In this document: piece by piece, positions 1 through 64,000 of the stretch
How the letters are laid out: each line of letters opens with the position of its first letter
Numbering within the stretch: position 1 is the stretch's first letter
From: an uncultured Serinicoccus sp.
GTDB lineage: Bacteria > Actinomycetota > Actinomycetes > Actinomycetales > Dermatophilaceae
Assembly: GCF_947500995.1 (NCBI RefSeq)
Contig: NZ_CANMUA010000003.1
Coordinates: forward strand, 62,001 to 126,000
Length of the DNA stretch: 64,000 nucleotides
Direction: 5' to 3'
Program-made: the position numbers and the translations under genes
Notes under the pieces: model-generated
The model's database searches: none
The model's input: the letters and a program-made list of their open reading frames with translations, nothing else
Told to the model about the DNA's origin: nothing

Positions 1-185
1 TTCCCTTCAGCAGTCCCTTTAGCCCCTAACTGCTGCCTGGACATCAGCCCTGCCACGGAGCCCACAAGAAGCGCGCAGCCAAGGATGAGAAGGGCCGAAT
101 GGCCGTCCAGCAAGTAGGCGACAACGCTCACCACCGTCGCCATGACCATGGCGACGATCATCACCGTGCTCGCACGCAAGCGCAT
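1..185 (-). CDS. Small membrane protein, 3' end beyond window
   Basis: Reading the minus strand from ATG at 185 gives 61 codons without a stop, running off the left edge. A strong Shine-Dalgarno (GGGGAGGTAG) lies directly before the ATG. The peptide begins MRLRAST and shows two hydrophobic stretches (roughly residues 7-24 and 30-48) separated by a short polar turn, then a basic tail, so a small inner-membrane protein is likely. I do not recognise the family and cannot see how long it is. The good ribosome site makes it more credible than a chance frame. Confidence 0.55.
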   Translation of the reverse strand, partial: MRLRASTVMIVAMVMATVVSVVAYLLDGHSALLILGCALLVGSVAGLMSRQQLGAKGTAEG

Positions 186-328
186 CTACCTCCCCGTCGT
201 GGAGATGAACCTATCGTCTGAAAACCCGATGGTGGGTGCTCCAGGACACCCGGGTACAGCTCTACAGGATGGTCGAGTCGTCGCGTGACGCCTCCATCCT
301 GATGGGGTTGCAGGGAGGCTGGCGCGCC

Positions 329-592
329 TCAGCTCGAGGGCTCTTCCAGGGTGTGCCCTTCTTGCTTGGTGCGACGCGACTTTCGCTCACGCCCGTAGAC
401 AAAGATCATCGTGCCGCCTTGAACGAGCAAGCAGGCTGCCACCAACCACACCCGCCAGTCGGCATCACCCCTAGCCATCCGGGGCCACTGGAGGGAACTG
501 GCGAACATGAGGAAGATCGCAAGAATGAGCCCGAACGTCCCGACCAATGGACGCCTCGAGTCCTTCGTCGCGGGTGTGCGGTCCGGTGCCAC
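329..592 (-). CDS. Small two-helix membrane protein, unknown function
   Basis: The frame encodes two clear membrane helices (LVGTFGLILAIFLMF and WLVAACLLVQGGTMIFVYG) followed by a basic, then acidic cytoplasmic tail. No family is recognised. The start is uncertain: the frame is open up to 766 but that overlaps the lipoprotein gene upstream. I chose GTG at 592; TTG at 547, just before the first helix and preceded by GAGGCG, is an alternative. It lies on the same strand as the lipoprotein gene and may be co-transcribed with it. Confidence 0.4.
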   Translation of the reverse strand: MAPDRTPATKDSRRPLVGTFGLILAIFLMFASSLQWPRMARGDADWRVWLVAACLLVQGGTMIFVYGRERKSRRTKQEGHTLEEPSS

Positions 593-656
593 GAGGGTGA
601 GGCTACCAACGCCATGGGCTTCCGCGGCCGTGAAATCGGTGCCCGCCCCTGCTGGC

Positions 657-1511
657 TCATTCGCTGATCGGGCGGGCCGAATAGTCGTGGATGAAGTAGC
701 AGGTCGCCGAGTCAGACTGGGCCAGGTCCCTCCCGAGAGAGACGTACCGTGGGGTGCCCTCGGCATCGAGGGCGACGCGCCGGGCGACCCCGCCGCGGTT
801 GACCTCCTCCACGATGTCTCCCAACGTCATCGCCGAGTCCACAACCAGCTCGCTCATCGTGCTCTCGCCGAACCCGTCCCCGAGCGGCTCGATGCCGGTG
901 ACCTCGCCACCGGAGACGTCAACCTCGAAGGTGCCCAGGAACGCCCGTTCCCCGCACATGCTCGTCACCTGGAAGGTGTAGGTGTCGGGGGCCGCCCAGT
1001 CGATGCGCCCGGCCCGTTCTGGGCTCGGCAGGTGCCACCGGGCAGGCCCGGGCGTGCAGGCGGCGGTCCCAGCGGCCTCGGCGCCGTCCAGGCAGGCAGC
1101 ATCGACCAAGTCCCGACCCAGGGCGTCCGGCCCGAGCCGCACCTCGAGAGGGACCGTGTCGTTCCCGAGGCAGTTGGCGGCGCCGGACCGGGCCTCCACC
1201 GGGGTGCTGATGACGACTCTGTCGGGCTCTACCTCGATCACGGGGTCGAGGACGGGGCCGGTGACACCGCCGGCACACCCCAACCGGGTGACCAAGAGAC
1301 TGACCACGGCGCCATCCTCTGTCGCTTCTGGTGCGCTGCCGATCTGCCACGTCGCCGTGTCGCCCTGACGAGCGTCGCCCTCCCCTGCTCCGGGGGCGGT
1401 GGCCGAGCCGGTTGCGCAGCCCGACAAGCTCAGCGACAGGACTGCGAGCACGACACCCCACAGGGAGCGCCGCACCCGATCACCCCGTCCAGCAACCCCG
1501 CCATGGTCCAT
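657..1511 (-). CDS. Secreted lipoprotein, DUF6174-like
   Basis: A lipoprotein signal peptide is visible: basic start, hydrophobic core, then lipobox LSGC, so the mature protein should be lipid-anchored outside the membrane. The C-terminal half (CGERAFLGTFEVDVSGGEVTG and a closing VSLGR...YFIHDYS) resembles actinobacterial DUF6174 proteins, whose role is unknown. ATG at 1511 is chosen because GGAGGTGGCC lies just upstream; an ATG at 1568 would place a hydrophilic extension before the signal peptide. About 284 residues. Six cysteines besides the lipobox cysteine suggest disulfides. Confidence 0.65.
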   Translation of the reverse strand: MDHGGVAGRGDRVRRSLWGVVLAVLSLSLSGCATGSATAPGAGEGDARQGDTATWQIGSAPEATEDGAVVSLLVTRLGCAGGVTGPVLDPVIEVEPDRVVISTPVEARSGAANCLGNDTVPLEVRLGPDALGRDLVDAACLDGAEAAGTAACTPGPARWHLPSPERAGRIDWAAPDTYTFQVTSMCGERAFLGTFEVDVSGGEVTGIEPLGDGFGESTMSELVVDSAMTLGDIVEEVNRGGVARRVALDAEGTPRYVSLGRDLAQSDSATCYFIHDYSARPISE

Positions 1512-1681
1512 GGCCACCTCCAGTCGTCGATGCACTTCGGACTCCCACCTCCCGGACGGGGTTCCCACACACGATCAAAGACCTACCACCTGGGAAGATG
1601 CCGCCCCGAAACGCCACCCGCACACAGGCCCCCGCTTCACACGCGCCACCACGGGTAACCAGCGGCAGAGTCGTACGCTTG

Positions 1682-1924
1682 TCAGGGCAGAAGGTCCCAG
1701 AACTGACGGCGGGCCGGCATTGCGTGAATCACCATCTCCTCGCCACTGGGGAAGACCAGCACGACCGTCTCCAGCAACCTCGCTTGAGTGTCAAAGCCCA
1801 GCCGCAGCTCGCGGTGGGGCCAGTCATCCTCCTCCAGTGGCTCGACCCACAACGACAGGTCCGCAGCCTGAACCGCATCCTTGGGAAGGACTCCATGCTT
1901 GAGAGCGCTGCGGTGGACCTTCAC
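1682..1924 (-). CDS. Toxin of a type II TA pair, BrnT/RelE-like
   Basis: An 80-residue protein directly downstream of a ribbon-helix-helix gene and overlapping it by 4 bases (GTGA at 1921-1924). KHGV near the N-terminus, RELRLGFD in the middle and VIHAMPARRQF at the end recall BrnT-type toxins, small RelE-fold ribonucleases, but similarity is by eye only. In brnTA the toxin usually comes first; here the antitoxin is first. The GTG start shares bases with the antitoxin stop, so translational coupling is likely. An alternative is a non-toxic small partner of the DNA-binding protein. Confidence 0.5.
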   Translation of the reverse strand: MKVHRSALKHGVLPKDAVQAADLSLWVEPLEEDDWPHRELRLGFDTQARLLETVVLVFPSGEEMVIHAMPARRQFWDLLP

Positions 1925-2169
1925 GCGGCGTAGCCGGCCAGCGCCCGTCGGATGGCCTCGGAGCGAGACAGGTGCTCCCGGGCGGCATACGCGTCGAGCG
2001 CTGCGATCTCCTCGGCCGTGAGCCGCACGGCGATCACCTGGGTTGGTTCGGCCCCGCGCCCGGGACGACCCCGTCCGCGGCGCTTCAGCGCCTCGACGTC
2101 ATAGCCAGCCTCGGCCTCGTCAGCCCACTTCTGGATCTGCTCGTCCGTTACCTGAGTTTCACGTGCCAT
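1921..2169 (-). CDS. Ribbon-helix-helix antitoxin / repressor
   Basis: 82 residues from ATG 2169. The C-terminal third (TQVIAVRLTAEEIAALDAY...LSRSEAIRRAL) is a ribbon-helix-helix DNA-binding motif: a beta strand, two helices and the typical LSRSEAIRRAL end. The N-terminal part (DEQIQKWADEAEAGYD) is a helical region typical of CopG-like antitoxins. No Shine-Dalgarno is present; TACGAT lies 6 bases before the ATG, so the message is probably leaderless. Such proteins neutralise their partner toxin and repress their own promoter. The ORF can be extended upstream to 2253 but that lacks support. Confidence 0.7.
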   Translation of the reverse strand: MARETQVTDEQIQKWADEAEAGYDVEALKRRGRGRPGRGAEPTQVIAVRLTAEEIAALDAYAAREHLSRSEAIRRALAGYAA

Positions 2170-2175
2170 GGCCAA

Positions 2176-2181
2176 ATCGTA
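2176..2181 (-). promoter_or_regulatory. Leaderless -10 box, TA operon
   Basis: TACGAT (TANNNT class) ends 6 bases before the antitoxin ATG at 2169, inside AT-rich TTATACGAT. No ribosome-binding site intervenes. Confidence 0.5.
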
Positions 2182-2318
2182 TAACGAAAACCTGACGACA
2201 GGGAGAGGCTTGCAGTCACGACATGCTCCTGGCGGCAATCCGGTCGTTGCCATGCCGGCTTGGCAGCGGCGTCATCCTTCGAGACGTCTGAGGTGTTGAG
2301 CCAGCGAGGATGGTGCCC

Positions 2319-2831
2319 ATGACACACGTCGCAGAGCTCGGGGGTCAGACCGTGCGCGTTGGCGGACAGCCGCGGCGCGTCCTCCTACAACGCCTTCGAG
2401 AGTGTGGCGTGCGGCTCAACGCCCACGCCGAGACACTGCTTGAGAACCCAGTGTTCGATGATCCACAGAGTGAGGATCTGCGGTTCGTCGAGCGGACCGT
2501 GCAGCAACTTGGATTGCCGGCCGGCGGTACCCAGTCGCAGGTCTTCGAGGCGGCACGGAAGCACGGCTTTCAGCTCTGCCCGGTCATCAGCGGCCCGTTC
2601 CTGCGGTTGGCTACCATGCATCAGGTAAACGCACCCGATTCGGTCTTGTCTGGGGGTCGAGCACCGACCGGGGCCATCCACGTCGCCGCGAAACCGCTCA
2701 GTGAGGACGAGCTGTACCCAAAGGGCTTCTATCTGCGCGTCGTCGACCACGTGGTCTGGCTGAGGGGGTACCGGTGTGACGACACCTACGAGTGGGACGC
2801 GCAGCAGCGGCTGGCCCTCGTCGAACCCTAG
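2319..2831 (+). CDS. Conserved hypothetical protein, 170 aa
   Basis: A soluble protein with no signal peptide or membrane segment. I do not recognise a domain with confidence; the C-terminal half (PTGAIHVAAKPL...PKGFYLRVVDHVVWLRGYRCDD) resembles a conserved hypothetical family seen near actinobacterial mobile elements. ATG at 2319 is preferred to ATG 2310 because GAGG lies 9 bases upstream of 2319 but abuts 2310. By eye the gene is less GC-rich than the rest of the window. It faces the recombinase genes, 33 bases from the stop of the nearer one. Confidence 0.55.
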   Translation: MTHVAELGGQTVRVGGQPRRVLLQRLRECGVRLNAHAETLLENPVFDDPQSEDLRFVERTVQQLGLPAGGTQSQVFEAARKHGFQLCPVISGPFLRLATMHQVNAPDSVLSGGRAPTGAIHVAAKPLSEDELYPKGFYLRVVDHVVWLRGYRCDDTYEWDAQQRLALVEP

Positions 2832-2847
2832 GAACGACCTGCGGCAT

Positions 2848-2865
2848 TATGTAGGTATCGGGTGT
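2848..2865 (-). repeat. Left inverted end of the recombinase element
   Basis: On the minus strand this reads ACACCCGA-T-ACCTACATA. It overlaps the stop codon of the downstream recombinase gene and matches the words at 5313-5336. Confidence 0.5.
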
Positions 2866-4154
2866 CAAGAGGCGGCGTCGTTGTCGAGGCTGCTGAGGAG
2901 TTGGTCGTAGATCGCGGTGCGCCGGGTCTGGCCCTTGGCGGTGGCGTCGTCGCGTTGGGCGAGCAGGGTGGGGCGGAACTCGATGGTGGTCTGGAAGAAG
3001 GTGCAGGACTCGCAGATTGTCTCGTAGACGCAGTCCATGGCTTGGGGTCTGGTGCAGTAGCCGTTGCCAAGCATGCGGGCGTGCTCGCGGCGCAGTCTGG
3101 CCATGTTCGGGCCGAGGTCGTCAGCGGGCAGCTGGGCGGGGTGGGCGTAGAGCGCGTCGACCTTGGCGGCGACGGTGAAGTACTCCTCGGCGACGGTGCG
3201 GTTGGCGATCTTGGCGTAGACCAGGGTCATGTCCATCGACTTGTGGCCCAGCATCGCGGCGATCGCTTCGAGGGACATGCCGCGGTTGATCGCTTGGGTG
3301 GCCAGGGTGTGACGCAGTGGGTGGATGTGGCCCAGGCCGGCGGCGGCGCCGGCTTTGTTGATGAACCGGGTGACGGTGTGCCGGTCCAGGGGTTTGCCGT
3401 TCTCCCGAGGCAGCAACAGCCGGTGTCCCTCGGGCACGTGCGTGGCCCGGTAGGCGGCGACGAGCTCAACCAGCCGGGGGTGCAGGGGTAGGTAGCGGTC
3501 CTCGTGCAGCTTGCCGACCGGTACGTGCAACCAGTGGGTCTGGCCGATGAGGACGACGGCGTCAGCGGCCAGGGCGGTGTACTCCCCGACGCGTAGCCCG
3601 GTGCGCAGGAGGAACTCCACGGTGAGCGCGACGAGCAGACGCCGGTCGGCCTGGGCCGCGACCAGCAGACGTGAGGCGGCCTGGTCGTCCAGGGCCTTGG
3701 GCAACGGGTGGCGCTGTTTGGGCACGTCGCCGGGGAACATCGGTACCCGGGGCGGGGCGTCGTCCCAGCCCCATTCATCGATCCGCAGGAAGAACATGCG
3801 CAGGGTGCCGAGCCGGTGCGCCAGGGTGGCGGCGTTGGCGCGGGGCGCGCCTGCGCGTCCAGGTCGGGCTGCCAGCCAGGGCTTGTACCCCTCGATGTGG
3901 ACCCGGCCGACCTCACGGATCCTGGTGACCTCACGGTGGTGGGTCAGCAGGTAGGTCGCGAAGACACGCAGGCACTGGTCGGCGTTGTTCACGCTGCCCG
4001 GACGCAGCACGACGGCGACCTGGCCCAGGTAGGCCCGCATGGTGGCGGCCACGAACGGCAGGTCGGCGTCCACCTGCTCCCAGGTGGCCACCGGTGCCCC
4101 GCCACCGCGTCCGGGCTGCTGCGGGCAGAACCGTCCCGGAAGGCCGGTGCTCAC
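2865..4154 (-). CDS. Tyrosine recombinase with C-terminal Cys motif
   Basis: A 429-residue site-specific recombinase. Catalytic motifs of the phage-integrase fold are visible: RTGLRVGE (first Arg), HPLRHTLATQ (His-x-x-Arg), LGHKS (His) and the VYAKI tyrosine. The N-terminal 150 residues form the SAM-like core-binding domain. After the catalytic domain comes about 100 residues ending in CVYETICESCTFF, a possible zinc site, as in some transposon-encoded recombinases (Tn554 TnpB type). The ATG overlaps the stop of the upstream recombinase by 4 bases. It probably acts with that partner to excise and insert the element. Confidence 0.85.
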   Translation of the reverse strand: MSTGLPGRFCPQQPGRGGGAPVATWEQVDADLPFVAATMRAYLGQVAVVLRPGSVNNADQCLRVFATYLLTHHREVTRIREVGRVHIEGYKPWLAARPGRAGAPRANAATLAHRLGTLRMFFLRIDEWGWDDAPPRVPMFPGDVPKQRHPLPKALDDQAASRLLVAAQADRRLLVALTVEFLLRTGLRVGEYTALAADAVVLIGQTHWLHVPVGKLHEDRYLPLHPRLVELVAAYRATHVPEGHRLLLPRENGKPLDRHTVTRFINKAGAAAGLGHIHPLRHTLATQAINRGMSLEAIAAMLGHKSMDMTLVYAKIANRTVAEEYFTVAAKVDALYAHPAQLPADDLGPNMARLRREHARMLGNGYCTRPQAMDCVYETICESCTFFQTTIEFRPTLLAQRDDATAKGQTRRTAIYDQLLSSLDNDAAS

Positions 4155-5263
4155 CGCAGCCTCCTGAAGCCGGCGACCGGCACCCGGTCCAGCGGGTCCG
4201 GATCCGGCGGGTGCGGTGATGCGGCGGTGGGCCCGGCGTAGACCTGGGCATCGATCACCTCGGCCGCCCGCCGGTACTGCGAGGCCAGCCAGTCATCAGC
4301 CAGGTGCAGGTAGATCCTGGTCGACTCGATCGAGGCGTGCCCGGCCTGGGCCTGCACGGCTTCCAGGGCCATCCCCGCCTCCCGCAGCCGCGTCAGACAG
4401 GTGTGCCGCAGCTCGTGGCAGGACCCGTGCTGTAACCCGGCTCGTTCCCGAGCCGAGGCGAGCACCTGTTCCAGGCCCTTGGCCGACAACGGGCGACCCC
4501 GGTGAGGCCGCTTCAGGACCAGGAACAGCGCGTCGGAGGCGGTGTCGGCAGGCCGTTCGATGTCCAGATAGGCGCCCACGTGCTCGAAGAACCGTGGTGA
4601 GACCGGGACCAGGCGTTGGTGGCCGCCCTTGCCGTCAGCGACGAACAGCTGCCGGTCCCCGGCACGCACGTCGACCAGGCGTAACCCGAGGACCTCGCAC
4701 CGTCGCAACCCACCGAGCAGCATCGCAGCGACCATGGCCCGGTCCCGGTGGGTGCGCAGCGCGCCGGTCAGGGCATCGACCTGGCCGGGGGACAAGATCC
4801 GAGGCAGCGTCCGGGCAGAACGCAGCAGCGGCACGCCCTGGGACGGGCGCGCCTTCTCCCGACGGGTCGGCAGCCCACGCGGTACCGGGTTGGTGTCCAC
4901 GTCGCCGCGCACCCTCAGGAACGCGTACAGCCCGTTGATCGTCGACAGACGGCGCCGGATCGTGCGCACCGAGACACCCGAGCCCTCAGCCACCCCGACC
5001 ACCGGACCCGGCAGCGGGTCCGGTAGCCTCGCCAACCCCGCCCGTTGCGCGCTGATGAAACCGAGCACGTCGACCGCGCGCACCTCATCGACCGGCTTGC
5101 CCACCACCGTGAAAAAGACCTTCAGATCGAACCACGTCGCCAGCACCGTGTTCGGACGCGCCCTGGCCGCGACGAACTCCAGATAGGCATCCAGGCGCGG
5201 GTCACCCAAAGACCCCCGCCCCGGGTGGACAGGCCGGACCACGCACGGCAGCACATCACTCAT
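4151..5263 (-). CDS. Tyrosine recombinase, first gene of pair
   Basis: A 370-residue recombinase, upstream gene of a two-gene operon. LLGGLRRCEVLGL supplies the first catalytic Arg, CHELRHTCLTRL the His-x-x-Arg, AGHASIESTRIYLH the second His and the tyrosine nucleophile. The N-terminal region (LDAYLEFVAARARPNTV) is a core-binding domain. ATG 5263 is chosen because GAGGAGG precedes it; the frame opens further upstream at 5329 without a ribosome site. Its promoter region lies against the element end at 5313-5336 and the IS3 insertion at 5338. Confidence 0.85.
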   Translation of the reverse strand: MSDVLPCVVRPVHPGRGSLGDPRLDAYLEFVAARARPNTVLATWFDLKVFFTVVGKPVDEVRAVDVLGFISAQRAGLARLPDPLPGPVVGVAEGSGVSVRTIRRRLSTINGLYAFLRVRGDVDTNPVPRGLPTRREKARPSQGVPLLRSARTLPRILSPGQVDALTGALRTHRDRAMVAAMLLGGLRRCEVLGLRLVDVRAGDRQLFVADGKGGHQRLVPVSPRFFEHVGAYLDIERPADTASDALFLVLKRPHRGRPLSAKGLEQVLASARERAGLQHGSCHELRHTCLTRLREAGMALEAVQAQAGHASIESTRIYLHLADDWLASQYRRAAEVIDAQVYAGPTAASPHPPDPDPLDRVPVAGFRRLR

Positions 5264-5312
5264 CGCAAGCTCCTCCTCGAGCATCGGCAACGAGCCCAAC
5301 ACTGCCGCGCCC

Positions 5313-5336
5313 ACACCCGAAGAGATCACCTACATA
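5313..5336 (+). repeat. Right inverted end of the recombinase element
   Basis: Reads ACACCCGA, 7 bases, ACCTACATA, matching the minus-strand words at 2848-2865. The IS3-family element begins at 5338, just beyond it. Confidence 0.5.
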
Positions 5337-5337
5337 T
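5335..5337 (+). repeat. Target-site duplication TAT, left copy
   Basis: TAT immediately left of the IS; the same TAT lies immediately right of it at 6721-6723. A 3-base duplication is normal for IS3-family insertion. Confidence 0.75.
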
Positions 5338-5365
5338 TGAATCGCCCCGGGTCTGATGGAGGCTC
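5338..5365 (+). repeat. IS left terminal inverted repeat
   Basis: 28 bases starting TGAATCGCCCCGGGT and ending TGGAGGCTC; matches the reverse complement of 6693-6720 with a few differences in the middle. Confidence 0.85.
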
Positions 5366-5380
5366 TCATTCCTGGGAAGG

Positions 5381-6690
<1,310 letters not shown>

Positions 6691-6692
6691 CC

Positions 6693-6720
6693 GAGCCTCC
6701 ACGAAACCCGGGGCGATTCA
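6693..6720 (-). repeat. IS right terminal inverted repeat
   Basis: Reverse complement starts TGAATCGCCCCGGGTT and ends TGGAGGCTC, matching the left repeat. Followed by the TAT target duplication at 6721-6723. Confidence 0.85.
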
Positions 6721-6953
6721 TATCAAGCATGACAGCGATGTACCGACCCTCGGCGCTGGCTGATGACTCGCATATCCCTGATGAGGACGCGCTGGTCGGC
6801 AGATCCCGTCTGTCACGCCCTCCGCGCCTGGGGCGTAGCCCGCCAATCGGGTCATGGTGCGCCACTTCTGCCGGCTGAGTGCCTCATCGCCCTGGCGCGG
6901 TGAGAAGAGGTTTCGAGCGAGGCCGCGGAGATCGTCGCCGGTGTGCCCGGTCC
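6721..6953. other. No gene seen between IS and next promoter
   Basis: Starts with the right TAT target duplication. Frames on both strands are open for stretches but lack start signals or recognisable domains. It may be old element-edge DNA. Confidence 0.4.
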
Positions 6954-6959
6954 TAGGGT
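6954..6959 (+). promoter_or_regulatory. Leaderless -10 box TAGGGT
   Basis: Ends 7 bases before ATG 6967; no Shine-Dalgarno is present. This decides 6967 over the upstream ATG 6943. Confidence 0.6.
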
Positions 6960-6966
6960 GGGCAGC

Positions 6967-7617
6967 ATGGGCGAATCTGGCGGCAAGGACCCGATCGACG
7001 ACTTCCCTGCGGTGGCGGACCACTTCGATGTCGTGCAGTGGCTGCGGCCTAAGGGCGGTCCCCGGTCGGTGGTCGAGCAGTACCACGCCCTGCGCGGCAT
7101 CCCCCTGCAGCCCGTCGAGACGGGCCGACGGCTGGGCGAGTTCCTCCTGACGGAGGAGGACCCTGAGGTCGTGGCGTTCGGTCACGACGAGCACACCTTC
7201 TACATGGCCAGCACCAGCATCCTGAGCCTGGACCCGCAGATCGAGCCCTGGCGCACCCTGGACGTCACCGCGGGCGAGATGCGCCACGTCGCCCGTAACA
7301 CCAGGGTCGGGTGGGAGGAGTTCGACTGGTGGGTCCGTGGCGTCCTCAAGCGCCGGCTGAGCTACGGGCTGGACGAGTCCGACACCGGCATCCAGGTGGG
7401 TGAGCCGCCCGAGTTCGAGGCACCGTTCTGGACCTGGGTCGCCAACGCCGAACCCATCCCTGACGAGGACGGCACGTTGCCCGACCGGGACGGCCTGTGG
7501 GTCGAGGTCTCCGACGTGCTCATGGCCATGGTCATCACCTCGCTGCTGAACCTGGACCCGCATGACATGAGCACGTGGGACTGGAAGGTCGACACCTATC
7601 GGGTGCCTCCGCTCTAG
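6967..7617 (+). CDS. Hypothetical acidic soluble protein
   Basis: A 216-residue acidic protein without signal peptide or membrane helices. Tryptophan-rich stretches stand out (VGWEEFDWWVRGVLKRRLSYG; FWTWVANAEP). No family is recognised. ATG 6967 follows a TAGGGT box by 7 bases, so the transcript probably starts on the start codon. The stop overlaps the stop of the opposing small membrane gene at 7614. Coding character is good and GC matches the chromosomal part more than the island, so this may be the first gene beyond the mobile region. Confidence 0.6.
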   Translation: MGESGGKDPIDDFPAVADHFDVVQWLRPKGGPRSVVEQYHALRGIPLQPVETGRRLGEFLLTEEDPEVVAFGHDEHTFYMASTSILSLDPQIEPWRTLDVTAGEMRHVARNTRVGWEEFDWWVRGVLKRRLSYGLDESDTGIQVGEPPEFEAPFWTWVANAEPIPDEDGTLPDRDGLWVEVSDVLMAMVITSLLNLDPHDMSTWDWKVDTYRVPPL

Positions 7618-7853
7618 GGCTGGCGAGCCCAGGTCCGCGCGTCCGCGGTCCTCGGAGAGATCGGCGGAGCGGTCTGACGCTGCTCCACCTCGAGGAGGTG
7701 CACGAGCATGCCGCCGACGAGCAGCACGATGGCCATCCAGGCGGGGAAGGTGATCGTGAAGTGCCCCCAGGAGTTCTCAGGTGTGGGCCACACCCCAGCC
7801 GCGCCCATCCATGCCATGAGGAAGTGCATGGGCCACGCGAGCCCCCACGTCAA
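7614..7853 (-). CDS. Small membrane protein, start uncertain
   Basis: At least two hydrophobic helices (WPMHFLMAWMGAAGVW and FPAWMAIVLLVGGMLVHLL) and a short polar tail. The called start is TTG 7853. The same frame stays open and strongly hydrophobic for another 50 codons upstream (LLSGLAVVVVGLWRV, VALWGPVIALL), but that part has no ATG, GTG or TTG, so the true start is either TTG 7853 or a non-standard codon. It lies downstream of the TetR gene on the same strand. Function unknown. Confidence 0.4.
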   Translation of the reverse strand: MTWGLAWPMHFLMAWMGAAGVWPTPENSWGHFTITFPAWMAIVLLVGGMLVHLLEVEQRQTAPPISPRTADARTWARQP

Positions 7854-8012
7854 GAGAGCGATGACGGGCCCCCAGAGCGCGACGCATACGCGCCACAGAC
7901 CGACGACGACAACTGCGAGACCTGACAGCAGTGCCTTGTGGCCGACGTCCGAGCTGGGCTCCGTGAGGAGCCCGAAGGGAGCCGGGCCAGGTGGTCGTGG
8001 CGAGATGCTGGG

Positions 8013-8636
8013 TCAGCTCGCGGTGATGCGCGCGACGGCGACGGCGACGTCGTGGGAGTCGCGCGGCTGTGCGTCGAGGGCGCGGTGGATGGTGAGCCCT
8101 TCGATGAGGGCGTCCAGCAGGCTCGCGGTCTGCGGGTCGAAGTGGCGCTCGAGGGCCGCCCGGCTGCGGCCCATCCACGCGCTGGTGATGGACCGGTAGG
8201 AGGGATCGCGTGCGGCCAGGGTGTAGAGCTCGTGGGAGAGCACCAGGTCCCGGTCGTCGCCGTAGACGTCCTGGAGGATGATCGCGACGACCGCCTCGCG
8301 GGCCGTGGCCGGATCGGTCACCGACGCCATGCGGCGCTCGAACCGGTCACTGACGGTGGTGGCGAAGCGGGTGAACGCCTCCCGCAGGAGGTCGTCCATA
8401 CCGTCGAAGTAGTAGGTCATCGCGCCGAGGGGCACGTCTGCCCGGGCGGCGACCTTGCGGTGGGAGGTCCCGGCGATGCCGGCCTGCGAGATCACCTCGA
8501 GGCAGGCGTCGATGATCCGGTCGCGACGGTCCGGGTCGTTGCTGCGCCCCAGGCGTGAGCCCGGTCGACGCGGCGGAGGCGTCGGCCCGTGCTCCTGGTT
8601 GCTGCGCGGGTCGTCCGCGCCGTCGTCCGTCGTCAC
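8013..8636 (-). CDS. TetR-family transcriptional regulator
   Basis: Residues about 37-84 form a TetR helix-turn-helix (RRDRIIDACLEVISQAGIAGTSHRKVAARADVPLG... with YYFDGMDDLL), followed by the ligand-binding helical domain; 207 residues is normal. The first 35 residues are an unusual hydrophilic extension. GTG 8636 is supported by TAGGTT ending 7 bases upstream, a leaderless arrangement. It is divergent from the MFS transporter, and a near-palindrome at 8660-8673 lies between them, so it most likely represses that transporter and perhaps itself. Confidence 0.85.
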   Translation of the reverse strand: MTTDDGADDPRSNQEHGPTPPPRRPGSRLGRSNDPDRRDRIIDACLEVISQAGIAGTSHRKVAARADVPLGAMTYYFDGMDDLLREAFTRFATTVSDRFERRMASVTDPATAREAVVAIILQDVYGDDRDLVLSHELYTLAARDPSYRSITSAWMGRSRAALERHFDPQTASLLDALIEGLTIHRALDAQPRDSHDVAVAVARITAS

Positions 8637-8643
8637 GGCGTCG

Positions 8644-8649
8644 AACCTA
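8644..8649 (-). promoter_or_regulatory. Leaderless -10 box for the TetR gene
   Basis: Minus-strand TAGGTT ends 7 bases before GTG 8636. Confidence 0.55.
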
Positions 8650-8659
8650 CGGCATAGTG

Positions 8660-8673
8660 TGTACGATCGTCCA
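8660..8673. promoter_or_regulatory. Candidate TetR operator
   Basis: TGTACGA followed by TCGTCCA: a 14-base near-palindrome (6 of 7 pairs) centred on CGATCG, between the divergent TetR and MFS genes and just upstream of the TetR -10 box. Confidence 0.5.
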
Positions 8674-8773
8674 ACAACTGCGTGCCCCGTGACGGTGCAT
8701 CCTGGCGCCCCGGTCCGGCGACCGGCTCGCCGCCGCAGACATCTTGCTCGCTCCGAAAGGCAGACCGTCCACC

Positions 8774-9979
8774 GTGTACTCGCTCCTGCTGGCGATCATC
8801 TACCTCGCCTTCGTCAGCCTCGGTCTCCCGGACGCGCTGGTCGGGGCCGGCTGGCCGGTGATGTACCAGGACCTCGGTGTCCCGGTGGCCTTCGCGGGCA
8901 TCGTGACGATGATCATCGCGAGCGGCACGATCATCTCCAGCCTGGGCTCGGAGCGGATCACCCGCCGGTATGGCGTCGGCGCGGTGACCGCGGCCAGCGT
9001 GGGTCTGACGGCGGCCGCCCTGGTCGGGTTCTCCTTCTCCGGCTCGTTCTGGATGCTCTGCCTGTGGGCCGTCCCCTACGGGCTGGGGGCCGGGGCCGTG
9101 GACGCGGCGCTGAACAACTACGTGGCGCTGCACTACGCCGCGCGGCACATGAACTGGCTGCACAGCTTCTGGGGTGTCGGGGCGTCGATCAGCCCGTTCA
9201 TCATGGGCTACGTCCTCGGGGCCGGCCAGGGCTGGGGCAACGCCTTCTGGGTCGTCGGGATCGTCCAGGCCGCCTTCACCGTGGTGCTCATCGCCAGCCT
9301 GCCGCTCTGGGGTAGGGCCACCCCGGGAACGGCCACGCTGCCCGCCGGTGAGCCCGATGACGCGCAGGAGCGGCGTGGCGAGGACGTGGGTCCGGTCCCG
9401 CTCGTGCAGGCGCTGAGGATCCCCGGCGTCGTCTCGATCCTGGTCGCCTTCTTCGCCTACTGCGCGCTGGAGAGCACCTCGATCCTCTGGGCCTCGACCT
9501 ACCTCGTGGAGGATCGGGGCATCACCCCCGCCACGGCGGCCGCCTTCGCCTCCCTGTTCCTGCTCGGCATCACCGGTGGGCGGTTCCTGGCCGGGTTCTT
9601 CGCCGACCGTGTCGGCGACAAGCGCCTCCTCCGGGGCGGGTTCATCACGGTGGGACTGGGTGCCGTGATGCTGGCACTGCCCGTCGAGACCCCCCTGCTC
9701 GCGCTGGTCGGTCTCGTCGTCGCGGGGCTGGGGTGCGCACCGATCTACCCGGCGATCATCCACTCCACCCCGGCCAACTTCGGTCACCGCAACTCGCAGG
9801 CCATCATCGGCATCCAGATGGCGGCCGCCTACACCGGATCGACCCTGGCCCCACCCCTGTTCGGCGTCCTCGTCACCTGGGCGGGCAGCTGGACCTTCCC
9901 CCTCTTCCTCCTCGCGCTGGTCGCCCTCGGTCTGCTCATGTCCGAACGGCTCAACCACCTGGTCACCCGCCGCGTTTGA
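8774..9979 (+). CDS. MFS transporter, probable efflux or sugar permease
   Basis: About 400 residues with 12 predicted membrane helices. The opening (YSLLLAIIYLAFVSLGLPDALVG) is typical of one MFS subfamily whose members include fucose/glucose-type permeases and drug exporters; the substrate cannot be read from sequence. I prefer GTG 8774, which starts just before the first helix; the frame also allows TTG 8744. Divergent TetR control suggests a substrate- or drug-inducible exporter. Its stop is 15 bases from that of crtY, which converges on it. Confidence 0.8.
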   Translation: MYSLLLAIIYLAFVSLGLPDALVGAGWPVMYQDLGVPVAFAGIVTMIIASGTIISSLGSERITRRYGVGAVTAASVGLTAAALVGFSFSGSFWMLCLWAVPYGLGAGAVDAALNNYVALHYAARHMNWLHSFWGVGASISPFIMGYVLGAGQGWGNAFWVVGIVQAAFTVVLIASLPLWGRATPGTATLPAGEPDDAQERRGEDVGPVPLVQALRIPGVVSILVAFFAYCALESTSILWASTYLVEDRGITPATAAAFASLFLLGITGGRFLAGFFADRVGDKRLLRGGFITVGLGAVMLALPVETPLLALVGLVVAGLGCAPIYPAIIHSTPANFGHRNSQAIIGIQMAAAYTGSTLAPPLFGVLVTWAGSWTFPLFLLALVALGLLMSERLNHLVTRRV

Positions 9980-9994
9980 GTCACACCCCTGTGG

Positions 9995-11110
9995 TCAGGG
10001 CCCCAGGGTGGCCCGCACCAACGCGGTCCGACCGGCGGCGGGCATCGCGCTGAACATCCCCCACATGGCCGCCCCCAGCGCCCCGGCCCCGGCGTCCCGG
10101 GCCATGACCGCCCGCTGGCGGTGCACCGGCAGCGTGCCGAAGGCCTCGAAGAGCGCGACCGTCCCGGCGGTGTCGAGCCGCAGCAGCGCCCGCAGCCCGG
10201 CCCGGCGCAGCACGTCCCCCGGCCGGGCCGGGTCGGCTGCCGACGGCCGGTCGCCGGCGGCGAGAGCGTCGGCCAACGACCGCGCCGAGCGCAGCGAGTG
10301 CGCCACCGAGTAGCCGGTGACGAGGTGGCCCCCGCGACCGGCCGTGCCGACGGCGAGGGTGTCGGGAGGCGCAGGCTCGTCCCGCCCGCGCATGGGGATC
10401 CAGACCGTCTCCCGGGCCAGCGGTTCCTCGACCGCCGCCGCCCGCACGCCGCGCCGCCGCAGCCTGCGGTGCAGGCGCTCCCGCAGCTCGGGCACCGGCA
10501 TCGCGGGGGCGGCCGCGAGACAGGTCTCCTCCAGCAGCACCCGCTCCTCGTCCAGCGGGAGGGCGTAGAGGAAGCTCGGCACACCCCGCGGGGAGTCGGG
10601 AGCCTCCGACCAGTCGGTGCTCCAGTCCATGAGGATCCCCTCGGCCCCGGCCAGCGCCGGCGCCGCGTCCGCACGGTCCACCACGATGCCGTAGGCGGTC
10701 TGCGCGGGCGCCGGGTCCTGCGGCCGCCGACCGGCCGGGCGCGCGCCGCGCGCGTCCACCACGACCCTCGCCTCGGCGGCCAGCCCGCTCACCCCGGCGT
10801 CGTCGAGCCGGGCCTCCCTCAGCTCGACCCCGTCCAGCGGCAGGGCCGCCTGCAGCGCCGGGTTGTCGAGCACGGCGTACGCCCGGGGCAGCCGGTGCCG
10901 GCCGCGGGCCCACAGCTCGGGCACGTCGACCCGGTGCCGCACGACCCCGGGCGGCAGACCGGCGAGCTCCTCGACCCACGCGCCGTAGGTCGGTGCCCAG
11001 CCGGCTCCCGGTCGCGGGTCGACCGCGAGCACGGACAGGCCCCGGGCCGCGCAGGCCGACGCCAGGGCCCGTCCGGCCGGGCCGAGCCCGACGATCGCCA
11101 CATCCCGCAC
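9995..11110 (-). CDS. crtY: Lycopene cyclase, FAD/NAD-binding CrtY type
   Basis: A 371-residue flavoprotein-like cyclase. The N-terminal VAIVGLGPAGRALASA is a dinucleotide-binding fold, followed by features of the plant/bacterial lycopene beta-cyclase family (YGAWVEEL, a conserved PSFLYALPL motif and VGTAGRGGHLVTGYSVAHSL near the C-terminus). It should close beta rings on lycopene to give beta-carotene, the substrate of CrtU next door. GTG 11110 follows GGAGGTGA by 7 bases. It is divergent from crtB across a 47-base gap holding promoters for both. Confidence 0.82.
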   Translation of the reverse strand: MRDVAIVGLGPAGRALASACAARGLSVLAVDPRPGAGWAPTYGAWVEELAGLPPGVVRHRVDVPELWARGRHRLPRAYAVLDNPALQAALPLDGVELREARLDDAGVSGLAAEARVVVDARGARPAGRRPQDPAPAQTAYGIVVDRADAAPALAGAEGILMDWSTDWSEAPDSPRGVPSFLYALPLDEERVLLEETCLAAAPAMPVPELRERLHRRLRRRGVRAAAVEEPLARETVWIPMRGRDEPAPPDTLAVGTAGRGGHLVTGYSVAHSLRSARSLADALAAGDRPSAADPARPGDVLRRAGLRALLRLDTAGTVALFEAFGTLPVHRQRAVMARDAGAGALGAAMWGMFSAMPAAGRTALVRATLGP

Positions 11111-11145
11111 GCGCGTCTCACCTCCGGCGCCGACCCTAGCCGCAC

Positions 11146-11151
11146 TAGGCT
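11146..11151 (+). promoter_or_regulatory. Leaderless -10 box TAGGCT for crtB
   Basis: Ends 6 bases before ATG 11158. On the other strand, TAGGGT at 11138-11133 may serve crtY, which by contrast has a Shine-Dalgarno. Confidence 0.6.
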
Positions 11152-11157
11152 GACGCC

Positions 11158-12081
11158 ATGCATTCCGGAGCGACGGCGGCCGACCCCCACCTGGAGCTCG
11201 GGTACGAACGGTGCCGGGAGCTGACCAAGCGGCACGGGACCACCTACTACTGGGGCGCGCGGCTGCTGGCGCCGGAGCAGCGCCGCGACGTCTACGCCGT
11301 CTACGCCCTGTGCCGCCTGGCCGACGACATCGTGGACGAGCCCGAGACGGTGGACGTGCCGGTGCCCGCCGACCCGGACCCGGGGGTGCGGCTGCGCGGC
11401 TTCGAGCAGCTCTTCACCGACGCGCTCGCGCAGGGTGGTTCCTCCGACCCGGTCATGGCCGCGGTCGCCGACAGCCTGCGTCGCCGCGGCACCGACCCCG
11501 AGTGCTTCGACCGCTTCTTCCGCGCCATGGAGCTGGACCTCATCCGGGAGACCTGGGCCAGCTGGGAGGAGCTGCGCGACGGCTACATGGAGGGCTCGGC
11601 CGCCGTCATCGGGGAGATGATGCTGCCCGTGCTCGAGCCGCACGACCCGGCGGCCAAGGGCCCGGCCCGCTCCCTCGGGCTGGCCTTCCAGCTCACCAAC
11701 TTCCTGCGCGACGTCGGCGAGGACCTCGACCGTGGGCGGGTCTACCTGCCGCAGGACGACCTCGCCCGGCACGGCGTCGACCCGCACGAGCGGCGGGTGA
11801 CGCCGCAGTGGCGCGCGATGATGGCCGAGCAGATCGAGCGCAACCGCGGTCTCTACGCCCACGCCTCTCAGGGTGTGGCGATGCTGCCGCCGCGCAGCGC
11901 CCGGTGCGTGGCCACGGCCCTGCGGATGTATGCCCGCATCCTGGACCGCATCGAGGCCGCCGACTACGACGTCTTCACCGAGCGCCGCCGGGTGCCGCGC
12001 CGGGTCAAGGTCGCCCTCCTCGTCGACGTGCTGGCCCGAGGTCCGCTGCGGCGGCTCCCCGGCCCCGTGGACGCGCGGTGA
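11158..12081 (+). CDS. crtB: Phytoene synthase
   Basis: 307 residues of the squalene/phytoene synthase family, joining two geranylgeranyl diphosphates to phytoene. The two Mg-binding Asp motifs are present: CRLADDIVDEPE early, and FLRDVGEDLDRGRVYLPQDDL in the second half. YYWGARLLAPEQR near the N-terminus is typical. ATG 11158 lies 6 bases after TAGGCT, so the message is probably leaderless. Neither a GGPP synthase (crtE) nor a phytoene desaturase (crtI) lies in this window; they must be elsewhere in the genome. Confidence 0.92.
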   Translation: MHSGATAADPHLELGYERCRELTKRHGTTYYWGARLLAPEQRRDVYAVYALCRLADDIVDEPETVDVPVPADPDPGVRLRGFEQLFTDALAQGGSSDPVMAAVADSLRRRGTDPECFDRFFRAMELDLIRETWASWEELRDGYMEGSAAVIGEMMLPVLEPHDPAAKGPARSLGLAFQLTNFLRDVGEDLDRGRVYLPQDDLARHGVDPHERRVTPQWRAMMAEQIERNRGLYAHASQGVAMLPPRSARCVATALRMYARILDRIEAADYDVFTERRRVPRRVKVALLVDVLARGPLRRLPGPVDAR

Positions 12082-12500
12082 GAGGTATGCCGTCGCTCCC
12101 CGCGCTGCCGCACCCGCACCTCGTCGTGCTGCGCTCGGCGGCGACGCTCGTGCTGAGCGCGGTCGTGGCGCAGGCCGGGTGGGCGGCCGCCTTCATCGGG
12201 GGCGAGCCCGGCTACCGGGTGTTCCACGAGGTGGGTGCCTGGGTCACCCTCACGCTGACGGTGGCCTGCGCGGTGGTCTACCTCGTCCTGCGTGCCTCGG
12301 CCGGTCCGGTCAACGTCACCCTGGCGGTCCTGCTCGCGGCGCTGGTCGCGGTCCAGACCGGGCTGGGGTCCTCCGGCGTCGTGGCACCGCACGTCTTCCT
12401 CGGCGTGCTCATCGCGATGGTGGCCACCGCCCTGACGTCGTGGACCTACCGTCACGCGCTCCCGGAGCCGAGCGCCAGCTCGAAGCCCCGCAGCCAGTAG
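12078..12500 (+). CDS. Four-helix membrane protein after crtB
   Basis: About 140 residues with four hydrophobic helices and short loops, ending in a polar Ser/Pro-rich tail. GTG 12078 overlaps the crtB stop (GTGA), so it should be co-translated; ATG 12087 is the alternative. The family is not recognised; the helix layout recalls CtaA/COX15-like four-helix units, but no haem-ligand pattern is certain. Its last 49 bases overlap the 3' end of the P450 gene on the other strand. A role in carotenoid placement or export is only a guess. Confidence 0.6.
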   Translation: MRGMPSLPALPHPHLVVLRSAATLVLSAVVAQAGWAAAFIGGEPGYRVFHEVGAWVTLTLTVACAVVYLVLRASAGPVNVTLAVLLAALVAVQTGLGSSGVVAPHVFLGVLIAMVATALTSWTYRHALPEPSASSKPRSQ

Positions 12501-13720
12501 CCCTCGATGAGGTGGTCCCAGCCCAGCTCGGGCTCGGCGACCAGCCGCGGGTGGTGCGCGAGCAGCCGCACGAGGAGCGCGTCGGACTCCAGCAGCGCCA
12601 GGGGCTGCCCCGGGCACTTGTGCTCGCCGTCGCCGAAGGCGAGGCCGTAGCCGGCGGTGCCCCGCGGCATACCCCGGCCCGGGCACAGCTGCTGGGGGTC
12701 GGCGCCGACCGCCTCGGGGTCGGTGTTGGTGGCGCGCACGCACACGTCCACGAGGTCCCCGGGCGGGATGGTCCACGTCTGCTCGCCGTCGGTGATCTCG
12801 ACGGGCTGACGGACCCGGCGGTAGAGGTGGCCGACGACCGGCTCGAGCCGGATGATCTCCTCCAGGACGGCCAGCCGCTCGGCCTGCTCCGCCGCGAGGT
12901 AGCGCTCGCGCAGGGCGTCGTCCCCGAGCAGGTGCCAGGCCGCCATGACGATGAACTCGCGCGTCGTCACCATGCCCGCGGTGCCGTAGGTGACGCACTC
13001 GACGAGGATGCTCGTGCGGCTGTAGCCCTCGTCGAGCAGGTGGCTGATGATGTCGGTGCGGCGCCGCCGGCGGCGGGCCCGGATCGCCGGGCGCACGTCG
13101 TGCCACCACAGCCGGGCGACCGGCCACAGCCCGTTGCGGGCCGCGCGGGCCCAGTCCCGGCGGCTGCGGCCGAGGTCGTCGCGCGCGATGTCGAAGGGCG
13201 GCTGGTTGAAGAACGACACCAGCCGCCGGGACAGCCCCGGCACGTCGGACTCGGTCAGCCCGACCAGCTCGGCGGTGACCTCGACGGTGTAGTGCAGCGC
13301 GGCCTCGTCGAGCCGGCACCGGCCGCTCTCCAGGGCCTGCGCGACGGTGCGGTCGGCCACTTGGGCCATGAGGTCGCCGTAGCGCTCGGTCACGACGGCC
13401 GGGGCGAGGAAGCGCGCCACCTTGCGCCGCTGGTCGTCGTGCACCGGGCCGTCCGAGACGAGGATCGGGTGGTGCTCGAGCCGTCCCTGGGGGATGGCCT
13501 CGGCGGTGAAGCCGGCCTGGGTCGTCGCGTGCCGGGCCCGCAGCAGCTGGCGTGCGGGCTGCAGCCCGCGCAGCCGCCACACCGTGCTCACGCCGGGCCG
13601 GCCGCCCGCGTCGACGCGTTCCACCCGCGGGGTCGCCGGCTCCTCGGGGCGGCGGGCCCGCCTGGCCCCCTCGGTGCCCGTGCCCTGGTCGCCCCCACCG
13701 GGGTGCGCCGGGCAGCTCAT
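12452..13720 (-). CDS. Cytochrome P450 in carotenoid operon
   Basis: 422 residues. The haem loop FGDGEHKCPGQPLALLE contains the cysteine ligand (C369), and EEIIRLEP supplies the ExxR pair. The I-helix reads TAGMVTTREF: the acidic residue normally before the Thr-Thr pair is replaced by Val, which may alter proton delivery. ATG 13720 overlaps the crtU stop by 4 bases, so it is third in the operon methyltransferase-crtU-P450. A likely role is hydroxylating the aromatic carotenoid made by CrtU, as suggested for dihydroxy-isorenieratene producers, but substrate is not provable here. Confidence 0.85.
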   Translation of the reverse strand: MSCPAHPGGGDQGTGTEGARRARRPEEPATPRVERVDAGGRPGVSTVWRLRGLQPARQLLRARHATTQAGFTAEAIPQGRLEHHPILVSDGPVHDDQRRKVARFLAPAVVTERYGDLMAQVADRTVAQALESGRCRLDEAALHYTVEVTAELVGLTESDVPGLSRRLVSFFNQPPFDIARDDLGRSRRDWARAARNGLWPVARLWWHDVRPAIRARRRRRRTDIISHLLDEGYSRTSILVECVTYGTAGMVTTREFIVMAAWHLLGDDALRERYLAAEQAERLAVLEEIIRLEPVVGHLYRRVRQPVEITDGEQTWTIPPGDLVDVCVRATNTDPEAVGADPQQLCPGRGMPRGTAGYGLAFGDGEHKCPGQPLALLESDALLVRLLAHHPRLVAEPELGWDHLIEGYWLRGFELALGSGSA

Positions 13721-15294
13721 CGGGAGCGGTAGCGCCCGGGGCGCAGGATCCCCTGCAGCGGCACGGTCCAGACGTCCTCGCCCTGCGCGCCCCAGCCGCC
13801 GAGCAGGTCGTTGGCGGCCAGGACCCCGGTCACCGCGGCGCGCTCCATGAGGGCCACCGGCCAGTCCACGCGCACCCCGTCGCCGGCCAGCACGAGACCC
13901 GGGTACGGCGTGGTGACGGTCAGGCGGTCGCGCCAGGGGCCGGTGCCCACGAGGCCGCAGTCGTCCTCGACGAGCAGCTCCTCGTGCCGGACCGAGAGCG
14001 CCGCCGTCTCGGGGTAGACCTCGTGCAGCGAGCGCAGCAGGCGCTCCCGGACCGCGGCCGTGTCGACCCCGCACCCGCCGGGCCCGCCGTCCGCGGCTAG
14101 GGACGGGTCGCGGGCCGGGTCCACGGCATACGCGTGCAGCTCCACGACCGATCCGCCGTGCTCGTCCGACCAGCGGGCCGCGCCGGCCTCGAAGCGCTCC
14201 AGCACGGTGACGTTGTCGAGCAGGTCGAAGCCGCTGGTGCCGAGGAAGGCCTCCCGGCCCGGCTCGACGAGCCCGTCGAGCCACAGCCGCAGCACGACGA
14301 AGGGCGGGGCGTTGTGGCCCGCGGCCAGCCTCCGGTGCCAGTCCTGCTGGTCGGGACCGGCAGCGGGGAGCTCGCCGGCCAGGGCCCGGGTCGTCCTGGG
14401 GTCGGTGGCCAGGACCACGGCGTCCGCGTCCAGGGTCTCGCCGTCCCCGAGCCGCACCTGCCACGGTGCCCCCTCGTCGCCCGGCGCCCCCAGGTCCTCG
14501 ACCCGGGTGCCGGTCCGGACCTGCGCGCCGCGGGCCAGGAGGTAGCGGTGCAGCGGCTCCCACAGCACGGTGTCGTAGTCGTCGTCCGGCACGTCGAAGA
14601 GCAGCCCCTCGGAGGAGCCGGTGAAGTAGGCGTGAAACATGCCCACCAGCTCGCCGGCGCCGAAGTCGTCCGGGTGCGCGAAGAACGACCGCGCGAAGAC
14701 CTCCAGGGCCAGGTGCCGGGCGCCCTCGGGGAAGCGCAGCCGGTCCAGGAACGCCTCGGCCGACTCGCCGTCGTAGCGCTCGTGGCTCTCGGGGTAGGAC
14801 ACGTTGATGAGCTCGACGGCGCTCGGGAGGTGGACCGAGGCCAGGCCGCTGACCGGGAAGGTGGGGCTGCGGACCACGAAGGTCGCCAGGTTGGCCGGCG
14901 GGCTCGGCGGCAGCACCGCGAAGGAGTCGGTCAGCCCGTCGCCCCGGCGCAGCGGGTAGTCGGGCACCGGCACGAGGTGGTCCAGGGTCGGGTCGACGCG
15001 GCGCAGCAGCGCGCGCAGCGTGTAGTACTGTCGGAAGAAGGCGTGGAAGCCCCGCGACATCGTCCGGTCGTCCTCGAGCGGCCAGGCGCGGACCCGCCCC
15101 CCGAGCTGGTCCTGGGCCTCGACGAGTGTCACCTGAACGCCCCGCTCGGCGAGCACGGTGGCCGCGGCGATGCCCGCGATGCCCCCGCCGACGACGACCA
15201 CCCGGCGCTGCTCCTGCACCTGTGCCGTCCCGGCAGGGCCGGGGTGGCGGACGGCCCGCCGGTCGCGTCCGGGCGGGATCGGCCGCGCGCTCAT
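13717..15294 (-). CDS. crtU: Carotene desaturase/methyltransferase (isorenieratene synthase)
   Basis: 525 residues. The N-terminus VVVVGGGIAGIAAATVLAE is an FAD-binding fold, and RGFHAFFRQYYTLRALLRR is a hallmark of CrtU, which turns beta rings into aromatic rings with methyl migration, making isorenieratene from beta-carotene. The C-terminal GLVLAGDGVRVDWPVALMERA is the second FAD contact. ATG 15294 overlaps the methyltransferase stop (ATGA), and the gene's own stop overlaps the P450 start. Together with CrtY and CrtB nearby, an aromatic carotenoid pathway is strongly supported. Confidence 0.88.
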   Translation of the reverse strand: MSARPIPPGRDRRAVRHPGPAGTAQVQEQRRVVVVGGGIAGIAAATVLAERGVQVTLVEAQDQLGGRVRAWPLEDDRTMSRGFHAFFRQYYTLRALLRRVDPTLDHLVPVPDYPLRRGDGLTDSFAVLPPSPPANLATFVVRSPTFPVSGLASVHLPSAVELINVSYPESHERYDGESAEAFLDRLRFPEGARHLALEVFARSFFAHPDDFGAGELVGMFHAYFTGSSEGLLFDVPDDDYDTVLWEPLHRYLLARGAQVRTGTRVEDLGAPGDEGAPWQVRLGDGETLDADAVVLATDPRTTRALAGELPAAGPDQQDWHRRLAAGHNAPPFVVLRLWLDGLVEPGREAFLGTSGFDLLDNVTVLERFEAGAARWSDEHGGSVVELHAYAVDPARDPSLAADGGPGGCGVDTAAVRERLLRSLHEVYPETAALSVRHEELLVEDDCGLVGTGPWRDRLTVTTPYPGLVLAGDGVRVDWPVALMERAAVTGVLAANDLLGGWGAQGEDVWTVPLQGILRPGRYRSR

Positions 15295-16055
15295 GCTGTC
15301 TCCCCCTCGAACGGGCGCCGGGCCAGGACGGTGTGCAGGATCCCGCGCTGCCACCCCCGGGGGGTGCTCCACCGCAGGTCCACCAGGCCGGCCCGACGCA
15401 GGCGGGCCTCCAGCTCGCCGGTGGAGTCGTTGTCGAGGACGCTGCGCCGCAGGTAGGCGTAGATCGCCGGGTTGCCGCGGGTCAGCGCGGCGAGCGGGGT
15501 GACGACGAGACGGCATACCGCCGACCAGGTCAGCGCCGCCCGCCGGTCGCCCTTGACGTGGTAGTCCTGCAGCGCCACCCAGCCGCCGGGGCGCACCTGG
15601 TCGACGATGGCACCGACCACCTCGTCCCGCTGCTCCGCCGGCACGTTGCGCAGGAGGTATGCCGCGAGCACCCCGTCGGCGGTCGCGTCCAGCTCGACGG
15701 TGGCCACCGTCGGCAGGTCCTGGGCGGGCGCGTGCACGAAGCTCACGCCCGGCGGCCACTCCTTGCCCCTGGCCTGCGCCAGCATCCCCGCGGACGCGTC
15801 CAGCCCGACGATGCGCGCCCGGGGACCGGCGGCCCCGACGAGGGCCGAGGTGGACAGGCCGGAGCCGCACCCGAGGTCCCACAGCACGAGGGGTCCGTCC
15901 GGCAGGGCGTCCACCAGGTCGGCGGCGGCGCCGGCCAGGGCGTCGTGGTAGCCCGGGTTGAGCCGGGTCAGCAGGTCGTAGCGGCCCGCCGCGCGGTCGA
16001 ACTCCTCGTCCAGCCGCGGTCTCGCCCTGCGCCCGGTCCTCGATACGTCAGCCAC
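15291..16055 (-). CDS. SAM-dependent methyltransferase, UbiE/MenG-like
   Basis: 254 residues, class I methyltransferase. LWDLGCGSGLSTSALV is the SAM-binding motif I, with acidic LDAS after the next strand, and the C-terminal half carries the aromatic-rich UbiE-like region. GTG 16055 is fixed by a TAGGCT box ending 7 bases upstream; it is the first gene of the operon with crtU and P450. It could methylate a hydroxyl made by the P450, or be a menaquinone-type enzyme carried with them. The operon position favours carotenoid tailoring, but the substrate is unknown. Confidence 0.75.
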   Translation of the reverse strand: MADVSRTGRRARPRLDEEFDRAAGRYDLLTRLNPGYHDALAGAAADLVDALPDGPLVLWDLGCGSGLSTSALVGAAGPRARIVGLDASAGMLAQARGKEWPPGVSFVHAPAQDLPTVATVELDATADGVLAAYLLRNVPAEQRDEVVGAIVDQVRPGGWVALQDYHVKGDRRAALTWSAVCRLVVTPLAALTRGNPAIYAYLRRSVLDNDSTGELEARLRRAGLVDLRWSTPRGWQRGILHTVLARRPFEGETA

Positions 16056-16062
16056 GCGGGCC

Positions 16063-16068
16063 AGCCTA
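16063..16068 (-). promoter_or_regulatory. Leaderless -10 box, crtU operon
   Basis: Minus-strand TAGGCT ends 7 bases before GTG 16055. Back to back with the box at 16148 that drives the ABC operon. Confidence 0.6.
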
Positions 16069-16147
16069 TGCTGCCGCCCCGACGGGGCGCCGCAGGTCAC
16101 CCCGCACGCACGACAGATGTCATCGGCGCCACCGGCCTCGGACGCCC

Positions 16148-16153
16148 TAGGTT
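16148..16153 (+). promoter_or_regulatory. Leaderless -10 box, ABC-2 operon
   Basis: TAGGTT ends 7 bases before ATG 16161; no Shine-Dalgarno lies between. Confidence 0.6.
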
Positions 16154-16160
16154 GGTCGCC

Positions 16161-17108
16161 ATGACGACTCCCGTGCTCCAGGTCGACGCGCTGCGCCGCT
16201 CGTTCGGCCCCGCCACCGTGGTGGACGGGGTCAGTCTGCGCGTCGACCCCGGTGAGACGGTCGGGCTCCTGGGGCCCAACGGCGCGGGCAAGACGACGAC
16301 GATCTCGATGATCGCGGGGCTGCTGCGGCCGGACGACGGGTCGGTGCGCATCCAGGGGGTGGACATGGCGAAGGACCCCCTGGCCGCCAAGCGTCACCTG
16401 GGCCTCGTCCCCCAGGACCTCGCGATCTACCCCGAGCTCTCGGCACGGAGCAACCTGTTCTTCTTCGGGCGGCTGCAGGGGATGCGGGGGACCGCGCTGC
16501 GGCGACGGGTCGCCGAGGTGCTCGACGTCGTCGGCCTCACCGACCGCGCCACGGGGGCCAGCAAGACCTTCTCGGGCGGGATGAAGCGCCGGCTCAACAT
16601 CGCGATCGGTCTCCTGCACGAGCCGCGGCTGCTCATCCTCGACGAGCCGACCGTCGGCGTCGACCCGCAGTCGCGCAACGCCATCCTGGAGTCCGTCGAG
16701 GCGCTGTCGGGGGAGGGGATGGCGGTGCTCTACACCACCCACTACATGGAGGAGGCGGAGCGGCTCTGCGACCGCATCGGCATCATGGACGCCGGGCGGG
16801 TGATCGCGGAGGGCACGAGGGACGAGCTGGTCGAGATCACCGGGGGCGCCGACACCGTGACCCTGGTGGGTGAGGGGCCGCTGGACGAGGTCGAGGTGGC
16901 GGTGGCCGGCATACCGGCCGTGCGCGAGGTGCGCCGGGTCGCCGGTGAGCGGCGCCTCGTCATGATGGTGCAGGGCGCCCCGCAGGCGATCAGCGCCATC
17001 GTGGCGACCGCGACCGGCGCGGGGATGACCCTGCGCGACGTCGAGACCAGCCGGCCTGACCTCGAGTCGGTCTTCCTGCACCTCACCGGCAAGGCGCTGC
17101 GGGACTGA
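16161..17108 (+). CDS. ABC-2 transporter ATP-binding protein
   Basis: 315 residues, CcmA/DrrA type. Walker A GPNGAGKTTT, signature FSGGMKRRL and Walker B LLILDEPTVGVDPQ are all consensus, followed by a His switch (TTHYM) and a 90-residue C-terminal extension typical of drug and polysaccharide exporters. ATG 16161 follows a TAGGTT box by 7 bases. Two permease genes follow at 2-base spacing and then a 4-base overlap, so one exporter is likely: an ATPase dimer with two different permease subunits. The substrate is not indicated. Confidence 0.92.
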   Translation: MTTPVLQVDALRRSFGPATVVDGVSLRVDPGETVGLLGPNGAGKTTTISMIAGLLRPDDGSVRIQGVDMAKDPLAAKRHLGLVPQDLAIYPELSARSNLFFFGRLQGMRGTALRRRVAEVLDVVGLTDRATGASKTFSGGMKRRLNIAIGLLHEPRLLILDEPTVGVDPQSRNAILESVEALSGEGMAVLYTTHYMEEAERLCDRIGIMDAGRVIAEGTRDELVEITGGADTVTLVGEGPLDEVEVAVAGIPAVREVRRVAGERRLVMMVQGAPQAISAIVATATGAGMTLRDVETSRPDLESVFLHLTGKALRD

Positions 17109-17110
17109 GC

Positions 17111-18280
17111 ATGGGCCGCGTCCTCGTCATGGTGGGTTCGGACCTGCGCCAGCAGGTGCTGGACCGGTCCATCTTCATCTTCGGGCTGGCGGTGCCGCTG
17201 GCGCTCATGTGGGTCTTCTCGCTCATCTTCGCGCCGCTCGCCGAGGAGCTCGAGCCGGTCACCGTCGCGGTGAGCGGACCCGCGGACGACCCGCTCACGG
17301 GGACCCTCGTGGAGACGCTGGGCGGCCTCGACGACGCCGTCGACGTGACGGTCCTCGAGGCGGACGCCGCCGACGTGCCCGCGCTCCTCGCGGACGGCGA
17401 GGTCGGGGCGGGTGTCCTCGTCCCGGACGGGTTCTCCGCCGCGCTCGCCGACGGGGACGCCCCGCAGGTGCAGGTACGCCTGCCCGAGTCCCCCGGCCTG
17501 GAGGGTGAGGTCGTCACCGCGGTCGTCGACGGGGTGCTGCGGCAGTTCACCGCCACGGCGCGCACCGCCGCCGCCGCGGAGGAGCTGGGCGGGCAGCCGG
17601 AGGAGGTCGACGCCGTCCTCGCCGAGGACGCGGCCACCGGGCCCTCGGTGGGCTGGGCCCAGGGCGAGACGGCCGACGAGCAGCTGTCCGCCCGCGAGTC
17701 GATCGTCGCCGGCCAGGCCGGGTTCTTCCTGCTCTTCACCGTGGGCTTCGGGGTCCTGGGGCTGGTCGTCGAGCGGGAGTGGGGCACCCTCGCGCGCCTG
17801 CTGTCCATGCCGATCCCGTCGTGGTGGGTGCTGCTGTCCAAGGGGTTGTCCAGCTGGCTGCTGGGGGTGCTGGCCACGGGGGTGCTGCTCCTCGCGGGCT
17901 CGCTGCTCTTCGACGACGTCCACCTCGGCTCGCCCGCCGTGATCGCCGTGCTCCTCCTCGCCGTCGTGGCCGCCGCGACCTCCATCATGTTCGTCATCGC
18001 CAAGGTCGCCCGCAGCGCGGAGCAGGCGGGCGTGGCGCAGACCATCGTGGCGATCACCCTGGGGATGAGCGGCGGGGCCTTCTTCCGGGTGAGCTCCGAG
18101 GGGGCCCTCGGCACCATGCTGCAGCTCAACCCGGTCACCGCGCTGGGCCGGGGCCTCGGCATCACGGCCGGGGGCGGTGGGGTGGTCGACCTCGCGCCGG
18201 TGCTGCTGGCCATGGGGCTGATGTGCGTGGCGATGGCGGCGCTCGCCGTCCGCGTGCCCGGGCGGAGGGACGTGCTGTGA
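17111..18280 (+). CDS. ABC-2 type permease
   Basis: 389 residues. One N-terminal helix (IFIFGLAVPLALMWVFSLIF), then about 170 residues of acidic extracytoplasmic domain, then five or so C-terminal helices with the ABC-2 core (GFGVLGLVVEREWGTLARLLSMP). This is the ABC-2/YhgE-Pip-like layout of export permeases. It starts 2 bases after the ATPase stop and its stop overlaps the next permease start (GTGA at 18277). Confidence 0.85.
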   Translation: MGRVLVMVGSDLRQQVLDRSIFIFGLAVPLALMWVFSLIFAPLAEELEPVTVAVSGPADDPLTGTLVETLGGLDDAVDVTVLEADAADVPALLADGEVGAGVLVPDGFSAALADGDAPQVQVRLPESPGLEGEVVTAVVDGVLRQFTATARTAAAAEELGGQPEEVDAVLAEDAATGPSVGWAQGETADEQLSARESIVAGQAGFFLLFTVGFGVLGLVVEREWGTLARLLSMPIPSWWVLLSKGLSSWLLGVLATGVLLLAGSLLFDDVHLGSPAVIAVLLLAVVAAATSIMFVIAKVARSAEQAGVAQTIVAITLGMSGGAFFRVSSEGALGTMLQLNPVTALGRGLGITAGGGGVVDLAPVLLAMGLMCVAMAALAVRVPGRRDVL

Positions 18281-19443
18281 GGACCGTGCTGGCGATCGCC
18301 TGGGTCGAGCTGCGGCGCTTCCTCGCCGACCGGTCCAACCTCTTCTTCGTGCTCATCCTGCCGTTGGCCATGGTGGCCGTCATCGGCTGGCAGTTCGGCA
18401 GCGACCGGTCCGGCGCGCCGGTCTCGGTGCAGGGGCCGGGCGGCGCGGCGACGCAGGCCCTGGTCGCGGGGTGGGAGGACGCCGACCTCGCGGTCACCGT
18501 CCGCACCACACCGGAGCTCGTGCAGGAGGACGTCTCCCGGGGCAGCGCCGAGGTCGGCGTGCTCCTCGACGCGGAGGCGGAGGCGGCCTACCGTGACGGC
18601 ATACCGATGGAGCTGGAGATCATCAGCGGGTCCTCGTCCGAGGCCCCGGCGGTGGCGCAGGTGGTCCGCGCCCAGGCGGAGGCGGTTGCCACGGAGGCGG
18701 CGCAGGTCGGCCTGCTGGAGACCTTCGGCGACGAGGCCGAGGCGCGGGCCGCGCTCGACGACGCCTCGACCCTCGTGCCCCCGGCGCAGCTGCTCGTGCA
18801 GCAGCCCGAGGACCCGGTGGCCGTGGCCTTCGAGGGGGTCGAGCAGTTCGACACCGGAGCCGTCGCCCAGCTGCTGCTCTTCGTCTTCCTCAGTACCCTC
18901 AACGCCGCGCCGGCCCTCATCAAGGCCCGGCGGGACGGCGTGGTCCGGCGCACCATGGCCGCCCCGGTGACGACCACCCAGGCGATGGCCGGGCTGACGG
19001 CCGGGCGGGTCGTCATCGCCCTGGTCCAGGGGGCCTACATCATGCTGGCCTCCAGCCTGCTCTTCGGGGTGCGGTGGGGCTCGCTCGGGGTGGCCCTCCT
19101 GGTGCTGCTCGTCTTCGGGCTCGTCGCCGCGGGGGTCGCGATGGTCATCGGGGTCCTGGTCGACAGCGAGGGTGCCGCCAGCGGCCTGGCCGTGGGTGGT
19201 GGGCTGGTGCTCGGTGCCGTCGGCGGCTCGATGGTGCCGCTCGAGTTCTACTCCGACACCCTGCGCCAGGTCGCCCAGCTCACCCCGCACGCCTGGGCCA
19301 ACGACGCCATGGCGGAGGTCCAGCGGCAGGGGGCGGGGATCGCCGACGTGCTGCCCCAGCTCGGCGTGCTCGCCGCGATGGCCGTCGGCGTGCTCGTCCT
19401 CGGCTCGCTGCTGCTGCGGCGCAGCCTCGCCCGGGCGATGTAG
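18277..19443 (+). CDS. ABC-2 type permease, second subunit
   Basis: 388 residues with the same layout as the preceding gene: N-terminal helix (LFFVLILPLAMVAVIGW), large outer domain, and C-terminal helices with INAAP-like core (LNAAPALIKARRDGVVRRTMAAPV). It is probably a paralogue that pairs with it as a heterodimer. GTG 18277 overlaps the previous stop. A hairpin at 19443-19474 follows immediately and could end this operon and the converging ABC exporter operon. Confidence 0.85.
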   Translation: MRTVLAIAWVELRRFLADRSNLFFVLILPLAMVAVIGWQFGSDRSGAPVSVQGPGGAATQALVAGWEDADLAVTVRTTPELVQEDVSRGSAEVGVLLDAEAEAAYRDGIPMELEIISGSSSEAPAVAQVVRAQAEAVATEAAQVGLLETFGDEAEARAALDDASTLVPPAQLLVQQPEDPVAVAFEGVEQFDTGAVAQLLLFVFLSTLNAAPALIKARRDGVVRRTMAAPVTTTQAMAGLTAGRVVIALVQGAYIMLASSLLFGVRWGSLGVALLVLLVFGLVAAGVAMVIGVLVDSEGAASGLAVGGGLVLGAVGGSMVPLEFYSDTLRQVAQLTPHAWANDAMAEVQRQGAGIADVLPQLGVLAAMAVGVLVLGSLLLRRSLARAM

Positions 19444-19474
19444 GGCAGGACGCCGACCGGGGTCCGGCCTGCCC
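19443..19474. terminator. Bidirectional hairpin between converging ABC operons
   Basis: GGGCAGG (19443-19449) pairs with CCTGCCC (19468-19474). It starts at the last base of the permease stop and lies 10 bases from the other operon's end. No T-run follows, as is common in this GC range. Confidence 0.5.
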
Positions 19475-19484
19475 CGGCCCTCCG

Positions 19485-21473
19485 TCAGGGGGTGGCGGGC
19501 TCCTCGGCGTCGACCTGCACGGCGGCGCCGCTGAACTGGGCGGCGTGCAGGCGGGCGTAGGCGCCCTCGCGCCGCAGCAGGTCGTCGTGCGTGCCCTGCT
19601 CGACGATGCGACCCGCCTCCATGACGAGGATGAGGTCGGCGTCCCGGATGGTCGAGAGCCGGTGGGCGATGACGAAGCTGGTGCGGTCGGCCCGCAGCCG
19701 GGCCATGGCCTCCTGCACGAGCAGCTCGGTGCGGGTGTCGACCGAGCTGGTCGCCTCGTCGAGGATGAGCAGCGAGGGTTGGGCCACGAACGCCCGCCCG
19801 ATGGTGATGAGCTGCTTCTCCCCGACGGAGACGGCGCCGGCGTCGTCGTCGAGGACCGTGTCGTAGCCCTCGGGCAGGTGCTGCACGAACCGGGAGACGT
19901 AGGCCGCCTCGGCGGCCGCGCGCACCTCCTCGACGCTCGCCCCCGGCCGGCCGTAGGCGATGTTGTCGGCGATACTGCCCTCGAAGAGCCAGGTGTCCTG
20001 CAGGACCATGCCGACCCGCGACCGCAGGTCCTCGCGGGTCATCGTGGTGACGTCCCGGCCGTCGAGGGTGATCCGGCCGCCGTCCAGCTCGTAGAAGCGC
20101 AGGATGAGGTTGACCAGCGTGGTCTTGCCGGCCCCGGTCGGCCCCACGATCGCGACCGTCTGCCCCGGCTCCGCGACGAGGGACAGGTCCTCGATGAGCG
20201 GCTCCTCGCCGTAGGAGAAGCGCACGTCCTCGAAGACGATGCGCCCGCTGCGGCCCCGGGGGGCGGGCGACGCGTCGGCCGGGTCGGGAGTCTGGCGCGG
20301 CGCGTCGAGCAGCTCGAAGGTGCGCTCGGCGGAGGCCACGCCCGACTGCAGCAGGTTGGCCATGGAGGCGACCTGGGTCACCGGCTGGGTGAACTGGCGG
20401 GAGTACTGGATGAACGCCTGCACGCTGCCGAGCGACAGCGTGCCCGAGGTCACCCGCAGCGCTCCCACGACGGCGACCAGGACGTAGCCGAGGTTGCCGA
20501 TGAGGAACATCGCGGGCATGATCACGCCGCTCATGAACTGCGCCCGCCAGGTCACGTCGTAGAGCTGGTCGTTGATCTCCCGGACCCGCCCGGCCACCTG
20601 CTCGCGGCGGCCGAAGACGGTCACCAGCTCGTGGCCGGTGAAGGCCTCCTCGATCTGCCCGTTGAGGGTGCCGGTGTGCGCCCACTGGGCCTTGAAGAGC
20701 TTCTGGCTGCGCCGCGCGATGAGCACGGTCACCAGGACCGAGACCGGGACGGACAGCACGGCGATGAGGGTGAGCGTGGGGGAGATCCACAGCATCATGG
20801 CGAGGATCGCGACCACCGTGACGAGGGCGTTGAGCAGCTGGCCGAAGGTCTGCTGCAGGGTCTGCTGCAGGTTGTCCAGGTCGTTGGTGACCCGGGAGAG
20901 GATCTCCCCGCGCGGGCGGCCGTCGAAGTAGGCCAGGGGCAGCTCGTGCAGCTGGTCCTCGGCGTCGGAGCGCAGGTCGCGGACGGTCCGCATCGAGATG
21001 CGGTTGACCAGCCGGGTCGAGACCCACATGAGCACCGCGGAGCCGGCGTAGAGCGCGATGACCACCGAGACCGTGCGTCCGACGGCCCCGAAGTCGATCC
21101 CCTGGCCGGGCACGAGGTGGGGCGTCCCCGCCACCAGGTCGGCCATCGTGTCCTGCCCGTCGGCCCGCAGCCCGCGCACCACCGAGTCCACGCTCGCGCC
21201 GTCCGGAAGCCGCGACCCCAGGAACCCGGCGAAGATGTAGTCGGTGGCCCGGCCCAGCACGCGCGGCCCGAGCACGCTGAGCACCACGGCGACGAGGGTG
21301 AGCAGGACGGACAGGGCGACGTAGGCGCGGTAGGGGGACAGCCGGCCGGCGAGCCGGCGGGCCGAGGCCGCGAAGTCGCTCGGCTTCTCGACCGGCACCG
21401 CCGCCCCGATCGGTCCGCCCGGCCCGCGCCGCGGTGGCGGGCTGGGGGCGCGGTCCTCGTCCTCGGTGCTCAC
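19485..21473 (-). CDS. ABC exporter half-transporter, degenerate signature
   Basis: 662 residues: six-helix ABC exporter domain then a nucleotide-binding domain. Walker A GPTGAGKTTL and Walker B LLILDEATSSVD with catalytic Glu are canonical, but the signature reads VSVGEKQ instead of LSGGQ. Its partner upstream has a good signature and lacks the catalytic Glu, so the pair fits a heterodimer of the BmrCD/TM287-288 type with one working ATP site. Multidrug or lipid export is likely. GTG 21473 overlaps the partner's stop. Confidence 0.88.
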   Translation of the reverse strand: MSTEDEDRAPSPPPRRGPGGPIGAAVPVEKPSDFAASARRLAGRLSPYRAYVALSVLLTLVAVVLSVLGPRVLGRATDYIFAGFLGSRLPDGASVDSVVRGLRADGQDTMADLVAGTPHLVPGQGIDFGAVGRTVSVVIALYAGSAVLMWVSTRLVNRISMRTVRDLRSDAEDQLHELPLAYFDGRPRGEILSRVTNDLDNLQQTLQQTFGQLLNALVTVVAILAMMLWISPTLTLIAVLSVPVSVLVTVLIARRSQKLFKAQWAHTGTLNGQIEEAFTGHELVTVFGRREQVAGRVREINDQLYDVTWRAQFMSGVIMPAMFLIGNLGYVLVAVVGALRVTSGTLSLGSVQAFIQYSRQFTQPVTQVASMANLLQSGVASAERTFELLDAPRQTPDPADASPAPRGRSGRIVFEDVRFSYGEEPLIEDLSLVAEPGQTVAIVGPTGAGKTTLVNLILRFYELDGGRITLDGRDVTTMTREDLRSRVGMVLQDTWLFEGSIADNIAYGRPGASVEEVRAAAEAAYVSRFVQHLPEGYDTVLDDDAGAVSVGEKQLITIGRAFVAQPSLLILDEATSSVDTRTELLVQEAMARLRADRTSFVIAHRLSTIRDADLILVMEAGRIVEQGTHDDLLRREGAYARLHAAQFSGAAVQVDAEEPATP

Positions 21474-23221
21474 GCCGCCACCTCCCCGTGCTGCTGCGAC
21501 CGGACGATCTCGGCATACGTCGGGCAGGTCTCGATGAGCTCGGTATGCCGTCCCGTGCCGACCACGCGACCCTCGTCGAGGACGACGATCTGGTCGGCGT
21601 CGGCGATGGTGGAGACGCGCTGCGCGACGACGAGGACCGTGGCGTCGCGGGTGATCGGGCGCAGGGCGGCGCGCAGCCGCGCGTCGGTGGCCAGGTCGAG
21701 GGCCGAGAAGGAGTCGTCGAAGAGGTAGACCGACGGCCGCGCGACGAGCGCCCGCGCGATGCACAGGCGCTGGCGCTGGCCCCCGGAGACGTTGCTGCCG
21801 CCCTGGGCGACCGGGTGGTCCAGCCCCTCCGGGAAGGCGCGGACGAAGTCGTCGGCCTGCGCGACCCGCAGCGCCTCCCACAGCTGCTCGTCGGTGGCGT
21901 CGGGGTCCCCGAAGCGCAGGTTGGTCGCGACGGTGCCGGAGAAGAGGTAGGGCCGTTGCGGCACCAGGCCGACCCGCGACCAGAGCTGCTCCGGGGCGAG
22001 GTCGCGCACGTCGACGCCGTCCACGAGCACCGCGCCGCCGCTGACGTCCGCCAGCCGGGGCAGGAGCCGGACCAGGGTGGTCTTGCCCGAACCGGTCGCC
22101 CCGACGACGGCCGTCGTCGTGCCCGGGCGGGCGAGGAGGTCGATGTCGCGCAGGACGGGGTGCTCGGCCCCCGGGTAGGTGAAGGAGACACCCCGCAGCT
22201 CGACCAGGCCGCGGGCGTCCGGCCGCGGGTCCTGCGGCTGCGTGGGCGCGACGACGCTCGTGCCGGTGCCGAGCACCGCGCCGATCCGTTCGGCCGAGAC
22301 GGTGGCGCGCGGGATCATCGTCGCGACCATCGTCGCCATCATGATCGACATGAGGATCTGGATGAGGTAGCTGATGTAGGCGGTGAGCGCGCCGACCTCC
22401 ATCGCCCCGGAGGACACGCGCTGGGCGCCGAACCAGATGACGCCGACGCTCGAGAGGTTCATGACGAGCATGACGAAGGGGAACATCAGCGCCATGAGGT
22501 CGCCGAGCCGGAGCCCGATGCCGGTGAGCTCGTCGTTGGTCCGCGCGAAGCGCTCCCGCTCCTGCGGCTCGCGGGTGAAGGCGCGGATGACGCGGATGCC
22601 GGTGATCTGCTCGCGCATGACCCGGTTGACGGCGTCCAGCTGACGCTGGTTGGCCCGGAACAGCGGCACCATCCGCGCGATGATGAGCCCCATGCCGGCG
22701 AGCAGCACCGCGACGGCCACGGCGATGAGCGGGGAGAGGCCGACGTCCTGCCGGATCGCCATGACGACACCACCGACGGCGGTGATCGGGGCGGCGACGA
22801 GCATGACGAGCGCCATGAACGTCACCTGCTGCACCTGCTGGACGTCGTTGGTGCTGCGGGTGATGAGCGAGGGGGCGCCGAACTCGCCGAGCTCCCGGGT
22901 GGAGAAGGACAGCACCCGCTCGACCACCGCGCCGCGCACGTCTCGGCCCACCCCCATCGCCGTCCGCGCCGCTGCCCAGGTGGCCGCGATCTGGGCGGTC
23001 GCCTGGACGGCGCTCACCGCGAGCATGAGACCCCCGACCCGCCAGATGTAGGGCAGGTCGGTCTGGACGATCCCGCGGTCGATGACGTCGGCGTTGAGGC
23101 TGGGCAGGTAGAGGCTGGCCAGGGTCGCCACCAGCTGCAGGGCCAGCACCGTCACGACGAGCCCGGTGTAGGGCCGCAGGTGGCGGCGCAGCAGTCGGGT
23201 GAGCACCTCCTGATTGTGCAC
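21470..23221 (-). CDS. ABC exporter half-transporter, partner subunit
   Basis: 583 residues with six-helix exporter domain and NBD. Walker A GATGSGKTTL and signature NVSGGQRQRL are canonical; Walker B reads VYLFDDSFSALD, with Asp where the catalytic Glu should be, as in the degenerate subunit of asymmetric exporters. The frame starts at GTG 23221, which abuts GGAGG; a second GTG ten bases inside (after AGGAG) is possible. First gene of the two-gene operon, divergent from the large subtilase. Confidence 0.88.
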   Translation of the reverse strand: MHNQEVLTRLLRRHLRPYTGLVVTVLALQLVATLASLYLPSLNADVIDRGIVQTDLPYIWRVGGLMLAVSAVQATAQIAATWAAARTAMGVGRDVRGAVVERVLSFSTRELGEFGAPSLITRSTNDVQQVQQVTFMALVMLVAAPITAVGGVVMAIRQDVGLSPLIAVAVAVLLAGMGLIIARMVPLFRANQRQLDAVNRVMREQITGIRVIRAFTREPQERERFARTNDELTGIGLRLGDLMALMFPFVMLVMNLSSVGVIWFGAQRVSSGAMEVGALTAYISYLIQILMSIMMATMVATMIPRATVSAERIGAVLGTGTSVVAPTQPQDPRPDARGLVELRGVSFTYPGAEHPVLRDIDLLARPGTTTAVVGATGSGKTTLVRLLPRLADVSGGAVLVDGVDVRDLAPEQLWSRVGLVPQRPYLFSGTVATNLRFGDPDATDEQLWEALRVAQADDFVRAFPEGLDHPVAQGGSNVSGGQRQRLCIARALVARPSVYLFDDSFSALDLATDARLRAALRPITRDATVLVVAQRVSTIADADQIVVLDEGRVVGTGRHTELIETCPTYAEIVRSQQHGEVAA

Positions 23222-23321
23222 CCTCCGGCCGACAGAGTGCTGTGACCTGGTGCACGAGGGTGAGGTAAAGGATATACGTGCAGGTCAGACTCTGTTGACG
23301 CTACGTCGGACAACCCTGCGG

Positions 23322-23349
23322 CGTGACCTGATCGTGACCTGATCGTGAC
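23322..23349 (+). promoter_or_regulatory. 11-bp direct repeats upstream of subtilase gene
   Basis: CGTGACCTGAT occurs twice head to tail (23322-23332, 23333-23343), then a third partial copy CGTGAC. The one-helical-turn spacing is what OmpR/PhoP-family response regulators usually bind. It lies about 50 bases upstream of a TAGGGT box (23382-23387) and 100 bases from the subtilase start. Confidence 0.4.
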
Positions 23350-23441
23350 GTCGGTCCCCTGGTCTGCAGCCCTCCAACGCCTAGGGTCGAAGACGGCCCA
23401 CGCGCGACCTGTCGGGGCCGAATCATCGAAGGAGATCATTC

Positions 23442-26400
23442 GTGAGCAGTGCTAGGCCAGGGGGATCCCCCCGCCGTGCTCTCTCCGCGATCGCCGTCCT
23501 GTCGCTGACCGGAGCCGTCCTGGCACCGCTGTCGGCCGCAGCCGACGAGGACGCGTTCGTCGCGCCGGGTTCCCCGGCGCCGGAGAGCAAGATCCAGGAC
23601 AACCAGGCCACCGGCGCGGAGCTGGTGCCCCACTCCTACTTCGTCCAGCTCGCCGGACCCAGCACGAGCGCCGGCGGTTCGCTGGCCTCGATCGAGTCCC
23701 AGCGCGACCGCTTCCTCGCCGACGTGGACGCCGCCGGGGCCGAGATCGAGGTGCGCTCGGAGTTCGAGACCCTCTGGAACGGCCTGTCGGTGACGGCCAG
23801 CGAGAGCACGCTGGTCGAGCTGGCCGCCTCCGACGCGGTCGAGGCGATCTTCCCGGTCGGGGTCATCGACGCCCCCGAGCGCCCCGAGGGCACCCAGATC
23901 GACCCTGAGCTGTTCACCGCCATCTCGATGACCGGCGCCGACATCGTGCAGAGCGAGCTCGGCTACGACGGCACCGGGGTCAAGGTCGGCATCATCGACA
24001 CCGGCATCGACTACGACCACCCGGACTTCGGCGGCAACGGCAGCCCCGGCAGCACGACCTTCCCGACCGAGAAGGTGGCCTTCGGCTACGACTTCGTCGG
24101 CGACGACTACAACGCCGACCCGAGCGCGGGCGACGCCTACCAGCCCAAGCCGTTCCCCGACGAGGACCCGGACGACTGCCAGGGCCACGGCACCCACGTC
24201 GCCGGCATCACCGGCGCCGACGGCGAGGTCACCGGGGTGGCCCCCGGCGTGACGCTGGGCGCCTACCGCGTCTTCGGCTGCGACGGCTCGACCGACGCCG
24301 ACATCATGCTGCACGCCATGGAGAAGACGCTGACCGACGAGATGGACGTCGTCAACCTCTCTATCGGCTCGGCGTTCTCCGCCTGGAAGGAGTACCCGAC
24401 CGCGCAGGCCACCGACGCGCTCGCCCGCGAGGGCGTCGTCATGGTCGCCTCGATCGGCAACTCCGGGGCCAACGGCCTGCACTCGGTCGGCGCCCCCGGC
24501 GTCGGCGAGGACACCATCGGGGTCGGCTCGGTGGACAACACGTTCTACGACGCCATCGTCTTCGTCGACGAGGAGGGCAACGACGTGCCCTTCTCGGTCG
24601 GCACCCCGGCCCCCGCGCCGCCGACCTCGGGCGAGGACACCGTCGTCGCCGTGCACGAGCCCGGCACGACCGAGGCCCAGGCCTGCGGCACCGACCCCTT
24701 CACCGCGGAGGAGCAGGCCGTCATCGAGGGCAACTGGGTCATGATCCAGCGCGGCACCTGCAGCTTCTACGAGAAGGCGTTCAACGGCCAGGAGGCCGGC
24801 GCGGCGGGCGTCATGCTCTACAACAACGTCCCTGGGTCCATCAACCCCAGCCTCGCGGGCGACCCGGAGATCGAGGTCCCCGTCATCATGGTCAGCCAGG
24901 AGGACGGCGGGCGGCTCGCCGCGGACGCGTTGGCGACCGAGGGCCACGTCGTGACCTGGACCGGTGAGGAGGCCTCGGTCCCGAACCCGACCGGCGGTCT
25001 CATCAGCTCGTTCAGCTCCATCGGCACGATGGCCGACACCACCTTCAAGCCGGACCTGTCGGCCCCGGGCGGCCAGATCTACAGCACCTACCCGCTGGAG
25101 TCGCAGCCCTACGCCACCCTCTCCGGCACCTCGATGGCGTCCCCGCACGTCGCGGGGGCCGCGGCCCTCATGCTCGAGGCCGACCCGGACCTGGGTGTCG
25201 AGGAGGTCAAGCTCAAGCTGCAGAACAGCTCGATGCAGCTGCCGCTGAACGTCTCCCCGGCCGCCGGCCTGGAGCTGGTGCACCGGCAGGGCGCCGGCAT
25301 GATCCAGATCGACGACTCGATCCTCGCCGAGGCGACGATCGAGCCCGGTCTGGTCCAGCTGGGTCAGCAGCTCTCCGGTGAGACCAGCACCCAGACGGTG
25401 ACGCTGACCAACACCAGCGACGCCGAGCAGACCTACGCGGTCGAGCACACCCCCGCCGTGGCCACCTCCGGCACGGCGAACGACTTCGGCTACTACCTGG
25501 CTCCGGCCGACGTCACCGTCGCGCCGAGCGTGGTCGTGCCCGCCGGCGCGAGCGTCGAGGTCCCGATGACCGTCACGTCACCGGCGATCGACGGTGAGAT
25601 GGGCCCGATCTTCGGCGGCTACGTCACCTTCACCGCCGGTGAGGGCGAGGAGGCCGACACCTACTCGGTCGCCTACGGCGGTCACGCGGCCGACCTGCAG
25701 GAGACCGAGGTCCTCGCGGACCGAACCGACGGCACCGAGATGCCCTCGCTGGGCGCAGTCGCCGAGTGCTCGATCTGGCTCGGCTACGAGTGCGTCGACC
25801 CGGCCGGTACGTACGTCCTCGGCGTCGAGGAGGGCACGACCTACTCCATGGAGCAGGACGACGCCCCGCAGTTCCTCATCCACTTCGAGCACCAGGCCCG
25901 CCGGATGGAGTGGGAGGTCTTCGCGGCGAACGAGGACGGCACCAAGGGTGAGTCCCTGGGGACCGTCGCCGAGGTCGACTACCTCGCCCGCTCCGCTACC
26001 CGCGACGGCTTCTCGGCCTACCCGTGGGACGGCATGATGATCGACGACAACGGCGCCTCGGTCCGGGTCCCGGACGGTGACTACATCATGGAGATCGTCG
26101 TCACCAAGGCGAAGGCGTGGAACGACGACCGCGAGGCGCAGACCGAGACCTGGGACAGCCCGGTCTTCGGGATCGCCTTCGAGGGCTCGGACTACGGCAA
26201 CGAGGACCGCCCGGCGGTCCAGCGCACCATCGGTCAGGACCGCTACTCCACCGCCTCCGAGCTGGCCGTCGAGGCCTTCCCGCAGGGTGTGGACACGGTC
26301 TACGTCGCCAGCGGTCTGGCCTTCCCGGACGCCCTGGCCGGCGGTGCCCTCGCGGGCTCCGACGAGGCCCCGGTCCTGCTGACCCGCCCGGACATGGTCC

Positions 26401-27113
26401 CGGCGGCGACGCGGATGGCGCTGCAGCAGCTCGGCCCGGACAGCATCGTCGTCCTCGGTGGCGACGGCGCGGTGGACGACGACGTCGTCACGGCGCTCGG
26501 CGAGTACGCCGACGTCGAGCGGCTCGCGGGCGCCAACCGGTACGAGACGGCCGTCGACGTCAGCCAGGCCCAGGCCGACGACGCCGACATCGTCTTCCTC
26601 GCCAGCGGCAAGGACTACCCGGACGCCCTCGCGGCGGCCGCGGCGGCCGGGATGGAGGACTCTGCGGTCCTGCTGACCCGTCCGGACCTGCTGCCGGGCG
26701 CGACGGCCGACGAGCTGGAGCGGCTGTCGCCGGAGACGGTCTACGTCGTCGGTGGCGACGCGGCGGTCTCGGACGACGTGGCGACCGCCGCCGGTGCCGA
26801 CGCCGGTGAGGTCGTTCGGCTGAGCGGCACCAACCGCTACGGCACGGCCGCCGCGGTGGCCGCGGAGTTCTTCCCGACCCCGGCCCCGGGCGCCTTCCTG
26901 GCGACCGGTGCGGAGTTCCCGGACGCCCTCGCGGCGGCCCCGGTGGCGGCGATGAGCTCCATGCCCGTGCTGCTCACGCGGGCGGACATGCTGCCGAGCC
27001 CGACTGTCGACGCGATGACCAGCCTGCGGGCGCAGATGGTCCACATCGTCGGTGGCTACGGCGCGGTCAACCTCTCGGTCCAGGAGACCCTGGAGGACGT
27101 CGTCTACCCGTGA
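23442..27113 (+). CDS. Secreted S8 subtilase with PA domain and CWB2 repeats
   Basis: 1223 residues. A signal peptide (RRALSAIAVLSLTGAVLAPLSAAA) is followed by an inhibitor-I9-like propeptide and the subtilase domain with D186 (IIDTGID), H249 (GHGTHVAG) and S564 (SGTSMASPHVAG). A PA domain (about 400-515) is inserted between His and Ser, as in lactocepin-like enzymes. Fn3-like beta domains follow, and three putative cell-wall-binding type 2 repeats (about 926-1222, each with NRY/DRY and a FPDALA-like core) end the protein. It should be exported, matured and held on the cell wall. GTG 23442 follows AAGGAGAT. Confidence 0.92.
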   Translation: MSSARPGGSPRRALSAIAVLSLTGAVLAPLSAAADEDAFVAPGSPAPESKIQDNQATGAELVPHSYFVQLAGPSTSAGGSLASIESQRDRFLADVDAAGAEIEVRSEFETLWNGLSVTASESTLVELAASDAVEAIFPVGVIDAPERPEGTQIDPELFTAISMTGADIVQSELGYDGTGVKVGIIDTGIDYDHPDFGGNGSPGSTTFPTEKVAFGYDFVGDDYNADPSAGDAYQPKPFPDEDPDDCQGHGTHVAGITGADGEVTGVAPGVTLGAYRVFGCDGSTDADIMLHAMEKTLTDEMDVVNLSIGSAFSAWKEYPTAQATDALAREGVVMVASIGNSGANGLHSVGAPGVGEDTIGVGSVDNTFYDAIVFVDEEGNDVPFSVGTPAPAPPTSGEDTVVAVHEPGTTEAQACGTDPFTAEEQAVIEGNWVMIQRGTCSFYEKAFNGQEAGAAGVMLYNNVPGSINPSLAGDPEIEVPVIMVSQEDGGRLAADALATEGHVVTWTGEEASVPNPTGGLISSFSSIGTMADTTFKPDLSAPGGQIYSTYPLESQPYATLSGTSMASPHVAGAAALMLEADPDLGVEEVKLKLQNSSMQLPLNVSPAAGLELVHRQGAGMIQIDDSILAEATIEPGLVQLGQQLSGETSTQTVTLTNTSDAEQTYAVEHTPAVATSGTANDFGYYLAPADVTVAPSVVVPAGASVEVPMTVTSPAIDGEMGPIFGGYVTFTAGEGEEADTYSVAYGGHAADLQETEVLADRTDGTEMPSLGAVAECSIWLGYECVDPAGTYVLGVEEGTTYSMEQDDAPQFLIHFEHQARRMEWEVFAANEDGTKGESLGTVAEVDYLARSATRDGFSAYPWDGMMIDDNGASVRVPDGDYIMEIVVTKAKAWNDDREAQTETWDSPVFGIAFEGSDYGNEDRPAVQRTIGQDRYSTASELAVEAFPQGVDTVYVASGLAFPDALAGGALAGSDEAPVLLTRPDMVPAATRMALQQLGPDSIVVLGGDGAVDDDVVTALGEYADVERLAGANRYETAVDVSQAQADDADIVFLASGKDYPDALAAAAAAGMEDSAVLLTRPDLLPGATADELERLSPETVYVVGGDAAVSDDVATAAGADAGEVVRLSGTNRYGTAAAVAAEFFPTPAPGAFLATGAEFPDALAAAPVAAMSSMPVLLTRADMLPSPTVDAMTSLRAQMVHIVGGYGAVNLSVQETLEDVVYP

Positions 27114-27139
27114 GGTCACCGACCTGACGGACCGACACC

Positions 27140-27178
27140 GGCAGGCCCCCGTCGCGCACCGCGCGGCGGGGGCCTGCC
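27140..27178. terminator. Strong hairpin between subtilase and ArsA-like gene
   Basis: GGCAGGCCCCCG (27140-27151) pairs perfectly with CGGGGGCCTGCC (27167-27178) around a 15-base loop. Placed between converging genes, it can serve both. Confidence 0.65.
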
Positions 27179-27270
27179 GCGTCCCCGGGGCACCGTGGAC
27201 GCGGTGCTGCCGACCGTGGATGTTGTGCCGGGGCGGCAGAAGCACGGTCGGGACGGCGGGCTCACCCGCC

Positions 27271-28290
27271 TCAGAGGTATGCCGCGAGCCGGGCCAGGCC
27301 GTCCGCGCCGAGGACCTCGTCCGGCAGCAGCGGCACCTGGGTCACCGGGAGGTGCGGGAGGGCGTCGGCCAGCTGCGCGACATACCCCTCCTCGAGCGCC
27401 CGGCGCGCGGCGAGCAGGTCGCCGGCGTCGGCGGGCGAGCGCTTGTTGACCACGAGCGCGCCGACCCCCATGCCGGCCCGGGTGAGCTGCTCGTGCAGCT
27501 CCACGGTCTCCAGGACGGGGAGGCGCTCGGCGGCGAGCACGATGACGAAGGCGCTGCGCGCCGGGTCCTGCAGCACCGACCGGAGCTGCGCGAAGCGGGC
27601 CTGCCGCCGGTCCAGGATCCGGCGGATCTCGGCGTCGCGTCGCGAGCGCCGGTCCGGCGCCGCGGCCTCGTCGCGGCCCCGCGAGCTGCCCAGGATGTCG
27701 GCCGCGGCCCGCTCCCCGGCGTCCGGGCGCGGCCGGCCCTGCAGCCCACGCAGGGCCGCCCCGAAGCGGGCCGAGCGGTCCTGGCGCCGCAGCAGCCCCT
27801 CGGTCCACGCCTGCATGAGCTCGGGCAGCGCGACGAGCCGGGAGGTGTGCCCGGAGGGGGCGGTGTCGAAGACGACGAGCTCGTCCGGGTGCCGGGCCTC
27901 CAGCACCTCGGCGATCCGCTCGAGCACGGCGGCCTCGTGGGTGCCCGGGGCGTCACGGGCCAGCTCGAGGTGCCGGCTCACCTCCCCCTGCAGGTGCTCG
28001 GGCATGAGGCGGTGCATGGTGTCGCGCACGGCGCGCAGGTGCTCGTCGGTGGTCCGCGCCGGGTCGATCTCCAGGCCGCGCAGCAGCGGGGCGAGCTCGA
28101 CGGTCTCGTCACCCACGGCCCGCCCCCACAGGTGGCCGAGGTTGTGCGCCGGGTCGGTCGAGACGACGAGCACCCGACGCCCCCCGCGGGCGAGGGCGAG
28201 GCCCAGCGCGGAGGCGACGGCGGTCTTGCCGACCCCGCCCTTGCCGCCGACGAAGAGGACCTCGCGCCCGTCGGCCAGCCCGCTCAGCAC
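27271..28290 (-). CDS. ArsA/GET3-like ATPase
   Basis: 339 residues, SIMIBI-class NTPase. A deviant P-loop GGKGGVGKT (residues 15-23) with STDPAHNLG and FDTAPSGHT switch motifs marks the ArsA/Get3 family. No ArsB arsenite permease or ArsR regulator is nearby, so arsenic export is not implied. It follows a tiny CC-ending protein and a CstA transporter on the same strand. GTG 28290 begins just before the first strand; the frame upstream of it lies in the CC-protein gene. A role in handling or inserting a small or tail-anchored partner is a guess. Confidence 0.82.
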
Positions 28291-28303
28291 GCGCGGCCCG
28301 CGG

Positions 28304-28531
28304 TCAGCAGCACGAGAAGTGGTCCAGCGGGCTGCGGTCCAGGCCCATCCGACGGTGCCAGTCGTGCACCTGGTCGTAGACCACCGGCAGCAGCTCCACG
28401 GTGTAGTAGCTCGCCGGGTTGGGCACCCCGAGCGCCTCGGCCATGACGATGACCATGAAGAGGTCGTCCTCGTCCTGCTGCGCCCGGGCGAAGGTGCGCG
28501 CGTAGGGCCCGGCGAACACGTCGCGCAGCAC
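28304..28531 (-). CDS. Small CC-ending protein (cory-CC-star-like)
   Basis: 75 residues from GTG 28531, ending in SPLDHFSCC directly before the stop. The body ([30 protein letters not shown]) matches what I recall of the actinobacterial 'cory-CC-star' family, and the terminal CC also recalls YbdD, the CstA partner. It sits between cstA (51 bases) and the ArsA-like ATPase (13 bases), which fits an accessory of either. The frame stays open upstream, so the start may be earlier. Function not established. Confidence 0.6.
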
Positions 28532-28581
28532 ACCGGCCGCCGACCGCAGGCGCGCGGTCGGCGACGGGGCTCCGGACCGGG

Positions 28582-30321
28582 TCAGCTCTCGTCCGACCGG
28601 GTCCGGTTCATCTCGCCCGAGGTGGCCACCTCGGCGGCGGACAGCTGCTCGAGCTCGGCGTCGTCGTCACCCTGGAAGTCCCGCGCCTTGCGCATGGCCC
28701 CCAGCGCCTCGACCATCACCCACAGGGAGGCGACGAGGATGACGATGTCGAGGACGAGCAGCAGCCAGTTGCCCTCGGACCAGAAGGTGCCCAGCTGGAT
28801 GAAGAGGGCGTAGAGGGTCATGACGCCGACGAAGCCGAGCGGGATGAGGGCGGGCAGCGCGGTGCGGCCGCGGCGCAGCAGCATGATCGCCACGATCGAC
28901 AGGGTCAGGGCGGCGAGCAGCTGGTTGGTGGTGCCGAACAGCGGCCAGATGAGCATGCCGCCCGAGCCGTCGACGCCGGCCCCGAAGGTCAGCGCGAGGG
29001 CGACACCGACGGCCACGAGCGTCGCGAGGCCCTTGCCGAGCCGGACGCCGGCGATCTCGCCGATCTCCTGCACCACGAAGCGCTGAAGACGGACACCGGT
29101 GTCCATCGTCGTCGCGGCGAAGAGGATCGCGGTCGTCGCGAGGATGGTCGCCGACAGCGACTGGGGCAGGCCCAGGCCGCTCTCGACGATCGCGCCGCCG
29201 CCGGAGACGAAGGCCCCGACGCTGCCCTGCCCGAAGGCCGAGTAGACCTCCTCCCAGGCGGCGAGCGTCTGGAAGCCGGCGGTGGCCGCGATGATCGCGC
29301 CCAGCGCCAGCAGGCCCTCACCCACGGCGCCGAAGTAGCCGACGAACCGGGCGTCGCTCTCCTTGTCCAGCTGCTTGGAGCTGGTGCCGGAGCTGACCAT
29401 GCCGTGGAAGCCCGAGATGGCGCCGCAGGCGATGGTGACGAAGAGCAGCGGCACGATCGAGGGGGTGCCCTCGGGGACGTTGCCGTTGACCGCCGGCGCG
29501 ACGATCTCCGGGCGGGCGATGAGCACCGAGCCGTAGAGGATGCCCAGGGCGATGAACAGCTGGAGCCCGTTGATGTAGTCGCGCGGCTGGAGCAGCACCC
29601 AGACCGGCAGCATCGAGGCGATGCCGGCGTAGACGAACAGCAGGATGATCCAGACCGCGTTGGCCGGCAGCCCGGCGACGGTCTCCGGCAGGGCGAGCGG
29701 CACCTGGTCGCCGACCCAGATGAGGGCGTAGAGCGCGACGACGCCGACGACCGAGACCACCGGGAGGCTCCAGCGCAGCCGGTAGATGGCCTGGCCGACG
29801 AGCAGCGCCACGAGCAGCGCGCCCCAGGTGGGGATGACGGCGGTGGGGGTGCTGACGAGCAGTCCGGCGATGACGACCGCGAAGGCCGCGTTGACCATGA
29901 GGAGCAGCAGGAAGATGACGACGAGGAAGAGGTTGCGGCCGCGGGCGCCGATGTAGCGGCCGGAGAGGGCCCCCATCGACTGGCCCTTGTTGCGGACCGA
30001 GGCCCACAGCGCGCCCAGGTCGTGCATGCCGGCGAAGAAGACCGTGCCGATGGTCACCCAGAGGAAGGCCGGCAGCCACCCCCAGATGACCGCGATGGCC
30101 GGGCCGACGATCGGCGCCGCACCGGCCACGGAGGTGAAGTGGTGGCCCCACAGGACGTACTTGTTGGTGGGGACGTAGTCGACCCCGTCCTCGAGCTCGT
30201 GGGCCGGCGTGCGCCGGGAGTCGTCGAGGGCGTAGATCTTCGTGGCCAGGAAGCGCGAGTAGAGCGCGTACCCGACCAGGATCATGGTCACCCCGATGAG
30301 GGCGAGGAGGAGCGAGTTCAT
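28582..30321 (-). CDS. cstA: CstA-family carbon starvation transporter
   Basis: 579 residues with about 16 membrane helices. The N-terminus (YALYSRFLATKIYALDD, then VPTNKYVLWGHHFTSVAGAAPIVGPA) is the CstA signature; FHGMVSSGTSSKQLDKE in the middle is also conserved. In E. coli CstA and BtsT import peptides or pyruvate when carbon is short. This copy is shorter than E. coli CstA (701 residues), mainly at the C-terminus. ATG 30321 has GGAG upstream. It heads a likely operon with the CC-ending small protein and ArsA-like ATPase. Confidence 0.9.
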   Translation of the reverse strand: MNSLLLALIGVTMILVGYALYSRFLATKIYALDDSRRTPAHELEDGVDYVPTNKYVLWGHHFTSVAGAAPIVGPAIAVIWGWLPAFLWVTIGTVFFAGMHDLGALWASVRNKGQSMGALSGRYIGARGRNLFLVVIFLLLLMVNAAFAVVIAGLLVSTPTAVIPTWGALLVALLVGQAIYRLRWSLPVVSVVGVVALYALIWVGDQVPLALPETVAGLPANAVWIILLFVYAGIASMLPVWVLLQPRDYINGLQLFIALGILYGSVLIARPEIVAPAVNGNVPEGTPSIVPLLFVTIACGAISGFHGMVSSGTSSKQLDKESDARFVGYFGAVGEGLLALGAIIAATAGFQTLAAWEEVYSAFGQGSVGAFVSGGGAIVESGLGLPQSLSATILATTAILFAATTMDTGVRLQRFVVQEIGEIAGVRLGKGLATLVAVGVALALTFGAGVDGSGGMLIWPLFGTTNQLLAALTLSIVAIMLLRRGRTALPALIPLGFVGVMTLYALFIQLGTFWSEGNWLLLVLDIVILVASLWVMVEALGAMRKARDFQGDDDAELEQLSAAEVATSGEMNRTRSDES

Positions 30322-30468
30322 GGCGGTCTCCGTTGACGGCGCGGCACCTGGCGCCCTCAATCTACCCGACGCTCACGCCTCGTGCGTCACTTCCGTCCCG
30401 CCCGTCACGAGGCGGGGTCGTCGCCCGTCCTGCGGGTATGCCCGACGCGAGGCGCGCGGCGTCGCACC

Positions 30469-31239
30469 TCAGAGCGTGGACGAGGGCGCGACCTCGATGT
30501 CGCCGAGCGTCGTCTCGACGTCGATGACGGAGGGGGCGTCCTGGACGTCGTCGACCCGCACGTCCCGGTCGCCCTGGCTGGTCGCCGTGCTCACGGCATA
30601 CCCGTGCGACCCGGGGACCTCGACCTCCACGTCGCCCACGGTGGTGCGGACGCGCAGCAGCTCCGGGGGCTCCTCCCCGGTGTGCTGGACGGTGACATCC
30701 CCCAGCGTGGTGCGCACCTCGGCGCGCGGCGGCGCACCGGAGAGGTCGATGGTGCCACCGGTGACCTCGACCTGCACCTCGCCGGTGCTGGAGACGTCGA
30801 CGTCGCCGAAGGTGCCCTCGATCTGCAGCGCCGTCCCGGCAGGAACCCGCACGAGCAGGTCCTGGGAGCACACCCCGAGGTTCTCGCCGGTGCAGGGCGC
30901 GTCGACGTGCACCGTCCCCCCGTCCCCGCGGGTGCGCACCGCGGGGCGGTTCAGGGTCCACGTCGCGGTGGCGACGACCTGCGGCTCCTCGCCCGTGGCC
31001 AGCTCGCGCACCTCGACGTCCCCGCGGGGCGCCTGGAGCACGAGCCGCTCCATCGAGGTGGGCAGCGCCGTGGTCTGCGACCCCTCCTGCGTCATCATCG
31101 CCGGGGCGGTGCTCAGGGCGCCGCCGGCGACGAGGACCGCCGTCACCGCGGCCCCCACAGCCCGCAGGGCGGGGTAGGGCGCCCGGGCCCGTACGGCGCG
31201 GGCCTGCGCCCGGGCCTCGTGCCGGTCGGCGGCGCTCAC
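30469..31239 (-). CDS. Membrane-anchored DUF4097-like beta-repeat protein
   Basis: 256 residues. One N-terminal helix (YPALRAVGAAVTAVLVAGGALS), then an outer domain built of repeated strands in which motifs such as GDVEV, GDVDVSS, GDVTVQ, GDVEVEV and GDIEVA recur, the toast-rack pattern of DUF4097 proteins. GTG 31239 overlaps the response-regulator stop, so it is co-expressed with the two-component system and may feed back on it or report envelope stress, as in LiaFSR-like modules. That link is inferred from position. Confidence 0.7.
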   Translation of the reverse strand: MSAADRHEARAQARAVRARAPYPALRAVGAAVTAVLVAGGALSTAPAMMTQEGSQTTALPTSMERLVLQAPRGDVEVRELATGEEPQVVATATWTLNRPAVRTRGDGGTVHVDAPCTGENLGVCSQDLLVRVPAGTALQIEGTFGDVDVSSTGEVQVEVTGGTIDLSGAPPRAEVRTTLGDVTVQHTGEEPPELLRVRTTVGDVEVEVPGSHGYAVSTATSQGDRDVRVDDVQDAPSVIDVETTLGDIEVAPSSTL

Positions 31240-31940
31240 CCGCCCTCCCCGTGCTCGAGCCACTGCAGGACGGCGAGCACCCGGCGGTGGTCGTCGTCCG
31301 TGGGCGGCAGCTCGAGCTTGCCGAAGATGGAGGAGACGTTCTTCTCCACCGCTCCCTCGCCGATGAACAGCTCCCGGCTGATGGCGCTGTTGGTGCGCCC
31401 CTGCGCCATGAGCCGCATGACGTCGCGCTCCCGGGGCGTGAGGCGCTCCAGCGGGTCGACGTTGCGGGCCCGCGACATGAGCTGGGAGACGACCTCGGGG
31501 TCCAGGGCCGTGCCGCCCGCGGCCACCGTGCGCAGCGCCTCGACGAACTCCTGGGTGTCGGCCACCCGGTCCTTGAGCAGGTAGCCCACGCCCCGCGGCC
31601 GTCCGGCCAGGAGCTCGGTGGCGTAGCGCTCCTCGACGTACTGGCTCAGCACGACCACGGCGACGTCGGGCAGCTCGGCGCGCACGGCGAGCGCGGCCTG
31701 CAGGCCCTCGGCGGTGAAGGTGGGGGGCATCCGCACATCGACGACGACGAGGTCCGGGCGGTGCTCGCGCACCGAGACGGCGAAGGTCTCGGCGTCCGGG
31801 CAGGCGTCCACGACGTCGAAGCCGGTGGCCCCGAGCAACCGCACGATGCCGTCCCGCAGGAGCACGGAGTCCTCGGCCAGGATGACCCGCAGCGGCGCCG
31901 GGGTGCCGGACGCGGCGGTCGCCGCGGTGCCGAGGCTCAT
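31236..31940 (-). CDS. NarL/LuxR-family response regulator
   Basis: 234 residues. Receiver domain with acidic pair E23/D24 (LAEDS), phosphoacceptor D68 (VVVDVRMPP) and Lys in YLLKDRV; C-terminal LuxR helix-turn-helix (LTPRERDVMRLMAQGRTNSAISRELF with GEGAVEKNVSSIF). ATG 31940 overlaps the kinase stop by 4 bases. It is the partner of the kinase just upstream; targets are unknown but may include its own operon and the DUF4097 gene. Confidence 0.92.
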   Translation of the reverse strand: MSLGTAATAASGTPAPLRVILAEDSVLLRDGIVRLLGATGFDVVDACPDAETFAVSVREHRPDLVVVDVRMPPTFTAEGLQAALAVRAELPDVAVVVLSQYVEERYATELLAGRPRGVGYLLKDRVADTQEFVEALRTVAAGGTALDPEVVSQLMSRARNVDPLERLTPRERDVMRLMAQGRTNSAISRELFIGEGAVEKNVSSIFGKLELPPTDDDHRRVLAVLQWLEHGEGG

Positions 31941-33361
31941 CGCGGCCCCCGCGTCCGCAGGGGCAGGGTGATGGCGACGGTGGTGCCGGTCCCGACCGGG
32001 GAGTGCACGTGCAGCTCGCCGTCGACCGCACCGACCCGCTGGCGCAGCCCGGTGAGCCCGCTGCCGCCGCCCACGATCGCGCCGCCCGCGCCGTCGTCGG
32101 TGACCGTGATGGCCAGCAGGTCGCCGGTGAGACCACGGGCGGTGCCGAGCTCGACGCCCGCCCGGGTGGCCCGCGCGTGCTTGGCGACGTTGGTGAGCGC
32201 CTCGGAGACGGAGAAGTAGGCGATCGCCTCGGTCGTCGGGTCGAGCCGTCCCGCGGGCAGCCGCGAGCTCACGGTCACGGGGACGGGGCTGCGGGCGGCG
32301 AGCGCCGACACCGCGGCGTCCAGCCCCCGGTCGGTGAGGATGGGCGGCACGATGCCCCGGGCGACCTGCCGCATCTCGGTGATGGCCTCCTTGCTCGAGG
32401 CGTGCGCCTCGTCGAGCAGCTCACGCACCTGTCGGGCGGCCTCGCGGTCGTCGGGGTTGCGGTCCAGGGCGTCCCGGGCCAGGCCCAACGTCATGGCCAC
32501 CGAGACGAGCCGCTGCTGCGGCCCGTCGTGCAGGTCGCGCTCGATCCGCCGGCGCTCGGCCTCGACCGAGTCCAGCGTGTCCTCGCGCGAGGTGGTGAGG
32601 GTGTCCACCCGCTCGCTCATGCGCCGCAGCTGCGCCTGCGCGTCCTCGCCCACGAGCCACCGGGCGAGCACGACGTCGACGCTCGCCAGACCCCGCGCGA
32701 CCCACGGCATCCCGAGCACGAGCACGATGCCGACCAGCCAGGCGAGCGTCATACCGAGGAAGGACTCGACCCGGAGCGCCCCGAGCACGGTGACGCCCCC
32801 GGCGACCGGCCCCCACAGCGGGAGGGTGGCGAGGAGGACCCCCTGGACGAGCAGGGTGAGGGTGAGGCCGGCGGCGACCAGGCCCCACAGCCCGTGCAGG
32901 CCGACCCAGCCGAGGGCGCGCAGCCGCCGCTCGTCCAGCCCCAGGGCGCGGCGCCAGCCCGGCGCGGTGGAGGGCGCGCGCTCCCCGATGTCGAGGCCGA
33001 GGAAGGCGGCGATGCGGTGCCGCTCCAGCACGGACAGGCCGTAGGCGCCCCAGATCGCCGGCACCAGCACCAGGACCCCGACACCGGCGCCCAGCACTCC
33101 GAAGAAGCCACCGATCGCCAGACCCGTCAGCGCCAGGGCCGCCACGGCGGTGAACAGGCTGGTCACGAGGTAGCAGACGGTCCACCAGTGGTCGAGGAGG
33201 CGGGCCGTCCGGCGCTCGGTCCTGGCGGGTGGGCCCCCGGGCGGGGCGGGCAGCGCCGGCGCGTCGTCCTCGACGGTGTCGCCGGGACCGCTCACCAGGC
33301 GGGGCATGCGGGCCGGGCCGGACCCTGGGGCCCCGGGGGCCTGCATCGACGGGCTGCTCAT
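31937..33361 (-). CDS. Sensor histidine kinase, HisKA_3 type
   Basis: 474 residues. A proline-rich cytoplasmic N-terminus, about four to six membrane helices with short loops, then the dimerisation helix with H278 in ERRRIERDLHDGPQQRL and a GHKL ATPase domain (VSEALTNVAKHA, DDGAGG, GSGLTGLRQRV). The absence of a large outer domain suggests sensing within the membrane. ATG 33361 lies 7 bases after minus-strand TACCGT, so it is probably leaderless; GTG 33370 is the alternative. First gene of the kinase-regulator-DUF4097 operon. Confidence 0.88.
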   Translation of the reverse strand: MSSPSMQAPGAPGSGPARMPRLVSGPGDTVEDDAPALPAPPGGPPARTERRTARLLDHWWTVCYLVTSLFTAVAALALTGLAIGGFFGVLGAGVGVLVLVPAIWGAYGLSVLERHRIAAFLGLDIGERAPSTAPGWRRALGLDERRLRALGWVGLHGLWGLVAAGLTLTLLVQGVLLATLPLWGPVAGGVTVLGALRVESFLGMTLAWLVGIVLVLGMPWVARGLASVDVVLARWLVGEDAQAQLRRMSERVDTLTTSREDTLDSVEAERRRIERDLHDGPQQRLVSVAMTLGLARDALDRNPDDREAARQVRELLDEAHASSKEAITEMRQVARGIVPPILTDRGLDAAVSALAARSPVPVTVSSRLPAGRLDPTTEAIAYFSVSEALTNVAKHARATRAGVELGTARGLTGDLLAITVTDDGAGGAIVGGGSGLTGLRQRVGAVDGELHVHSPVGTGTTVAITLPLRTRGPR

Positions 33362-33368
33362 GCCGACC

Positions 33369-33374
33369 ACGGTA
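33369..33374 (-). promoter_or_regulatory. Leaderless -10 box, kinase operon
   Basis: Minus-strand TACCGT ends 7 bases before ATG 33361. Confidence 0.5.
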
Positions 33375-33473
33375 GCCAGGACCGGGACCCGCGGTCAGCC
33401 GGTACGCCCCCGGGACGACGGGGGGATAACCCCCCCGGGCCGTGCTCGACCGGCCCGGCCGGCGGTTCGCGCC

Positions 33474-33479
33474 TAGGCT
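33474..33479 (+). promoter_or_regulatory. Leaderless -10 box, pxp operon
   Basis: TAGGCT ends 6 bases before ATG 33486. Divergent from the kinase promoter, 94 bases away. Confidence 0.6.
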
Positions 33480-33485
33480 GGCGTC

Positions 33486-34244
33486 ATGCGCATCGACCTC
33501 AACGCCGACCTCGGGGAGTCCTTCGGGACGTGGACCCTCGGCGACGACGACGCGATGCTCGGCCTCGTCACCAGCGCCAACGTCGCCTGCGGCTTCCACG
33601 CCGGGGACGCCCGCACGCTGGAGCGGACGGTGGCCGCGGCGGCCGCGCGCGGCGTGGTGGTCGGGGCCCAGGTCTCCTACCGCGACCTCGCGGGCTTCGG
33701 TCGCCGGTTCGTCGACGCCGAGCCGGCCGACCTCGAGGCCGACGTTCTCTACCAGGTGGGGGCGCTGGAGGCCCTCTGCCGCGTGGCCGGGACCCGCGTC
33801 GCCTACCTCAAGCCGCACGGCGCGCTCTACCACGCCGTCGGGCGCCACGAGGGGCAGGCGCGGGCCCTCGTGAGCGCCCTGACCCGGTATGACGCCACCC
33901 TCCCCCTCCTGCACCAGGAGGGGTCGCTGGTGTCCCGGTTGGCGCAGGAGGCCGGGGTGCGGGTGGTCGCCGAGGCCTTTGCCGACCGCGGCTACCGCCC
34001 GGACGGCACCCTCGTGCCGCGCTCCGAGGAGGGTGCGGTGCTGCACGACCCCGAGGCCGTGGCGGCCAGGATGCTGCGCCTCGTGCGCGAGGGCGTGGTG
34101 GAGGCGGTGGACGGCACCGACGTGCCGGTGCGGGTCGCCTCGATCTGCACCCACGGCGACTCCCCGGGGGCGGTCGCCATGGCCCGAGCGGTGCGGGCGG
34201 CTCTGGAGGCGGACGGCGTCGAGCTGGCGGCGTTCGTGGGATGA
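33486..34244 (+). CDS. pxpA: 5-oxoprolinase subunit A (LamB/YcsF family)
   Basis: 252 residues. The opening RIDLNADLGESFG and the motifs NVACGFHAGD, VAYLKPHGALYH and RGYRPDGTLVPR identify PxpA. With PxpB and PxpC it opens the 5-oxoproline ring to glutamate using ATP, recycling a damage product of glutamine and glutathione. It is the first gene of a tight three-gene operon, probably leaderless. Confidence 0.93.
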   Translation: MRIDLNADLGESFGTWTLGDDDAMLGLVTSANVACGFHAGDARTLERTVAAAAARGVVVGAQVSYRDLAGFGRRFVDAEPADLEADVLYQVGALEALCRVAGTRVAYLKPHGALYHAVGRHEGQARALVSALTRYDATLPLLHQEGSLVSRLAQEAGVRVVAEAFADRGYRPDGTLVPRSEEGAVLHDPEAVAARMLRLVREGVVEAVDGTDVPVRVASICTHGDSPGAVAMARAVRAALEADGVELAAFVG

Positions 34245-34251
34245 GGCGCTG

Positions 34252-34908
34252 ATGGAGGTCACGCTGCTGCCGATGGGCCGGGACGCCGTGCTGGTCGAGG
34301 TGGGCGGCACCGGGGAGGTCCTGGCGCTCGCGGACGCCTTGCGGGCCGCAGAGCCGGGGGCGACCCCCTGGTCGCGGTCGGTCACCGAGGTCGTGCCGTC
34401 CGCCCGCACCCTGCTGGTGCGGGTGGGGGACCCGGCGGACCTGCCGACGGTGCGGGAAGGGCTCCTCGTCGTCGCCACCGACCTGGACGCGCCGGCGGAC
34501 GTCGCCGCGGCGGCCCCGCACGCACTCGAGGACGACGTGGTCATCCCGGTCACCTACGACGGGGCCGACCTGGCGGAGGTCGCCCGGCTGACGGGCCTCG
34601 GCGAGGACGAGGTGGTGCGGGCGCACACCGGGTCCACGTGGCGGGTCGGTTTCATCGGCTTCGCGCCCGGGTTCGCCTATCTCGTCGGCGGCGACGAGCG
34701 GCTGCACGTGCCGCGCCGCGACACCCCGCGCACCGCGGTCCCGGCCGGGTCGGTCGGTCTGGCCGGGGAGTTCGGCGGCATCTACCCCCGGTCCTCCCCG
34801 GGCGGGTGGCAGCTCATCGGCCGCACCGACGCGCCCCTCTGGGACGTCGACCGCGACCCGCCAGCGCTCCTGGTGCCGGGCGCGACCGTCCGCTTCGAGG
34901 AGGCCTGA
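34252..34908 (+). CDS. pxpB: 5-oxoprolinase subunit B
   Basis: 218 residues of the KipI/PxpB (allophanate hydrolase subunit 1) family. VGFIGFAPGFAYLVGGDERLHVPRRDTPRTAVPAGSVGLAG is the conserved core; the C-terminus SSPGGWQLIGRT is typical. It starts 7 bases after pxpA and its stop is 1 base before pxpC. It forms the ATP-using complex with PxpC. The N-terminal third is poorly conserved in this family, so ATG 34252 is chosen by spacing. Confidence 0.9.
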   Translation: MEVTLLPMGRDAVLVEVGGTGEVLALADALRAAEPGATPWSRSVTEVVPSARTLLVRVGDPADLPTVREGLLVVATDLDAPADVAAAAPHALEDDVVIPVTYDGADLAEVARLTGLGEDEVVRAHTGSTWRVGFIGFAPGFAYLVGGDERLHVPRRDTPRTAVPAGSVGLAGEFGGIYPRSSPGGWQLIGRTDAPLWDVDRDPPALLVPGATVRFEEA

Positions 34909-34909
34909 C

Positions 34910-35791
34910 GTGCCGTCGCTGGAGGTGCTGGACGTCGGCCCCCAGGTCCTCGTCCAGGACCTGGGCCGGCCCGGTCTGGCCGCCCTCGGCGTCGGCCGGT
35001 CCGGTGCTGCCGACCGCGCGGCCCACCGGCTCGGAGCCCGGATCCTCGCGCAGGACGAGACCCTCGCCGGCCTGGAGGTGCTGCTCGGCGGGTGCCGGCT
35101 CCGGACGCACGGCGCGGTGACCGTCGCCGTCACCGGGGCCGAGGGGCCGGTCACCGTCGACGGACGGGCGGTCGGCTGGGGCGCGCCAGTGCGCCTGGAG
35201 GACGGCCAGACCCTCCAGCTCGGGGCCCCCACGACCGGGCTGCGCACCTACCTCGCGGTGCGCGGCGGGCTCGACGTGCCCGAGGTCCTCGGCTCGCGCA
35301 GCCGGGACATGCTGGCCGGGCTGGGCCCCGAGCCCCTGCAGCCCGGTGACGTCCTGCCCGTCGGCCGGCCACCGGCAGAGCCCCCGACGGTCGACCAGGT
35401 GGCGCCACCGGCAGAATCCCCCACCGCTCTGGCCCTCCACCTCACCCCGGGGCCGCGCGGCGACTGGCTGGCGGACCTCGAGGCGCTGACCGCCCAGGTC
35501 TGGACGGTCAGCGACCGCTCCGACCGGGTCGGCACCCGGCTCACCGGCCAGGCGCTCACCCGGGCGTCGGCATACCGCGACCGCGAGCTGCCGAGCGAGC
35601 CCATGGTGCGCGGGTGCGTGCAGGTGCCCGCCGACGGCCAGCCCGTGGTCTTCGGCGCGGACCACCCGGTGACCGGCGGCTATCCGGTGGTCGCCGTCGT
35701 GCAGCCCACGGACATGGACCGGCTCGGCCAGCTGAGCCCGGGGACGCAGGTGCGGCTGACCTGGGCCCAGCCCGGCGCGGCCCGTCCCTGA
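34910..35791 (+). CDS. pxpC: 5-oxoprolinase subunit C
   Basis: 293 residues of the biotin-dependent carboxyltransferase-like (KipA/PxpC) family. VLVQDLGRPGLAALGVGRSGAADRAAHRLG at the N-terminus, TYLAVRGGLDVPEVLGSRSRD in the middle and GADHPVTGGYPVVAVV near the end are the conserved blocks. GTG 34910 is 1 base after the pxpB stop. Two palindromic repeats and a perfect hairpin follow, so transcription likely ends there. Confidence 0.9.
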   Translation: MPSLEVLDVGPQVLVQDLGRPGLAALGVGRSGAADRAAHRLGARILAQDETLAGLEVLLGGCRLRTHGAVTVAVTGAEGPVTVDGRAVGWGAPVRLEDGQTLQLGAPTTGLRTYLAVRGGLDVPEVLGSRSRDMLAGLGPEPLQPGDVLPVGRPPAEPPTVDQVAPPAESPTALALHLTPGPRGDWLADLEALTAQVWTVSDRSDRVGTRLTGQALTRASAYRDRELPSEPMVRGCVQVPADGQPVVFGADHPVTGGYPVVAVVQPTDMDRLGQLSPGTQVRLTWAQPGAARP

Positions 35792-35804
35792 CCGCCCGGT
35801 CGGA

Positions 35805-35856
35805 CCCTCGGTGTGTGCGGTCGTGGCCCTCCAGGGGCCACCGCCGCGCACAGTGG
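35805..35856 (+). repeat. Palindromic intergenic repeat, copy 1
   Basis: Nearly identical to 35881-35929. Contains outer arms TGTGCGG/CCGCGCACA and inner arms GTGGCCC/GGGCCAC, so it can fold into a long hairpin. No coding function. Confidence 0.65.
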
Positions 35857-35880
35857 GCCTGCCCGATGATGGCCCTGACT

Positions 35881-35929
35881 CCCTCGTGTGCGGTTCTGGC
35901 CCTCCAGGGGCCACCGTCGCGCACAGTGG
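35881..35929 (+). repeat. Palindromic intergenic repeat, copy 2
   Basis: Second copy, 76 bases after the first, differing at a few bases in the arms (TTCT for TCGT; CGTCGC for CGCCGC). Confidence 0.65.
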
Positions 35930-35967
35930 CGCGGGCCCCGGCCCGGGCCCGGCGTCCGGACGCAGAG

Positions 35968-36006
35968 GAAGGGCGCGTCGGTCCCGTGACAGCCGACGCG
36001 CCCTTC
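35968..36006. terminator. Perfect 14-bp hairpin after pxpABC
   Basis: GAAGGGCGCGTCGG (35968-35981) pairs perfectly with CCGACGCGCCCTTC (35993-36006), loop 11. The right arm ends in CCCTTCTC. Best candidate for the pxp operon terminator. Confidence 0.65.
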
Positions 36007-36259
36007 TCGCCAGGCACGCAACCCTCCCGATGACCTGTGGCGGGCGCGCAGGGGGGTGTGCCCACCACCAGTCACATTGCTCTCGTGCCTGATCGACCCG
36101 ACGGCGCCGAGACGCGACGCCTGGTCGATGTCTCCACGCTAACGGCGCGTCGGCAAAGGGCGGGTATGCCGCGGGTAAGGACTTGGTCAAGTCTGTGACG
36201 GGTGGGGTGGGGCGCCGGTGGCCGCGACGGGCCCGCCCGGGTGCGCCAGACTGCACGGT
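36007..36259. promoter_or_regulatory. Region upstream of DNA ligase
   Basis: No ORF is supported here. A palindrome GACTTG-GT-CAAGTC (36180-36193) lies 67 bases before the ligase ATG and may be a regulator site. A copy of the dispersed octamer GGTATGCC is at 36163-36170. Confidence 0.35.
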
Positions 36260-37780
36260 ATGCATCTGGCCGAGGTGACCTCGACGTCCGCCGCGGTGGC
36301 CGCGACCCGCTCGCGCACCGAGAAGACGACCCTGCTCGCGCAGGCCCTCACGGACGTGTCCGGAGGGGACCCGCGCGAGGTCGAGGTGGTGGCCGACTAC
36401 CTCGCCGGAACCTTGCCGCAGCGCACGGTCGGGGTCGGCTGGCGTTCCCTGCGGGACCTCCCCGACCCGGCCGCGGACCCGTCGCTGTCCGTGCTGGAGG
36501 TGGACGCGGCGCTCGACGACCTCAAGCAGCTGGCCGGCGCCGGCTCGACGGCGGCCCGCGCGGCGGCCCTGCGCGACCTCCTCGGCCGCGCCACCGACCA
36601 GGAGCAGGAGTGGCTCGTCGGCCTGCTCACCGGGGAGCTGCGCCAGGGGGCCGGCGACGGCGTGCTCCTGCCGGCCATCGCCCGGGCCGCGGACGTGCCC
36701 GAGACGCTGGTGCGCCGGGCCGTCATGCTCGCCGGCTTCCCCGGGCCGGTCGCCCGGGCCGCGCTGACCGGCGGGTCGGCGGCGCTGGAGGAGGTCCGGC
36801 TGGAGGTCGGGCGCCCGCTGCGGCCCATGCTCGCCGGCTCCGAGCCGGACGTGGCGACGGCGGTCAGCGGGGAACGCGAGCTGGCCCTCGACCTCAAGCT
36901 CGACGGCATCCGCATCCAGGCCCACCTCGACCGGGACGCCGAGCAGCCCGTACGCCTGTTCACCCGGAGCCTGGAGGAGATCACCGACCGGCTCCCCGAG
37001 GTGGTCGAGGCGGTCGGCGCGCTCCCGGCGGGGTCCGCCGTCCTCGACGGCGAGGTCATCGTGCTCGGCCCCGACGGTCGCCCTGAGCCGTTCCAGGTCA
37101 CCGGGGCCCGGACCGCCTCGCGGACCGACCCGGCCGAGCTCGCCCGCACGACCCCGGTGACGACATACCTCTTCGACCTGCTGCATCTCGACGGCCGCGA
37201 CCTCGTCGACGAGCCCGCGACCGAGCGGTGGGCGGCGCTCGGCGACCTGGCGCCCGGCCTCGTCGTGGAGCGGGTGAGCACCGACGACCCGGCGGTGGCG
37301 CAGGAGTTCTTCGACCGGGTGGTCGCGCAGGGCCATGAGGGCGTCGTGGCTAAACACCCGCAGGCGCCCTACGCCGCCGGCCGACGCGGCGCCGGGTGGG
37401 TCAAGGTCAAGCCGCGCCGCACCGCCGACCTCGTCGTCGTCGCGGTCGAGTGGGGCAGCGGGCGCCGCCAGGGGTGGCTGTCCAACATCCACCTCGCGGC
37501 CCGCGGCGCCGACGGCGAGCCGGTCATGGTCGGCAAGACGTTCAAGGGCATGACCGACGAGCTGCTCGCCTGGCAGACCGAGCGCTTCCTGGGCCTGGAG
37601 ACCGCGCGCGAGGGCCACGTCGTGCACGTGCGCCCCGAGCAGGTGGTCGAGGTCGCCTACGACGCGGTGCAGACGTCGAGGCGGTATGCCGGCGGCGTCG
37701 CCCTGCGCTTCGCCCGGGTCCTGCGCTACCGCGACGACAAGCCGGTCGAGGAGATCGACACGGTCGAGGCGCTGCGCTGA
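36260..37780 (+). CDS. ATP-dependent DNA ligase (LigB type)
   Basis: 506 residues. The adenylation motif ALDLKLDGIRIQ carries the nucleophile K213 (KxDGxR). Downstream are motifs III-V of nucleotidyltransferases (LDGEVIVL; YLFDLLHLDG; EGVVAKHPQAPYAAGRR; GWVKVKPR) and a C-terminal OB fold. The N-terminal 200 residues are the helical DNA-binding domain of human-ligase-I-like bacterial LigB. Such ligases supplement the NAD-dependent LigA in repair. ATG 36260 follows an imperfect CAGACT box by 7 bases; no Shine-Dalgarno. It appears monocistronic. Confidence 0.9.
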   Translation: MHLAEVTSTSAAVAATRSRTEKTTLLAQALTDVSGGDPREVEVVADYLAGTLPQRTVGVGWRSLRDLPDPAADPSLSVLEVDAALDDLKQLAGAGSTAARAAALRDLLGRATDQEQEWLVGLLTGELRQGAGDGVLLPAIARAADVPETLVRRAVMLAGFPGPVARAALTGGSAALEEVRLEVGRPLRPMLAGSEPDVATAVSGERELALDLKLDGIRIQAHLDRDAEQPVRLFTRSLEEITDRLPEVVEAVGALPAGSAVLDGEVIVLGPDGRPEPFQVTGARTASRTDPAELARTTPVTTYLFDLLHLDGRDLVDEPATERWAALGDLAPGLVVERVSTDDPAVAQEFFDRVVAQGHEGVVAKHPQAPYAAGRRGAGWVKVKPRRTADLVVVAVEWGSGRRQGWLSNIHLAARGADGEPVMVGKTFKGMTDELLAWQTERFLGLETAREGHVVHVRPEQVVEVAYDAVQTSRRYAGGVALRFARVLRYRDDKPVEEIDTVEALR

Positions 37781-37793
37781 CCCACCACCCACC

Positions 37794-37891
37794 GAGCGCC
37801 GCGCATGGTTGCCCTGGACCTCCACCGGGCGCCGCACATGGTTGTCCTGGACCCCACCGGGCGCCGCACATGGTTGTCCTGGACCTCACCG
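37794..37891 (+). repeat. Tandem repeat, three 32-34 bp units
   Basis: Three head-to-tail copies of a unit containing GGCGCCGCACATGGTTGTCC and ending GGACCYCACCG; copies two and three differ at one base. It lies between the ligase stop and the 3' end of the lipoprotein operon. Confidence 0.75.
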
Positions 37892-37947
37892 AGCGAGGCG
37901 CCGTCCTCGGGGTCCCCGACGGGGGCCCGGCGCCCGGTCTGCCGGGA

Positions 37948-38463
37948 TCACCCCACGCGCTGTCCCTGCCCGTCGAAGCACGGTGACTCGACGTCGAGAC
38001 TGACCCGGGCGTCCAGCTGCGGCGCGACGGTGACCTTGAACCCGTCGGCGTCGCGGTGGTAGGTGACCGGGTCGCCCTCGGGGGCGGGGTTGTCGATGCG
38101 TTCCCAGCCGTGGTCGTCCAGCCAGGCGCGGACGAGTTCGGCCTGCCCGGCCTCGAGCTCGGGGTTCTCGTCCTCCGACACCCGCAGTCGGGCTGTCTCG
38201 GCCCAGGCCGAGATCTGGGACGTCGTGTCCAAGGTGCAGGCCCGTAGACGACCCGGAGCCATCTGCTGCTCGACGTCGGGCTTGTCCGCCAGGTCGAACT
38301 GGTCCCACAGGTCGTGCAGGATCTCTCGCGTGCGGGCACGCTGCTCCCGCGCGGCTGCCTCGTCGGCGCGCGCGGTCACCACGGCGCCACCGGGGGTGGT
38401 GACTCGTGCGTCGTCGGCACTCAGCAGTGCGCAACCGGCAACGCTGGCCATCATCAGCCCCAT
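37948..38463 (-). CDS. Small lipoprotein, paralogue 1 (last in operon)
   Basis: 171 residues from ATG 38463. Lipobox SVAGC near residue 11, then a variable linker and a conserved domain: REILHDLWDQFDL, RACTLDTTSQISAWAE, LRVSEDENPELEA, WERIDNPAP and a C-terminal GFKVTVAPQLDARV...ESPCFDGQGQRVG. Two cysteines (RACT and SPCF) probably form a disulfide. It is a tandem duplicate of the gene at 38532-39074, with the C-terminal 30 residues nearly identical. Family unnamed as far as I know. Position behind the WXG hydrolase suggests a protective or accessory envelope role. Confidence 0.7.
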   Translation of the reverse strand: MGLMMASVAGCALLSADDARVTTPGGAVVTARADEAAAREQRARTREILHDLWDQFDLADKPDVEQQMAPGRLRACTLDTTSQISAWAETARLRVSEDENPELEAGQAELVRAWLDDHGWERIDNPAPEGDPVTYHRDADGFKVTVAPQLDARVSLDVESPCFDGQGQRVG

Positions 38464-38531
38464 TGCTGTGGCGCCGGGCAAGCGCCGTCCTCGGGGTCCG
38501 AGACGAGGACCTGGCGCCCGGTCTGGACGAA

Positions 38532-39074
38532 TCACCCCACGCGCTGTCCCTGCCCGTCGAAGCACGGTGACTCGACGTCGAGGTTGACGCGGGCGTCGAG
38601 CTGCGGTGCGACGGTGACCTTGAACCCCTGGTCGTTGCGGTGGTACGTCACCGGGCTGGAGTCGGGTGCCGGGTTGTCGAGACGTTCCCAGTCGTTCGCG
38701 TCGAGCCAGTCACGGACGAGCTGCGCCTGCTCGGCCTCCAGCTCGGGGTCCGCCTCTTCCGAGACGCGCAGCTGTGTCCCCTCGGCCCAGGCCGACAGGT
38801 CGGACTTGGTGTCCAGCGTGCACGCGCGGATGGTCCCCTCTCCGGGTTTGTCCTCCAACGGTGGCTTGTCCTCGAGGTCGAACTGGTCCCACAGGTCCTG
38901 CAGGATCTCCCGAACGCGGGGCTGCTGCTCCCTCGCCGCTGCCTCGTCGGCGCTTCCGCTCACGCTGGCTTCCTCCGTCGTCGTGGAGCCTTCCGGGGTG
39001 GTCGCACCACCCAGGTTCTGACATCCTGCTAGCGTCACCGCGGCCAGCGCGAGCACCGATCCCAGGAACCTCAC
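38532..39074 (-). CDS. Small lipoprotein, paralogue 2
   Basis: 180 residues from GTG 39074, whose codon overlaps the stop of the big hydrolase (GTGA). Lipobox TLAGC, a Ser/Thr-rich linker, then the same domain as its neighbour: REILQDLWDQFDL, RACTLDTKSDLSAWAE, WERLDNPAP, GFKVTVAPQLDARV and ESPCFDGQGQ. Tight coupling to the hydrolase gene suggests the products interact or that this lipoprotein protects the cell from the hydrolase. The function is inferred from genome layout only. Confidence 0.72.
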   Translation of the reverse strand: MRFLGSVLALAAVTLAGCQNLGGATTPEGSTTTEEASVSGSADEAAAREQQPRVREILQDLWDQFDLEDKPPLEDKPGEGTIRACTLDTKSDLSAWAEGTQLRVSEEADPELEAEQAQLVRDWLDANDWERLDNPAPDSSPVTYHRNDQGFKVTVAPQLDARVNLDVESPCFDGQGQRVG

Positions 39075-41323
39075 GCGGGCTCCCCTCCCTGCCCGAAGCT
39101 GCCGTCCAGCGGGCCGGGCGCCATGATCTCGGGTTGCGACTGCTCCCACGGGGACTCCAGATCGTCGACAGGGACGGGGTCGGTGCCAGGGTAGTCCGGC
39201 TCGTCATAGACGTTGTCCGGGCCGATCCAGTCTCCGTCCTCCCGGTAAGGGATGACCTCACCGCCGGTGATGACGCCGACGATGTTGGTCCATGCGTCCG
39301 TCCCGGGGGTCACCACGTGCCTGTGCGCGTCGAAGCCCTCGAGGCGTTCTCCGGCGTACTCTCCTTCTGTCCAACGCCCGGTCTCCAGCCGGGTGAACTG
39401 GTCGGAGCTGTTCGGGTCGTCACCGTGCCCCCAGTCCTCGGGAAGGCCGACCCACCAGCGCACGTCCTCCGAGGCCTGGGCCACGGCGATGCTGTCGCCC
39501 GGGGCGGTCTGGGTGAAGCGCTGGACGTCCCGGTCATGACCGTCCCACGTCTGCGACGGGTACGTGCCCGGGGTGGAGGGCTGCTCGCCCCACGGGTCGA
39601 GCGGCCAGGGGAGCGGTCGGTGCAGCCCCAGACCGGAGCCGGAGGGGGCGACGAGCATCGTGCGGTCCACGTCCATGCCGTAGACGTCGGCGAAGCCGAC
39701 GATCCCGCCGCCCGCGGAGTGGCCGACCGCGGTGACCGTGCGGTCCGCCATGCCCAGGCCCTCGACGAAGCGCAGCAGCGCCTGCCCGCCGTCCTCGGAC
39801 CAGCGCGTCTGGGTGGCGTCGGAGGCCACCGAGTTCGGCAGGTCGATGCCCATCCAGGTCACGCTGCTCGTGTCGGGGTCCTCAGCGAGCTGCTGCACCC
39901 GGTCGACGTAGCTGCTGATGTTCGACAGATCCGTCGTCGTCCCCGGCACGAAGATCCCGACGTTCTCGCTGTCCAGCTCCCCGTGCCACTCGGCATACCG
40001 ACCGTCCCCACGAGGGTCGAAGAGCAGGACGGCCCGCGCATCGGCGGGCAGCACCGTGCCGGCGGCGTCCTCCACGTCGGCGAAGCGGGGACGCTCCAGG
40101 GGCTCCATCAGCCCTTCGTAGAACCTCAGCCGCGCCAGGGACCGGTCGACTTCCTGGTCCCGCAGCCGGAAGTCGTGGAGCAGCGTCTGGGCGTCGTCGC
40201 CCATGAGTCCCTCGAGGATCGTCTCGCCCAGCCAGTCGGGATACCACCCGGGCAGCGCGTCGAGAGCCTGCTCGCGGGTCGCGGCGTTGTCCGGCATCGC
40301 CTGGAGGACCGCCAACCGCTGCTGCTCGACGTCGATCGCGCTCTCGACCAGCAACCGGTTGGCCGCCGCCCGGTGCTCCACCGGTATGCCGTCCAGGCTC
40401 CCGACCAGGGTCGGGTAGAGCAGCCGCATCCGCTGCTGCTCCTGCGGGCTCAACCCGGCCCAGTAGTCCCGTATATCCTCGATCGCTCGGGGGTCGGCGA
40501 CCTGACCGTCCTCGAGCTCACCGATCTCCTCCCACAGGCCCGACAGCACGGGGTCGTCGGCGTCGCGCGGCTCGTGGTCCGTCGCCAGCGACGCCATGAC
40601 CTGCGGGTTGCGCTGCAGGAAGCCGGCCAGCCGTTCCTGGTCGAGCTCGTCGAGCAGGGCTCGCACGGCGTTCGGGTCCGCTGCCCGGACGAGGCGGGCG
40701 AGGAGGGCCTCGTCGGCGGCGGTGTTGACCAGGCCGTGGTCCCGGAAGACCTGCCAGGTCCCCTCCGGCGCCTGCGACCGGGTGAAGCTCGCCGTGGAGG
40801 AGCCGGGCTCCAGGGCGGCCAGGGAGGCGCGGACCTGGGCGAGGGTGTCGCGACAACCGCGGTCGGCCGTCCGCAGCATCTCCTGGGGATGCTCGGCGCG
40901 GTCGCGCAGCGCGTCCTCCCGGCGTCGCACCTCCGTCCAGTCGACCGTCTCGATCGTCTCGCCGGTGTAGTGCGTCACCTCGGTGCGTGGCCGGGCGGCC
41001 TGCAACGCGTCCCAGTCGCGCTGCACGTCGCGCAGGGTCGGCGCGTGCTCGTCGAGGGCGCCCGCCAGACCGTCCAGGGCGCCGCCGGCGGCACGGAGGT
41101 CCTCCTGCAGGGTCCGCAGGCCGTCCTGCGCCGGGTCGGCGGCCTCGTCGGCCCGGTCGGTGATCTGGCCCTCCCACCCGAGGGCGGTGGCCGCCTGCCC
41201 GAGGGTGCGTCGCAGGCCCATCCGCTCGTCGTCGACGACGTCCGCGGCCGCGCGCAGCCCGCGGGCGGAGGTCCGCAGCGGGTCGCCCTCACCGACCATC
41301 CAGCCGGGGATGTCGAGGCTCAT
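39071..41323 (-). CDS. WXG-like N-terminus + DUF1023 alpha/beta hydrolase
   Basis: 750 residues. Residues 1-120 are helical with a W-x-G turn (LGWEG, W50-G52), like WXG100 proteins exported by type VII secretion systems. A long helical middle follows. The C-terminal part is an alpha/beta hydrolase of the DUF1023 type: GIFVPGTTTDLS, then TVTAVGHSAGGGIVGF with nucleophile S536, and DAHRHVVTPGTDAW with a likely catalytic His. No signal peptide. ATG 41323 overlaps the small upstream gene and GTGA joins it to a lipoprotein. A secreted lipase or esterase effector is the best reading; a housekeeping hydrolase cannot be excluded. Confidence 0.75.
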   Translation of the reverse strand: MSLDIPGWMVGEGDPLRTSARGLRAAADVVDDERMGLRRTLGQAATALGWEGQITDRADEAADPAQDGLRTLQEDLRAAGGALDGLAGALDEHAPTLRDVQRDWDALQAARPRTEVTHYTGETIETVDWTEVRRREDALRDRAEHPQEMLRTADRGCRDTLAQVRASLAALEPGSSTASFTRSQAPEGTWQVFRDHGLVNTAADEALLARLVRAADPNAVRALLDELDQERLAGFLQRNPQVMASLATDHEPRDADDPVLSGLWEEIGELEDGQVADPRAIEDIRDYWAGLSPQEQQRMRLLYPTLVGSLDGIPVEHRAAANRLLVESAIDVEQQRLAVLQAMPDNAATREQALDALPGWYPDWLGETILEGLMGDDAQTLLHDFRLRDQEVDRSLARLRFYEGLMEPLERPRFADVEDAAGTVLPADARAVLLFDPRGDGRYAEWHGELDSENVGIFVPGTTTDLSNISSYVDRVQQLAEDPDTSSVTWMGIDLPNSVASDATQTRWSEDGGQALLRFVEGLGMADRTVTAVGHSAGGGIVGFADVYGMDVDRTMLVAPSGSGLGLHRPLPWPLDPWGEQPSTPGTYPSQTWDGHDRDVQRFTQTAPGDSIAVAQASEDVRWWVGLPEDWGHGDDPNSSDQFTRLETGRWTEGEYAGERLEGFDAHRHVVTPGTDAWTNIVGVITGGEVIPYREDGDWIGPDNVYDEPDYPGTDPVPVDDLESPWEQSQPEIMAPGPLDGSFGQGGEPA

Positions 41324-41583
41324 CGTCCACCCGTCGCGTCGGCGGTGTGGTCGGCCAGCGTCTGCATCCCCTCGCCCAGCGTCGCGAGCTCGCGACCGGC
41401 GTCCGTGAGGCGCAGCCGCGCGGTGCTCTGCAGGTCGGCGAGCACGGCCGCGGTGGAGGTCCCGCGCAGCGTCCCCGCCAGTTCGGCGACCGCGACGTCA
41501 CCCGTGGCGCCCTCCAGCGCGGCGCCGCCGTCGCCCAGCTCGCGCGCGGCCTCCCTCGTGGCGTCGATGTCGACCCGTGGCAT
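41320..41583 (-). CDS. Small helical WXG100/Lap-like partner protein
   Basis: 87 residues, all-helical by composition, with alanine-rich heptads and a central turn (LAGTLRGTSTAAVL), the size and shape of WXG100 or LXG-associated (Lap) helper proteins. No W-x-G is visible, so membership is uncertain. ATG 41583 has GGAGGGG upstream. Its stop overlaps the start of the 750-residue hydrolase, so the pair is probably made together and may be co-exported. Confidence 0.6.
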   Translation of the reverse strand: MPRVDIDATREAARELGDGGAALEGATGDVAVAELAGTLRGTSTAAVLADLQSTARLRLTDAGRELATLGEGMQTLADHTADATGGR

Positions 41584-41718
41584 GACCCCTCCCTCGGCCG
41601 AGACCATACCGGAGAGGCTCGTGGGCCGGTCTGGACCCGACGACGGGTCGTCGCCGACAGGACACGCGGTCGACGGTTTGGGACGATCAGGACCCCACCC
41701 CACCGCAGGAGGTCGACG

Positions 41719-43251
41719 ATGACCAGCGCCAGCGCGAACCTCGCCCACAACCTCGCCGCCACGGCGGACGCCCACCCGGACGCCCGGGCGGTGATCCTCG
41801 ACGACCTCGTCCTGACGTATGCCGAGGTCGAGCACTCGGCGCGGCAGCTCGCCGGGTGGATGCGCGCCCAGGGGGTCGGCGAGGGCGACCGGGTGGCGCT
41901 CATGCTGCCGAACGTGCCGGCCTTCCCCGTCCTCTACTACGCCGCGCTGCGGCTCGGGGCGGTCGTGGTGCCGATGAACCCGCTGTTCAAGAGGCGGGAG
42001 ATCCAGTACTACCTCGAGGACTCCGGCGCCTCGCTGCTCGCGGCCATGCCGGGGGAGGACGCCGCCGCCGCGGCCGACGCGACGGGCACCCGGCTGCTCA
42101 CCGTCGGCCCGGAGGGCCTGAGCTCCTACGTCCACGGCGACGACGCGGTGGACCCGGCCGAGGAGGTCGTCGAGCGCTCCGGTGACGACACCGCCGTCAT
42201 CCTCTACACCTCCGGCACCACCGGTCGCCCCAAGGGGGCCGAGCTGACCTGCGACAACCTGCAGTCCAACCAGCTCGCGACGACCGAAACCCTGCTGCAC
42301 CTCGACTCCTCGGACGTCGTCATGGGCTGCCTGCCGCTCTTCCACGTCTTCGGGATGACCTGCGGCATGAACACCGCCTTCGCGACCGGGGCGGCCCTGA
42401 CGATGATCCCGCGGTTCGACCCGGCGAAGGCGCTGGAGGTCATCGAGCGCGACCGGGTCACCGTCTTCGAGGGGGTCCCGACGATGTATGGCGCGATGCT
42501 CGCCGCCGCGGGCGCCGCCGAGACCTCCCCGGACCTGTCCACGCTGCGCACCGCGATCTCCGGTGGTGCCAGCCTGCCGCTCGAGGTCATGAAGAGGTTC
42601 GAGGAGACCTTCGGGGCCACGATCCTGGAGGGCTACGGGCTGTCCGAGACCTCACCGGTGGCCTCGTTCAACCATCCGGACGCCGAGCGCAAGGCCGGGT
42701 CCATCGGCACGCCGATCCGCGGGGTGCAGATGCGGCTCGTCGGTCCGGACGGCGCCGAGGTCGGGTCCAGCAGCGAGGAGGACCCGCAGGTCGGGGAGAT
42801 CTGCATCCGCGGGGAGAACATCATGAAGGGCTACTGGAACCGGCCCGACGCCACGGCCGAGGCGATCGACGCCGACGGCTGGTTCCACTCCGGCGACCTC
42901 GCCCGCCGCGACGAAGACGGCTACTACGTCATCGTCGACCGCAAGAAGGACATGATCATCCGCGGCGGGCTCAACGTCTACCCGCGCGAGATCGAGGAGC
43001 TGCTCTACGAGCACCCGGCCGTCGCCGAGGCGGCCGTCGTCGGGGTGCCGCACCCCGAGCTCGGCGAGGAGGTCGCGGCCTACGTCGTGCTGGCCCCGGA
43101 CGCCCGGACCGACGAGGATGAGCTGATCCGGCACGTCAAGGACCAGGTCGCGCCGTACAAGTACCCCCGCACGGTCACCGTCATCGAGGAGCTGCCCAAG
43201 GGCGCCACCGGCAAGATCCTGAAGCGCGAGCTGCGCCGCGAGGGGTCCTGA
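41719..43251 (+). CDS. Long-chain fatty-acid-CoA ligase (AMP-binding)
   Basis: 510 residues, ANL superfamily. P-loop YTSGTTGRPKGAE, motif YGLSETSP, GYWNRPDAT, DGWFHSGDLARRDEDGYYVIVDRKKDMIIRGG and the C-terminal Lys in GKILKRELR are all present. It should activate a carboxylic acid, likely a medium or long fatty acid, as acyl-AMP and then acyl-CoA. ATG 41719 has GGAGG upstream. Transcribed alone, divergent from the WXG-hydrolase operon, so a link between them is possible but unproven. Confidence 0.9.
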   Translation: MTSASANLAHNLAATADAHPDARAVILDDLVLTYAEVEHSARQLAGWMRAQGVGEGDRVALMLPNVPAFPVLYYAALRLGAVVVPMNPLFKRREIQYYLEDSGASLLAAMPGEDAAAAADATGTRLLTVGPEGLSSYVHGDDAVDPAEEVVERSGDDTAVILYTSGTTGRPKGAELTCDNLQSNQLATTETLLHLDSSDVVMGCLPLFHVFGMTCGMNTAFATGAALTMIPRFDPAKALEVIERDRVTVFEGVPTMYGAMLAAAGAAETSPDLSTLRTAISGGASLPLEVMKRFEETFGATILEGYGLSETSPVASFNHPDAERKAGSIGTPIRGVQMRLVGPDGAEVGSSSEEDPQVGEICIRGENIMKGYWNRPDATAEAIDADGWFHSGDLARRDEDGYYVIVDRKKDMIIRGGLNVYPREIEELLYEHPAVAEAAVVGVPHPELGEEVAAYVVLAPDARTDEDELIRHVKDQVAPYKYPRTVTVIEELPKGATGKILKRELRREGS

Positions 43252-43309
43252 CGGCATACCGCGGCCGGGGTCCGCGTCGACCTGTGGGCGATGGGGCAGG
43301 ATCGTCGGG

Positions 43310-44761
43310 GTGACGACCGACCGGCATACCTCGGGCGAGCCCGCGCGGCGCCCCCACATCCTGCTCATCCTCACCGACGACCACGCGGCGCACGCGGTCG
43401 GTGCCTACGGCTCGCGGATCAACACCACCCCGCACATCGACGGGATCGCCGAGCGGGGCGTGCGGCTCGACCGCTGCTTCGTCACCAACTCGCTGTGCAC
43501 CCCGAGCCGGGCCAGCATCCTCACCGGCACCTACAGCCACGTCAACGGGGTGCGGACCCTGTCGACGCCCATCGACCCGAGCCAGCCGACCTTCGTGTCG
43601 CTGCTCAAGGAGGCGGGCTACCGCACCGGGCTCGTCGGCAAGTGGCACCTGGGCGAGGGGCTGGCCCACCAGCCGCAGGGCTTCGACCACTGGGAGATCC
43701 TCGTCGACCAGGGGGAGTACGTCGACCCCACCATCGTCAGCCCCGAGGGCACCCGCACCGAGCCGGGTTACGCCACCGACGTCCTCACCGACCTCGCCCT
43801 GGGCTGGCTCGACTCCCTCGACGGCGACGAGCCCTGGTGCCTGCTGCTGTGGCACAAGGCCCCGCACCGGCCCTGGATTCCGGCGCCACGGCATACCGAG
43901 CTCTTCACCGACCCGATCCCGCTGCCGGAGACCTTCGAGGACGACCACACCGGCCGGTCCGAGGCGGTGCAGCACGTGTGGATGAGCGTGGCGGAGCACC
44001 TGAACGCCGAGGACCTCAAGGTCGAGCCGCCGGCGGGGCTGGCCGGCGCCGAGCTCACCCGGTGGAAGTACCAGCGCTGGATGGAGGACTACCTGCGCTG
44101 CGTCGAGGCGGTCGACGAGAGCGTGGGCCGGGTGGTGGACGCCCTCACCGCGCGCGGCGAGCTGGACGACACGGTGCTCGCCTACAGCTCGGACCAGGGC
44201 TTCTTCCTGGGTGACCACGGGTGGTTCGACAAGCGGCTGATGTTCGAGGAGTCCATCCGGATGCCGCTGGTGCTGTCCTGGCCGCGCGGCCTGCCGGGTG
44301 GTGGCGTGCACGACGGCATCGTGTCCAACGTCGACCTGGCGCCCACCATCCTCGAGGCCTGCGGGGTCCCGGCGCACCCCCGGATGCAGGGCCGCAGCTT
44401 CTGGCGCGACCTCGTCGGCGGCGACGCCCCGCCCCCGGCCGACGGCCTCTACTACCGCTACTGGGAGCACGCGGACGGCAACCACCACGCGCCCGCGCAC
44501 TACGGCTACCGCACCGAGCGGCACAAGCTCGTCTACTACTACAACGACCCGATGGGTCTGCCCGGCACGACCGGCGGGCCCGGCGAGCCGGAGTGGGAGC
44601 TCTACGACCTGCGGGCCGACCCCGCCGAGCTGCGCAACGTCGCTCACGACCCCGCCTACGCGGACGTGCGCGAGGAGCTGGAGGCCCGCCTGTGGCGGGC
44701 GCAGGCCGAGCTGGGGGACGAGCCGCACCCCAGCCAGCCGGTGCCCCGGCTGCTGGGCTGA
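43310..44761 (+). CDS. Sulfatase, heparan/choline-sulfatase-like
   Basis: 483 residues. The metal-site start HILLILTDDHAAHAVGAYGS and the sulfatase signature LCTPSRASILTGTY with C63 (C-x-P-S-R, oxidised to formylglycine in active enzymes) are clear; GKWHLGEG and a DNG-like YSSDQGFFLGDHGWFDKR block complete the site. No signal peptide, so it acts in the cytoplasm on imported sugars or small sulfate esters. GTG 43310 is chosen at the start of the conserved region. No formylglycine-generating enzyme is in the window. It precedes a LacI regulator and sugar importer. Confidence 0.88.
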   Translation: MTTDRHTSGEPARRPHILLILTDDHAAHAVGAYGSRINTTPHIDGIAERGVRLDRCFVTNSLCTPSRASILTGTYSHVNGVRTLSTPIDPSQPTFVSLLKEAGYRTGLVGKWHLGEGLAHQPQGFDHWEILVDQGEYVDPTIVSPEGTRTEPGYATDVLTDLALGWLDSLDGDEPWCLLLWHKAPHRPWIPAPRHTELFTDPIPLPETFEDDHTGRSEAVQHVWMSVAEHLNAEDLKVEPPAGLAGAELTRWKYQRWMEDYLRCVEAVDESVGRVVDALTARGELDDTVLAYSSDQGFFLGDHGWFDKRLMFEESIRMPLVLSWPRGLPGGGVHDGIVSNVDLAPTILEACGVPAHPRMQGRSFWRDLVGGDAPPPADGLYYRYWEHADGNHHAPAHYGYRTERHKLVYYYNDPMGLPGTTGGPGEPEWELYDLRADPAELRNVAHDPAYADVREELEARLWRAQAELGDEPHPSQPVPRLLG

Positions 44762-44815
44762 CACCGGACGGTAGCCTTCCGGGGAGTCCGGGCAGGCCGG
44801 CAGGAGGAAGGGCCG

Positions 44816-45823
44816 ATGGTGGAGAGCACGGGGCGACGCCCCACGATCTACTCGGTCGCCGACCGCGCGGGGGTCTCCATCGCCACCGTCTCCCGGGTGC
44901 TGCGCCGCCCCGGCGAGGTGCGCGCCTCGACGCGTGACCGCGTCCTCGCGGTCGTCGAGGAGCTGGGCTACGTCCCCGACGGCGCGGCGCGCTCGCTCGC
45001 GGTGAAGTCGCACGAGGCGCACGGGCTGGTGCTGCCCGAGCTGCGCGGCCCCTACTACGCCGACCTGCTCACCGGCTACGAGCAGGGCGCCGCCGAGGGC
45101 GGGGCCAGCGTCGTCGTGCTGCTCACCCACGGCAAGGACGACGTGGACCTGCTGGTGCGCCGGCTGGCCGGGCGGGTCGACGGGATGGTGCTCATGGGCG
45201 CTGTCCCCGTGTCGTCCGGCACGGTCGCCGCGGTGCGCGCCAAGCTGCCGGTGCTCGTGCTGGCCGACCGCCACCAGGTCTCCGTCGAGAGCTTCAGCAC
45301 CGAGAACGTCCGCAGCGCCGAGCAGCTGACCCGGCACCTCATCGACGTGCACGGGCGGCGCTCGCTGCGCTTCGTCGGGTCGCCGGAGTTCGCCGACGAC
45401 GTCCGGGAGCGGTATGCCGGTTTCGTCGCCGCCCACGAGGCGGCGGGCCTGGCGCCGGCCGAGCCGGTGCCGGCCACCTTCCGGGAGGACGACGGTCCCC
45501 GGGTGGCCTCGTTGCTGGTCGAGGACGGGCTCGGCGCGGACGGCGTGGTCTGCGCCAACGACGAGCTGGCGCTGTCGGTGATGCAGCGGCTGCTGGCGGC
45601 GGGCGTGGACGTGCCGGGGCGGATCAGCGTCACCGGGTGGGACGACGTCATGGCCGCCCGGTACGTCACCCCCGGGCTGACCACGGTGAGCCAGCCGGTG
45701 CGCGAGCTCGGCCGCGAGGTGGCGGTGCGGATGCGGGCGCTGCTGGAGGACCGTCACTCGGCTCCCGAGCAGCACGTGCTGCCGACCCGGCTGGTGCTGC
45801 GGCAGTCCTGCGGCTGCGCCTGA
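44816..45823 (+). CDS. LacI-family transcriptional regulator
   Basis: 335 residues. The LacI helix-turn-helix and hinge (TIYSVADRAGVSIATVSRVLRRPGEVRASTRDRVLAVVEELGYVPD) are followed by a periplasmic-binding-protein-like sugar domain. AGGAGG precedes ATG 44816. A perfect palindrome GTAAGCGCTTAC at 45871-45882, the half-site type these regulators bind, lies in front of the next gene, so it probably represses the importer and glycosidase genes until its sugar is present. Confidence 0.92.
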   Translation: MVESTGRRPTIYSVADRAGVSIATVSRVLRRPGEVRASTRDRVLAVVEELGYVPDGAARSLAVKSHEAHGLVLPELRGPYYADLLTGYEQGAAEGGASVVVLLTHGKDDVDLLVRRLAGRVDGMVLMGAVPVSSGTVAAVRAKLPVLVLADRHQVSVESFSTENVRSAEQLTRHLIDVHGRRSLRFVGSPEFADDVRERYAGFVAAHEAAGLAPAEPVPATFREDDGPRVASLLVEDGLGADGVVCANDELALSVMQRLLAAGVDVPGRISVTGWDDVMAARYVTPGLTTVSQPVRELGREVAVRMRALLEDRHSAPEQHVLPTRLVLRQSCGCA

Positions 45824-45827
45824 CCCC

Positions 45828-45856
45828 TTGTGCTGCCCCGGGGCCGGGTGTATCTT
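45828..45856 (+). promoter_or_regulatory. Promoter of the sugar importer operon
   Basis: -35-like TTGTGC (45828-45833), 17-base spacer, -10 TATCTT (45851-45856). Transcription would start near 45863, just before the operator. Confidence 0.55.
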
Positions 45857-45870
45857 CGGCATGACGTGAT

Positions 45871-45882
45871 GTAAGCGCTTAC
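45871..45882. promoter_or_regulatory. LacI-type operator
   Basis: Perfect 12-base palindrome GTAAGCGCTTAC with the central CG typical of LacI/GalR/CcpA sites, placed just downstream of the predicted start point, where bound repressor blocks initiation. Confidence 0.8.
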
Positions 45883-45900
45883 GACGACGAAGGAGTCCTC

Positions 45901-47193
45901 ATGCGACGTTCCACCCTGCTGGTCGCCCTCACGACCACGACCGCGCTGGCCCTCTCCGGGTGCGGCCGCGACGACGGCGGTGCGGGTGACGCGGGTGCCC
46001 CCCAGACCGGGGAGGCGGTCTCGACCGACGACCTGTCCGGCGAGCTGGAGGTCTGGGCGATGGGTGCCGAGGGGGAGGCGCTGCCCGACCTGGTGGCCGG
46101 CTTCGAGGAGCAGTACCCGGAGGTGAGCGTCAACGTGACCCCGGTCCCGTGGGACTCGGCGCACGACAAGTTCGTCAACTCCATCACCGCCGGCACCACG
46201 CCCGACGTCGCGATGATCGGCACCACGTGGATGGGTGAGTTCGCCGGCATGGACGCCCTGGACCCGACCCCGGGCTCCATCGACACCTCCACGTTCTTCG
46301 AGGGCGCCCAGGGCACCACCGAGGTCGAGGGCACGTCCTACGGGGTCCCGTGGTACGTCGAGACCCGGATGGTCTACTACCGCACCGACATCGCCTCCGA
46401 GGCCGGCTACGACGAGGTCCCCACCGACCAGGCGGGCTTCCAGGAGATGGCGGCCGCGATGCAGGAGCAGGAGGGCGTCGACTGGGGCATCAGCCTGCAG
46501 CCCGGGCAGACCGGCTCGTGGCAGACCGTCGTGCCCTTCGCCTGGTCCCGCGGGGGGCAGATCGCCACCGAGGACGCCTACACCCTCGACACCCCGGAGA
46601 ACGTCGCCGCGGTGGACTACTTCGGCAGCTTCTTCGACGAGGAGATCTCCGACGCCAACCCGCCCGAGGGCCAGACCGAGGCCACCTTCACCGACGGCAG
46701 CGTCCCGATGTTCATCTCCGGTCCCTGGATGATGAGCCTCGTCGAGGACTTCGCCGCCGAGGGCGGTGAGGAGGACTTCGGCTCGATGTACGACGTCGCC
46801 CCCATCCCCACCGCGGACGGCGGTGAGTCCACCTCGTTCATCGGCGGCTCCAACCTCGGCGTCTTCGCCGACACCGAGAACCGCGACGCCGCCTGGGCGC
46901 TCGTCGACTGGCTCACCCAGCCCGAGACGCAGGTGGAGTGGTACGACATGACCAGCGCGCTGCCCTCGGTCCAGTCCGCCTGGGACGACGAGGCGCTGAC
47001 GGAGGACGAGAAGCTCGCGAAGTTCGGTGAGCAGCTCACCACCGCCCAGGCCCCGCCCTCGTTCCCCACGTGGGAGCAGGTGGCCGCCGCCTTCGACGCC
47101 GAGATGGAGAAGGTCGCCAAGCAGGACCTCTCCGGCGAGGAGGCCGTCCGGACCGCCCAGCAGCAGGCGGAGTCCATCGGCACCGGGCAGTAA
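45901..47193 (+). CDS. Sugar ABC transporter substrate-binding lipoprotein
   Basis: 430 residues, extracellular solute-binding family 1. Lipoprotein signal (LLVALTTTTALALSGC) places it on the outer face of the membrane. ELEVWAMGAEGEALPDLVAGFEEQYPEVSVNVTPVPWDSAHDKF is the usual N-lobe start, and FISGPWMMSLVEDF the usual pocket region of oligosaccharide binders. GGAG precedes ATG 45901. First gene of the operon controlled by the operator at 45871. Confidence 0.92.
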   Translation: MRRSTLLVALTTTTALALSGCGRDDGGAGDAGAPQTGEAVSTDDLSGELEVWAMGAEGEALPDLVAGFEEQYPEVSVNVTPVPWDSAHDKFVNSITAGTTPDVAMIGTTWMGEFAGMDALDPTPGSIDTSTFFEGAQGTTEVEGTSYGVPWYVETRMVYYRTDIASEAGYDEVPTDQAGFQEMAAAMQEQEGVDWGISLQPGQTGSWQTVVPFAWSRGGQIATEDAYTLDTPENVAAVDYFGSFFDEEISDANPPEGQTEATFTDGSVPMFISGPWMMSLVEDFAAEGGEEDFGSMYDVAPIPTADGGESTSFIGGSNLGVFADTENRDAAWALVDWLTQPETQVEWYDMTSALPSVQSAWDDEALTEDEKLAKFGEQLTTAQAPPSFPTWEQVAAAFDAEMEKVAKQDLSGEEAVRTAQQQAESIGTGQ

Positions 47194-47197
47194 GCCC

Positions 47198-48157
47198 GTG
47201 AGCGCCGTCACCGGGACGCGACGCAGCGCCCCCCAGAGCACCCGTGCGGCCAGGAAGGCCGGCTCCTCGCGCCCGCCCGGCGCGCGGCGCGAGGAGCGCG
47301 CCGGCTGGTTGCTGACCCTGCCCTTCCTGCTCCTCTTCGGGGTCTTCACCGCCTGGCCGGTGATCCAGTCGGTCTTCTTCTCGGTCACCGACATCACCAA
47401 CCGCGACCTGCGCACCCCGTTCCAGGTGAACTTCGTCGCCTTCGAGCAGTACGCCAAGGCCTTCGGCGACCCGGTCTTCCGGCAGGCCGCGCTCAACACG
47501 GCATACTTCGTGCTCGTCGGGGTGCCGCTGACGATGACCATCGCGCTGGCCGCGGCGATCGCGCTCAACACCGGGATCACCCGCTTCCGGGCGGTCTACC
47601 GGCTCGGCTTCTACACCCCGGTCATCACCTCGATCGTGGCGGTCGCCGTGGTGTGGCGCTTCCTGCTGCACCCGGACAGCGGCCTGGTCAACACCGTCCT
47701 GGCGTGGGTCGGCATCGACGGGCCCAACTGGCTCGGGTCGACCACCTGGGCGATGCCCTCGCTCATCGCGATGGCGACGTGGCGCAACTTCGGCACCGCC
47801 ATGATCATCTTCCTGGCGGGTCTGCAGGCGGTGCCCCAGCAGCTGCACGAGGCGGCCGCGATCGACGGGGCCAACGCGTGGCAGCGCTTCCGCAACGTCA
47901 CCGTCCCCGTGCTGCGGCCGACGATCCTCTTCGTCTCGGTGACCACCGCGATCGGCTACCTGCAGTTCTTCGAGGAGCCCTTCGTCATGACCCAGGGTGG
48001 TCCGCTCAACAGCACGATCTCGGCCTCGATGTACACCTACCAGCAGTTCAGCTTCGGCAACTACGGGTATGCCGCGGCGCTGAGCTACCTCATCTTCCTC
48101 GTCATCGCGATCGTCACCGCGCTGCAGTTCCGCTTCCTCTCCGAGAAGGAGGACTGA
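47198..48157 (+). CDS. Sugar ABC transporter permease (MalF-like)
   Basis: 319 residues, six helices; the ABC docking loop EAAAIDGANAWQRFRNVTVPVL is intact. A basic, disordered cytoplasmic N-terminus precedes the first helix. GTG 47198 lies 4 bases after the binding-protein stop. Pairs with the permease that follows. No dedicated ATPase gene is in the operon, so a shared MsmK/MsiK-type ATPase encoded elsewhere is presumed, as usual in Actinobacteria. Confidence 0.9.
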   Translation: MSAVTGTRRSAPQSTRAARKAGSSRPPGARREERAGWLLTLPFLLLFGVFTAWPVIQSVFFSVTDITNRDLRTPFQVNFVAFEQYAKAFGDPVFRQAALNTAYFVLVGVPLTMTIALAAAIALNTGITRFRAVYRLGFYTPVITSIVAVAVVWRFLLHPDSGLVNTVLAWVGIDGPNWLGSTTWAMPSLIAMATWRNFGTAMIIFLAGLQAVPQQLHEAAAIDGANAWQRFRNVTVPVLRPTILFVSVTTAIGYLQFFEEPFVMTQGGPLNSTISASMYTYQQFSFGNYGYAAALSYLIFLVIAIVTALQFRFLSEKED

Positions 48158-48160
48158 GCC

Positions 48161-48982
48161 ATGATCGGCACCCGCTCGCGCTGGTGGCTGTACGTGCTGC
48201 TCACGGTGGCGCTCGTCCTGGTCATCACCCCCTTCGCCTGGATGGTGCTGGGGTCGTTCAAGACCAACGCCGAGCTGCGGCAGATCCCCCCGACGTGGTG
48301 GCCGCAGAACCCGACGCTGGACAACTTCACCCAGCTCTTCAGCCGGTTGTCCTTCGGGACCTACTTCAGCAACTCCACGATCGTCGCGGTCGTGGTCACG
48401 GCCGGCAACCTGCTCTTCTGCTCGATGGTGGGCTACGCCCTGGGCATGCTGCGCTTCCGCGGCCGCCGGCTCATCTTCGCCCTCATCCTGGGCACCCTGA
48501 TGATCCCCGGGGTCGTCACCTTCGTGCCGCTCTTCGTCCTCGTCGCCAACCTCGGCCTCGTCGACACCCTGCCCGGGTTGTTCCTGCCCTTCCTCGTCGC
48601 GCCGTTCGGCGTCTTCCTCATGCGTCAGTTCGTCCTCGGGCTGCCCCGGGACCTGGTCGAGGCCGCGCGGATCGACGGCGCGGGCGAGTTCCGGATCTTC
48701 TTCCAGGTCATCCTGCCGCTGCTGACGCCGGCGCTCGCGACGCTGGGGATCCTCACCTTCCTCGGCAGCTGGAACAACTTCCTGTGGCCCCTCGTGGTGG
48801 CGCAGAGCAACGACACCTACACCCTCCCGGTGGCGCTCGCGCTCTACTCCACCGGGCAGAACGAGCAGCAGTACGGCCTCCTCATGGCCGGCGCGACGAT
48901 CGTCGTCCTGCCCGTGCTGGTCGTGTTCCTCATCTTCCAGCGGCGGTTCATCCAAGGGATCGCCACGACCGGGATCAAGTGA
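48161..48982 (+). CDS. Sugar ABC transporter permease (MalG-like)
   Basis: 273 residues, six helices, docking loop EAARIDGAGEFRIFFQVILPLL. The start (YVLLTVALVLVITPFAWMVLGSFK) is standard for MalG-type subunits. ATG 48161 is 3 bases after the previous stop. Confidence 0.9.
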   Translation: MIGTRSRWWLYVLLTVALVLVITPFAWMVLGSFKTNAELRQIPPTWWPQNPTLDNFTQLFSRLSFGTYFSNSTIVAVVVTAGNLLFCSMVGYALGMLRFRGRRLIFALILGTLMIPGVVTFVPLFVLVANLGLVDTLPGLFLPFLVAPFGVFLMRQFVLGLPRDLVEAARIDGAGEFRIFFQVILPLLTPALATLGILTFLGSWNNFLWPLVVAQSNDTYTLPVALALYSTGQNEQQYGLLMAGATIVVLPVLVVFLIFQRRFIQGIATTGIK

Positions 48983-49029
48983 GTCCCGCGCACCTCTCCC
49001 TCCCCTCCATCACCGACGAAGGAGCACCG

Positions 49030-50604
49030 ATGCACCCGCTCGACGCACGTCATACCTCGCTGTCCCGCCGCACCATGCTGGCCGGGGGACTGGCCGGGGG
49101 TGTCGCCCTCGGCATGCCCTCGGCCGCCCACGCCACCCCGCCCGGCCACCGGCGTCCCGGCCGTCCGGGCCGTCCCGGAGGGGCACCGGAGGGCACCGAC
49201 GCCGCCACCCTCCGGCGGTGGACGCGGGACACGTGGGCCTCGATGGTCGCGATGACGCCGGAGGACACCGGGCTGGTCTCGGACAACATCACCGGCGACC
49301 TGTCCACGCCGGGCGTCTACACCTCGCCGACCAACATCGGCGGCTACCTCTGGTCGGCGGTCGTCGCCCGCGAGCTGGGCCTCATCACCCGCGGCGAGGC
49401 GACCCGCCGGATCCGGCGCACCCTGCGCACGCTGCAGGGGATGGAGCACCACGAGGCCAGCGGGATGTACTTCAACTGGTACGACCCGCGGGACGGCTCG
49501 GTCATCTACGACTGGCCCGAGAGCGGCGACCCGGTCGTGCCGTTCGTCTCGAGCATCGACGCCTCCTGGCTCGGTGCCGCGCTGCTCGTGGTCCGCAACG
49601 CCGACCGGGCCAACGCCCGGCTCGCCGGCCGGCTCTTCGACCGTATGCGCTTCGACGTCTTCGCCGACCCGACCTTCGACAAGCCCTACCTCAACTACGG
49701 CGGGTTCTACCTGGAGGAGCCCACCCGGCTGCTCTCCCCGCCGCGGACCGAGGCCCGCGACCTCATCGACGCGGGCACGCCGGTCTGGTACACCGCCGAC
49801 CACCACTACGACACCATCGTCTCCGAGACCCGGATCACCACCTACCTGGGCATCATCAAGGGTCAGGTGCCGCCGGAGGCCTACTTCCAGGCGTGGCGGA
49901 CCTTCCCGCCGGAGTGGACCTGGCCGGAGATGCCGCCGGTCGGGCAGTGGCGGACCTACCTCGGCGTGGACGTCTTCGAGGGCGCCCACGACTACCTCGG
50001 CCACCGCACCGTGCCGGGCTGGGGCGGCTCGATGTTCGAGGAGCTCATGCCCAACGTCTTCGTGCCCGAGGAGACCTGGGCGCCCGAATCCTGGGGCCGC
50101 AACCACCCCAACCACGTCGCGGTGCAGGCCGCCCACGGGCTGGCCGAGTACGGCTACTGGGGCTTCTCACCGGCCAGCCACCCGGCCGGCGGCTACGCCG
50201 AGTGGGGCGTGGACGCCCTCGGGCTCAACCCGGAGGGCTACTTCTCTGACGTCGAGCGCACCGACCGGGTGCACGGGCAGCCCGAGCCGGACTACGGCCA
50301 GGGCGTCGTCACGCCGCACGCGGCCTTCCTGGCGATGATGCACGCCCCGGCCGAGTCCTACGACAACCTCGTGGCGATCGAGGCCGACTTCGACTCCTAC
50401 GGCCCGGGCGGTTTCTACGACGCGGTCAACACCAGCTCGGGGCAGGTCGCCACCCGTTACCTGTCCCTGGACCAGGCGATGATCCTCGGGGCGCTGGGCA
50501 ACGTCCTGTGCGGCGGCATGCTGCAGCGCTACTTCAGCACCGGGGCGGCCGAGCGCGCGCTGCGCCCGGTGCTCGCCATGGAGGAGTTCGGTGCGAGCGC
50601 ATGA
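49030..50604 (+). CDS. Tat-exported GH144-like glucanase (PF10091/DUF3131-like)
   Basis: 524 residues. A twin-arginine signal (SRRTMLAGGLAGGVALG) indicates Tat export. The N-terminal half (SPTNIGGYLWSAVVARELGLI; MYFNWYDPRDG) resembles DUF3131, and the C-terminal half (ETRITTYLGIIKG; GWGGSMFEELMPNVF; YAEWGVDALGLN; YLSLDQAMILGAL) resembles the glycoamylase PF10091 fold that includes endo-beta-1,2-glucanases of GH144. Family match is from memory of the pattern. GAAGGAG precedes ATG 49030. It probably trims a glucan outside the cell, feeding the importer upstream; its stop overlaps the GH3 start. Confidence 0.65.
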   Translation: MHPLDARHTSLSRRTMLAGGLAGGVALGMPSAAHATPPGHRRPGRPGRPGGAPEGTDAATLRRWTRDTWASMVAMTPEDTGLVSDNITGDLSTPGVYTSPTNIGGYLWSAVVARELGLITRGEATRRIRRTLRTLQGMEHHEASGMYFNWYDPRDGSVIYDWPESGDPVVPFVSSIDASWLGAALLVVRNADRANARLAGRLFDRMRFDVFADPTFDKPYLNYGGFYLEEPTRLLSPPRTEARDLIDAGTPVWYTADHHYDTIVSETRITTYLGIIKGQVPPEAYFQAWRTFPPEWTWPEMPPVGQWRTYLGVDVFEGAHDYLGHRTVPGWGGSMFEELMPNVFVPEETWAPESWGRNHPNHVAVQAAHGLAEYGYWGFSPASHPAGGYAEWGVDALGLNPEGYFSDVERTDRVHGQPEPDYGQGVVTPHAAFLAMMHAPAESYDNLVAIEADFDSYGPGGFYDAVNTSSGQVATRYLSLDQAMILGALGNVLCGGMLQRYFSTGAAERALRPVLAMEEFGASA

Positions 50605-52439
50605 GTGACCAGGCCTTTCGCACCGGACCGGACGGCGTGCGCTACCGCGACCTCAACCACAACGGCGTCATGGACCCCTTCGAGGACCCGCGCCTGCCGG
50701 ACGCCGAGCGCGTCGACGACCTCCTCGGCCGGCTGACCCTGGACGAGAAGATCGGGCTGCTGTTCCACACGGTCATCGAGACCGGCCCGGGCGGCAGCGT
50801 GCTCGACGGGCCGGGGGCGATCAGCAAGACCGGCACCCGCCACGTCGTCGTCGACAAGCGCGTCAACCACTTCAACGTCCACCAGCTCGGCCCGGCCCAC
50901 GAGGCGGCCCGCTGGCACAACGCGGTCCAGCGCCTGGCGCAGGAGACGCCGCACGGCATACCGGTCACCATCTCGACCGACCCCCGGCACGGCTTCAGCG
51001 AGAACGCCGGCGCGAGCTTCTCCGCGGGCTCGTTCTCCCAGTGGCCCGAGCCGCTGGGGATCGCCGCGCTGCGCGACGTGCAGGTGTGCCGGGAGTATGC
51101 CGAGGCCGTCCGCTCCGAGTACGTCGCGGTCGGCATCCGGGCGGCGCTCCACCCCACCCTCGACCTCGCCACAGAGCCCCGGTGGGCGCGGCAGCTCCAC
51201 ACCTTCGGGCAGGACCCGCAGGTGGTGACCGAGCTGGGCCTGGCCTTCCTCGAGGGCCTGCAGCGCGGCGAGCTCGGGCCGGGCAGCGTGGCCTGCACGG
51301 CCAAGCACTTCCCCGGCGGCGGGCCGCAGGCCGACGGGGAGGACGCGCACTTCCCCTACGGCCGGGAGCAGGTCTACGGCGGCGGGCACTTCGCCGACCA
51401 CCTGGCGCCGTTCCTACCGGCGATCGAGGCCGGGGTGGCCGCGATGATGCCCTACTACGGCATGCCCGTGGGGCTGGAGCTGGACGGCGAGGCCGTGCCG
51501 GAGGTGGGCTTCGGCTTCAACCGGCGCATCGTCACCGGCCTCCTGCGCGACGAGCTCGGCTACGACGGGGTCGTCCTCACCGACTGGGAGCTCGTCAACG
51601 ACAACCACGTCGGCGACCAGGTGCTGCCCGCCCGCGCCTGGGGCGTCGAGCACCTCGACGCGGCGGGCCGGATGGAGCTGCTGCTGGAGGCCGGCTGCGA
51701 CCAGTTCGGCGGCGAGGAGTGCGTGGAGGTGCTGGCCGGCCTCGTGGCCGACGGCCGGGTGAGCGAGGAGCGCCTCGACGTCTCGGCCCGACGGCTGCTC
51801 ATGGTCAAGATGCAGCTCGGCCTGTTCGACGACCCCTTCGTCGACGAGGCGCTCGCCGACGAGCGGGTCGGGACGCCCGGGACGGTCGAGGCCGGCCTGG
51901 CCGCCCAGGCCGCCTCGGTCACCGTGCTGGCCGACGACGGGGGGCTGCTGCCGTTGTCGGGGTCCGACCGCGCGGTCTACGTCGAGGGCATCTCGGCACA
52001 GGACGCCGCCGCGCTCGGCCGGGTGGTGGAGCGTCCCGAGGACGCCGACCTGGCGGTGATCCGGCTGGCCGCCCCGCACGAGCCGCGCTCCGACCTCTTC
52101 CTCGAGGCGTGGTTCCACCAGGGGTCGCTGGAGTTCCCCCCGGGGCTGCCGGTGCGGCTGCGCCGGATCCGCGAGCACTGCCCGGTCGTCGTCGACGTGA
52201 CCCTGGACCGGCCCGCGGTCCTCGGCCCGGTCATGGACGCGGTCGACGCCGTCGTGGGCAGCTACGGCAGCGGCGGGCCCGCGCTGGTCCGCGCCCTGCG
52301 GGGCGAGGCCCGTGGCCGGCTGCCCTTCGACCTGCCGCGCTCGATGGAGCAGGTGCGCACCCACCACCCCGACCAGCCGGGGCTGGGCGACCCGCTGCTG
52401 CCCTGCGGGCACGGCATACCTCTCGGCGCGCGGGTCTGA
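50601..52439 (+). CDS. Glycoside hydrolase family 3 beta-glucosidase
   Basis: 612 residues. The N-terminal (YRDLNHNGVMDPFEDP...RVDDLLGRLTLDEKIGLL) and the barrel motifs AKHFPGGG and YDGVVLTDWELVND (nucleophile D328) are typical of GH3. The C-terminal alpha/beta domain is short and the Fn3 domain of many GH3 enzymes is missing. No signal peptide, so it likely cleaves imported oligosaccharides in the cytoplasm. ATG 50601 overlaps the previous stop. It ends the glycan-use operon. Confidence 0.88.
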   Translation: MSDQAFRTGPDGVRYRDLNHNGVMDPFEDPRLPDAERVDDLLGRLTLDEKIGLLFHTVIETGPGGSVLDGPGAISKTGTRHVVVDKRVNHFNVHQLGPAHEAARWHNAVQRLAQETPHGIPVTISTDPRHGFSENAGASFSAGSFSQWPEPLGIAALRDVQVCREYAEAVRSEYVAVGIRAALHPTLDLATEPRWARQLHTFGQDPQVVTELGLAFLEGLQRGELGPGSVACTAKHFPGGGPQADGEDAHFPYGREQVYGGGHFADHLAPFLPAIEAGVAAMMPYYGMPVGLELDGEAVPEVGFGFNRRIVTGLLRDELGYDGVVLTDWELVNDNHVGDQVLPARAWGVEHLDAAGRMELLLEAGCDQFGGEECVEVLAGLVADGRVSEERLDVSARRLLMVKMQLGLFDDPFVDEALADERVGTPGTVEAGLAAQAASVTVLADDGGLLPLSGSDRAVYVEGISAQDAAALGRVVERPEDADLAVIRLAAPHEPRSDLFLEAWFHQGSLEFPPGLPVRLRRIREHCPVVVDVTLDRPAVLGPVMDAVDAVVGSYGSGGPALVRALRGEARGRLPFDLPRSMEQVRTHHPDQPGLGDPLLPCGHGIPLGARV

Positions 52440-52466
52440 CCGGCCGCACCACCCAGACGGAGGGGC

Positions 52467-52506
52467 GTGGTGGCTGCGGGTGTCTCTGACGACCCGTAGC
52501 CACCAC
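52467..52506 (+). terminator. Hairpin after the GH3 gene
   Basis: GTGGTGGCTGCGGGT (52467-52481) pairs with ACCCGTAGCCACCAC (52492-52506) with one mismatch, 10-base loop, 28 bases after the stop. Confidence 0.6.
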
Positions 52507-52508
52507 GG

Positions 52509-52639
52509 GTGCCGGGCCGCCCGCTGAGGGTGAGGTGCCGGCCGCCCGCTGAGGGTGGGGTGCCGAGCCGCCCGTTGAGGTTTGGGGTGTCGGCCGCCCG
52601 CTGAGGATGGCGCCGAGCGACCCGTTGAGGGTGGCGCCC
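52509..52639 (+). repeat. Imperfect tandem repeat, about five 22-27 bp units
   Basis: Units share GCCGCCCGCTGAGGGTG or close variants (CCCGTTGAGG, CCGCTGAGGAT). Copies have drifted in length and sequence. Non-coding. Confidence 0.65.
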
Positions 52640-52931
52640 AGCTGCACGAGGAGCCCGCCCACCCTCTGCAGCAGTTACGTGGGGGATGCCGGCAGTCACA
52701 CCAGGCACAGCAGACGCACGAGCACCACGGTGCGGCGATGGTGGCAGATGCCGGGGATATATCCCGTGGTTCTGTGCATGTCTCCGCACGGTGTGACCAC
52801 GGTGACGCAAGGGATGCGTGGGGCAGCCGACCCCGGGCCTCCCGCCAGCCGCCGAGGTCGCGCTCGAGCTCAGGGACAGGGAGCGGCAGCCTGATCCTCA
52901 GTGCTGCGCTGTCGGAGGTGCACCGGTGTGC
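52640..52931. other. Gene-free stretch between two repeat arrays
   Basis: Frames here lack start signals and family features. Nothing functional is evident apart from slightly lower GC near 52730-52790. Confidence 0.4.
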
Positions 52932-53140
52932 GGGGGCGGGGACAGCGGCTCAGTCCTGGCGGGTTCAGTCCTGGCGGGCGCAGGGGCAGCCGCTCAGTCC
53001 TGGCGGGTTCAGTCCTGGCGGGCGCAGGGACAGCCGCTCAGTCCTGGCGGGTTCAGTCCTGGCGGGCGGAGGGGCAGCCGCTCAGTCCTGGCGGGGGCGG
53101 GGACAGCGGCTCAGTCCTGGCCGGCTCAGTCCTGGCGGGC
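52932..53140 (+). repeat. Tandem array with nine TCAGTCCTGG words
   Basis: About four and a half 44-bp units, each with two TCAGTCCTGG words. The rightmost unit overlaps the last codons and stop of the FAD oxidoreductase gene (53126-53140): read on the minus strand each word is CCAGGACTGA, i.e. the gene's final Gln-Asp-stop. The array appears to have grown outward from the gene's 3' end. Confidence 0.75.
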
Positions 53141-54388
53141 CAGCGCGGGCGTGCGTCGCTGGAGGTAGCCCTCGGCGGCCCGCCGCCCGGAGACCATGGC
53201 GCCCTGGATCGAGCCGGTGTCCAGGTGGTCGCCGGCCATGATGAGCCCTGGCTCGACCTCGAGCGCCTCCCGGACGTTCAGCGGCGCGGGCTGGGCGGGC
53301 AGGGCGTAGGGGATGTGGTCGCGCCGGAGCAGCTGCCAACCCTCGGTGGGGACGCCGTAGATGCCGGCGAGCTGTCCGGCGACCTCCGCGTCGGTGACCG
53401 GGTCCTGCCCGGGGCGGAGCAGGCTGCTGGCCTCCACCAGGTGCCGCCCGGGCGGGGCGTAGGAGGGGGCGGCGTTGCTGAGGACCGCGGTGTTGATGAC
53501 CGGGCCGGGCGAGGTCCGCTGGTCGATGACGAGCAGCGCCAGGTCGGTCGGCGCCTCGTCCACGGCGAACCAGTGCGTGGTGATGCCCTTGCCCGGCGTC
53601 GTGGGCCGGTCGGTCAGGGCCGCCGCGGCCTGCGCGCCGGTCGCCACGACGACGAGGTCGGCGGTGATCTGCTCGCCCCCGGCCGTCTCCACCCGGCCGG
53701 GACCGACCGAGACGACCTCGGTCCCGAGCTCCACAGGGGTGTGCAGCCCGGCCGCGAGCTGCTCGGGGAGCGCCTGCATCCCCCGCTCGGGCAGGGCCGG
53801 CTTCCCCCGGGCGAACATGCGGGTGAGCATGTGGGTGAAGGCCGTCGAGGTGCTCCCGTCGTCCTCGAGGACGACCCCCGAGAAGAAGGTGTCGATGACC
53901 CGGCGCAACGGCCCGTGCAGGCCCGCGCGGTCCATGGACTCCCGGCGGGAGACGTCCTCCCGTTCGTTGCGCAGGGCCCAGTCCACCCGCAGGGCGGGCG
54001 CGGCCCAGCGGGCGAGCGCGCCCAGGGCGGCCGGGTGCAGCTTGCCCGAGCGCATGGTCTGCCCGATGAGCTGGGGCTCCCTGCGCGGGTCGGCCATGAC
54101 GAGCAGCGGCTCGGAGCGCTCGCTGCGGATGGCCAGCCCGGCCCGGAAGGGCTGCAGGGCCAGTGCGTCGAGGTCGACGTGCGGTCGCAGCGCCGGGTAG
54201 GCGGGGTTGAGCAGCTGGAAGCCCCGGTCGAGCAGGAAGCCGTCGACCTGGTCGGTGCGCACGCGACCCCCGACGGCGTCACCCGCCTCGAGCACGCGCA
54301 CCCCGACGCCCTGGTCCTGCAACGTGCGGGCACACGTGAGCCCGGCGAGTCCGGCACCGACGACGATCACTTCGACAGATGAGGACAT
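53126..54388 (-). CDS. FAD-dependent amine oxidase-like oxidoreductase
   Basis: 420 residues. VEVIVVGAGLAGLTCARTLQDQG is a Rossmann FAD site with EAGDAVGGRVRT as the GG-doublet motif, and GLIMAGDHLDTGSIQGAMVSGRRAA closes the flavin site. It belongs to the protoporphyrinogen/amine-oxidase/phytoene-desaturase-like superfamily; the exact substrate is open. ATG 54388 lies 7 bases after minus-strand TACGCT, so it is likely leaderless. Its 3' end borders a repeat array derived from its own stop region. Divergent from the glycosyltransferase operon. Confidence 0.82.
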   Translation of the reverse strand: MSSSVEVIVVGAGLAGLTCARTLQDQGVGVRVLEAGDAVGGRVRTDQVDGFLLDRGFQLLNPAYPALRPHVDLDALALQPFRAGLAIRSERSEPLLVMADPRREPQLIGQTMRSGKLHPAALGALARWAAPALRVDWALRNEREDVSRRESMDRAGLHGPLRRVIDTFFSGVVLEDDGSTSTAFTHMLTRMFARGKPALPERGMQALPEQLAAGLHTPVELGTEVVSVGPGRVETAGGEQITADLVVVATGAQAAAALTDRPTTPGKGITTHWFAVDEAPTDLALLVIDQRTSPGPVINTAVLSNAAPSYAPPGRHLVEASSLLRPGQDPVTDAEVAGQLAGIYGVPTEGWQLLRRDHIPYALPAQPAPLNVREALEVEPGLIMAGDHLDTGSIQGAMVSGRRAAEGYLQRRTPALARQD

Positions 54389-54395
54389 GCCCCTC

Positions 54396-54401
54396 AGCGT
54401 A
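54396..54401 (-). promoter_or_regulatory. Leaderless -10 box, FAD oxidoreductase
   Basis: Minus-strand TACGCT ends 7 bases before ATG 54388. This argues against the long upstream extension of the frame to 54628. Confidence 0.55.
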
Positions 54402-54663
54402 GGACCGGGCACGCCGCACGTCTTGTCGTGGTGAGAGGCCCCCGCACCCGACCACCGGGGACGTGCCCGTCGCGCCCCGGACCTGCGGGCCTCGCGGCCG
54501 CCCGGACGGCCGCCACCGCGGCCGCGGCCGTCGGCAGGTGGCGGTCCAGACGGCGCGATCGCCGGACTCGGCCTATTGTCCAGACTGACGTTCGATGGTC
54601 GAGCATGCCGGCGCAGGCGCATGCCCACGTCACGTCGCCCACCCAGTGACTGGAGGTTCTGCT

Positions 54664-55905
54664 ATGCACGTCGTGGTCGTCGCCCACGCCCGGCACCCGT
54701 TGGCCGAGCCCTTCGCCGGGGGCCTGGAGTCACTGACGGCCCACCTCATCTCGGGGCTCGCCACGCGGGGGCACCGGGTCAGCGTCTTCGCGGCTCGCGG
54801 CAGCCAGGAGGTCCCCGGGGTGGACTACCTGTGGCCGGAGCGCCTGGAGCTCAGCGCCGCGGCCCAGGGTGACGTCTCCATGCCGGAGGCGGGGTGGATG
54901 CAGCAGCACCACGCCCACCTCAGCCTCATGATGCACCTGGCGCAGCGCACGGACGTCGACATCGTGCACACCCACGCCCTGCACTACCTCCCGGTGGCGA
55001 TGGCACCCCTGCTGCCCGCACCGACGGTGCTCTCCCTGCACACCCCGCCGACGCCCTGGCTGGAGTCCGCGCTGCGGGCCGCCCAGGGCATACCGGGTCG
55101 TCAGCCGGTCGTGACGGCCGTCAGCAGGCACACCGCCCGGGCCTGGTCGGACCTGGTCCGGCCCCAGCTCGTGCCGAACGGCATCGACACCCGGGAGTGG
55201 CGCGCCGGTCCCGGCGGACCGGCCCTCGTCTGGTCCGGGCGCATCACCCCCGAGAAGGCGCCGCACCTGGCCGTCGCCATCGCCCGGCGCGCCGGCCTGC
55301 CGCTCGTGCTGGCCGGCCCGTTGTCCGACGAGACCTACGCGCGCGAGGTGCTGTGGCCGCTCCTCGGCGAGGGCATCACGTATGCCGGTCACCTGCGCAC
55401 CTCCGAGCTCGCCTCGCTCGTGGGCCGCAGCGCGGCCGCGCTCGTCACGCCTGTCTGGGACGAGCCCTTCGGTCTGGTGGCCGCCGAGGCCCTGGCCTGC
55501 GGCACCCCGGTGCTCGCGCTCGACCGGGGCGGGCTCGGCGAGGTCGTGGGCGAGCACGTCGGCCGGCTCGTCCCGGTGCAGGACCGGGCCGGACGCCCGC
55601 TCCCGGAGGCGGAGCTGGTGCGCAGCGGCGCCGAGCTGCTGGGCGAGGTGCTGCAGCTCTCCCGCCCGCTGGCCCGCGCCCACGCCCTGGAGCACCACTC
55701 GGTGGACGCCATGGTCGACCGTTTCGAGCGGGTCTACGAGTCCACGGCGCGGCTGGGCCGCCGCTCCCTGCGTCAGCCCCGGGGCGCCGGCAGGGCCGCG
55801 CAGCGGGCGGGCCGCCGGGAGCGGGCCGTCCTCGAGCGCACCACGCACCCCCGGACCGTGGGGTCGCTGGCCCTCTCCGAGGCCGAGGCAGAGCCCGGCC
55901 GGTGA
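54664..55905 (+). CDS. Glycosyltransferase, GT4 (GT-B fold)
   Basis: 413 residues. N-lobe start VVVVAHARHPLAEPFAGGLESLTAHL with HTHALHYLP; C-lobe LVWSGRITPEKAPHLAV, then DEPFGLVAAEALACGTPVLALDRGGLGEVV, the E-x7-E site of GT4 retaining enzymes. The C-terminal 50 residues are basic and probably disordered. GGAGG precedes ATG 54664. First of six genes that overlap by 4 bases each, so expression is tightly coupled. Acceptor and sugar donor unknown. Confidence 0.9.
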   Translation: MHVVVVAHARHPLAEPFAGGLESLTAHLISGLATRGHRVSVFAARGSQEVPGVDYLWPERLELSAAAQGDVSMPEAGWMQQHHAHLSLMMHLAQRTDVDIVHTHALHYLPVAMAPLLPAPTVLSLHTPPTPWLESALRAAQGIPGRQPVVTAVSRHTARAWSDLVRPQLVPNGIDTREWRAGPGGPALVWSGRITPEKAPHLAVAIARRAGLPLVLAGPLSDETYAREVLWPLLGEGITYAGHLRTSELASLVGRSAAALVTPVWDEPFGLVAAEALACGTPVLALDRGGLGEVVGEHVGRLVPVQDRAGRPLPEAELVRSGAELLGEVLQLSRPLARAHALEHHSVDAMVDRFERVYESTARLGRRSLRQPRGAGRAAQRAGRRERAVLERTTHPRTVGSLALSEAEAEPGR

Positions 55906-57047
55906 TCGGCTACTACCTGCACCACCAGGGGTCGGGCCACCGGCGCCGCGCCACCGCCGTGGCCCGCCGCACCCGGCACGACGTCGTCGGGCTCGGCAGC
56001 GGTCCGCCTCCGGAGGGCTGGCCGGGTCGCTGGGTCGAGCTGGAGCGCGACGACGACCCGGTCGTGGACCACGAGGCGGCGGACGTCACCGCCCGCGGGG
56101 TCCTGCACTGGGTGCCGCTGCACCACCAGGGCCTGCTGCGCCGCCACGCGCAGCTCGTGTCCTGGCTGCAGCAGGCCCGCCCCGAGCTGCTCGTCGTCGA
56201 CGTGTCGGTCGAGGTCAGCCTGCTGGCCCGGCTGTGCGGGGTGCCCGTGGTGGTGGGGGGTATGCCGGGCCGGCGCGCCGACGCCGTGCACGCGCTGGCC
56301 TACGACGTGGCGGAGGCCATCCTCGCGCCCTGGCCCGCCGGCGCCCACCCCCGGGAGGACTGGCCCGCACGGTGGCGCCTCAAGACCTGGGAGGTCGGGG
56401 GGATCAGCGCGCTCGCCGATGCGGTGTCGTCGTCCCCCGGCACCCCCGGGCCCGCGGCGGTCGGCCCGGCCCTGGCCCGTGAGACGGGCGGGACCGAGGG
56501 GACCGACGGGACCGGTCGGCAGGTGCTGGTGCTCTGGGGCCACGGAGGGGAGCCCCTGAGCCCCGCGCAGCTGCAGGAGGCGCGGTCCGCGACCCCCGGG
56601 TGGACCTGGGTGGTCCGTGGTGGGGGGCACCCGTCGTCGCCGGACCTGCCGGCCGAGCTGTGCCGGGCGGACGTCGTGGTGTGCCACGCGGGCCAGGGTG
56701 CGGTGGCCGACGTCGCGCTGGCCCGCCGCCCGGCGGTGGCGCTGGCTCAGCCGCGGCCCTTCGACGAGCAGGTGGCGACGGCCGAAGCCCTCTCCCGGCT
56801 CGGGATCGCCGCGACCGCCGAGGGGTGGCCCGCCGGCGCGCGCTGGCCCGGGCTGCTGTCGCGCGCCCTCGAGCTCGGCGGGCAGGGATGGTCGCGGTGG
56901 GGGCAGGACGGTGCGGGCACCGCCGCCGGCCACCTGGACGCCCTGGCCGACTCGCTGGTGCGGCCGGTCGGCGGCGATGCCGAGGGGGACGTGCCCCGCA
57001 CCCCGACGGGTCCGGCGGTCCGCGAGGGCGTGGAGCGGGGCGCATGA
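55902..57047 (+). CDS. GT28-like glycosyltransferase
   Basis: 381 residues with a GT-B layout. The N-terminus IGYYLHHQGSGHRRRATAVA resembles the MurG/GT28 glycine-rich start and the C-lobe ADVVVCHAGQGAVADVALARRPAVALAQPRPFDEQ resembles its nucleotide-sugar site. A Gly/Thr-rich linker (ETGGTEGTDGTG) separates the lobes. GTG 55902 overlaps the GT4 stop. Likely adds one sugar of the same glycan as its neighbours. Confidence 0.75.
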   Translation: MIGYYLHHQGSGHRRRATAVARRTRHDVVGLGSGPPPEGWPGRWVELERDDDPVVDHEAADVTARGVLHWVPLHHQGLLRRHAQLVSWLQQARPELLVVDVSVEVSLLARLCGVPVVVGGMPGRRADAVHALAYDVAEAILAPWPAGAHPREDWPARWRLKTWEVGGISALADAVSSSPGTPGPAAVGPALARETGGTEGTDGTGRQVLVLWGHGGEPLSPAQLQEARSATPGWTWVVRGGGHPSSPDLPAELCRADVVVCHAGQGAVADVALARRPAVALAQPRPFDEQVATAEALSRLGIAATAEGWPAGARWPGLLSRALELGGQGWSRWGQDGAGTAAGHLDALADSLVRPVGGDAEGDVPRTPTGPAVREGVERGA

Positions 57048-57958
57048 GCGTCGCGGTCCTCACCCTGGCGCACGGTCGGCACGACCACCTGCGCGGTCAG
57101 ATCGCCGGACTCGCCTCGGGCGTGCGCCGTCCCGACCTCCACGTCGTGGCGGCGATCGACGACCCGGACGTCGCCCGGGTGGCACGGGAGGCCTGGGACG
57201 AGCACGTCGCGGAGGACGGCCGCGACCGGCCCGCCCCCTCCGGCGAGGGACCTCGACGGAGGACCGGGCGCGTCGTCCCGCGGCTGCTGGTGGTCGAGGT
57301 CGACGCCGACCCGCGCGGGCTGCCGCTCGCCCTCGCCCGCAACACCGCGGCCGAGACGGCCGCGCGGCACGGGGCGCAGACCCTCGTCTTCCTGGACGTG
57401 GACTGCATACCGGGGCCCGGCACGGTCGAGACGTATGCCGCGGCGCTGGCCGCCCCGCGCCCCGACACCGGACCGCTGGTCCTGGGCGGGGACGTGGCCT
57501 ACCTGCCTCCCCGGCCGCGAGGGTGGTCCGACCCGGCCGAGCTCGCCCGGCGGGGCGAGCACCGGCCCGACCGGGTGCGGCTGCCGGAGGGGGAGCAGCG
57601 CCCGGAGCCCGACCTCACCCGGTTCTGGTCGCTGAGCTTCGCGACGACGGCCGAGGACCTGCGGGCCGTGGGCGGCTTCTGCACCGACTACGTCGGCTAC
57701 GGCGGGGAGGACACCGACTTCGGCCAGCTGCTGGGGGCGCGCGGAGGCCGTCTCGTGTGGGTCGGCGGGGCGACCGCCTACCACCAGCACCACCCCTCGT
57801 CCTCCCCTCCGGTGACGCACCTGGAGGCGGTCGTGCGCAACGCGGGGGTCTTCGCCGACCGCTGGGGGTGGTGGCCGATGGGGGGCTGGCTCGAGGCCTT
57901 CCGTCGGCTCGGCCTGGCGGAGCAGGACCGGTCCGGGCGCTGGGTCGTGAGCGGGTGA
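57044..57958 (+). CDS. Glycosyltransferase, GT2 / galactosyltransferase-like
   Basis: 304 residues, GT-A fold. VAVLTLAHGRHDHLRGQIAGL starts the donor domain, TLVFLDVDCIPGPGTV contains the DxD metal site, and FCTDYVGYGGEDTDFG is the ED motif of galactosyltransferase-type GT2 enzymes. No membrane helices. ATG 57044 overlaps the previous stop. Confidence 0.88.
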   Translation: MSVAVLTLAHGRHDHLRGQIAGLASGVRRPDLHVVAAIDDPDVARVAREAWDEHVAEDGRDRPAPSGEGPRRRTGRVVPRLLVVEVDADPRGLPLALARNTAAETAARHGAQTLVFLDVDCIPGPGTVETYAAALAAPRPDTGPLVLGGDVAYLPPRPRGWSDPAELARRGEHRPDRVRLPEGEQRPEPDLTRFWSLSFATTAEDLRAVGGFCTDYVGYGGEDTDFGQLLGARGGRLVWVGGATAYHQHHPSSSPPVTHLEAVVRNAGVFADRWGWWPMGGWLEAFRRLGLAEQDRSGRWVVSG

Positions 57959-59073
57959 GCCCCGTGCGGGTGCGGCACGTCCCCGCCGCCCATCCCTACG
58001 TCGAGCACGTGCAGGCGCCGCCGACGGGAGCGACGCCGCCCTCCGTGACCGTGCTCCCCGACCCGCCGGTGCCCGGCGCCCCCGCGGGCCGGTGGTGGCC
58101 GCACCCCGCGCTGGAGGAGACGTGGGTGCGCGAGCACGCGCGCGAGCAGGACGTCCTGCACGTGCACTTCGGGGTGGAGGGACGCAGCCTGCCCGAGCTG
58201 CGCGCCTGGCTGGACGCGCTGGCCGACCTCGGTCTGCCGCTCGTCCATACCGTCCACGACGTCGACCACCCCCACCTGCACGACCAGACGCACCACCGGG
58301 ACCAGCTGGCCCTGCTCGTCGAGCGCTCCGACGGGCTGCTCACCCTCAGCGAGGGCGCGGCGGACCGCGTCGAGCGGGAGCACGGCCGCCGCCCCCTCGT
58401 CCTGCCGCACCCGCACGTGGTCCCGCTGGAGCTGCTCGACGGGCCACGCCCGGGGCACGAGGAGCTGCGCATCGGGCTGCACCTCAAGAGCCTGCGGACC
58501 AACCTGGCGCCGATGCGGGTCCTGCCGGCGCTGCTCGAGGCGCTGCCGGACCTGCCGGCGCGGACCGGGCGCCCGGCCGTGCTGGAGGTCCGGGCGCACC
58601 CCGAGGTGCTGGACCCGGACTTCCCCCGGCACGACGAGGCGCTGGCGGGGTTGTTGCGGCGGCTGCTCGACGACCCGCAGCCCGGGGTGGAGGTGGTCGT
58701 CGGCCCCCGCCTGGACGACGAGCAGCTCTGGTCCGCCCTGCAGGCGCTGGACGTCTCGGTCCTGCCCTACGCCTGGGCCACGCACTCGGGCTGGGTCGAG
58801 GCGTGCCGCGACCTCGGCACCTGGGTGCTCGCCCCGCAGGTCGGCCACCTCGAGGAGCAGGGTGGCGGGATGGTCAGGACGTGGGGGCCGCCGGACCGGG
58901 CTCCGTCCCCGTCGCGCCTGGCTGATCTCCTCGCGGGGTGCGCGGCCGGACCTCCCGCCCGCCCCGGCCGGGCGGCACGGGCCGCGCAGCGGGCGGGGCT
59001 GGCGCGGCGGCACGCCCAGGTGTATGCCGGTGTCCTCGAGGGACGACGGATCGACGGAGGGAGCCCACCGTGA
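57955..59073 (+). CDS. Glycosyltransferase-like protein, GT-B fold
   Basis: 372 residues. DVLHVHFGVEG and LVHTVHDVDHPHLHDQTHHRDQL look like the acceptor lobe of GT4-type enzymes, and SVLPYAWATHSGWVEACRDLGTWVLAPQVGHLEEQGG the donor lobe, though the usual E-x7-E is altered (E lies in WVEACRD). GTG 57955 overlaps the preceding stop; GTG 57964 is a possible alternative. Probably a glycosyltransferase of the same pathway, family assignment moderate. Confidence 0.7.
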   Translation: MSPVRVRHVPAAHPYVEHVQAPPTGATPPSVTVLPDPPVPGAPAGRWWPHPALEETWVREHAREQDVLHVHFGVEGRSLPELRAWLDALADLGLPLVHTVHDVDHPHLHDQTHHRDQLALLVERSDGLLTLSEGAADRVEREHGRRPLVLPHPHVVPLELLDGPRPGHEELRIGLHLKSLRTNLAPMRVLPALLEALPDLPARTGRPAVLEVRAHPEVLDPDFPRHDEALAGLLRRLLDDPQPGVEVVVGPRLDDEQLWSALQALDVSVLPYAWATHSGWVEACRDLGTWVLAPQVGHLEEQGGGMVRTWGPPDRAPSPSRLADLLAGCAAGPPARPGRAARAAQRAGLARRHAQVYAGVLEGRRIDGGSPP

Positions 59074-59981
59074 GCGAGGACGGACGGCGTCGCCACTACG
59101 GCGGCTTCTACGGGCTGGCGGAGCTGCCCGCCACGGGTCGACCGCGGCTGGCGGTCTTCGGCAACTGCCAGGCCGAGGCGCTGCGGGTCGCCCTCGACAC
59201 CGCCGGCGTCCTCGACACGGTGCGGATGCCGCCGGTGCACGAGCTCGAGGAGGCGGACCTGCCCCACCTCGACCGCCTGCTGACCTGGGTCGACGTCCTC
59301 GTCGCCCAGGCGGTGGCCGACGACTACCGGGGTATGCCGCTCGGCACCGACCAGGTCGCGGCGCGGCTGCGGACGGGGGCGCGCGTGGTCGCTGCGCCCA
59401 ACTACTTCTTCACGGGGCTCTACCCCGAGCAGGTGCTGGTGCGCCACCCGGACGTCGAGGACCCGCCCGTCGTGCCCTACCACGACGTGCGGCGGCTGGC
59501 GCGTGCCGCGGGCTGGGACGGTCCGTGGGAGGCGCCGGCCGCGCTCGTGCGCGAACTCGCCGCCGACTCGCTGGCCGAGCTCGAGCGGCGGGAGCGGGCC
59601 CAGGAGAGCCTGCGCATCAGCGACGTCGTGCGTGCCGCGGGGGCCGAGGCCGGCCGCACGGTCGACCACCCCGGCAACGAGGTGCTGCTGGCGCTGGCCC
59701 GACGGGTGCTGGAGGAGGTCGAGCCCGGGTCCGGAATCGCCGTCCAGGACCCGGGCCGTGTCCTGCTCGCGTCCGTGTCCACCCCGCTGTCGCGCGGTGT
59801 CCTCGAGGCGCTGGACCTGCGGGGGGACCCTCGCGAGGGGTGGCTGGTCGAGGGCGAGGCGGTCTCCGACGACGAGGTGGGGGCGGCGCACCGGGAGTTC
59901 TACGCCCGCCACCCGCGGGTCGTCGAGGTGGGGATCGAGAAGAGGGAGGACCTGCTGCGGCGGTGGGGCTGGCGCCCGTGA
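59070..59981 (+). CDS. WcbI-like polysaccharide biosynthesis protein
   Basis: 303 residues. RLAVFGNCQAEALRVAL, with the G-N-C-Q motif, is the signature of the WcbI family, putative capsule acyl/acetyltransferases with a SGNH-like fold. APNYFFTGLYPEQ and a C-terminal domain of helices follow. It would decorate the glycan with an acyl group. GTG 59070 overlaps the previous stop and its own stop overlaps the next start (GTGA). Confidence 0.7.
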   Translation: MSEDGRRRHYGGFYGLAELPATGRPRLAVFGNCQAEALRVALDTAGVLDTVRMPPVHELEEADLPHLDRLLTWVDVLVAQAVADDYRGMPLGTDQVAARLRTGARVVAAPNYFFTGLYPEQVLVRHPDVEDPPVVPYHDVRRLARAAGWDGPWEAPAALVRELAADSLAELERRERAQESLRISDVVRAAGAEAGRTVDHPGNEVLLALARRVLEEVEPGSGIAVQDPGRVLLASVSTPLSRGVLEALDLRGDPREGWLVEGEAVSDDEVGAAHREFYARHPRVVEVGIEKREDLLRRWGWRP

Positions 59982-62314
59982 CCCCGCCGTTGGTCCACCT
60001 CGTGCCCGGGCCCGAGGGGCACGGTGTCGTGCGGCACGGTCTCGGCGTGCACCCGCACCTGGGGGAGGCCGAGCTCCTGCGGTGCGGCCGGCTCGACGAG
60101 CTCGCCGACGGTGCCGTCGCCGGGCGGGTGGTGCTCGCCCAGGTGACCGACCGGCTGCTGGCCTCCGCGCCGGGGCAGGGGCTGGAGGAGTGGCGCCGGG
60201 TGCTGCGGGGGGCGGCCCGGGTGACGGTGGTGCTCCACGACCTGCCGCAGCGCTCGGACGGGCGCCACCGGCACGCGCGCAGCGAGCTCTACGCGGGCGT
60301 GGCCGCCTCCGCGGACACCGTCGTCGTGGCGAGCGGGCACGAGCGGCTGCTGCTCGCGGCGGCGTTGCGCTGGGCCCGCCCCGACGTCGCCGCCGCCGTG
60401 CTCGGCCGCACCCTGGTGGTCCCGCTGCCGGTCGAGCCCGACCCCGGCGCCGTCCCCCGACCCTCGTCGGCGGACACGCCGGCACCGCCCCTCACCGTCG
60501 TGACGCTCGGGTTCGTCTATCCGGGCAAGGGGCTCGAGGAGGTGGTGGACGCCGCGGCGCTGGCGGCCCGGGACCCCCGGCTGCAGGACCGCGCGGTGGA
60601 GGTCCTCAACCTCGGGGGTGCGTCGCAGGGCCACGAGGACCTGCTGGAGGAACTGGCCGTGCGGGCCAGGGACGCGGGGGTGCGCTGGCACGCCACCGGC
60701 TACGTGCCCGACGAGGCGCTGCCTGGTCTGCTCGCCGCGGCGACGGTGCCCGTCGCGGCGCACCGGCACGTCTCCGCGTCCGGCTCCGTCGCCACCTGGC
60801 TCGCGGCGGGACGACGGCCGCTGCTGCTCGACTCGCGGTATGCCCGCGAGCTCGCCGACCGGCTGCCCGGGACCGTGCAGACGGTCCCCGGGGACCGGCT
60901 GGCCCCGGCGCTCGCCGACGCGCTGGTCGAGGTGTCCTCGCCGGACGGCACGGACCCGACCTGGCTGCCCCACGACGTCCGCCTCGGGCCCGGCTGGGAG
61001 GAGGCGGGGCAGCGGGTCGCCGGCCCGGCCCGCGAGGCGGCGGTCTCCGTCGTGGTGCCCTACTACCGCGACCAGGAGCTGCTCGACCTGCTCGTCGGAC
61101 GCCTGGCGGCCCAGACCGGGGTCCGGGGCGGCCTGGAGCTGGTGGTCGCGGACGACGGTTCGCCCCGGCCGCCCACCCTGCCCGCCGCCCCGCACGGGGC
61201 GCTCGGGCGGATCCGGGTGCTCCGGCAGCCCGACGAGGGCTTCCGGCTCGCGGCGGCCCGCAACCTCGGCCTGGGGGCGACGACGGGTCGCGTGCTGGTC
61301 CTGCTCGACGGGGACACCGTGCCCGAGGACGGCTACGTCGCCGCCCTGCAACGGGTCTGCCTCGACCGGCCCACCCTCGCGGTCGGACGCCGGCGCCACG
61401 CCGACCTGCGCGGTCACGCCGACCTGCCCGGGGAGGCGCGCTGGCCACCGTCCGAGGAGCTGCTGGCCCCCGCCTGGCTGGCCGAGGGGTATGCCCGGAC
61501 GCAGGACCTGCAGGCCGCTGACGACACGTCGTTCCGCTTCGTCATCGGCGCGGTGCTGGGGGTGTCCCGTGCGGTGCTGGACGTCGTCGACGGGTTCGAG
61601 GCGCGTCTCACCGGCTACGGCGGGGAGGACTGGGAGTTCGCGTGGCGGTGCTGGCTGGCGGGGGCGGACCTGCGGCACGTGCCCGACGCCGTGGCCTGGC
61701 ACGACGGCCCGGACGTCGCGGGCCGCGCGGACGCCGCGGGCACCGGGCTCTCGGCGGTCAAGAACGCCGAGACCGCTCGACTGGCCCACCTCCTGCCCCA
61801 CCCCCTGGTGCGGGGCCGCGGCTGGTCCTACCCCCAGCCGGACGTCGTCGTGGACCTCGACGTCCGGGGCTGGACCCACGGCCAGGTCGTGCTCGCGGTC
61901 GAGTCGGTGCTGCGCCAGGGTGACGTGGGGGTCTGGCTGACCGGGACGGACGCCGCGTCGGGGCCGGGGGCGACGGACCCGCGCGACGGCCTGCCGCCGG
62001 ACCCCCGCGTCCACCGGGGTCGGCCACCGGCCGAGGTCCTCGCCCGGGCCCGGGTCGAGCTGAGGCTGACCCGGCCGGTCTGGGTGCACCGGCTGCCCTG
62101 GCAGCCGTGGCCGGACCAGGTGGACGTCCCCGACCCGTCCCGCGGCGCGTGGACGGAGGACCCGGCGAGCGGCGTGCAGGCCCGGGTCACCCGCGCCACC
62201 GGCCTGACCCGGCTGCAGGGCGGGCGGCCGGGGCCCTGCTGGCTGGGCACCGACGCGGTGGAGACGGTCCCGCCGGACGTCGTGGTCGAGCACTGGCGGG
62301 CCGCGCACCCCTGA
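59978..62314 (+). CDS. Two-domain glycosyltransferase (GT4-like + GT2)
   Basis: 778 residues, a fusion. Residues 1-340 are GT-B-like (VTLGFVYPGKGLEEVVDAA; TGYVPDEALPGLLAAATVPVAAHRHVSASGSVATWLAAGRRPLL). Residues about 350-620 are GT2 (VSVVVPYYRDQELLDLLVGRLAAQTG, LVVADDGSP, LLDGDTVPEDGY as DxD-like site, GYGGEDWEFAWRCW as ED motif). The last 150 residues are unassigned. Last gene of the operon. It could add two successive sugars; whether both sites work is unknown. Confidence 0.82.
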   Translation: MTPPLVHLVPGPEGHGVVRHGLGVHPHLGEAELLRCGRLDELADGAVAGRVVLAQVTDRLLASAPGQGLEEWRRVLRGAARVTVVLHDLPQRSDGRHRHARSELYAGVAASADTVVVASGHERLLLAAALRWARPDVAAAVLGRTLVVPLPVEPDPGAVPRPSSADTPAPPLTVVTLGFVYPGKGLEEVVDAAALAARDPRLQDRAVEVLNLGGASQGHEDLLEELAVRARDAGVRWHATGYVPDEALPGLLAAATVPVAAHRHVSASGSVATWLAAGRRPLLLDSRYARELADRLPGTVQTVPGDRLAPALADALVEVSSPDGTDPTWLPHDVRLGPGWEEAGQRVAGPAREAAVSVVVPYYRDQELLDLLVGRLAAQTGVRGGLELVVADDGSPRPPTLPAAPHGALGRIRVLRQPDEGFRLAAARNLGLGATTGRVLVLLDGDTVPEDGYVAALQRVCLDRPTLAVGRRRHADLRGHADLPGEARWPPSEELLAPAWLAEGYARTQDLQAADDTSFRFVIGAVLGVSRAVLDVVDGFEARLTGYGGEDWEFAWRCWLAGADLRHVPDAVAWHDGPDVAGRADAAGTGLSAVKNAETARLAHLLPHPLVRGRGWSYPQPDVVVDLDVRGWTHGQVVLAVESVLRQGDVGVWLTGTDAASGPGATDPRDGLPPDPRVHRGRPPAEVLARARVELRLTRPVWVHRLPWQPWPDQVDVPDPSRGAWTEDPASGVQARVTRATGLTRLQGGRPGPCWLGTDAVETVPPDVVVEHWRAAHP

Positions 62315-62356
62315 CCGCTCGCGTGGCCGTGGGCTGCGGGCCCTCGCGGACGCCGG

Positions 62357-63736
62357 TCAGCCGGGGGTCGGGCGGTCCGCCTCCAGCTGGTGCATGACCC
62401 GCAGCACGCCGAGGTCGTCGAAGGGGCGGCCGACGACCTGGACACCCACCGGCTTCCCCTCGGCGGTCCGGGCGGTGTCGACCGTCCCGGCAGGCTGGCC
62501 GGTCATGTTCCACGGCATGGTGAAGTTGATGTGCCACATGCCGCGTCCGTCGTCGGGGTAGGGCATGGGCTGCTCCGCGGGGAAGGCCACCCCGGGGGCG
62601 ACCGGCGACAGGAGCACGTCCGGGTCACCGGCCGCGGCCCACGCGGCGACCGTGCGGGCCTGCACCTCGGCGAAGCAGTGGTAGGCGTCCATGACCTCGG
62701 TGCCGGTGAGGTCACGCGCCCCGGCGACCCACTCGGCGATGAAGGGCAGCACCCGGCCCTGCGCCTGCGGGTCCAGCCGGGAGAAGTCCGCCCAGGACCG
62801 CGCCTGCCAGAAGAGGTTGACCCCGTCCAGCAGGTCCTGGGTCAGCCACGGCCCGACCCTGCTCACCTGCGCACCCGCGGCGGCCAACCGCCCGGCGGCG
62901 CCCTCCACCGCGGCGACGACCTCGGGATCGGGCTCCACGCCATACCCCGCCTGCGTCCACACCGCGACGCGCAGCCCGGCGACGTCGACGTCGAGGTCCT
63001 CCCACGGCGTCCGTCGCTCCGGGAGCGAGGTCCAGTCGACCGGGTCCGGGCCGGCCAGCACCGACATGAGCAGGGCGCAGTCCCGGGCCGTGCGCGCCAT
63101 GGGCCCGGCGACCCGACCCAGGTAGGGCGCGTGCAGCGGGATCCGACCCGCGCTGGGCTTGAGGGTCGCCAGCCCCAGCCAGGTGCCGGGCAGCCGGATG
63201 GAGCCGCCGATGTCGGTGCCGACGTGCAGCGGGCCGTAGCCGCCGGCCGCCGCGGCGCCCGCGCCGGAGCTGGACCCGCCGGTCGTCCACGTCGGGTCCA
63301 GCGGTGAGCGGGTGATGCCGTGCCGGCTGGACACGCCGGAGGAGAGCATCCCCCAGTCCGGCATGACGGTGGAGCCGAGGACGACGAGCCCCGCCTCGCG
63401 GCAGCGGCGGGCGACCGGGGAGTCGGTCTCCGGGACGACCGGCGTGACGCCCGCGCAGCCCATGGTCATCGGCACGCCCGCGCGGGCGAGGTTCTCCTTG
63501 AGCGTGACCGGTATGCCGTCCAGCGGGCCGAGGGGACGGCCCTGCTCCCAGCGGCGTGCCGACGCCGCCGCCTGCTCCGAGACGGCATCGGCGTCGTCGC
63601 GGACGGCGAACGCGTTGAGCTGGTCCTCCCGCTCGTCGACGACCTGCTGCACCCGCGCGACGACGTCGGCAGGGGACAGCGAGCCGTCGGCGTACCCGGC
63701 GGCCAGGTCCGCCGCCGTGCGGGAGGGGTCGGTCAT
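62357..63736 (-). CDS. Amidase, amidase-signature family
   Basis: 459 residues. The Ser-cisSer-Lys triad region is intact: GIPVTLKENLARAG (Lys), TTGGSSSGAGAAAAGG (cis-Ser loop) and GTDIGGSIRLPG (nucleophile Ser). Such enzymes hydrolyse amides broadly; GatA is unlikely because no gatB/C is near and the C-terminal region differs. ATG 63736 lies 7 bases after minus-strand TACCGT. Monocistronic, converging on the glycan operon with a 42-base gap. Confidence 0.9.
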   Translation of the reverse strand: MTDPSRTAADLAAGYADGSLSPADVVARVQQVVDEREDQLNAFAVRDDADAVSEQAAASARRWEQGRPLGPLDGIPVTLKENLARAGVPMTMGCAGVTPVVPETDSPVARRCREAGLVVLGSTVMPDWGMLSSGVSSRHGITRSPLDPTWTTGGSSSGAGAAAAGGYGPLHVGTDIGGSIRLPGTWLGLATLKPSAGRIPLHAPYLGRVAGPMARTARDCALLMSVLAGPDPVDWTSLPERRTPWEDLDVDVAGLRVAVWTQAGYGVEPDPEVVAAVEGAAGRLAAAGAQVSRVGPWLTQDLLDGVNLFWQARSWADFSRLDPQAQGRVLPFIAEWVAGARDLTGTEVMDAYHCFAEVQARTVAAWAAAGDPDVLLSPVAPGVAFPAEQPMPYPDDGRGMWHINFTMPWNMTGQPAGTVDTARTAEGKPVGVQVVGRPFDDLGVLRVMHQLEADRPTPG

Positions 63737-63743
63737 GGGCCCG

Positions 63744-63749
63744 ACGGTA
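63744..63749 (-). promoter_or_regulatory. Leaderless -10 box, amidase
   Basis: Minus-strand TACCGT ends 7 bases before ATG 63736. Confidence 0.5.
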
Positions 63750-63875
63750 GCCCGTCCTCGCGCCGGTCGCCCGGCGCGTCCCCTGCGGGAGGTGCCTCCA
63801 GCCCGCGCGCCCGCCGGTGCGGGAGTACGGTCGGAGGTGCTGGACCATCCACCACCCTTCCTCAGGGGAGCTGCC

Positions 63876-64000
63876 ATGAGCACCGAGCCGACCCGACCCG
63901 ACCGCCCGTCCGACCCCGCGCCGGACCCGGACGCCCCGAAGAGCCCGGGCCCGCCCCCGGCGTCGGACCCGGCGAGGCACGACGACGACCCCGCTCCGCA
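63876..64000 (+). CDS. Proline/aspartate-rich protein, N-terminal fragment
   Basis: Starts at ATG 63876 behind AGGGGAG and runs off the right edge. The 41 visible residues (MSTEPTRPDRPSDPAPDPDAP...) are disordered and Pro/Asp-rich, typical of the cytoplasmic N-terminus of actinobacterial membrane or septum-associated proteins. Nothing more can be said without the rest. Confidence 0.6.
   Translation, partial: MSTEPTRPDRPSDPAPDPDAPKSPGPPPASDPARHDDDPAP

Follow-up and report, generated by a model that had tools for sequence, protein, structure and literature searches.

Why does one short word recur so densely in an actinobacterial chromosome, and what, if anything, reads it? The question arose from a window of 64,000 nucleotides (the whole stretch of DNA analysed here), which belongs to a genome of 3,805,170 bases, G000, placed in or beside Ornithinimicrobium. 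The first-pass annotation of this stretch had noted an octamer, GGCATACC, at far above chance, had likened it to DNA uptake sequences, and had named a methylation target or a chromosome-architecture site as alternatives.

An iterated octamer in the window and its genome

An exact recount returned the 28 copies of GGCATACC/GGTATGCC originally reported, split 13 to 15 by orientation, against about 1.3 expected from order-2 and order-3 Markov models. The core GCATAC, previously put at 41 copies, occurs 42 times, and 38 of these have the form GGCATAC, as had been stated. All octamer sites are exact matches. On the forward strand they lie at 12666..12673, 15512..15519 (with an inverted partner at 15656, 144 bp away), 16908..16915, 18598..18605, 30595..30602 (inverted partner at 30435, 160 bp), 35569..35576, 39992..39999, 43253..43260 (intergenic according to the gene calls), 43323..43330 (which forms with 43253 the only same-orientation pair in the window closer than 200 bp), 43890..43897, 50955..50962, 52413..52420 and 55087..55094. 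On the reverse strand they lie at 12084..12091, 15656..15663, 21542..21549, 27276..27283, 30435..30442, 36163..36170 (intergenic according to the gene calls), 37683..37690, 40383..40390, 45411..45418, 48066..48073, 56259..56266, 59331..59338, 60837..60844, 61488..61495 and 63510..63517. The sites therefore run from 12084 to 63510, and bases 1-12,083 contain none (P = 0.003 under even density), which bears out the claim that the first 12 kb is octamer-free; the heptamer GGCATAC occurs twice there, at 1984 (+) and 11928 (-). Within this segment, at 2865..6690 (no strand assigned), lies an octamer-free mobile island encoding two tyrosine recombinases and a transposase that we read as IS3-type from its rve/HTH_21 domains and ALIL element.

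Across G000 we counted 1415 copies of GGCATACC, one per 2.7 kb, and eight copies of the reversed word, which served as control. The octamer is not self-complementary; of its palindromic neighbours, GGTATACC has no copies and GGCATGCC has 24 where 20 are expected. The flanks favour (A)CGGCATACC, with C at position -1 in 168 and A at position -2 in 95 of 209 copies, giving the extended consensus ACGGCATACC.

Coding context, orientation and spacing

Gene calls, codon shuffles and orthologues were obtained with our own simple gene caller, which misses on loci L118, L125 and L133; for genome G022, genes are longest ORFs rather than gene-caller output. The codon-shuffle null was run on the window together with 400 kb of contig C1 (464 kb in all) rather than on the whole genome. 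Over 100 shuffles, genes carried a mean of 13.4 octamers (sd 3.2, maximum 22), compared with the 166 observed, a 12-fold excess; relative to Markov expectation the excess is 19-fold. The motif holds 32 of the 45 ATA codons in these 464 kb, and all five sites earlier read as Gly-Ile-Pro encoded by GGC-ATA-CC (16908, 18598, 50955, 52413 and 55087) do fall in frame 0 of called genes. Intergenic DNA makes up 9% of the 464 kb, yet it contains 36 of the 209 copies.

The word is maintained where the protein would not require it. Among ten congeners, sites with an unchanged peptide retained the octamer in 73 of 85 site-genome pairs, compared with 36-70% for other octamers in a control from which positions 8 or fewer bases away from a motif were excluded. 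Individual codons behaved likewise in the congener comparison: inside the motif and elsewhere, respectively, GCA was retained in 9/9 and 47/191 cases, CAT in 6/7 and 7/74, TAT in 15/17 and 30/94, and GGT in 26/36 and 274/970. The 108 aligned site-genome pairs include 23 with altered amino acids, and in 20 of these the motif was gone. In G113, G124 and G135, which are among the relatives least like G000, it was retained at 8 of 15 unchanged-peptide sites. Codon shuffling and synonymous-site conservation, both of which the first-pass annotation had named as ways in which the motif could fail, thus leave it standing.

The two orientations are locally balanced. In 400 kb of G000, copies are split 82 to 99 by strand (p 0.23), and stretches of six further genomes gave p 0.50-1.0, so the earlier statement that strand bias is lacking, and that this counts against a Chi role, holds for local stretches of seven genomes; the whole G000 draft, in which contig orientation is arbitrary, is split 663 to 752 between forward and reverse (p 0.02). 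Overall, spacing is at most slightly even, with a CV of 0.868 at the edge of the 95% range for random placement (0.867-1.155), and regularity becomes clear only per orientation: same-orientation copies avoid each other below 1 kb, whereas opposite-orientation copies do not. This one-strand exclusion, which is new to us, varies between genomes: the two Ornithinimicrobium genomes compared show it strongly, G178 and G052 less so; in G093, G103 and G041 it falls short of significance, and G083 lacks it. At distances of 6-45 bp we found 24 inverted pairs, compared with two same-orientation pairs. Fourteen of the inverted pairs are intergenic, and 13 of these are centred at most 75 bp past a stop codon, where 4.6 would be expected; such close pairs make hairpins that resemble terminators, downstream of stop codons. 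None of the three pairs in G117 and G103 is intergenic.

Dialects and competence genes across the family

The octamer reaches hundreds to thousands of copies per genome in many members of the family. Counting a genome as rich if it had 200 copies or more and no less than three times the reversed control, we scored 109 of 186 family genomes as GGCATACC-rich (155 genomes outside group g1 were recounted and the 31 of g1 judged by eye) and none of 271 sampled from the rest of the order. Several genera that lack GGCATACC carry an equally iterated alternative, CCCCTTCG, CGGCATCC or CCGCATCG. Thus all 16 genomes of g27 and all three of g36 carry 1198-3180 copies of CCCCTTCG, against at most 396 in any of the other 167; CGGCATCC has 2099-4480 copies in the seven genomes that make up g9, g15 and g51 and at most 1336 elsewhere; and CCGCATCG has 2007 copies in G083 and at most 1110 elsewhere. 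Together with GGCATACC and CGGCATACG, these words constitute the dialects of the family. They follow phylogeny on a single gene tree, that of ComEC, where dialect labels require 9 changes as against 13.8 when shuffled. The GTAC words CGGCGTAC and CGCCGTAC, considered as dialects for G090, G084, G014, G002 and G015, were rejected, as their excess is diffuse and also occurs in Kribbella and Nocardioides. No sharp motif was found in, for example, G021, G038, G184 and G022. G114 is the sole Ornithinimicrobium with as few as 38 copies of GGCATACC; its ComEC match spans profile positions 1-150 only, in a draft of about 230 contigs.

Motif-bearing genomes possess comEA, comEC, dprA and Tad genes. A ComEC match was obtained in 180 of 186 genomes, the six others being drafts that are 58-95% complete; TadE was found in 181 of 186, DprA in 40 of 40 genomes examined, and a comEA-type SLBB/HhH match in 76 of 80 named loci, several of which are short contigs. 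An apparent lack of comEA in Dermacoccus and one Phycicoccus proved to be a gene-caller miss. Missing competence genes were also rejected as the cause of motif-poor genomes: comEA, comEC, tadE and dprA are equally present where a sharp motif is not found, and therefore the motif does not follow the presence of any gene that was searched for.

Candidate roles and known counterparts

Taking these genomic hallmarks together, we consider that GGCATACC probably serves naturally transformable actinobacteria as a DNA uptake sequence, a role that we infer from dialects, synonymous conservation, hairpin pairs, unbiased strands and competence genes, and which supports the likeness first drawn. A surface receptor, probably part or partner of the Tad/Flp pilus, would bind the motif in free DNA; one strand would be imported by ComEA and ComEC and recombined into the chromosome by DprA/RecA. 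Because motif-bearing fragments enter best, biased uptake followed by recombination would then multiply the copies, many of them at synonymous sites or between genes, until each strand bears a copy every few kb (about 5 kb in G000 and about 2 kb in the richest genome). A shift in receptor specificity could slowly rewrite a genome in a new dialect. The same-orientation exclusion below 1 kb suggests that any one copy acts directionally on a single strand and reaches over about 1 kb. More tentatively, and with slightly less than even confidence, we propose a Gram-positive uptake system that is read directionally: a copy would control whether one strand is imported (or protected) across about 1 kb, so that the two strands are tiled independently; dialects would act as mating barriers between actinobacterial genera, and single species (G114, G008 and G084) would have lost the word.

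Other explanations fit less well. Ordinary composition, that is, the codon and dipeptide preferences of a high-GC genome, may account for the diffuse GTAC-word excess in G090, G084, G014, Kribbella and Nocardioides, but for GGCATACC it is refuted by the codon-shuffled counts, the intergenic share and the scarcity of the reversed word. A functionless mutation or repair bias that turns neighbouring words into the motif, as has been proposed for HIP1 or very-short-patch repair, is very unlikely. It would fit a presence both within and between genes, lineage-specific words, and the depletion of the neighbours AGCATACC (0 vs 9.1, an expectation inflated by the motif itself) and GGTATACC (0 vs 3.5); however, most one-mismatch neighbours are slightly enriched (for example GGCACACC, 45 vs 26, and GGCAGACC, 45 vs 30), and neither one-strand exclusion nor hairpin pairs after stop codons would be predicted.

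Two rivals invoke a function inside the cell. For a Chi-like recombination site, at which a double-strand-break nuclease halts degradation if it approaches from one particular side, a requirement for directional sites on each strand would produce the observed avoidance between same-orientation copies but not between opposite ones, and Chi sites do differ between lineages. Such a role is nevertheless quite improbable: Chi sites favour the leading strand, a bias that we did not find in the local stretches of seven genomes; the excess surpasses that known for Chi; and RecC, the enzyme component searched for, was absent from 14 of 40 genomes, including seven motif-rich ones (G083, G178, G139, G077, G039, G172 and G094), while it is present in six GGCATACC-poor genomes in which no other sharp word was found (G114, G084, G038, G184, G021 and G014). 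An organisation or self-marking site, whose reader in the cell would be a methylase or DNA-binding protein particular to the lineage, would accommodate the borderline evenness of spacing, the octamer-free island and the synonymous conservation, but appears unlikely, since switching words between related genera without a copying drive would take more than 1000 single changes and a static site would not be expected to exclude its like on one strand. As for a restriction-modification target, restriction sites are usually avoided, whereas this word is strongly enriched. The methylation and architecture alternatives named at the outset keep a small probability and explain fewer features than an uptake sequence does.

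If the uptake reading is correct, this would be a third, independent case of self-specific uptake, in high-GC Gram-positives; it would point to natural transformation as one of the chief ways in which these bacteria exchange genes, and adding the right word would offer a practical handle for transforming them. With several dialects in a single family, comparison could be used to test how uptake words arise and are replaced, and one-strand exclusion would provide a first genomic clue to uptake orientation. Among known iterated words, HIP1 of cyanobacteria is a highly iterated octamer of unsettled function, but it is palindromic, unlike GGCATACC with its dialects. Chi (RecBCD/AddAB) is likewise an over-represented octamer for which directional reading is possible, and differs in the strand bias and RecC distribution described above.

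In the open-access literature compared, as far as its available text goes, only two Gram-negative families, the Pasteurellaceae and Neisseriaceae, are described as having uptake sequences. Titles and abstract openings disclosed no actinobacterial uptake sequence, we found no uptake-like self-recognition word described for Gram-positive bacteria, and among the matches listed for the GGCATACC string none was, by title, a genomic-motif paper; the main text of a study of spaced motifs in prokaryote genomes (PMC5217627) mentions neither Actinobacteria nor Janibacter, Intrasporangium or Kytococcus. The closest parallel is the DUS of Neisseriaceae with its dialects (Frye et al. 2013, PMC3630211), which, in the text available, is similarly a short non-palindromic word of about 1000 or more copies with dialects along phylogeny, inverted pairs as terminator-like hairpins, and genic copies alongside a higher density between genes, as in G000. 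The present case differs in concerning actinobacteria at 70-73% GC with no known ComP, in the same-orientation exclusion below 1 kb, and in an uptake role deduced from sequence. Micrococcus luteus, which is transformed with the aid of Flp/Tad pili (PMC6370729), likewise combines actinobacterial ComEA/ComEC with Tad; the text available from that study reports no uptake sequence. The USS of Pasteurellaceae shares an iterated core of about 9 bp and clade-specific types (PMC1626085, PMC7811141) as well as hairpin-type inverted pairs (PMC7811141). According to the available part of PMC1626085, USS and DUS occur about once per kb, without orientation bias, with mild regularity and in close inverted pairs; even USS spacing is attributed to Karlin et al. 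as quoted in PMC1939737. The same source, in its available part, reports that uptake by H. influenzae is unaffected by orientation, and one-strand exclusion is thus not a known USS trait. The AT-rich segments that flank the USS are missing here, where the flanks add only A and C at positions -2 and -1.

Abundance and conservation of the octamer

The octamer GGCATACC occurs 28 times in the window (13 plus, 15 minus) against about 1.3 expected, exactly the count given in the first-pass annotation, and its first copy lies at position 12084, which leaves the first 12 kb empty, as had been claimed. Of the shorter GCATAC core, 38 copies read GGCATAC, again as annotated, while the total is 42 rather than 41. 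The flanking preference is for C at -1 and for A or C at -2, with no strong signal beyond. Across the 3,805,170 bases of G000, the genome holding the window, 1415 copies were counted versus 8 of a reversed control word. Using a purpose-written gene-calling script on 464 kb of G000 (the window together with 400 kb of contig C1), we found 166 genic copies against 13.4 (sd 3.2) in 100 synonymous-codon shuffles within genes, which bears out the anticipated excess over such a control; 36 of 209 copies were intergenic (42.7 kb), at about twice the genic density. The octamer also imposes rare codons, as proposed, since 32 of 45 ATA and 50 of 162 TAT codons in called genes lie inside it. Gene-level results here, like the arrangement and dialect scans below, come from sampled stretches rather than whole genomes.

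We compared 40 kb around leuS-comEA-comEC between G000 and each of 10 congeners, with 19-30 reciprocal best hits for each congener. The octamer was kept in 76 of 108 aligned site-genome pairs, which are not independent because the 10 genomes have common ancestry. Conservation at synonymous sites in relatives, a check that the annotation had suggested, was seen: where amino acids were unchanged the octamer was kept in 73/85 pairs, compared with 36-70% identity for other octamers of the same genes, and where they had changed it was kept in 3/23. In the three congeners of lowest protein identity (G113, G124, G135), just 8 of 15 unchanged-peptide sites retained it. Codon retention was higher within the motif than outside it for GCA (9/9 vs 47/191), CAT (6/7 vs 7/74), TAT (15/17 vs 30/94) and GGT (26/36 vs 274/970), and ATA was retained in 27/35 cases, with a single ATA outside; CCG (32/45 vs 0.72) and CCC (10/19 vs 0.57), which lie partly outside the octamer, showed no such excess.

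Among 186 genomes of the family, counts range from 6 to 2228, and 109 genomes, spread over 32 of the 53 genera, are motif-rich (200 or more copies, amounting to 3x the reversed control or more), including 30 of 31 in the genus of G000, the exception being G114 with 38 copies. Outside the family, none of 271 genomes exceeded 136 copies in an order-wide sample of 297, the other 26 being family members. G114, G008 and G084 have low counts as single species within motif-rich genera, and are natural losses of use for finding the reader gene. G084 lacks the excess that its congeners G085 and G086 have; in 100 kb of it (L038-L042) the palindrome GAAGATCTTC occurs 10 times against 0.3 expected.

Orientation and pairing of copies

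Local strand bias is absent, as first claimed, both in G000 (82 plus and 99 minus copies over 400 kb, p 0.23) and in single stretches of six genomes (p 0.50-1.0); over the whole G000 draft, in which contig orientation is arbitrary, forward copies number 663 and reverse copies 752 (p 0.02). Taking both strands together, spacing is only marginally regular. Same-orientation copies, however, avoid each other below 1 kb where opposite ones do not: G000 has 17 same-orientation pairs against 47.9 expected, and 54 opposite pairs against 48. When seven genomes are pooled, the same-orientation ratio falls to 0.56-0.68 below 1 kb and lies at 0.97-1.06 for longer distances; only 1 of 391 control octamers of like abundance in G000 is equally depleted at 250-1500 bp. 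Permuting orientations at fixed positions in eight genomes gave 154 same-orientation pairs under 1 kb versus 213.7 (sd 10.5; z -5.7), or 152 versus 198 (sd 10) without pairs under 60 bp, with no depletion at 1-2 kb (250 vs 249). In G000 and G117, 0 of 5000 permutations were as low (p shown as 0.0000), followed by G178 (0.006), G052 (0.03), G093 (0.06), G041 (0.07), G103 (0.16) and G083 (0.53); once the closest pairs are removed, the depletion is clearly significant in G000 and G117 only. Both pairs inside genes (70 same-orientation, 105 opposite) and pairs across genes (82 same-orientation, 143 opposite) show it.

At 6-45 bp, the eight genomes hold 24 opposite pairs and 2 same-orientation pairs. 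Fourteen of the 24 are intergenic, with folding energies of -28 to -51 kcal/mol, and 13 of these 14 are centred no more than 75 bp past a stop codon (4.6 expected for random intergenic places), including both in G000, 3/3 in G052 and both in G041. The 10 genic pairs come chiefly from G083, G103 and G093.

Dialect words in related genera

We searched 60-100 kb stretches of relatives for words over-represented against Markov and codon-shuffle nulls. Several relatives carry a different sharp word, confirmed by genome-wide counts. CCCCTTCG reaches 1198-2588 copies in 16/16 genomes of genus g27 and 2589-3180 in 3/3 of g36, and none of the remaining 167 genomes exceeds 396; g27 is probably Janibacter, judging by a J. 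indicus locus (L122) with CGAAGGGG 6x in 12 kb. CGGCATCC has 3816-3838 copies in g9 (2 genomes), 2099-4480 in g15 (4) and 3949 in g51 (1), with at most 1336 elsewhere; it is raised in two g46 genomes including G153 (1210, 1336). CCGCATCG has 2007 copies in G083 and at most 1110 elsewhere. The core variant CGGCATACG is common in further genomes, such as G100 (3218 copies), and is extended to AGCGGCATACG in G041. Two g15 genomes carry two words together (GGCATACC 523 and 508, CGGCATCC 2195 and 2099). The words can be ordered by few changes as CGGCATACC, CGGCATCCG, CCGCATCGG, CCCCATCG (a minor word in G083) and CCCCTTCG, as a reading and not a reconstruction. The scanned stretches of G153, G038, G184, G022, G021, G001, G068, G096 and G011 yielded no sharp word.

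A tree of 43 ComEC protein rows, a single gene tree with weak deep branches, requires 9 changes of dialect label against 13.8 when labels are shuffled (0/200 as low); in it g15 is next to g46, and the rows with CGGCATCC (g15, g9) are not joined in one group. Separately, in 80 kb each of G090 (L078-L081) and G014 (L086-L089), the words CTACTCGACC and GGTCTCGATA reach about 24 to 250x Markov expectation, perhaps as REP-like interspersed repeats. Kribbella (L128, L132) and Nocardioides (L165, L170) show CGNCGTAC-like words in diffuse excess, unlike the sharp dialect words.

A possible uptake sequence and its rivals

In our view the octamer fairly likely represents a Gram-positive uptake sequence system, because its copy number, the asymmetry of the word, the absence of local strand bias, the hairpin pairs, the genic copies at codon cost and the genus dialects match what two papers describe for the uptake signal sequences (USS) of Pasteurellaceae and the DNA uptake sequences (DUS) of Neisseriaceae (PMC1626085, PMC3630211). 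The likeness to these systems, proposed at first pass from density, is reinforced by the hairpin pairs, genus dialects and lack of local strand bias. Uptake with recombination would act as a molecular drive rewriting the whole genome in a new word, a change hard to explain for a binding site read within the cell. One-strand exclusion, by contrast, was not found described as a USS or DUS trait in the portions of the literature consulted, and in H. influenzae orientation is reported to leave uptake unaffected (PMC1939737). The exclusion may mean that any given copy acts for a single strand, which would be expected were the motif to determine which strand is imported or in which direction import runs. 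Directional reading is also what a Chi-type enzyme, the chief mechanistic rival, would give, but this rival is weakened because the motif lacks local strand bias and RecC is patchy, missing from 14 of 40 genomes examined, including 7 that are motif-rich.

For the uptake reading, G000 has leuS-degV-comEA-comEC consecutively, 11 TadE matches and dprA; comEA/comEC, TadE and dprA are near-universal in the family, and their presence does not separate motif-rich from motif-poor genomes.

Elsewhere in the window, a mobile island (2865-6690) holds two tyrosine recombinases and an IS3-type transposase, whose start is overlapped by an ALIL frameshift pseudoknot match (5671-5820). An ARAGORN tRNA-Asp (53053-53144) within tandem repeats of the period 15 unit GGCTCAGTCCTGGCG (52930-53140) is probably a false call. 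A 32 bp tandem repeat of 3.3 copies (37789-37895) closely follows the ATP-dependent DNA ligase gene.
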